Below are positions 1 to 35,817 of a DNA stretch of 35,817 nt, piece after piece. The stretch comes from Priapulus caudatus (lineage: Eukaryota; Priapulida; Priapulimorpha; Priapulimorphida; Priapulidae). Position numbers and translations under genes: made by a program. The notes under the pieces are model-generated. The model had not been told where the DNA came from. It saw only the letters and a list, made by a program, of their open reading frames with translations, and ran no database searches. The stretch lies in NCBI RefSeq assembly GCF_000485595.1, contig NW_014577099.1, positions 226,077 to 261,893 of the forward strand. The letters are read 5' to 3'. Within the stretch, counting starts at the first letter, position 1. Each line of letters begins with the position of its first letter.

Positions 1-108
1 TTTTTTTTCGGGCCACCAGATTTCATTTTCGGGCCACCAAAAATTGAAAATCAATGATTTTGGTGGCCCGATCGGGCCACTGAAAAAAAAAGTTAGTGTC
101 GAGCCTTG
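1..108. mobile_element. Truncated terminal fragment of a hAT-like MITE (right end)
   Basis: The window opens inside a repeat with short internal inverted copies of a GGGCCACC/GGTGGCCC motif. It ends with GTTAGTGTCGAGCCTTG, the reverse complement of a CAAGGCTCGACACTAAC-type terminus as expected for a hAT-like MITE. The internal layout (a phrase repeated around AAATTGAAAATCAATG) resembles the complete MITE at 10266-10623. The left end is outside the window, so family assignment is inference. Confidence 0.4.
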
Positions 109-1179
109 TTATATCAGTTATTTGTTTAATTGTAATTGCACTTCACACAGATCATGTCATGCACCGTGAAGTAAAAACCAATCAGATTTTTTCTGCCGTA
201 CCTCAATAATTATTGCCACATGATAGAAGAGATGTCCCGATCAGTTTGTTGATTAATGGCAGGGCCATAGGTCATCCTAATATAGTAGATTCTGGTCTAT
301 ATCTCTTTGGATTGTGATTGCATATTGGAAAAACGATTAGTGCTGAGGCTAGTTAATTTTTTAAGGTAACTTTCTGGTCCATTGAGATATGCACAAGAAA
401 GCATACGTACACTACCCTACCCTACCTTATCATTATTTTGTACTGATTAACAAACAGTTATTTGCCTGGTTCCTCGGGAAACAAGTTTTGCGGACCTCCA
501 AAATCAATGTTGTCTGAGACTGCAGGACATCGGATTTTCTCCATCTAGAAAACGCTCATGTTACTTGAAAATCCAGGCCAGTTATACATTTTTGTTATAC
601 GTAAAATCAGGAGTAAATAATACGATTGCTAGGCCCAACTGTGAGCGATGTAACACACTGCCAGGAGAACAAGGACAGCTCTGCTTGCTAGCCTTGTTCT
701 GCCTAAGATTTTTTAAGCCTAACTCAATAAACATTAACCCAAATGTTACCTTAAACATTTAATATCCTTCCTCCTTAATCGTTTGTCCTGTATATAAGCA
801 CAATCCAGAAAGATCTACTAAGATGTATGAAAGTATTTTGTAAAAATTGTTCCATATTCAGACAATTAAATTTTTCCGCCAGATAAACAAATGCCAGTGA
901 GACCTACCAACAGGAAAAGGTTTTTCGTTACATTCTGAGTAGTAAATAAATATAATTGAATGCTAGTTCTACCAGATGTGATGTACTGTTCTCATCCACT
1001 AGTTCAAACCTTCATACACTGTGGCAGCAACCCAAAAATGGATTTTCAGTAACCGATATTAGATATGGCATGTGACATGCTCTGCACCAGTTACAATGCA
1101 GTAATAATTACAATCATAAAATAAAAGTGTATAAACTGTTGTGATTACCATTGTAATAGCAATAATTGTGTGTTTCCAG
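109..1179. other. Non-coding stretch upstream of the first visible ECI2 exon
   Basis: AT-rich sequence with no recognisable protein or RNA gene. It should be the intron preceding the first visible ECI2-like exon, because a pyrimidine-rich acceptor ending TTTCCAG sits at 1173-1179. The missing short first exon, with the start codon and probably a mitochondrial leader, may lie here or before the window. I scanned ATG codons for a short frame ending in the needed phase at a GT donor and found none convincing. Confidence 0.4.
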
Positions 1180-4100
1180 TGCGGCATCTGCACATTCACG
1201 CAGCTTCTACACAAACAGAATCCTGTATTCTCTACTTGACGACTTCAATAAGGCCAAGCAGCAAGTTGGCAGCTTGGCAGAAGACCCAGGAAATGATGTG
1301 AAACTGCAGATGTATGCACTGTTTAAACAGGTATGTATTGTAAGCAACAGCAGGAATGTGTCCACGTGTAGACAGCATGAACTCTATGTTATTGCCTTTG
1401 CCACGTTTAATATGACAGACAGTTTATGCAGAATTCATGCTAATGTAGTACGGTGTTTTAGCTTTGAGATAGAGACATGGGAATTTGGCACATTAGTCAG
1501 GCAAATGTCCAGGGACGGCCGGCAAGGGACCCAGATGACATTAGCTACATATATTAATAGCAGACATAATTCAGCGTGGACAGAACGCATTTCAGAATGG
1601 TACGAACGCATAGAGTAACGAAGTGATGACGTCACGGTGGCATGACAACGAACCTACTGGTTCTACACAATCATATGCTCTGGTAACATTAACTGCGTGT
1701 CGTGTTTTGTACCCGATTGTAACCATCATTCTGAGAGTCATTATTGCAGTTTTTATAGATTTCCAAAGGATGGAAGTGAAAAGCAACGAAAATTTTTTTT
1801 TTTTAATTCATTAAATATTGTAAGATCGACTTGCTACCGATGCTTTACCGCTGTCTGCAGCGCACACACTCGTGTTTTACGTACGCACAACATTTTCACG
1901 CAGTTAATGTTATGGAGCCAGTGAGTTGTGTAGAACCAGCCCGTACGTTGTCTTGACAACGTGACGTCACACTTCGGTACTCTATTAACTTCAACAAGAA
2001 TGCGACGCGGTTTATTAAACGGCCATCATTAACCGTGCACGTCGACGGTGGTCGGCGTTCCTTCTTACATTAGTCGCGACCGGTCGTTAGATCCACGACC
2101 CGTGCCATAAATTAGTTGAAGGTTATAAGGTCGCGACGACGAGGCGGACGTTTTAAAAAGTAGGGGTTCCGATGAGAATGAGAGAGACGCCGGCATCCTC
2201 TAACGAGTATGCGCACACTGTTTCGACTGTGCTGTTCATCTGCGTCTATAATAAAACCGTACTTGCCACCGCTTACTCAGCTGTTACGTCTACTGTCTAC
2301 GAACCACATATTCGACTCTACACTAAGCCCCAATGCTAAATCATGTAGCAAGTGTAACAGACTTGTTCTATGTACTGATATTTTTAAATAGTGAACTGAC
2401 CAGCTATATTCTGTACTTATCTCATTTGATTTATTGGTAGCCATGCTTACGTTTCTTGTTTTCTATGTGCAGAGCATGATAGGGAGTTGTAATGCACCAA
2501 AGCCTGGCATGATGGATTTTGTAGGCAAAGCAAAGTGGACTGCATGGAGCTCATTGGGAGATCTTTCGCAAGTGAGTTAACACACACTAGTAGTAATATT
2601 GCATCTATATGGAAATAGCATTTACTGGTAATATGCTAAGGAGTGAGATTAAACAATAAAAAAAAAATTTAATCCATTTTTAAATTTACCTAATCCTGTT
2701 AAATGCATCACACTCCTAAATTCTTTGATAACAAGTGATCTATCAGCTTGAAAAGCTAACTATGTGCTTAACGTTTAGGATGATGCCAAAAAGCAATACA
2801 TTGATGTGGTTAATGGACTGCTGGCTAATGAGGCATCTGCTCAACCTGTATCACCTCAAGCAGCAGCACCACCAGGTGGCTATCACACCCTTGTAGTGAG
2901 CAACGAGGGAGGAGTGTTTACCATCAGAATCAACCGACCAGACAAAAAGAATGCCCTCACCATGCAGGTGGGTATAGTGTTCATGTGCTTCAAATTCAAT
3001 TTTGCAACTGGCAATGTGATAGTGTAAATATAAGTGTTGGCTGTGTGAAGGAAGGAACACAGGTTATAACTAGACAGAGTGCACTCACGGAGAGTGCATA
3101 CCTCCGCCAGAGACATACGCCATACGACTCGCGAACACACGAATAACCCACGATATACGCCAGCGTACTGACATGTACATGCTGGCTTGCTGGCTTGCTG
3201 CTCGCTCGCTTGTAGCAGCCGCTCGCTGCTGCTCGCTCACATGTACACGCTCGCTGGCTCGCTGGCTGACGCGCTAATATCGATCGCGCGAACACACTTA
3301 ACACACTAACACACGAACACACGAGAGCGAAAACATAACCTTCTCCAACTCCGTTGGGCGGAGGTAATTATAGATGTGTGACTATAGTATGGCTGATAGG
3401 GTCTATGTCCCCCAGGGTACTGCCGGAACGTACCCTGGGTACGGTCCGGTATACCCGAAACGTACCCTGGTACTAAATACTACTATCTAATATGCTGGAC
3501 CGTACCTCGCCTACTCCACTAACGAGTCTAGGGAGTCGCCTACGCCTACTCCCTAACCCTAACCCTAACCCTAACCATATCAGCTAGATAGTTACCAGGG
3601 TACGTTTCGGTATACCGGACCGTACCCAGGGTACGTTCCGGCAGTACCCTGGGGGACATAGACCCTATGAGCGCTAGTATGAGTATCATCTGTGTATCAT
3701 CTTCTTCTCCTTTAGACATATGAGGAGCTCATTAAAGCACTTGACCAAGCTAGCAATGACAAAACAGTTGTTTTGGCTGCTGTGACCGGTAAGCTGTATT
3801 CGACACCTGGATATCGGTCAATTAGTTTCTAAAATTTGTTTGGGTTATCCGGGAAAACATTTACTGCTCTATTATTCACTTCAATCATAAGGTTTACACA
3901 ATATATGGATACATATGGCTGAATTTGTGTACAGCCTGAACAGCTCTGCATAACTGAATGTAATCTGTGACACGTTATTATGGAGCCCCATTATGATAGA
4001 AATGAAGAATAAGTAAGTATAATAAAAGTAGTATCATAAATAGCACAAATAACAATGCTAATAGTTACTTTGAAACTTCCTTTTGGTCACTTTTGTTGCA

Positions 4101-5226
4101 CATGTAAATTCTGGCGGTGTTATAGAACTGAACTGATACTGTAAAACTTATCGATTTTGGCACGATCAAATTAATAAATTGGAATATTGATAATGCACAA
4201 TAGTTTATTATGCAGTTCGTAATAATTCATAGTGTTATTATTCAGGTACGGGAGACTACTACTCCAGTGGCAATGACCTGAGCAACTTTGCAAATATTCA
4301 ACCTGATCAGATTGCTAAGATGGCTGATGATGCTCGTGATATACTCATGTAATTATCAATTACAGGCTTAGAGCATTGAAATAAATATGTGAGCAGACAA
4401 AACTTTTCCAGAAGAAACTTGCTTATTTCTAGCATTGAAGATGATACCCACTTAACTTGAGCCATCAAAAACCTCTAGTCAAAGTTCATTATTTTTAAGT
4501 TGTGCATTTGTACTTTCCAATACACGTGAAAGGTATGCAAAAATGCTTGGGATCATGTTTATTAAATTTTTTTTACCTAGAACGTGTCAATAATGCGAAA
4601 TAGTTTATAAATTTGCCATCCCTTAGCATGCTTGTGATATCAGCAATGACAGTGAGGTGTGGCATAATTTATTTTGATGAGTAGCTCCTTTTCACATTGT
4701 CTTTATATGCCATGGCTAAATACCATGAAATTACTGAATGACTGTTGAGATTTTTACTTGCAGACGGTTCGTGGGTGCCTTTATTGATTTCCCTAAGCCC
4801 CTTATATCACTCGTGAATGGACCAGCAGTTGGAGTGATGGTGACTACACTAGGACTATATGATGCTGTCTATGCTACGGATAAGGTGAGAAGGAGATAAG
4901 TGCTACACTTCATTTTGACTTGTGACTATGCAGGTAGTACTGCAGTTGGTATTGTTGTCGTTGTTGTTGTTAATTGCTATTGCTAAGGAGTAAAACGTTG
5001 TTATTATTACGATTATTATTTTTAGTAGTAGTAGTGGTGATAGTGGTAGTTGTAGTAGTAGTAGTGGCAGCAGTAGCAGCAGCAGTAGCAGCAGCAGCAG
5101 TAGTAGAAGTAGTAGAAGTAGTAGAAGTAGTAGTAGATGTAGTAGTAGTAGTAGCAGTAGCAGTAGCAGTAGCAGTAGCAGTAGAGCAGTAGCAGTAGCA
5201 GTAGCAGTAGCAGTAGCAGTAGCAGC

Positions 5227-5257
<31 letters not shown>

Positions 5258-6985
5258 GCAGCAGCAGCAGCAGCAGTAGCAGTTCCTCAACTTCATGTAA
5301 ATAGCATAACACGACTATAATGATTGCAATTACTGGATGTAGTTTGGGTTTATAAATAATATTCAGTTGTAATTGGTTATGCATGTGTGACTCTGTGTTA
5401 TTACTGTTTATAGGCAACGTTTCACACACCGTTCAGCCAGCTTGGACAGACCCCTGAAGGTTGCTCCTCTTACACCTTTCCTAAACTAATGGGAACTGGA
5501 AAGGTATGACTGATGCTTTTATATGACATGTATATGCATTTTATATATGACATGTATGTCATTTTATATGACATATATATGACATGTATATGCATGAAAT
5601 AGATTTTTGGAATTATAATCTGTGCTTAACAGCATTGCTATTCCATCCTATATAATTGCATAGGCAATCCTATAATTTTCTTGATAAATACCTATACTTA
5701 ACTGAAGACATATTACTTGATTATTTTATATGTCAACGATACAGTTAATTATTACTATTTTACTGGTCATTCGATTATTCCTATACAAAAGCTTATTGAC
5801 TTCCTCACTGTATGTTTTTGCATTGAATTTCATTATATGATTGGGGATGCATTCCTTCAAAAAATGGTTTATCCTTACCAAAGTTATCATAACAGGGGGC
5901 GTTACTGTATATATGAATACAACATTGAGCATTAAAGAATATGAACCAATTATTTATAAAAAATTATAATAAAAAAAGCAAGTATATGTAATTGTTTGAT
6001 TGCACTCGACAATGTTTGTCACACCTGCAACAAGCAATTATCACGATATATATTCCTATTTTATTTTTATCTTTATTTTATTTTATTAGGGTTTTTGTAA
6101 AATCTTATGTACAAAGTATACATAACGAAACATCTTTTGTTTGTAGGCTGCGGAAATGTTGTTGTTCAACCAGAAAATTAGTGCTCATGAGGCATGCCAA
6201 AGGGACCTGGTTACAGAGGTGTTCCCTGATAGTTCCTTCCATAAGGAAGTGACTGCCCGACTACAGCGACATGCAAAGTACCCTGTAAAGGTAAGTTTGG
6301 TGTGCAGTCAGTTGTGTCGAATACAGAAGGTATGTCTTAATGTCTTTGCATGCTGAAGACTATTGTAAGAGACCATAGATTATATTAATGTTATCATAAC
6401 CATACAAACTGTACACTTTCATGACCTTTTCCTTAACATGCACAAGCAGCATAGTTTGTACACCTGTGATGTCGGTAATCGTGAGTGGTACCTTACATAG
6501 CTGAACATTGGCAAATAAAGTTTAATAGTGGTTTTTGGCAATGTAAATGGGTTTTTGCTTGCTAAGATTTTTTGATACTCGCGAGTCATGGTGTTTACCC
6601 AATCATTGTGTGCTTGGCAGCAGTTGCATCTGAAATCTAACCCAAGGATAAATGTGAAATACATCCAATAAGAAACAAACCATTCTATACATGAAACATA
6701 TACATGAAAATTGATTAAAAATAGAAAAGAACATGTATGTCGTCACAGTTTGGAACCGACTTCAGAATGGTGAGTATACTTCAACGTGGTGTTTCGTATG
6801 TTTTATAAAATTGCGTGTTTATCTTACAGTCGATGGTGTACGCCAAGAAGTTGTACCGGGACCAGGAAAGGGAGATACTACACAAGATCAATGCTCAAGA
6901 GTGTGACAGGCTGGTTGAGCGATGGCAGTCAGAGGACTGTATTAATGCCATCATGAGCTTTTTCTCTAAGAAATCCAAAATGTAG
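1180..6985 (+). CDS. ECI2: Enoyl-CoA delta isomerase 2-like protein (ACBP + isomerase domains), 5'-partial
   Basis: Nine exons join in frame: 1180-1330, 2473-2571, 2779-2967, 3716-3788, 4246-4348, 4764-4884, 5414-5503, 6147-6290, 6830-6985. They give about 374 residues plus the stop; family members are near 390, so only a short N-terminal exon is missing. The first two exons and the start of the third form an acyl-CoA-binding domain (YALFKQ, then GKAKWTAW). After a Ala/Pro/Gln linker, a crotonase fold begins at [19 protein letters not shown]. Oxyanion-hole segments SGNDL and GPAVG are present, and the catalytic Glu is in [14 protein letters not shown] (codon near 5456). The protein ends SKKSKM; -SKM is a variant of the peroxisomal PTS1 signal. 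By family knowledge it shifts 3-cis/trans double bonds to 2-trans-enoyl-CoA during unsaturated fatty acid beta-oxidation in peroxisomes and/or mitochondria. Introns carry several mobile elements. Family is certain; the ends of exon 1 are not known. Confidence 0.93.
1610..1985. mobile_element. Inverted-repeat element carrying a truncated THAP domain (P-like, internally deleted)
   Basis: Arms of about 89 bp (1610-1699 and 1897-1985) are imperfect inverted repeats, starting ATAGAGTAMCGAAGTG and containing TGACGTCAC and GGTTCTACACAA. Between them, about 1700-1800 in the plus direction reads [19 protein letters not shown] followed by FPKDG. This is the start of a C2CH THAP zinc finger (C-x4-C, then the YRFPKD block). 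The frame then runs into a poly-T tract, and the second CxxH pair and the AVPTIF motif are absent. THAP domains occur at the N-terminus of P-element transposases and their domesticated relatives. No clear target duplication was seen. It lies in the ECI2 intron 1331-2472. Confidence 0.65.
1986..2472. other. Intronic sequence with a GC-rich patch of unknown nature
   Basis: About 2000-2200 is markedly richer in GC and CpG than its surroundings (CGTCGACGG, GTCGCGACC), then returns to AT-rich intron ending in a TGTGCAG acceptor. It adjoins the THAP inverted-repeat element and may be remnant transposon DNA. A 60-codon frame at 2209-2391 with a CSKC motif is too short to identify. Confidence 0.3.
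3069..3367. repeat. Interspersed repeat with CCTCCGCC-type ends (complete copy)
   Basis: It starts ACTAGACAGAGTGCACTCAC and runs through GCATACCTCCGCC. The middle is a GCTGGCTTGCTG / GCTCGCTGGCTC low-complexity core, and the end is CAACTCCGTTGGGCGGAGGTAA. The same sequence in the opposite orientation occurs at 17444-18390 (interrupted) and 17061-17274 (partial), which proves it is a repeat family. It has no coding capacity. In one frame the end reads [10 protein letters not shown], a peptide I associate with spurious ORFs in many marine invertebrate genomes (recollection, not checked). It lies in the ECI2 intron 2968-3715. Confidence 0.7.
3396..3668. repeat. Palindromic element with telomeric repeat core (family 1, copy 1)
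   Basis: Near-perfect inverted arms of about 78 bp (3396-3473 and 3590-3668) start ATAGGGTCTATGTCCCCCAG. The arms contain smaller hairpins (CAGGGTAC/GTACCCTG, CCGGTATACCGG). The 115-bp centre holds four CCCTAA units at 3551-3574 next to CGCCTACTCC. A second copy lies at 18613-18918 in inverse orientation. A 3-bp TGA occurs at both borders if the element is taken as TAGGGTC to GACCCTA, which is weak support for a target duplication. Confidence 0.85.
5022..5284. repeat. Intronic AGT/AGC trinucleotide repeat
   Basis: About 260 bp made almost only of AGT, AGC and related triplets. Long (AGCAGT)n blocks occur at 5153-5220, and CAG-type runs of eight or more units lie near 5221-5276, broken by one ACT. 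It lies in the ECI2 intron 4885-5413. All long frames here encode homopolymer-like peptides and are not genes. Confidence 0.95.
5504..6146. other. ECI2 intron, AT-rich, with a short ATGACATGTAT minisatellite
   Basis: The intron runs from donor GTATGA at 5504 to acceptor TTTGTAG. Around 5518-5598 the phrase ATGACATGTATATGCAT/TTTATAT recurs three to four times. The remainder shows nothing recognisable. Confidence 0.5.
6291..6829. other. ECI2 last intron, no feature seen
   Basis: It is bounded by a strong donor GTAAGT and the acceptor ATCTTACAG. The content is ordinary AT-rich intron without repeats or ORFs that I can support. Confidence 0.5.
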
Positions 6986-7351
6986 GCACTAAGCTAATAT
7001 GATTGGCCAGAAGACACAGCTACTAGACCGACAAGTATTAGTTTCTAATCGAAATGTGATCCATTGTCATAGTTGGTGATGCCGTTATGGGTTCTTGTTT
7101 TATGTCTACATCTGATCTTGCATGTGAACGTTACATAACTATTTACAATTTACTAATCTATTAAATGGAATTCAAGGAAGTTAAAGGGCAACCAGATTTT
7201 GTTTTTGTTTTCATAGAAAATGTTACAGTGATTACAGAGTAGGTGACTCTAGCTGCCACACAGTACATAGTCCGAGATGAAAGTTGTTTGCCTTAATAAG
7301 CTACGCCCCTGATGTTAACACTAGACTATACTATATATATACCTGAATGAA

Positions 7352-7362
7352 AATAAAATAAA
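7352..7362 (+). promoter_or_regulatory. Poly(A) signals of ECI2
   Basis: Two overlapping AATAAA hexamers lie 367-377 bases after the ECI2 stop codon, the first canonical signals in the plausible 3' UTR. Confidence 0.55.
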
Positions 7363-7383
7363 CGTGTTATTCTGTATAACAAA

Positions 7384-7389
7384 TTTATT
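7384..7389 (-). promoter_or_regulatory. Candidate poly(A) signal of the RMDN-like gene
   Basis: TTTATT on the plus strand is AATAAA on the minus strand, about 355 bases after the RMDN stop. It is only 22 bp from the opposing ECI2 signals, so the two transcripts probably overlap at their 3' ends. Confidence 0.45.
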
Positions 7390-7744
7390 TTGGAATTGAA
7401 ATCAAGGAATGATTAAATATGAACAAAAATGACAGTTTCTTGTGGGATTTCAACCTACAATTAGAACTTTGCTAGAGAACTCATTTTGAATCTTAACTGC
7501 TATGACTTGTTCGCGGCATTTACAATTACACCCACTATAATAATCTGTCTCACTTTAGTGCTGTGCATCAATTCTCTTCCCTAAATGCTAGACGCTTTGA
7601 TAAAGTGTAGTGACATATATCCTATAAAAAGAGTTTTTATAAAGTTCTTATAAATATACCTTGTTGATCAATAATTATATTAAAATTTCATGACCTGTCA
7701 TCTTACGTAATTTCAAAATAAGAGATTTCACATCACAATACAGG

Positions 7745-10700
7745 TCAACTCTTTACTCCCAGGCTTGCTAACAGCTCTCCGGCTTCTTTGTGAGCCTGTA
7801 ACAAGTAAATTTCACGTTTACAGAATAAAAAAATTATAAATGAAAAAAGTTGTGGAAAGGAAATTAGGTAGAGACTTTCCATGATACACTGGCTATCTTT
7901 GTCATTTGAAAATTACGGTATCTTCCATCCCATAACAGTAATTGTTCCTAACCAAAATGTCCCTTAAAATGTGTCTTCTCATAAGAAAGGTAATCTGTAA
8001 AGAGGAGTTTCCAATGATCATTTCTTTGTATACCATAGGTATATGACTATATCCCTTTGTACTAAACTGGGTAAATTGAACTAATATTATCAATAAATGT
8101 TTAGTAATATGTCTAGAAAGATTGGGTAGTAAGAAACATGGCAATATATAATCAGATGTTTGGACTCGCGACTTCAGAATATTAGGCTATTAAATACTAC
8201 AAGTAACCATACTTGTAGGCTACATGTACCAGGTGTTAGTAAACTGTTTCGCCAGGAAATTCCACAATTGCATGGTTTTTCACACTTCTCTTGTAATCAC
8301 ACAATTACCATCAAAATGTAATGAGGATTTGTAATAAATAATAAGCAAATAATTCTCACATCTTTGTCATCTTCAGTTTTGACAGGATACTCATGTGCCT
8401 TGGACAGATACAGCAGTGCCATCTTCTTGTTACCAATGCGCATGTATGTTTTTCCCAACATTGTCAGGTTCATGCTGTAAAAGTTGGGGTCAACTGAAAA
8501 TAGAACCATATGAATTCATGAAAAGTCTTCACTCACAACCTAAAATGACCATCGCTTACTATGACTATTTTGCTTAGTCATCTAAATTTATGTATATATA
8601 TAAATATGTTCCTCATATAATGATTTTTATTTGCTTCTTCCAGTTTAAACTTGTCAAACTCTTTACCTTGGTTGAGTTGTCGTTAATATGCTGAATATGA
8701 ACACCATACATAGTTTTACAAAAAAAATCCAGCTTTGTCTTGAAAGGTCATACTTGCACAGCTACTATTAAAGGAATGCCGGTGTTCTTCTTTGTTTACC
8801 GTTTTCTGCATCTAGGAAGTATTTAAGCGCCTCTTCATACGTTGATGTAGGAGGTGTAGCAAACAACATTGAGGCAATCTTTCTTTGATACCAAGGCATG
8901 TCAGCGAACACAAAACACCTAAAAACAAACCCACTAAGATGCATATTAACGTTATAATAAAAACGTTTTGTTACATCCTAAATTGGATATATCGTACTAC
9001 AAAATATTTAAGTTCTGGGATAATGCGTTGAAATTAAACCATTAATAATTAGAATATATTCAACTAGGGTGTATTATGATCAGCTGTTATCTATTACTAT
9101 AAGCACAGCATATTCACTAATAGTTACCGATAAGTTTAATTCAATAATAATAATTTATAAAAAAATAACTGATTTATAAAACATCTGAAATCCATAATAA
9201 ACATTATTCAAATACCTATATCATGAACCTGTTTTGATATAGAGATAGATAGAGAGGGGAGGGAGGGAGAGAGATTCATTAGATTCCTGATGATATTCAA
9301 TGTTTCCTTCATTCGTGATGATATTCAATACAAACAAGTCTGCTGCGACAAAACTCATTTCCACCCACCAGGTGTCAACGTCCCACCCTCATATGTTCAC
9401 AACAATTACCACATGCTCAGAACAATATAATTCACAGATTCCTTAATGATCAGAAGATAGAAGGATAACCAGAGTGAGTGGAAATAGCCATGTGTCAGAG
9501 TATTTGTTGGTAAAGCAAAAATCGTTAAATTTTCAATGACGTAAACCTTGTGTTTGCATGACAACCAATTATCTATGCCACAGTTACATATCCGAAAGAA
9601 AACTAGCCATGAGGACACGGAAGCAGCGAATTAGTTGGGTACACTCTTTAAGAATACATTTCAGCCTCTTGTACGCTATTCTACGCCTACAAATAATGGT
9701 TCTCGTGGCACTGTTTTCTTCATTGCCATTTGATTCACGCATTGAAACGTGAGTTAGGATGATGGAAACGTACCAATATCCCAGAGAATGAATCGATGTT
9801 GCATCTTGTGGATTCAGCGCAATTGCTTTCTGAAATAAGAATGTGAACTTAAGCCAACTAAATATTGAACAACCATCAGTTATAAGTATATTGCCACATA
9901 AATAAAACAATAAGTTCAAAATTTACAAAATTTGTCAGCTTAATTAACATGGTTATATACAACCTTGGTCGATAGCTATGCAATTAAAATTTATATTTCC
10001 TTATGAAATTAAAATTAATAGTTTTATTTTATGCTAGAGATAATAACATAAAACACAGATGACATGCATAGAAAGATGGCTGACAATGATTATCTATCCT
10101 TAACCAAACTTCATGCTCGCCTGTATAGCTAAAACATCTATTTATATCCCTCCTGTTCAAAGAAACAGAAAATATATTCTATCGCCTGTTGAAATGCAGA
10201 AGACATTGCTACTCATGCTCATACAAATTGTTGATACAAACTAATGCAGCCTAGCTGGCCTTGTTCAGGGGTCGAAATAAGCGATGGTCCAGGGCCATCA
10301 AATAATCAGGAGGACCATCAGATTTTCAAAGTCAATGGTCTGACGGACCGGACCGTTATGGGTTCAACTAAATTCTACTGAAACAACTTTATTAACCAAT
10401 ATACTATTAAAGTGAATAAACAATTACTGTATCATTTCATACATTCATTGTAGGTGAATAATTGCCATTTCATCACCATGTAAAATCTCTTTCTTACGCT
10501 TGCATGCCACATTACTTTTAGAGAACAATTTGAAATTTAGAAGAACCATCTAAAATTTAGGAGGACCGTCTAAATTTCAAACTAGATGGACCATCTTTTT
10601 TTTTCTCCTTATTTCTACCCCTGCTTGTTACTTTTTTAAATTAGGGCAGAACTAATATATGAACCAAACTACTGAAGCCATCAGTGTTGGCGTGAACCAA

Positions 10701-13700
10701 ACCACTATGAAATGTGCCATAAATTGATGAATTAACAATATTTTCATTTCATTAAACGTGTCGAATTATTACAATTAAGCTCTATCTGCATTATTGACCC
10801 AATTATGAAGCAAAATGTTATTGTACAAAAATATATTAAGCTATACTGAACATCACATTGTCTGTACATTAACTGACTCACCAGAAGGTGTTCCTTAACA
10901 CCAAAAGAGTTAGCTATTCGGAATTTGACTCCCTCATATCGACCCATGTAGTCCAACAGTATGGAATACCACTGTCAGATAAAAGAACTATTGTGAACTA
11001 TTGCACACATGCAAATAAACATGTAACTATATATAGTGCGAGTGCTCATTTACACAGGCCGCTAGACGTGAAATCCAGAATTTCAGGAAAAATCATGGAC
11101 TAGGACTAGCAACATGTGTCACAAGTTTATCCAGTGATTATTTTCCTGAAACACTGGATAATGCATAAACATACAACAAAGCATCAAGGGCCTATCAACT
11201 GCTGTTGATGGGCTCTTAAAAACATGCATTCCAAATCACTACTACTAAACATGCACAAAAAATCAACCAGCTAGTGCACAGTGGTATTCATATGTAGATC
11301 TGAACTTACACCAAAATGATCTCGTACAATGTACGAATTTTGTATCTGAATCTTGAAATTGCCATAGAAACCAACATACGCTAGTTGTGCAGCATACCAC
11401 TGAAGCGGTAGAAAACGTATCCGCAATAAATTAAAGGAAATAAAAATGTTCTGGAAACATGCTATGAAAGCAAATAAATTCAAATTATTTATGCACATAA
11501 AAAAAACTGTTCTGATATTGATTAGTCAACAATTTTAGAATAAGAATTAACAATAATGCAAACAAAGATTAGTCAAAAATGTTAGAATTAATGGTTGAAA
11601 TTATAGCACCAAACATCACGTTTATTTTAATATAGAGCTACCACGTACCATGACACTATATAAAGAATTCCTAACAGATACTAAACCTGCATGATATGCC
11701 AAGATGCTATTTCATTATAATGGCATATAGCTTCAAAAAAGGACAATTAAAACTATCATTCACAGTAAAAGAAAACAGAGTGAGTTCAGGCACACTTATT
11801 GAGCCATCAATATGAAATACAGTATGTAAGAACCCACAGTTGGATAAGATATCTCAATGTGATACAACTTCAAGCAATAAAAATTTGGTAGTCTGTGATT
11901 GAGTTTTCAACAGTAACCAATCAACTAATCACATAGCTCGCTGACAGCATGGGTGCAATGATCCCATGGACTATTGTGACACGTGAGCATTCTCAGTGAA
12001 CATAGTTTGTAATTTAACGCAATAATTATAAGTGAACGAAATGTGAGAAAAAGATTCTATCACTGTTTGTCATTATAAGAAATGACAGTAATATCTCACC
12101 CATTGGGGTAAAATCTCACCCAAGTAATATCAATTTGAACCTAACACAAACAGAGTGAGTACGATAGCGAAATTTCTATCACTCATGTGACATTGCATCG
12201 TCTATATAGGCACAATTATGTCAGTACCTTGTGAGCAGCAAAGTTGTTTTCATTCAGTTTCACAGCAATCTCAGCATGATGGAGGCCTTCATACGTGAGC
12301 TCCTTCTTCTTTGTTTCATCTGTCTCCTTCTTTGACTTATCAGATGCAGCCCTCGCAAGTCGCCACTGAATCTCATCATTCTTTGAATCCTGCATGTGGA
12401 ACTCAAATCATCATCATTGTCCCTGTTTCTGCCCCCACGGAATGTACCCTATGATCGGAAGGAACTCATCATGAAGAATAAGGTAGCAGAAATTAGCAAT
12501 ATAGTAACAATGCAACACTTACCACTTAGCATAGGTTGAGTCCACAGGAATAAATTAGTTACTGTTGACGCAACCAAATAGTTGAACGTTTCATTTTCAT
12601 ATGAGAACCAATTGCTGTTCTCACGACAACAAATAGGCCTCACAAATACGATTTTATGTATTCACGAAATATAAATGATCAAATTCTAAGCAAAAACTCA
12701 AAACACATACTTCCATTATTGCTAAGATCCTAATATGGACCTCAAAATATTAACCAGTCATCAATTCTGAGTACTTGCAAAATCTTCTCCACCACCTCAT
12801 CTCCAACCAGCCTTATTATGATTAATAGTTTTAATATTAAATGAAAATATTAAAAGTAATACTATTCCTGAATTATTTATTACAAGGATATTGAATGAAT
12901 ATCATGCATAGAGCACAACACACCTAGCTGTGTGACTGTGACTATGGTACATAACCTCCTTTTAAAGCAAGGCTCTAGTCTTGTAAAAAGCTTTTTCTCA
13001 ATGACAAGGTATCTTCATGTGATAAGCGATGAATAACTATATACCTTGTATTGCGAGAGGAATTCATAGAGCTTGTCAACTTCGTGATGGTCATAAAGGT
13101 TGTCAGCCATTTCAACAATCTCATCATCAACTTTCTTATCTGTAACAAGAAAACCAAAAAGGAAACAGTTATAATATTTTACACTCTGCTATATTATGTA
13201 CATTCCGAATCACATGTTCTTGAGATGGGGAAACTCAACTCAAAAATAAACTTGAAAACTTGAAAACAATCAACTAAGATAGAGTAACTGCATTGAATAC
13301 AAATATAAACGAGCTGATCTTTCAGTTATTTACCTGATAACAACTATATCACCTCAAATCAAATAAACTTTAAACATGCATAGCTACAAAATAAATATAT
13401 ATGTAAAGACCTAGCATTATTCTCAAATAGCTTTGTTACTTATGTTTCTTGTGTCATCTGGTTGAAGGAGGACAGTCTTGCATTCTTCTTTAAGTGATGC
13501 TGACCAATGCACCTCAGCTTTCTTAGTTATTGACAAATGCATCATAGCTGAACCACACCACTGCACTGATGCACTGCACTCAATAAGACAGCAACACTCG
13601 CTAATTCTTCACAACACCCAGTGTGCATAAATCCCTAATGATATCAGAAAGGTAAGCCGTGTCACAATATCTGCCACTTTGCCTCCGACTAGTGCTTTCA

Positions 13701-14833
13701 AAACCTGATGCTTGATGACCGAAACAAATCACACAAAATGCTGCAGGCATAGATTGTGTGCCCCACACCCAGTGCCGTACGTATGTGTGAAGATAGCATT
13801 GGTACTTTCTGACCCACTATACATACACTAATAGGTAAGGAGAGTCAGGAAGTGAGATCATTAGTGTCCCATACATCATGTATGCTGCTCTTCTGTCAAT
13901 GACTACATGTATATATAAAGAGCAAGCCGAATGAATAGTTTCAAACTACTTAAGAAGGCGCAAGACAGTTTTGCCCACACACACTCTGTTCTAGGCTCAC
14001 TAGCACAATGCAGCAGCTGCTGTGAGCAGCACAATGCATGTCATCAATTACGCAATTATTCCTCAGTAAGTGTGAACTGTAGGACTTTCCCGTTTCCACG
14101 TCATACTGTGAATTATGCAATGTTGGTATGGCCATATAACAATACCACACAATTCCTGCTATTTGGTGAAACAATTGAAAATATCTAGAACGAAAATAGA
14201 AGAGAATGATGCTGTTTACCTTACTTTAGCTCATGAAATATATGTTCAGGTACTTTCAGTTAGGTTTTGTGTGCAATAAAGGAGGACAACAGATATAAAC
14301 GTAGCTTTAAAGTGATTACGTCACCGTAAATAGTAAAAAATAAAAAATATATTTCCACTTTTTCACAAAATATAAGTAATTCTGTTCACATTTTATGGTT
14401 AAATTGCTGCATTATACTTCCTATTTTACTATATTGTTCGATGTGAACATACACTTGTGACCCATACATAGCCCATAGCAAACAATTAATGTTGAGAACA
14501 TTTTAATTCAAATCGTCCAGGTTTTTTGGATTTTCAACTAGTTGAGAAACAATCTTATCAGGTAAGAATTTGACGATTTGTTTAGTCCCGTTAGTTCTTA
14601 CTTTTAATGTAAAAAAAAAGACAATTTTTTTTTTTACAAGTTTTACCATAGAAAATTCGTGACGTAGTCCCTTTAAGCAACTCATATTGATGTTGTATAT
14701 ATTTCGAGTGTTAAAACTGCTGGGCAGACTTACCTGGTTGCTGTGCATATACAATCGTAGTAAATGCAAGAAATGATGGTATGGCAAATCTTCCCAAGTT
14801 TCCATTGAAGAAATTCCTTCCCACACCACAAAT
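7745..14833 (-). CDS. RMDN1: Regulator of microtubule dynamics protein 1-like (RMDN family), 5'-partial
   Basis: Minus-strand exons in transcript order: 14734-14833, 13045-13139, 12228-12389, then 11310-11399 and/or 10882-10971, then 9774-9829, 8800-8918, 8360-8493, 7745-7795. With one of the two 90-nt exons the phases join to about 268 residues before the TGA. The first visible exon has a hydrophobic run (RFAIPSFLAFTTIVYA), suiting a membrane or mitochondrial leader. Family hallmarks follow: IQWRLARAASDK, then NFAAHKWY, KAIALNPQDATSIH, FADMPWYQRKIASMLFATPP and VDPNFYSMNLTMLGKTY, with the chain ending AGELLASLGVKS. These are TPR-like helices of the RMDN/FAM82 family, linked by family knowledge to microtubules and mitochondria. 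The first coding exon (phase 0 into 14833) was not found. Introns hold a MITE at 10266-10623. The assignment to RMDN1 rather than RMDN2/3 rests on length and leader type. Confidence 0.88.
8919..9773. other. RMDN intron, no gene seen
   Basis: AT-rich intron with a short purine tract (GATAGATAGAGAGGGGAGGG) near 9243-9275. Otherwise nothing recognisable on either strand. Confidence 0.5.
10266..10623. mobile_element. MITE, hAT-like, 358 bp, with target duplication
   Basis: The termini CAGGGGTCGAAATAAG and CTTATTTCTACCCCTG are inverted repeats of 16 bp with one mismatch, flanked on both sides by CTTGTT (10260-10265 and 10624-10629), a likely target site duplication. The interior repeats GGACCATC/GATGGTCC motifs in both orientations and has no coding frame. 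The CAGGG start suggests a hAT-derived element. It sits in the RMDN intron 9830-10881. Confidence 0.75.
10882..10971 (-). CDS. RMDN alternative exon, copy a (downstream)
   Basis: This 90-nt exon of phase 0-0 encodes 30 residues beginning WYSILLDYMGRYEGVKFR and ending VKEHLL. The acceptor is CTGACAG and the donor CTG|GTGAGT. It aligns along its whole length with the exon at 11310-11399 (12 of 30 residues identical by hand count). It corresponds to the WYAI...KEHF segment of animal RMDN1 and keeps the family's YEG and KEH residues, so it is the more canonical copy. Confidence 0.85.
11310..11399 (-). CDS. RMDN alternative exon, copy b (upstream)
   Basis: This 90-nt exon of phase 0-0 encodes 30 residues beginning WYAAQLAYVGFYGNFK and ending VRDHFG. 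The acceptor is CGCTTCAG and the donor GGT|GTAAGT. It is homologous to 10882-10971, from which it is 338 bp away, and is open with intact splice sites. Inclusion of either exon keeps the frame between 12228-12389 and 9774-9829; inclusion of both also would. Mutually exclusive use is inference. Confidence 0.75.
11400..12227. other. RMDN intron, no feature seen
   Basis: AT-rich intron between exon 12228-12389 and the first of the duplicated exons. I looked here for a third homologous copy of the 90-nt exon (a WY...H pattern after AG on the minus strand) and saw none. Confidence 0.45.
12390..13044. other. RMDN intron, no feature seen
   Basis: AT-rich intron bounded by a GTATATAG donor and a CATGCAG acceptor on the minus strand. 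No repeat or RNA recognised. Confidence 0.45.
13140..14733. other. RMDN intron, about 1.6 kb, no gene seen
   Basis: It is bounded by a GTAAGT donor (minus, at 14733) and a TTACAG acceptor. The sequence is mixed, with short frames only. GCAGCAGCTGCTG near 14011 is a small palindrome of no clear meaning. Confidence 0.45.
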
Positions 14834-17060
14834 CTACAAGGTGAAAAAAACAAAGGAAACATTTTAGGCTCAGCCACATTATAATGCATTCCTGTATAAT
14901 GTGTGCTCTTATTTGTATGCCAACACTTGTTCTATAGCCATGGTTCTATGTTTAGTAGTATAAATAGATTCATGGTAGAACCATGAACACATACATACAT
15001 CTCATATACTTATATTCATGACTTTTATAACACACCAATGTGGAAAAAAGATAAAATGAAGTCGTGTCATTTATATTTTATTAGAATATGTAGTTAATTA
15101 GAAATAAGAATTATAATTAGTTGTGAATCTTTATCTAAATCCATATTTGACTAGATCAATTAAATTTAGAATCAAATTTAGATTTATACATTAACAATTT
15201 AATTCTTAATTAATTTTGCCATTGTATAAATAAATTAAGCCAGTGTAAAAAGAGAAAGAAGTTAGAACGATAGCTTTGACTTGACTCTGACTCTAAGTAA
15301 GACTAAGAGACAGCTCTCGCTGCTGTGACAACTCTGTTACTGAATGGAAACACAGCTGTTTCCAGTTCTCCCTACGGGGCTACAATTCTCAAAGGGCCTC
15401 TAAAAGTTCCAAGAGCCATAACTGCAAACTTATGAATGAAAATGAGAATGTGGAACTTTTTCAAATGTTCTGCTATACCCTCGCTATGTAGTGAAAAAAT
15501 CCACGGGCAGATGTTGCTATGTTACATTTTATTATATCAATAGTAGGCATAGTGTTGTTCTGATGATCAATTATAATCGAAAGTCGAACGTTTCCAGCTA
15601 TCGATTACATAATCGATTAAGAATACAAATGTGCGATCATCGAAGTTAGCTATCGTGACGTAAGAACAATGTCGCATATTTTCATAATGCTAGTGTTTTA
15701 CTCATTACTTATTTAATTTTAACTGCAAAAATGCTAAATGTACGATTTATCCTGAGAGTATCATTCAATTTTGTATATTGTATTTCAACAAATGGTGCAT
15801 AAAAAACACCAACTAAAACTTGAACAAGAATTTAATCATTCAGCTGATGATGAATGGAGTAGGTGAGGGAACAGACAACGAGTTGAAAGAAAGTGGTGAG
15901 ACGTAGCCACAGATAAAATATGGTAGAGAATAATAGGGATAAACAGAAAGGGAGTAGGTGTCAATATAAGGAATGGGGAGTAAGGAAGAAAATAGCGAGG
16001 AGAGTTGCGAATTGAATCTCGAATGCTTAGATATAATCCAAATGCAATCTTACTTAGTACCTCGCACATTACAATCAATGATTATAGTGAACAAAGTCTT
16101 TCCTTAATTAAGTTTTATTGTGCCCAGATGGCAAGCAGGGATCATTGGTAAAATTATGACTCAATGGACTTTAGCCAAATTTCCAGGATTTCCCAGGACC
16201 AAGCATGAAAATAGCCTACATCTCAGGTTTATAATAACTGTGGTTTTTGGTGAAATTACTGAATAAAATAGAGCTCGATCAGCTTTGATATGGAGTGGTG
16301 CTGTAAAAATATATTGTAAAAAACATACTGCTCACTTGCAAAAATGAAGTAAATATCTGCTTTCAAATTGTGAATTTTAACCTTTATTTGGATTGTGAAT
16401 AGGCCCCATATTTGGGCCCAAATCTAGCCTACATAAAACCCTGAGACATCTCAGGTCAGACTGCACTCAGAGAACATAGATGGATTATATAAACCATAGA
16501 AGGTATTATAACAGGACGCCGGATGCAGGAGCGAGCCCCGATCGCAGGAACATGCATGTTCTATACACATGCACTGCATTTCCTCTAAAGGTGCACTATA
16601 CATTGGTTGCATATGTATCACATTGATTGAGTTTCAAATTAGTTACTTAAGAGCGAGTTTATATTTCATCTTCTGTGTTTGGTGGTTATAGCTTACTGAT
16701 TTACACTGATTATGCAAATTTATTTACAAATTCTGCATGTGCGAGTATCCATAACCAACGCTTCTGTAACGAAGGGAATTACCTAGATACAAATACGTAG
16801 CTCAACTGAGTAGGTTACTACTCTGCTACTAAGGCCACACATTTATTAGAACTTTATAAATGTCTAATCTAGCCTACCGCTAATATCAGATTGTTACTGT
16901 AATTAGTGTTATAACTTATGTTATGTAAGGCGATCGGCCTTAATTATTAGTAGTAAATTAGTAAATCGTCCTTATTAATTAGTGCACTTGTTGTTATCGC
17001 CACATCGCCATCGCCCATCGGGTATAGAGCAAACATGCGCTACGAACAGAAAGGTCATAT
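14834..17060. other. Region upstream of the visible RMDN exons; no gene identified
   Basis: The missing first RMDN exon (minus strand, ending in phase 0) should lie here or further right. Only weak candidates were seen, for example a three-codon frame near 16063 before GTACTAAG, and none is supported. Sequence near 15560-15660 has repeated ATCGATTA/TAATCGAT words, probably decayed repeat DNA. Confidence 0.4.
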
Positions 17061-17308
17061 TTACCTCCGCCCAACGGAGTTGGAGGAGGTTATGTTTTCG
17101 CTCTCGTGTGCGTGTGTTTGTGTGTTCGTGTGTTCGCGCGATCGATATTAGCGCGTCAGCCAGCGAGCCAGCGAGCCAGCGAGCCAGCCAGTGCAGCGAG
17201 CCAGCGAGCATGTACATATCAGCGAGCAGCAGCAACGAGCGGCTGCTACGAGCGATCGAGCAGCAAGCCAGCTAGATACAATAATGTAACCCAAACACAG
17301 GATATCCT
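17061..17308. repeat. Partial copy of the CCTCCGCC-end repeat plus inserted tail (copy A beside gap)
   Basis: It begins TTACCTCCGCCCAACGGAG and carries the GCCAGCGAGCCAGCGAGCC core. It continues past AAGCCAGC into TAGATACAATAATGTAACCC, ending at GGATATCCT. It matches 17444-17691 over its whole 248 bp with only about two differences that I can see. Confidence 0.8.
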
Positions 17309-17382
17309 AATAATTATCCTATCCAATCACCGTCCTGGACATCATCTCTATCCTTGAACTGAATGGGCAAACACACGCAGTA

Positions 17383-17392
17383 NNNNNNNNNN
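17383..17392. other. Assembly gap (run of 10 N)
   Basis: Ten unknown bases join two contigs. Both sides carry near-identical repeat copies, so the true order and copy number here are uncertain. Confidence 0.99.
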
Positions 17393-17443
17393 GTGTGTCC
17401 GCGCTCATGCGCGCAGTGCGCGTGACAAATTTATTACTGCTTA

Positions 17444-18390
17444 TTACCTCCGCCCAACGGAGTTGGAGGAGGTTATGTTTTCGCTCTCGTGTGCGTGTGT
17501 TCGTGTGTTCGTGTGTTCGCGCGATCGATATTAGCGCGTCAGCCAGCGAGCCAGCGAGCCAGCGAGCCAGCCAGTGCAGCGAGCCAGCGAGCGTGTACAT
17601 ATCAGCGAGCAGCAGCAACGAGCGGCTGCTACGAGCGATCGAGCAGCAAGCCAGCTAGATACAATAATGTAACCCAAACACAGGATATCCTGTTTTTGGG
17701 TTTCCATTATTGTTAGTGTGTTCGATTTGCTTCCCCAGAGCCACCTGGGTTAACCTGGGTACGAAATCGAACGCATCTGGGTTAGGGAAGATAAACAAAT
17801 GGTTTTTGGGTTAACCCGGGTTAATTATCATCATGGATGCCAGTGACAAGAAAAAAAGAATAGCAATTGCAATCTAAGAATGGGCTCAAGGATAGAGAGC
17901 ATGTCCAGTAATAATAATTATCCTATCCAATCACCGTCCTGGACATCATCTCTATCCTTGAACTGAATGGGCAAACACACGCAGTCATTGACAGTCCTGC
18001 TTCATTACTACTGCTACATTCATGCAATTCCCGCACTGATGTATCGTTGCCATGCATGGTGTCATTGCAATGGATTGTGGGATACTTCCCCAAGCCCCCC
18101 CCCCAAGTGAGCGGCTCGGCGAGCGGGTTACTTCATCCTCACCTGGGTTGACCCGGGTAACGCAAAAATACCACGTGACTGCCAAATCGAACGTATTTGG
18201 GGCTGGCCCGAGTAGACCCAGGTTAACTTGGGGAAGCAAATCGAACGCACTATGTATCTACAAGCCAGCAAGCCAGCGTGTACATGTCAGTACGCTGGCG
18301 TATATCATGGCTTATTCGTGTGTTTGTGAGTCGTATGGCGTATGTCGCTGGCGGAGGTATGCACTCTCCGTGAGTGCACTCTGTCTAGTA
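17444..18390. repeat. CCTCCGCC-end repeat split by nested insertions
   Basis: The left part 17444-17655 and right part about 18261-18390 together equal the complete element at 3069-3367 in reverse orientation. The right part runs from AGCCAGCAAGCCAGCGTG to TGCACTCTGTCTAGTA. The intervening 600 bp is an insertion that starts TAGATACA and ends TGTATCTA, and it contains the MITE at 17714-18249. This gives a relative order of events: outer repeat, then insertion, then MITE. Confidence 0.75.
17714..18249. mobile_element. MITE with GTGYGTTCGATTTGC termini and TA target duplication
   Basis: The inverted termini GTGTGTTCGATTTGCTTCCC and GGGGAAGCAAATCGAACGCAC are flanked by TA at both ends. Subterminal copies of ACCTGGGTTAACCTGGG and internal AATCGAACG repeats occur in both orientations. 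There is no transposase frame. TA flanks fit a TA-targeting DNA transposon, but the superfamily is not assigned. The stretch 17913-17986 inside it recurs at 17309-17382 beside the assembly gap. Confidence 0.65.
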
Positions 18391-18612
18391 ATATCTATGT
18401 GATAATGTGTAGGTAGGTAGTGCATACTCCCTCGATCCTCGCAGTACATCGATTACTAGATGCATACATAATCATGCTCGTTGCTAGCCACAAGTTCCCT
18501 TCTCGCTTAACACTACGTTGGCGACGACGTGTAACAGTCGGAGAGCCTGGTCGGTTTAGCTCGTAGCCAACCTCATTATTACTATTAGTATTAGCTCAAG
18601 TACTAGGGCTCA

Positions 18613-18918
18613 TAGGGTCTATGTCCCCCAGGGTACTGCCGGAATGTACCCTGGGTACGGTCCGGTATACCTGGTAACTATCTGATATGGTTAGGGTTAG
18701 GGTTAGGGTTAGGGTTAGGGTTAGGGTTAGGGAGTAGGCGTAGGCGACTCCATAGACTCGTTAGTGGAGTAGGCGAGGTACGGTCCGGCATATTAGATAG
18801 TACCAGCAGAGCATATAAATCACGTTGATTTATATGTTCTGGTACCAGGGTACGTGTTCCGGTATACCAGACCGTACCCAGGGTACGTTCCGGCAGTACC
18901 CTGGGGGACATAGACCCT
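18613..18918. repeat. Palindromic element with telomeric repeat core (family 1, copy 2)
   Basis: Its ends (TAGGGTCTATGTCCCCCAGG and the inverse) and its CGCCTACTCC-type core are the same as at 3396-3668, but the interior is inverted. The core has seven perfect TTAGGG units (18691-18732). An extra hairpin CATATAAATCA-CGT-TGATTTATATG (18815-18839) is present here and not in copy 1. CTCA flanks both borders if the right end is taken at 18918. Confidence 0.85.
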
Positions 18919-18940
18919 CTCAGCAGTACTACTACTAGGC

Positions 18941-18983
18941 ATAGCCCGCGTACAGTTGCCCCAGGCAACCGTACGCGGGCTAT
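18941..18983. repeat. 43-bp near-perfect hairpin
   Basis: ATAGCCCGCGTAC (18941-18953) pairs with GTACGCGGGCTAT (18971-18983). A nested GTTGCC-CCA-GGCAAC stem follows with one A/C mismatch between. It begins 22 bp after the family 1 telomeric palindrome. Confidence 0.8.
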
Positions 18984-19707
18984 AGTACTAAATCAGTAGA
19001 TGTATATTAACATTATAGTAGCTCATTATACCATATACCAGCCTTACGTACAGTAGCAGGTTTACTATGCGCAAATCGCTAATACTATTATTATATACAA
19101 TTATTATATATTACTATTAGTATTAGTATTAGTATTATTAGTATTACAATATATTATATTTACTAATGAGTAATGTCAGTAATGACAATCCCAATGGCAA
19201 TGGCAGTAATGCGCAATCGGCAACCTAGCTCCAAGAAACGGTTAGCTAATCCTAGCTCCAAGCTAGGGTTAGAAATAATTGACGTTATTGACGGTGTATT
19301 GACGTTAGTCACACAGCCTGGTCGGGTTATCGGCAACCCTACTCCGTACTCGCTTGTACACTTCACTGCACTGCAGCTTACTTACCATAGCCCACGTCAA
19401 TGGATTGTTGTAGACACGATATTTAATTCTCAAGGGTGTTTTCCGAACCGTGCAAATTATTCTGCGAAGAAGCATGTTTGTTTTGTTCCAGTTATCACTG
19501 AGAAAAGACGCCGATGAGCTGACTCTGTGTCCCACGTTTCTACAAGTATGTTTACTGGAGAGTGCTGCCCCCTGTACTCCACTTTATGTGACTTCTTCAA
19601 TTTACCCAGAGATGGCGCTGATTTCACCCGCGCATTCAAAGCAGTGATTCAAAGCTCAGATTCAAAGCTGCAGAGACTGACTTTTTATCTGGTTTCACGT
19701 CGTTATA
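18984..19707. other. MRNIP upstream region with simple repeats
   Basis: It starts with ATT/AGT triplet stretches (TATTAGTATTAGTATTAG near 19105-19145). It then has unremarkable sequence with short frames on both strands that overlap each other and resemble no protein I know. The last 100 bases before the MRNIP start include GAGATGGCGCTG and should hold its promoter and 5' UTR; no TATA box is evident. Confidence 0.4.
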
Positions 19708-22700
19708 ATGCCTCAGATCTTTAATGTGCTAAAATGCTGCTCCTGTGGCATGTTTCAAGTTCAGCAAAAGACAAAGGCTCGAAAATGGAGCTGTAAAGTT
19801 TGCAGTGTTAAACAAAGCGTGATAAAGGTCTCAGTGGCCACATGGCACATGTCATGTGTTTGTATACATCTAATGAGTAATGTAGAACCACTTTGGCAGC
19901 GTTCCAGAACGACCCGTGCATCTAATTTCTCCCCGTCCCGTTGAACTACTAAACGTTTTATAACACAAAGTACATGAAAAAACTGTAAATACATTATACT
20001 TTCTAAATTCGAGTGAAACTTCTTTGTCTCTACAGTACAGATTAACAGCTTTTTTAGCTTTTTCAGAGCCATTTTCTTAGAAAAACTCAAATAATTTTCA
20101 ATTCGATTAACTAGAGGAGAGGTTTCAAACGGGAGGACTGGACGTGATCACTTACCTTTCATTTGAGCCCAAGATCGACCTCCTCCTTGCAGGAATTCAA
20201 CGGGACGGGCCATTCAAAGACCCCCCATCAAAAATTAAAACGCTGTGGCTACGGGTACGGCAGCCGTATCTTAATGTCTCGAGGCTGGAGGTACGGCAGT
20301 CCATTTGCTTTCATACTTAACGAGACAAAGATGGCGGCGGGTGGCGCCAGATTTCGAAATAATGCCTTGGGAAATAAATTAACAATTTGAGAGTTTAGAT
20401 GAGCTAGAACCCTAACCCTAACCCTAAACCTAACCCTATTAACGCCAAACGGGGCTTCAACGAACGACGGCTGCCGTACCTCCAGCCACTGCGAATAACG
20501 TTTGCAGGCGTTTTGCAGATAAACAATATAGTCAAACTCCATAATCGTCAACACAAACGGAAAAACATTGTAACATTATTTGATATTTAGTGGTTATAAT
20601 AAGTTATAATACTTATAGAAATTTATTAGTTATCATAATCATTTAATGTAAAAATTACTTCTTACTCCTGGTTATATCTATGATCACAGGCACAGGCACT
20701 TGGAGCATTTCAATAAAATATAATGCTAAATAAATACGAATTCTATTTACTACCAATGTCTTAACATTTCTCTACTCTCTTTCGCCTAGTATTGCCGATA
20801 ATTACCTGTAAATGCCGGTCAAATGCTCCTCTGCAACGCACAGGTACACCGCACGCACGGCGCACGCCGCTACACATTTATACTTATACACATATATCGC
20901 CGGCATCCAATAGGCAGCTGTTTGAGTGGGGGTGGTGGCTTTACAATTACAGGCTGCTAACATGATGCCTGTCCCATATTCTCTCATCGTGACCCATGCA
21001 CGGATAGAGAGATGGTATAATCAGAGACTGGGAGTGCATAACACGTGCTCGGATAACGTAGATGGGACTCTCATTGTTCACATGATAGAAGTTGACTGAT
21101 ACACCACTAGGGCTGTAACGATCCACCGAAATCGAATCGGATCGAGATTCTCTTCCCTCGATCCGATCCTCGATATGTTTCCCCGTATTTTCGATTCCAC
21201 TTCGAAACCACTTTTTTCCTCCAATAGATGGCGGCACTACGCTATATACTGTGGAGTGTTACTCAGCGGCTGTGCAGTGTATTATATATACTCTCTAGAC
21301 TCTCTAGTCTATTCACCATTTAGTATTCATTGGCAATTTCTAATAATTTATTATTGCAAAATAATGAAAATATAAAAAATAAGATAACATTTCAATATTT
21401 TGGGAATCGAATCGAAGGATTCGAATCGAGAGGCTTGTGTATCGTTACAGCCCTGTACATGCACCACTAACCCAACCGCAGAACAGTCGATCGTAGGCAT
21501 CCAGGCTTTTGTGGTTCTGAAAGTCCTTGAGAGTATAAAATGGACTCGGCTAGAATGTTAGGTAGTAAATTCACGAGATCCATATAAGTACGTGATGGGC
21601 ACAAGTTGTGGTCCTCGCTCCATTCTCATACGGGTGTCGATTCCCAATGCACGCAATTTTCTCGAGATAGCGTGCTTTGGCTACGTTGTCTAGTGAATCA
21701 AAGTACTTGTCCATACTACGTACACTTCAGACAGTTGGCAAATGTGCATACACCAGATGTTATAAAAAGCTGCGTTTGATAGCTATATATATATGCAGTA
21801 AAATCGGTGAAATTTCTGAACACTCGATGTAAACAAACTCGAGTCCATGAACATATGTGTTGCATGCAATCTCTCGACACTAATAAACCTGCATGCAAAG
21901 CCCTGCAAAACCGGACCTGTATAATCTCATTGAACTCTAGCAGACTAGCACCCCAACCCACGCTGATAAACCTGCCTGCAACACCCTGTAAAACCGGGTC
22001 TGCACAATCATATCGAACTCTAGCATCCCAAAAAAACACGCGCTGGTAAACCTGTCTGCAAAACCGGGATCCACTTTACTATAATAACACAGTCACTATC
22101 GTATGTACAATCTATCGATGTCAAATAGGTCGATTGTGCATATCGGTAACACGTGTTCGCAATTCTGGAACCAGTATGGCCGGCGGCATGGAATTTTTAG
22201 CTATTTTTAGTGCAAGTCGCGGAACCCTCTATAGCAATAAATATGTCCTTATACCCCTGTCACACCTTCACGCGATCACGCTTGCGCTCCCACTGCGACC
22301 TGAAAAGTATGAAAGCGCGAGGAAAAGCGCAGTAAGTTCTCTGAGAACGAGTTGGTGACACAGTGGAAACTGTCAAGAACGGAAGAGGGTCGCCATGAGC
22401 TACCTTGAGCGCCAAACCTCGGCGCTTGTGTTGGTCCGAATCAAAACAAGCGCAGCGGGTCGGCGCTCTGTAATGAGCGGTGTAATGACGCAGTACAGTC
22501 GCCATGGCAGCGCAAAGCGAACTACATGAGCGTATCGTGGACGTAGCAACAACGCATAGAAGCGACTTGGGGTCGCAGAAATCGTCCACTGCGACTGGTT
22601 TGCGACTGCTGTATGCTCATTGGGCTCTCCATACGTGCCTCTTCCGTTCTTATTGCGCCGTTACTGCGCTTCCACTACGCTTGCTGGGCGTGTTTCTGCT

Positions 22701-25700
22701 CATTCTACGTCCACACTGCGCTGCCACTGAGACTATGACGCTCGTAATACGTCCAAGGCGTTGTTCCCACGTTTGCAATAGCCAATAGGCTCACAGAGCG
22801 TTCTTATTACGATCCCACTTTCACTGACCCCCCCACACATTTTTGTATAAATACAGCTTCATCTTCTATACACAATCAGTGTGCATCTGCTCTTCACCAT
22901 GGCCGCACACAGGCAGAATGTGCTAATTGTACTACAGAATTAGCACATATGCGCAGCAGGCACAAGATTACCAGCCCCTTGTCAACATCATTAGAAGCAG
23001 AAGAAGGAGGAGGGAAAGAAGGGAGAGGAGATGCTGGGTTCGACCATGGTTAGACGTGGGGAGAAGAGTTCAGTTTGGCCACTATCACTGCCTAATGGCC
23101 GAGCTACGACACGAAGATCCTGCATTCTTCTTTAACTTTCTGAGAGTACAACCAAAGATGTTTGATGAGCTCCTAGCAAGACTTGGTCCAAGATGCACCA
23201 AACAAGACACCATAATAGGAAGGCTATGGAACCAGGGTTGAAGATTGCAATTATTATGCGCCACCTAGCAACTGGTGACAAGTACGCCAGTATGAAGTTT
23301 GACTTCAGAGTTCCTCATAACACCATGTCTGTCCTAGTACGAGAAGTCTGCCAGGCCATCGTAGATGAGTACAAGGAGGAAGTCATCAGCTGTCCAATCT
23401 CCCCTGAAGAAGGGCGTGCCGTTGCTGAAATGTTTGCACGTAGATGGAACGTCCCTCATGCCTGTGGAGCCCTTGATCGAAAACATGTTGCCTGCAGAAA
23501 GCCAGCGAACAGTGGAAGCCTTTATCACAACTATAAAGGCTTCTTTTCCATTGTTCTAATGGGCCTCGTCGATGCGGACTATAAGTTCCTCTGGATAGAT
23601 GTTGGAGGCTACGGACACATGTCAGATGCACAGATCTTCAATGATTCAGAGCTGAATGAGTGCCTAGTAGATGGGACCATTTGTCTTCCTCCAGCAGACC
23701 CCCTACCAAATGACGACAGGGACATGTCATATTTCTTCCTGGCTGATGATGCGCTCGCGATGCGGACCAACATGATGAAGCCTTACTCGATGCGCAAGAT
23801 GACCAAAGAGCATAGGATCTACAACTACAGGATATCTAGAGGGCGTGGCGTTGTGGAGAATGCCTTTGGCATCCTTGCCCAACGTTGGCAGATTCTCCTG
23901 ACCACCATGCAGCATGAACCTGACACCATACGACTGATCGTCGAGGCCTGCGTCTGTCTTCATAATTTGATGAGACTGCGTTATCCTACCATTCAGAATG
24001 CTGCCTTGGATGCGGAGGATGTCAACCACCAACTGATCCCAGGTGCTTGGAGGGCTGATGCTAACATGCATGAGCTGAACGACATTAGAGGGAACAACCG
24101 TGACACCACTGCAGCCAAGAAACAACGAGAATACCTCAAGCTGCACTTCAATTCACCTGCAGGCTGCTAGCATGATATTAAAAGTCAGTTACAAAAAAGA
24201 CAGTTCAAAAGTTCACAAGTACACAGTACACAATATTGTATGTTTGAAATAAATAATTATGGTAATGTTAAAATAAATATATTTTGTTCTGTTTCTTTTA
24301 TGCATAATGCCTTGCTTATGTAATTTCTTAAATGTCTTTAAATAAAGTTATATTAACTTAAACTTAAACAAAAAAATCCCAATTCCCAAACATAAAAGTC
24401 AGACGTCCCCAAACCTGCAAAATAAAATAAACTGCGCACGCGCAGTGAGCGAGTTGCAAACGTATTGAGAGCGTAGTAAGAGCGCAGCGAGAGCTACTTG
24501 GACGCACTGAGAGCGCACAGAGCGCAGTGGGAGCGCACTGAGAGCGCACAGAGCGCAGTGGGAGCGCACTGAGAGCGCACAGAGCGCAGTGGGAGCGCAC
24601 TGAGAGCGCACAGAGCGCAGTGGGAACGCACTGAAGATCAAACTGGGAATGCATAGGATCGCAGTGAGAGCGTAATAAGCGAGTCAAGAGCGTACTGTAA
24701 GCTACTGTTAAGCTGCATGGTGTCACACCATGGTCACAGCACGCCATGGATTTCCGTGGGCTGCGCTTTTCCTCGCGCTTTCATACTTTTCAGGTCGCAG
24801 TGGGAGCGCGAGCGTGATCGCGGGAAGGTGTGACAGGGGTATTAGGTGGCAGGAAGGCGGAAAAACGCCGTTGAACCGATGCTACTCGCCTGTTTTCGAC
24901 CGTTTGTGACCATTGCAACGCTCGCGTATTTCACGCCATATCACTTGTATTCTCTGTGCTACGGCCCTAATATTTATGCTCGTACTTGCGCGCGTCATTT
25001 ACGCACTTATACTACTCGGTATCCGCAGTCAATTACCTCAACATACGTTGATATTGTGTTTGTTTAAGATATTATTATTAGCATGATTATGTTGTTTCAT
25101 TTTCATCACCTACTATTTATAATACTACCTATTATTTCATACTGTAGTATTAGAATGAAATGAGTACCTATTAAGCCGCTAACGTGGCTGATAACTATTG
25201 TGGCACTGGTGTAAATGGTACATTTTACCTATCCAGCTTCTATTCGACACATTAGAGAGGTAGAAGGAAAATGTACACTGTTGGGTATGTGAGGTGGTCT
25301 TCTAGGAGTCTTGGTTGTGTGGGAAATGTTGGTGAAAGTATGACATCTCTTTATCTTGTTTCTAATGCTGATGATTAGGTTTGCTCTGCACAGACGTTCT
25401 GGATAAATGCTATGACAGCTAGTATACAGTGTTACCGGGGACTATATATAATGGTATATTTATCGCGTCGGATCGAGTTTTGGCGCCAAACGCGAGCTTT
25501 GGTGTGCAGACGACCTCCACAAAAAACTTTCAGTTTTCGGAGCTTTTCTGTTTTCAGAACTTTGGATAATAGTGTGTACTGTATACAATGTGTACATGTT
25601 CTTTATACAGATATATGGGCAAGGAACAGGACCAGAGTGCAGGGAACATGTTAAGACCTGTAATACCGTTCAAGGCCAAAAAGATGAAATTGCACATCAG

Positions 25701-28385
25701 TTGTTATTAGCCAGTGATTTTGACCCACAACAAACGGTCAGTAGAATTATGAACAGAACTTAATTTAGCTTATATAGTGTATGTATAAGTATTTATGTTC
25801 ATAATCCTATGTATAAAATGTATATACACTTCACCCACGATTTAACAGACCAATAGGGGAGGGGGTTGGGGTGTCCAGTAAGGCCGATAGTCCGTTATTT
25901 CCGAATATAGTATGCTGGACACTATATATTTGTGGGTAATATTTTCTTATAAAAACTACTATACATACATAATACAGTAGCATACACACAGTAAGCATAA
26001 TAAACATTATAATCGTTGTAAGTAAAAGGGTACAGTAGAGACATTTTTGTTACCTTTTTTGGTGGATACATAAATACATAGTTTGTTTTGCCATGATCAT
26101 ATAGTGGGGCTTCAGAATAAATTTATTCTTAGTCAGAGAAGCTATGTACCTCCACTGGCCCTTCCACTGCCATGCTTGTAAATAGTTGTATAAATGGAGG
26201 GGTTAGAAGCAACAACAGGTTTGAAAAACGGTTCCAGCTTCAATTGTTTTCGACGCTGATACTGCTCGCTCATGACATGTTCTCTAAAAGTGCGAATTTT
26301 TTGTCCGTTGCTTCCGCTAAATCGGGGTCAGTTAAATAGAGGGTGAAGTGTATGTGCATGATAGAAGCCATTGCCATTGCCATTTTTAGTTTCCTGTTGC
26401 GACAATGACCAATGTGTGCATAGAAAATGATGAAAGTGATGCAGTGAAATTAAGTACACTTGCATTCTAGCTCAAGGTATCTATTTGGTCGCGATTATAT
26501 GGTTTATAGGACCTTTAATGAAATTCTCTCCGAAAATGAGATTGCTTTTCACGTTTGTTTTTATAGGTTTTACATTTTGACCAACCAACGGGCTCTGATG
26601 AGATATCTAGTAAATGGCCCCAATTTATTGAAGAGGAACAGACAAAGACTGATATCATAGATGCCGAAGAAGACTATATTTCTAGCTGGGTAATGATTGC
26701 ACACATTTAGTATATATGCAAAAAAAGTATTCATATTTATACAAGCAACTCGAATTTATTTTTTTTACCTGAAATGTTTAATGTGTTATGCATGTGTATA
26801 GGATCGCTGCATCCCAAGTGATGATCCTGCTCAAAAAAGAAAGAAATGTCGACAAAGATCATATGAGGCTATCAGCAACACTGGAAGCCAAGTTAATGAT
26901 GTGAAAAAGAGAAAGTCCCATGTATATATTCCCTGTGATGAGCAGCAATCAAATAAGGTTGGTGTTTGATATAGTGTTTAGTAAGAAGCTATCAGGGATA
27001 TTGGCATGGTTTTTTGGCTTTACCTTATCTGTTAGAAATTTTATTAAATGTCATATCATCAGGAGTGTATGTATTTAGCTCAGCTGACGTAGTCAGATGC
27101 AGCTTGTAGCATCGCATGATTGTCTGTGCGTGCGTCCGTGCGTCCGTCTGTCAACAGTTGGGCACAAATCTTAACCGCTCGACGTACGGTCACGATATTC
27201 GGGACGTGGGGGGGGGTAATCCGAAAACAGTTGGGATGTCGAAGCTGGGGGTCAAAGGTCAAGAGGTGTAAAAGAAGGGGGAACATTCCCTCCTTAACTT
27301 AAGGTATAGGGAGGAAATGCAGAATTGCGGCACAAATCTAAACGGCTCGGCCTAGGCTCGTGATAGTCGGTGTATAGCATCATGGTAGGAAAAGCCATCA
27401 CTGTGCCGAAATTGGAGGTCAAAGGTCAATGGGGCACAGGGCAGATTTTAGACATTTTCTGAGGACATGGTATGACGGAGCGATTGAAAAACTTTTTTGT
27501 TTCAGCGGTAACCTACCATTTTTATGGCTTTATTGAAAGGACCATGAAATGTACTTTCCGCTGACATGCGAAGAGTAAGTGTCGGATAACCTTTTGACCC
27601 TCTTGAAGAGGGTTAAACATGGATTTGTTGACTGTTAACGACGCTCACGCACGACGCATATCCATGATAACATGTTAATATAGCGAAGTCATTAAAGTTA
27701 CACAGCTGTCTCTTTATTACTGTAGTACCAGTAAGTATATCAAAGCCTATCATAGATTTTAGATCTGTATTAGTATAGTCCTAGATATATGCTCTGAGCA
27801 CGAACGCGGTGGCAGGAGCTAGGGCGCACTTGATTCGGTTGCCAGTGAGTTTATCAGAAGAATACCTGGCTACAGTACACGTCAGTTGAGCGCTGTCGCT
27901 CTGCGGCACTTGTTTTAATATCATGATGAAACCCAGGATATTGAGCTTAAAACAGCTAATCGTGTACATATACTACCATCGAGTGTAATTTAATAGTTGT
28001 GTTGACAGTTCCCCTTTTGGTTTTATAACAGTTTAAAAGTGCCATTACTATAGCATAGAAAATTATATAATATATACTACAGAATCTGTGATATGAAGTA
28101 CTTGGGGAGTTAAATGTGTATGTAATTCATATGAGGGGGCTATTTTACTGTAATAAAAAGCCGATGCGTGTTAAACTACATTTTGCCTGTATATGCTGCT
28201 AATAATTATATTGTATTTCTTAATTATAGCTTTCAGGATCCATACCTGAGTCACGAATTGTCCCAACATTTCAACCACGGGCATCCTGCAAGGATAACAT
28301 ATTGCCAAGCAGTAATACCCGTGCCCTAGTAACAAAAGAAGAGATACACTCAAGTGGCAGTAAATGGGAGCAATTTTATCTGTGA
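19708..28385 (+). CDS. MRNIP: MRN complex-interacting protein-like (MRNIP)
   Basis: Five exons join in frame: 19708-19827, 25611-25736, 26567-26689, 26802-26957, 28230-28385, all in phase 0, giving 226 residues and a TGA. Exon 1 starts MPQIFNVLKCCSCGMFQVQQ, with a zinc ribbon formed by CCSC (residues 10-13) and CKVC (29-32) followed by KQSVIK. Exon 2 continues IYGQGTGPECREHVKTCN, matching the conserved block after the zinc ribbon in MRNIP. Exon 3 has SSKWPQFIEEE, and the last exon ends GSKWEQFYL, the two W-containing motifs of the family. The basic stretches QKRKKCRQR and VKKRKSH in exon 4 could be nuclear localisation signals. By family knowledge MRNIP binds the MRE11-RAD50-NBS1 complex in DNA damage response. 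The protein is shorter than the human one (about 340 residues). Intron 1 (5.8 kb) is bloated by transposons; its donor GTCTCA is weak. Confidence 0.85.
20241..20492. repeat. Inverted-repeat element with telomeric repeat core (family 4)
   Basis: GGCTGGAGGTACGGCAG (20283-20299) is a perfect 17-bp inverse of 20471-20487. A further copy of the arm (GTGGCTACGGGTACGGCAGC, from 20245) lies just outside. Inside is a tract of five CCCTAA-type units, two variant, at 20410-20439. It lies in MRNIP intron 1. The exact borders are uncertain. Confidence 0.65.
20493..21107. other. MRNIP intron 1 sequence, no feature seen
   Basis: AT-rich to about 20800, then a more GC-rich patch (CACCGCACGCACGGCGCACG). No supported gene or complete repeat. 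Confidence 0.4.
21108..21455. mobile_element. hAT-like MITE with AGGGCTGTAACGAT termini
   Basis: The left end TAGGGCTGTAACGATCCAC and right end GTGTATCGTTACAGCCCTG are inverted. Subterminal GAATCGAATCGGATCGAG-like and CGAATCGAATCGAAGG words are also in inverse orientation. It is 348 bp and has no transposase. The possible target duplication TACACCAC/TACATGCA is poor, so age or mis-set borders are likely. Confidence 0.65.
21885..22072. repeat. About 80-bp tandem repeat, 2.3 copies
   Basis: Units begin AAACCTGCATGCAAAGCCCT (21885), AAACCTGCCTGCAACACCCT (21968) and AAACCTGTCTGCAAAACCGG (22048). They share GAACTCTAGCA and an ACGCTGAT/GCGCTGGT end. Located in MRNIP intron 1, just before the Harbinger element. 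Confidence 0.7.
22899..24170 (+). pseudogene. Harbinger transposase (HARBI1-like, DDE_Tnp_4), frameshifted
   Basis: Three segments cover the protein. A start MAAHRQNVLI from ATG 22899 meets a stop at 22941. The next frame carries the N-terminal domain (RPWLDVGRRVQFGHYHC to LLARLGPRC, about 22930-23210). The original frame resumes at about 23210 and runs to TAG at 24168-24170. This needs about one extra base near 22925-22940 and one missing base near 23205-23220. The catalytic acidic residues are in ALDRKHV (usual DGKH, here DRKH), VGGYGHMSDAQIF and GVVENAFGILAQRW. The nuclease normally cuts and reinserts the element together with its Myb-like partner. A short intron at the first break cannot be excluded; the second break looks like a simple indel. 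Confidence 0.85.
24504..24632. repeat. Four tandem 31-bp repeats inside the Harbinger element
   Basis: Copies of GCACTGAGAGCGCACAGAGC followed by GCAGTGGGAGC start at 24504, 24535, 24566 and 24597. The word GCAGTGGGAGCGC is also part of the terminal inverted repeat, so these may be subterminal transposase binding sites. Confidence 0.85.
24845..25610. other. End of MRNIP intron 1
   Basis: AT-rich, with TTTGGCGCCAAA, a perfect 12-bp E2F-type palindrome, at 25479-25490. It ends in the pyrimidine-poor acceptor CTTTATACAG. No other gene seen. Confidence 0.45.
25737..26566. other. MRNIP intron 2
   Basis: Donor GTCAGT, acceptor TTTTTATAG. A short GTGTCCAG/CTGGACAC inverted repeat brackets 25880-25922. 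Nothing else recognised. Confidence 0.45.
26958..28229. other. MRNIP intron 4 with a repeat-like block at about 27060-27650
   Basis: From about 27060 the sequence contains CGTGCGTCCGTGCGTCCGTC, CAACAGTTGGGCACAAATC and two AGGTCAAAGGTCA-like words (27249-27261 and 27416-27428), and is GC-richer than the rest. The phrase GCACAAATCTTAACCGCTCG recurs in altered form about 150 bp on (GCACAAATCTAAACGGCTCG), pointing to an interspersed repeat with internal duplication. No coding domain and no firm borders. Confidence 0.45.
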
Positions 28386-28939
28386 ATATTTTACTGAAAT
28401 TAAAAGGTTATAAAACATTCTTAATTACTTTGAAGCCCACATTAATTGCTAAATGCGTGCTACTAGTGGCTAGTGTAATGACGAATTAAATATACTTTTT
28501 AGGATTATATTGTAACAGATGGCAGGCAATGTACGTAAAGAGGAAGACTATTATAATGACCGTGATATCATCTGTCCTTACTTCTCACTGTTAATGTGTT
28601 GAATTATTTATTATGGTGGCCTTGTATGGATTTCTTTATAAATAACATGTTTTTATGCTTACCTCTTGCTGTTTAATTAAGTCACTTTTTTATTTGAGAA
28701 AATGTGGGAGTGTGCTCTTACCAAAGCTCACTACCATTTGACCTAATTTGATACAACTATTCCCAATCCGAACACTACTACTGCAGGTATATATGGTGCT
28801 TGGTCCGGTTCTTTCTCTTGCATGAGAACGGTTAGAAAACTGTTTGAAACATCGTTGTAAGTAGCAGTGATGATATTCCTACTTTGACGCTTGTGACAAT
28901 AATTGAATTGTTACATTCAATCATCTACTCTTTATATAT
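28386..28939. other. MRNIP 3' UTR and downstream spacer
   Basis: ATTAAA variants at 28399-28404 and 28485-28490 are possible poly(A) signals; no AATAAA was noticed close to the stop. Remaining sequence is AT-rich without features. Confidence 0.4.
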
Positions 28940-28996
28940 TATCAGAAGTAGATAATAGGATAATAGTAATTATATCCCTATTATCTACTTCTGATA
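28940..28996. repeat. Perfect 20-bp stem hairpin next to the LTR element
   Basis: TATCAGAAGTAGATAATAGG (28940-28959) and its exact inverse at 28977-28996 leave a 17-base loop. It ends 9 bp before the start of the LTR element at 29006. Confidence 0.85.
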
Positions 28997-30354
28997 TTAT
29001 GTATGTGTAACGTTGAATTAAAAGTTCGATGTATAAATGATGATATAGAAATCCAAACTTGTGTGGTAACCTGAGTAAACTTTAATATCTTACACACAGT
29101 GTGTCCATCTTGCACAAAGGAACAAAGAAACGCGCACACGCGCATAAGCACGTGTACATGTGCTCACTCCCGCGATAACCACCAGACTCACCCACATTTT
29201 ATCCATAACCCTGCATTCTGGTACAACACATTCACACTGATGTGTCAAACTGCTAAATACAAAAGATGCGTCGCGTCACGCTCACTGCTAAAATAATAGT
29301 CTCTGGCTACGTGAACAAACAGCTGTTACATTTCTCTCCCCCTTTTCTTAACACGATGCCCCATTGTGATTTCGGACTCCTGGCCGATCTAAACTAGGTT
29401 TTCAACGTTACTGAATCATTAACTATATTTATACTCTACAAAACAAGTAACGATAAAGTTCGATCACCATACTAGTCAGAAATTTAACACATTTGGCGGT
29501 GAACATTTTGATATCGCTGCAATTACTCTCACTCTTGCGTCTTTTTATGCTGTAACGTACATGGCGTCTGCGTATACCGACACGCATTACCGAAACCACG
29601 TTTAGCCATGTGCTCCATTGCATCCTCATTTAAACCTCTTAATCCCATTATTACACACAGCACCGATGTGGACCTGACAATCTTTGTCACTTCCACACAT
29701 CATACAGCCAAAAAAAATACGCAAAACTGATTTCATATTTTCGATGAAATGTTTTAGGCCTATCAAACTCTAATTGAAGAATGTGTTTAGCAGTCTGACA
29801 ATATAGCGTAAACGTACCGTTAGCACAAATTCAAGAAAACGATCACACATTTCTATACAGAGTTTCACACAAAAGATTTTCTCACACAAAGACAAACGGT
29901 CACAAGCATCTACCATGGAAAAAATACCGCGTACATAAAACAGATAAAAATACACATTCCTGATAATGTCATACTTTCACGTCCAGTTTCGACGGCACGA
30001 GATTGAAGCTTTCCACCAATTAAATTCTATAATTTTGTTTAGCCATTACAGTCCGCAATATATCTTTCCCGTCCTCTGTCTCTGCTCTGTCAGCCTTGCC
30101 TTCTCTGTTCTGCTCTCCTTTCTCTCTCACACATAGGTCGAGACTCAGACTTGCCCTTGCAGTATCACGGATACAACACCGGCCCTTCCTTCCTTTACGC
30201 TGACTTACTCAGAGTAGTTCATATACGCCGTGTGTATCCACCATTCTCTCTCCCGCGTCTCGCTCTGTTCCTCCCATCTCGCTCTCCGCCATTCTTCGTC
30301 TCTGTCGATCGCTCTCCGTCGTTCTTCGTTTATCCTACTCTTGCTCCTATTCCC

Positions 30355-30356
<2 letters not shown>

Positions 30357-30397
<41 letters not shown>
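30357..30397. repeat. (CT)n microsatellite
   Basis: About twenty CT dinucleotides, inside a longer C/T-rich block of the LTR element's interior (30040-30490). Long frames here (Leu/Ser/Pro, or Arg/Glu on the other strand) are products of this composition. Confidence 0.95.
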
Positions 30398-30399
<2 letters not shown>

Positions 30400-30789
30400 T
30401 CCGTCTCTCGTCCGCTGTCCGTTTCTCTCTCTCCAGTTTTCTTGCCAGCGGTGTACCCAGCGACTCCTGTATCTTCTTCCTTCTCCATCTTCCTTGCGTA
30501 GTATGGCTCGTAGATCGACAACGAAGTGCCTTACGTTGCGTCCGCAAAGGAATACCCAGGTGTTTGACTGTCACTGGCACAAAAAATGTAACGTTGAATT
30601 AAAAGTTCGATGTATATATAAATGATATAGAAATCCAAACTTGTGTGGTAACCTGAATAAACTTTAATATTTTACACACAGTGTGTCCATCTTGCACAAA
30701 GGAACAAAGAAACGCGCACACGCGCATAAGCGCGTGTGCTCACTCCCGCGACCACCACCAGATTCCCCCACATTTTAGCCATAACCATG

Positions 30790-31329
30790 CAGGGGCGTAG
30801 CCAGGATTTTCAAAGTTGTAGGCACGACTATCTGAGCGGAGCGCCATCATCAGTTGGCGCGGAGCGTACAAGAAAATTTTTGGTTTTACAAACCCCCCAG
30901 ATGGCCGGAAACGGCCCTTCCCGAGTGTTCATTCTGGTTCCCTGGCCTCTTGCTAACTTGAGACACCTCATTCAATATCACTTTTAAACCCAAAAAACAC
31001 AAAACTGAGTTATACAATAAGTGTTACGAACGATTAAAATGTTAAAAAACTGAACAAGATCGGATCCTAGTCTTTTTTCGGCGGGTAGAGCTGTTGAATG
31101 AAACGCGACGCGATAGAAATGACAGCCTAGATGACAGAAGAATAGGTCACCTAATTTAGCCATATTCCTTGCTAACGTTCATTTCAATAGTTTTTCGCTG
31201 TCTAGACTCTTAAACTCGTCCAGCAAGCTTATGGATTTGAATTATGGGTGTTTAAAAAAAGAAGAAGATAACTTGGCCAAAAAAAGTGTAGGCCCGGGCC
31301 TACAGTGCTACATACTGGCTACGCCCCTG
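30790..31329. mobile_element. hAT-like MITE inserted in the LTR
   Basis: It starts CAGGGGCGTAGCCAGGATTT and ends CTGGCTACGCCCCTG, with CCATG on both sides (30785-30789 and 31330-31334). The sister LTR shows the uninterrupted site (ATAACCCTGCATTCTGG at about 29205), which proves insertion of 540 bp. No transposase frame. The terminus is a very common type in invertebrate genomes (recollection). Confidence 0.85.
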
Positions 31330-31724
31330 CCATGCATTCTGGTACAACACATTCACACTGATGTGTCAAACTGCTAGATACAAAAGATGCGACGCGTCAC
31401 GCTCACTGCTAAAATAATAGTCTGGCTACGTGAAACGAACAGCTGTTACATATGTGTTTTGCATGCAATCTTCTGCATTTTAGCTGCGCTACCTCTTTCT
31501 CTGTACGTTCCGTACTTTCTTCTACTGTTTCCCTTTGCCTCTCAGTCTACTCGCCCATCTTATCTGTTGTTTAATTGTATTTGCTCATTTGCTGATTAAA
31601 ATTTTGACTAGTTAAAAACTAAAATTTGTCATCTCTCACTCTTTCTCTGTTCCTCCTCTCCTCTCCTCTCTATCTTCTTCTCTCCCACTCTGAGTCTCGT
31701 ACCCTCTACCTCTCTCCCTCTGTT

Positions 31725-31911
31725 CGCCAAGTGTCCCATGACTGATTTCGTTACGAAATCAACTACTGCGAGTGATTTCGTTACGAAATCAGCTACTGCG
31801 AGTGATTTTGTTACGAAATCAGCTACTGCGAGTGATTTCGTTACGAAATCATGCTACACTTGGCGCATGACTTGATTTCGTTCCAAAATCATTGATTTCG
31901 TAACGAAATCA
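31725..31911. repeat. Array of six 19-bp palindromes, phased in multiples of 10 bp
   Basis: TGATTTCGTTACGAAATCA or a close variant begins at 31743, 31773, 31803, 31833, 31873 and 31893. The first four are in 30-bp units with ACTACTGCGAG or GCTACTGCGAG spacers. CGCCAAGTGT (31725-31734) and its inverse ACACTTGGCG (31856-31865) bracket these four. Confidence 0.9.
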
Positions 31912-31935
31912 ATAAGACGCCTCGATCGCTCGCCG

Positions 31936-33483
31936 TCCCTTTCTCTGCCTCCCTCCCTCCTCGCTCTCTCACTCACTTACCACCCTCGAACGCTTCGCGA
32001 TCCCCTCCCTCCTTCCCTCCCTCTCACTCAGCCACCTCGATCCCTCTCTCCCTCCTCCCTCCTCCTCCCTCCCTCCCTCTCTCACTCACTCACTTACCAC
32101 TTCGACCCCCTCCCTCCCTCCCTCCCTCACCACCTTCTCCCCTCCTCCGCCACCTCCTCCACCACCTTCTTCCCCTCCTCTACCTTCTTCCCCTCCTCTA
32201 CCTTCTTCCCCTTCTCCTTCCCCACCACCTTCTCCCCCTTCTACTCCACCAGCTTCTCCCCCTCCTCTACTTCCTCCACAATCTCCCACTCTCCTCTACC
32301 TTCTCCACCGTCTCCCACCATCCTCTACATCCTCCCTCTTCTACCTTCTTCCCCTCCTCTACCTCCTCTCTCCCCTATCTCCCCACTCCTCGTCCTCCTC
32401 CACCACATTCTCCCCTCCTCTACCTCCTCCCCCCTCCTTCTCCACCACTTTCTCCCCCTCCTCTACCTCCTCCGTCTTCTCCCCGCCATCCTCTACCTAC
32501 TCCCTCTTCTACCTTCTCCCTCTCCTCTACCTTCTCCCTCTCCTCTACCTCTTCCACCCTCTCCCACCATCCTCGACCTCCTCCCTCTTCTACCTTCTCC
32601 GCCTCTACTACCTCCTCTCTCCCCTATCGCCCCACTCCTCGTCCTCCTCCACCACATTCTCCCCCTCCTCTACCTCCTCCCTCCTCTACCTCCTCCCCCT
32701 CCTTCACCACTTTCTCCCCCTCCTCTACCTCCTCCGTCTTCTCCCACCATCCTCTACCTACTTCCTCTTCTACCTTCTCCCTCTCCTTTACTTCCTCCAC
32801 CTTCTTCCACCATCCTTGACCTCCTCCCTCTTCTACCTTCTCCCCCTCCACTACCTCCTCTCTCCCCTATCTCTCAACTCCCCCTCCCCTCCACCACATT
32901 CTCCCCTTCTACCTCCTCCCTCCTCTACCTCCTCCCCCACTACCTTCTACCCTCCTCTTCCCCCTCCTTCTCCACCACTTTCTCCCCCTCCTCAACCTCC
33001 TCCGTCTTCTCCCACCATCCTCTACCTACTCCCTCTTCTACTTCTACCTCTACCTTCTCTACCTCTTCCACTTTCTCCCACCATCCTCGACCTCCTCCCT
33101 CTTCTACCTTCTCCCCCTCCACTACCTCCTCTCTCCCCTATCTCCCAATTCCCCCTCCCCTCCACCACATTCTCCCCTTCTACCTCCTCCTTCCTCTACC
33201 TCCTCCTCTTCCCCCACCACCTACCCTCATCCTCGACCTCCTTTATGTACCCCTTTTCTACCTCCTTCCTGTCCCCCTTTTCTACCTCCTCCCCTTCTCC
33301 CCTCCTCCTCCGTCTTCCTTTCCCTCGTCCTCCTACTTCCTCCTACTCCGTCTTCCTACCTCTTCTACCTCCACCCCTTCTCCCCTCCTCCTCGCCCACT
33401 ATCTTCTCCCTCGTCCTCTACCTTCTCTCCTTCCTCCTGTACCACCTTCTCCCCTCCTCATATACCTCGTCCCTTTTTCTCTA
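31936..33483. repeat. G-depleted C/T-rich tandem repeat tract, about 1.5 kb
   Basis: The plus strand is nearly free of G and consists of CTCCTCTACCTCC-like words. A higher-order unit of about 250 bp is visible: CCTCCTCTCTCCCCTATC starts at 32362, 32611, 32854 (variant spacing) and 33125. The 229-codon plus frame at 32816-33505 (Ser/Pro/Leu/Thr only) and Glu/Gly-rich minus frames follow from composition and are not called as genes. Confidence 0.9.
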
Positions 33484-33660
33484 TTTCGATCCACGGATCG
33501 AATGATTCGATTCACGGATTGCATTATTCGATCCGTAAATCGAAGCATTCAATCCGTGAATTTTATAAGTGATAAAATCAACCATAAAACAAAAAATCGA
33601 ATTATGAAACAAAATACATGCCATATGTGTGTACCAAGATAATGGCTTGGGAGTAGAAAC
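33484..33660. repeat. Short degenerate repeats of ATTCGATTCACGGAT
   Basis: About five diverged copies of TTCGATYCACGGATCGAATG-like words in both orientations between 33484 and 33560, after which AT-rich spacer leads to the tRNA gene. Confidence 0.5.
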
Positions 33661-33666
33661 AAAAAA
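33661..33666 (-). terminator. RNA polymerase III terminator of tRNA-Phe
   Basis: Six T residues on the minus strand, 7 bases after the tRNA 3' end. Confidence 0.8.
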
Positions 33667-33672
33667 GTTTCT

Positions 33673-33745
33673 TGCCGAAACCCGGGATTGAACCAGGGAC
33701 CTTTAGATCTTCAGTCTAACGCTCTCCCAACTGAGCTATTTCGGC
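33673..33745 (-). tRNA. tRNA-Phe (anticodon GAA)
   Basis: On the minus strand a complete 73-nt cloverleaf can be folded. The acceptor GCCGAAA pairs with TTTCGGC plus discriminator A. The A box is TAGCTCAGTTGGG, the anticodon loop CTGAAGA and the B box GGTTCAATCCC. There is no intron and CCA is not encoded, as in eukaryotic nuclear tRNA genes. Confidence 0.97.
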
Positions 33746-34360
33746 CAACTGACAATTTATTAAACAACGATAACAGCCTAGTAATGTAGTTGTAACGTTA
33801 TGACTTTGTGATAATAATACATGTGTTTTCTATCTTTACTTTTATAATATGTTGTACCTTTCTTAAAAATATTAGCGTAAATATTCGCTAAATCGTCTTC
33901 TTTCTGCAAATAATTATGTTAGCTGTCTCGCGAGAAAACGAGGCGCGGCACACGCACTATCCGCCATTATTGGCGGTCTGCAGTATTCTTTAGGAATTGT
34001 TCACGTGAAACGTGTTTGTAGAGTTCTGCAGAATAAATCCATTTATTTTTACTGACATTGCATTCATACACTTGGATTTTTCATCAAAAGACTGTTAACT
34101 TTGTCATACTTGATCACACTACGGAAATATATTTTTTAAATTTAGATTTGTACGGAACTTCAACTAGGTCACAATTTCGTGTATGGGATGTCTGGATTCA
34201 ACTTTGATCACCAGGTACGCCGTAACGCGCGCAAGTCGACTTATCCTAGTCGTCGACTACGTGCCTAAAATGCAGCGTATACATGATATGTCAGGTCGGT
34301 CGCTACGTATAATTAGCTGAGAGTGAAAAAAACAGCCAAACTAAAACTTCAACGTAGTGT
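33746..34360. other. Spacer with promoter-like motifs and a possible short first exon
   Basis: TCTCGCGAGA at 33926-33935 is the palindromic core-promoter motif known in animals, followed by GCGCGGCACACGCAC and CCGCCATTATTGGCGG (YY1-like GCCAT) near 33960. At 34183 an ATG opens MGCLDSTLITR, reaching a consensus CCAG|GTACGC donor after 34214. MGC starts are typical of lipid-anchored proteins such as G-alpha subunits. With no second exon in view this remains only a candidate plus-strand gene start. Confidence 0.25.
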
Positions 34361-34411
34361 CAGGAGTCTAGTATCAATAAGACAATATCTATTGATACTG
34401 ATAGACTCCTG
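34361..34411. repeat. 51-bp hairpin with CAGGAGTCTA ends
   Basis: CAGGAGTCTAGTATCAATA is followed by its inverse (with three extra bases), ending TAGACTCCTG. The same terminal word in inverse orientation recurs at 35611-35630, so it could mark one end of a larger unit. Confidence 0.75.
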
Positions 34412-34422
34412 CTAATACTAAT

Positions 34423-34945
34423 GCAGATGGGGTCGTTGTCGTATCAGGTACTACAGCTCAAGGGGTCGTTGTATCAGGTACTACAGTACAGATATGTACC
34501 CGAGGTACATATATATGTATACACAAAGTGTACCAGACTTAATTGTACTACAGAAGTGTACCCTAATCCTAACCCTAACCCTAACCCTAGCCCTAACCCT
34601 AACCCTAACCCTAAACATACCTCATAGTCATATAAACATAATACTAAACAACCTAAAACTACCTCGGGTACATATCTGTAGTACCTGATACGACAACGAC
34701 CCCATCTGCGGTACTACAGTACAGATATATCATATGTACCCGAGGTAGTTTTAGGTTGTTTAGTATTACTATTAAAATGTAGTATTATGTTTATATTTTT
34801 ATATGAGGTACGGTATGTTTAGGGTTAGGGTTAAGGTTAGGGTTAGGGTACACTTCTGTAGTACAAGTCTGGTACACTTTGTTTATACATATATGTACCT
34901 CAGGTACATATCTGTAGTACCTGATACGACAACGACCCCTTGAGC
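34423..34945. repeat. Interleaved pair of palindromes with telomeric cores (family 2)
   Basis: Unit 1 (34423-34709) has ends GCAGATGGGGTCGTTGTCG and the exact inverse, with a core of nine CCCTAA-type units (34561-34614, two variant). A second, outer pair of ends, GCTCAAGGGGTCGTTG (34456) and its inverse (ending 34945), overlaps unit 1. Between 34710 and 34945 lies the reverse of the unit 1 interior with five TTAGGG-type units (34819-34848). The arms carry GTATCAGGTACTACAG and GTACCYGAGGTA. Confidence 0.88.
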
Positions 34946-35233
34946 GTTACTAGTTGGCAACCTTGTCAGCGATAATATCGGTCAGACGTCATTGATCATA
35001 CATGACGACAGTAAAAAGTTAACACGGGAATATACGCACGCATACGTAGTCAGGATTCTCCCCAGGAATTTCAGAAGGCATGTCAGGTATTCGGGCAATT
35101 TATCCTCGATTGCCAATACAAAAACCAAACTAGGAGTAGGATTGGGCCATGGCATGTATGTGCCATACGATCAATTCGAAAACGTATAGGGCGCAAACCC
35201 AATTCTGATTTCTGTGTATCATCAACTGATGCA
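34946..35233. other. Spacer between telomere-cored palindromes; nothing recognised
   Basis: Unique-looking sequence without ORF similarity, repeat or RNA gene that I can support. Confidence 0.4.
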
Positions 35234-35374
35234 CAGACTTTCCGTATATCAAGGAATGATGCAAAAACCCTAACCCTAACCCTAAGTCATAAAGTATATA
35301 ACCTTAGGTATCACGAAGTGTGTTAGGGTTAGGGTTAGGGTTTTTGCATCATTCCTTGATATACGGAAAGTCTG
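35234..35374. repeat. Perfect 52-bp inverted repeat with telomeric units in both arms (family 3)
   Basis: The left arm 35234-35285 begins CAGACTTTCCGTATATCAAG and ends in three CCCTAA units. The right arm 35323-35374 is its exact inverse and begins with three TTAGGG units. The loop is 37 bases. The arms show no mismatch at all. Confidence 0.93.
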
Positions 35375-35817
35375 GGGGCCGTTGTCAGAAAAATCGTAAA
35401 GTTAATGCTAATGTTAATGCTACGATAACACTTACGACTAATGTTAATGTTACGAGAGTAGCGTTGACAGAAACACATCGTAGCTACGAGCAAACTCACG
35501 ATAACAGGAACTTCATAATTTCATGTCACAAGGCTGCTGATTGGATGAGAATCGATCACAAAATTCAAATTCATACACATTTTTTGAACATCACAGTAAT
35601 TTATGCATATTATCAATTGATAGACTCCTGATATTCTGATGGTTAACCACATAAATAATATTTGATGAAAAACGACGCGGTCATGAATTTATTCTGCACA
35701 ACAAGACAAATTCTCACACTGTAAAGCTAGCAGCACACTTCACCATTTTCGTTGCTCGTACAGGCAATTTTCGTGGTCGGCAATTTTTGTGGCCGTTGCC
35801 GCGTCACAGCACACTTT
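35375..35817. other. Repeat-like end of the window
   Basis: GGGGCCGTTGTCAG is followed by TTAATGCTAATG/TTAATGTTACGA word repeats to about 35470, suggesting MITE-like DNA. The last 90 bases contain two AGCACACTT words (near 35731 and 35808) and GCAATTTTCGTGGTCGGCAA repeats of a possible element cut by the window edge. No gene seen. Confidence 0.35.

Follow-up and report, generated by a model that had tools for sequence, protein, structure and literature searches.

Why telomeric repeats should recur inside inverted-repeat elements is the question raised by this stretch of the Priapulus caudatus genome. The window, meaning the entire 35,817-nucleotide stretch under analysis, contains all the telomeric tracts listed in the initial annotation. 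Every tract of at least two units lies within one of five inverted-repeat elements, consistent with the earlier remark that none was seen outside palindromes, and seven single hexamers lie outside them. The count of at least four different arm sequences is likewise correct if the elements at 3.4 and 18.6 kb form one family and the other three one each. The description of each element as enclosing a tract is loose: those at 34.5 and 35.3 kb carry one tract per arm. Inverted-arm scores, which leave out the tract bases themselves, were 153, 111, 34, 136, 136, 64, and 64 around seven window tracts in 5'→3' order, against 31, 47, and 96 at the 90th, 95th, and 99th percentiles of 400 random window positions. 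The arms at 3.4, 18.6, 34.5, and 35.3 kb exceed the 95th percentile of random, in line with the claim that all tracts sit in inverted repeats; the 20.4-kb element departs from it, being weakly palindromic with a score of 34, below the 95th and 99th percentiles and thus not significant alone. Protein family scans of the window revealed a Harbinger-type transposase and host-gene exons (ACBP, and an MRNIP hit that missed its cut-off), and found no MULE among the window proteins.

The elements at 3.4 and 18.6 kb are homologous and belong to one MITE family, termed A/C, in opposite orientation. Copy 1 spans positions 3392–3672 on the minus strand (set by tract orientation) and is defined by its TIR ends, TSD, arms (3381–3475 and 3589–3684 in the inverted-arm scoring), and homology to 18601–18931. 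Its CCCTAA tract of four units (3551–3576, minus strand), located by sequence scan and alignment, sits at the A/C joint, and the flanking TATAGTATG/GCTAGTATG match as a TSD at seven of nine positions. Copy 1 is intronic and adjoins ACBP-domain exons. Copy 2 (18608–18924, plus strand) was delimited by TIR ends, TSD, and alignment with 25 other copies; it contains a TTAGGG tract of seven units (18689–18732, plus strand, also from scan and alignment), is bordered by a 7/9 TSD match, AGTACTAGG/AGTACTACT, and includes a small nested palindrome (CAGAGCATATAAATCA...) at about 18807–18842.

The D-family element (20241–20493, minus strand) is a weak palindrome with a CCCTAA tract that includes one variant unit (20408–20439, minus strand). 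It was recognised only via its relative L080, which shares its tract flanks with the window copy and is bordered by an exact 9-bp duplication, TTCTATGTA; a TSD search at 20241–20493 found no duplication. The element sits between an MRNIP-like first exon and the Harbinger-type transposon.

Two further elements, neither assigned a strand, lie close together near the end of the window. The E-family element (34423–34945, ends placed by eye, arm score 136) is a palindromic form with one tract per half, CCCTAA on the left (34560–34614, minus strand) and TTAGGG on the right (34819–34849, plus strand). It contains an inner inverted repeat (34639–34768) and TIR matches at 34430, 34681, and 34917; a TSD search with wide offsets gave no clear duplication. 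The F-family palindrome (35234–35374) consists of 52-nt arms, 100% complementary, around a 37-nt loop, with a CCCTAA tract in the left arm (35266–35285, minus strand) and a TTAGGG tract in the right (35322–35342, plus strand). It is probably a truncated copy, and a TSD search found none. Other members of the F family, which is mostly palindromic with a tract in each arm, are L075, L037, and L131–L138.

Across the assembly (385,217,808 bases in 2,952 contigs), (TTAGGG)3 has 4,479 + 4,536 overlapping matches, or 9,015, versus 0 + 2 for a reversed-unit control, which indicates that TTAGGG is special and does not stand for any hexamer. We sampled 44 tracts of at least three exact units in 36 stretches around the first 100 listed places, covering C1, C2, and the first 775 kb of C3. 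Their density, roughly one per 99 kb, would extrapolate to ~3,900 tracts genome-wide. For human, 229 loci are given in one report, at a threshold of at least four units that differs from the at least three used here (PMC7215372), and for C. elegans the figure in a review on nematodes is 1,229 interstitial tracts (PMC9071541). The enrichment anticipated by the initial annotation is present: arm scores of at least 40 surround 26 of the 44 sampled tracts versus 3.9% of 844 random positions drawn from the 20 longer stretches, and scores of at least 64 surround 23 of 44 versus 2.6%. The majority of sampled tracts therefore lie within inverted repeats, so the outcome that the initial annotation named as refuting it, most tracts outside them, did not occur in this sample; chance palindromes are ruled out by the random-position nulls, and coincidence, earlier judged a poor explanation, is excluded. 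The 18 tracts under the threshold of 40 include L047 and L071, for which no match to any other sampled tract was found. Of three stretches taken at arbitrary positions, two are free of tracts and the third, L088, has a tract within an L element.

The A/C family is dispersed at high copy number. A 29-base piece of its TIR has 723 + 757 exact matches (1,480; reversed control, 0). In a 26-copy alignment, the tract occupies one point, mostly GATATGG-(TTAGGG)n-AGTAGGCG, with n ranging from ~1 to ~20 and only degenerate units in L059. Six of 20 A/C loci (L065–L070) had been picked because no (TTAGGG)3 is listed near their TIR, and the alignment left out L056, L066, and L068 of those 20. Among 20 further copies selected by TIR alone, as single exact TIR places on C4–C8, at least one hexamer is kept in 19, counting the scrambled L110 as tract-bearing on one hexamer within 400 bases; the exceptional copies are L099, without a hexamer, L106, with one unit at the joint, and L097, broken at the tract. 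The variant unit TTAGGA recurs in copies with the left variant GGTCACTATTTG (L067, L069, L070, L096, and L109), which points to copying, and is also found outside copies with that variant. TSDs of 9 bp match at nine positions in 12 of 40 copies, at eight in 9, and at seven in 7, against 0.6%, 1.0%, and 3.8% of shuffled flanks; 21 of 40 copies thus match at eight or nine positions, versus 1.7% of shuffled flanks. The target consensus is NNNA(C/G)TNNN. A candidate for a longer and possibly autonomous A/C copy, located on C4 with TIRs 2.2 kb apart, proved to be two separate MITEs, and a limited search, in which this one 2.2-kb TIR pair was read, found no autonomous A/C or E copy. The A/C TIR has no exact match in a set of viral and prokaryote contigs from which near records may have been omitted.

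The E family repeats this pattern. Its TIR has 606 + 602 matches at up to one mismatch (1,208; control, 0), and the tract stands before or near TACACTTCTG in 20 of 20 copies selected by TIR pair, with L124 (left half shortened) and L128 (left half different) as outliers. In 21 copies (the 20 TIR-pair copies plus L085), the TSD matches at nine of nine positions in 8, at eight in 5, and at seven in 6, against 1.8%, 1.8%, and 4.6% of shuffled flanks, so that 13 of 21 match at eight or nine positions, versus 3.6%. The target consensus is the same NNNA(C/G)TNNN, and the common 9-bp TSD and target make it probable that one transposase, or two related ones, mobilise both A/C and E. With duplications of 8–9 bp in other families as well, the elements, described as unrelated in the initial annotation, differ in their arms and are less unrelated than they seemed. 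Both A/C and E are short (mostly ~190–290 bp between TIRs among the pairs listed), with TIRs, many dispersed copies, and a 9-bp target duplication, as in MITEs, and a duplication of about this length also characterises Mutator/MULE elements; the MULE transposase domain has 46 matches genome-wide. The arms thus belong to dispersed families, and a single-copy assembly artefact is ruled out for A/C and E by their TIR matches.

The remaining families are known from fewer loci. The 30-base F right half has 146 + 146 matches at up to one mismatch (control, 0), and one hexamer followed by the F right half is matched exactly at 82 + 94 places, many of them forming closely spaced inverted pairs. Single-copy duplications are exact over 9 bp for D, K, and N and over 8 bp for F and M, and span 11 bp for J, and those of G and L match at 8/9 by eye; these searches used wide offsets and are weaker than the family statistics. 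None was found for H, I, L072, L046, or L034. Exact duplications of at least 8 bp flank 6 of 19 tract-bearing inverted repeats, one of the six (L042) being the telomeric repeat itself, versus 0 of 14 labelled tract-less and 13 of 870 random positions; two tract-less labels are wrong, as window 34456–34945 is the E element and L042 6985–7283 begins in a tract. The contrast points in the expected direction, with numbers too small to rest on. A telomerase-RNA flank beside the tracts was considered and set aside, the right flanks differing among families.

The tracts also mark places where element halves change partners. Among 57 tracts of at least two units, 138 pairs share both flanks, 50 the left only, and 38 the right only; such pairs are not independent within a family, and some one-sided homologies end 30–190 bases from the tract. 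In the clearest one-sided cases, the homology runs right up to the tract and ends there. The F right half is found after its loop sequence, after the left flanks of L037:3955 and L042:7445, and after a module P (L139 and L140); ten F loci selected by the right half comprise seven with the loop on the left, two with P, and one (L134) without a tract there. L077 and L088, whose ends are different, likewise have module P before their tract. A tRNA-SINE-like, AT-rich left half, identified by eye, is followed by several different right halves. In L128, the E right half is joined at the tract, in register with TTAGGG, to a left half that in L045 continues without a tract. Partner changes also occur at points outside the tract, as in L049, which combines E-type ends with an A/C core. 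Since the usual halves are retained in most A/C and E copies, any one copy undergoes exchange at the tract only infrequently. On these comparisons, element shuffling appears to use telomeric DNA as a joint, several families having one half in common and diverging at the tract.

Our preferred reading, which we consider likely, is that MITE families, the best studied with Mutator/MULE-like 9-bp TSDs, pass the tracts on as part of their internal sequence, and that exchange later took place at the tracts. The alignments indicate that in A/C and E the tract is inherited by transposition and was not added at each locus, since it occupies one fixed internal point and is kept in 19 of 20 A/C and 20 of 20 E copies. 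The proposal of the initial annotation that telomeric tracts belong to a class of non-autonomous elements is supported to the extent that the tract is a constant internal part; the functional role suggested with it was not seen. If the tract were a working part, for instance a binding site for telomere proteins or the transposase, or an aid to replication or nuclear placement, its retention in nearly all TIR-selected copies and its recurrence across many families would be expected, but the adjoining internal DNA is kept too, and some copies have one or two intact units, or in L059 degenerate ones only, so that tract length shows no visible constraint. We regard such a role as improbable. The other proposal, that palindrome breakage repeatedly attracts telomerase, or that telomere-copying repair adds tracts copy by copy, draws on the established presence of telomeric repeats at vertebrate break sites (PMC7215372, PMC8537989) and on the in-register junction of L128. 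It went unsupported, because the A/C and E tract is nearly always at the same junction and variant units are common to copies; repeated addition is contradicted as the main source for these two families and very improbable overall, and such repair could explain founding events. That the elements mark programmed breakage and telomere addition, as in DNA elimination, deserves almost no credence: nothing beyond the presence of the repeats speaks for it, and the tracts lie inside dispersed transposons whose two flanks are ordinary sequence, in some cases next to the exons of ordinary genes.

A more serious competitor, though still an unlikely one, is plain hitch-hiking, in which each family picked up a telomere-like microsatellite, or grew one by slippage out of a single TTAGGG, transposition then spread it, and the tract had no part in exchange between families. 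The fixed position and variable unit number fit this account, as does L106 with exactly one unit at its joint, and PMC6947457 cites MITEs in which other microsatellites hitch-hike. The near absence of the reversed unit argues against general hexamer slippage as the source, the same unit would need to be gained separately in many families, and halves change partner at the tract. Under inheritance followed by exchange, by contrast, a transposon copy may once have gained TTAGGG repeats in the repair of an internal break, by telomerase or by telomere copying, and transposition would have amplified this tract-bearing copy. Broken copies would then have been connected by template switching or end joining, with dispersed tracts supplying the homology, such joining would yield new chimeric families that carry the tract onward, and slippage would let the unit number drift. 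We found neither an A/C nor an E form that predates the insertion and lacks the tract, so that the action of telomerase is a step that we infer. The boldest form of this idea, held tentatively and at somewhat less than even chances, is that TTAGGG tracts are a universal joint of transposon evolution in this animal: elements of one transposase class, once broken, would gain tracts or carry them already, and pairing or joining there would swap halves between families and so generate new tract-spreading ones.

Several known systems share parts of this arrangement. Mutator-like (MULE) MITEs and Pack-MULEs have TIRs, 9-bp TSDs, and high copy number, and carry foreign internal sequence. A/C and E resemble them in all these respects and in that the copies read are non-coding, but the cargo here is the telomeric repeat, placed at a fixed joint in several families, and the MULE link is putative. 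Ciliate telomere-bearing elements are also transposons with telomeric repeats, located at the element ends and not internally as here. Coates in 2011, Hikosaka and Kawahara in 2004, and Satovic and Plohl in 2013 reportedly described MITEs that carry internal tandem repeats or hitch-hiking microsatellites; there too MITE families carry and spread a tandem repeat, whereas the repeat here is telomeric, is present in several families, and coincides with partner changes. The short internal (TTAGGG)n of variable unit number recalls the short interstitial telomeric sequences of vertebrates. In vertebrates, each locus arose by its own insertion where a break was repaired, and the TERC-flanked ones are judged not to have been spread by transposons (PMC7215372, PMC8537989). 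In contrast, the A/C and E tracts are fixed inside dispersed elements, and most tracts sampled here belong to dispersed transposon families. Our literature search, covering titles and abstract openings, returned no report of telomeric repeats as part of a MITE family.

The usual interpretation of interstitial telomeric DNA is that a repaired break or a chromosome fusion left it behind as a scar. With thousands of tracts by extrapolation, and most of those sampled derived from mobile elements, such readings can mislead. With these data it also becomes possible to test directly, across the whole genome, whether transposons exchange parts at short tandem repeats. Telomere repeats emerge as a candidate driver behind new MITE families, and, if the universal-joint idea is true, new mobile families made by swaps would spread interstitial telomere DNA through the genome.

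Fragments of a second repeat family (ACCTCCGCCCAACGGAGTTGG...), located at 3065-3371, 17057-17308, 17443-17691 and 18261-18393, adjoin both window copies of A/C, the MITE family that carries an internal telomeric tract. Elsewhere in the genome, locus L081 (C3:348500-350600, on one contig of the assembly) contains a pair of A/C copies ~810 bases apart, whose flanks are near-identical; the pair therefore either arose by tandem duplication not long ago or is a region duplicated in the assembly. At 18938-18985 of the window lies a compact palindrome, TAGCCCGCGTAC...GTACGCGGGCTA, and similar sequence flanks another tract-bearing locus, L072.

The window also harbors a transposon (22247-24846) bounded by 86-nt inverted repeats (97%); its open reading frame, at 23169-24170, contains a DDE_Tnp_4 domain, which we take to be PIF/Harbinger-like. 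A 1.4-kb tandem array at 32003-33466 is CCT-rich and strand-asymmetric, with a GC skew of approximately -0.95 across its first kilobase.

Module P, the left-half sequence preceding the tract in L077, L088, L139 and L140, begins with TATATAAG, ~30 bases ahead of the tract. This start resembles a TATA box and, speculatively, RNA transcribed from module P would read UUAGGG.
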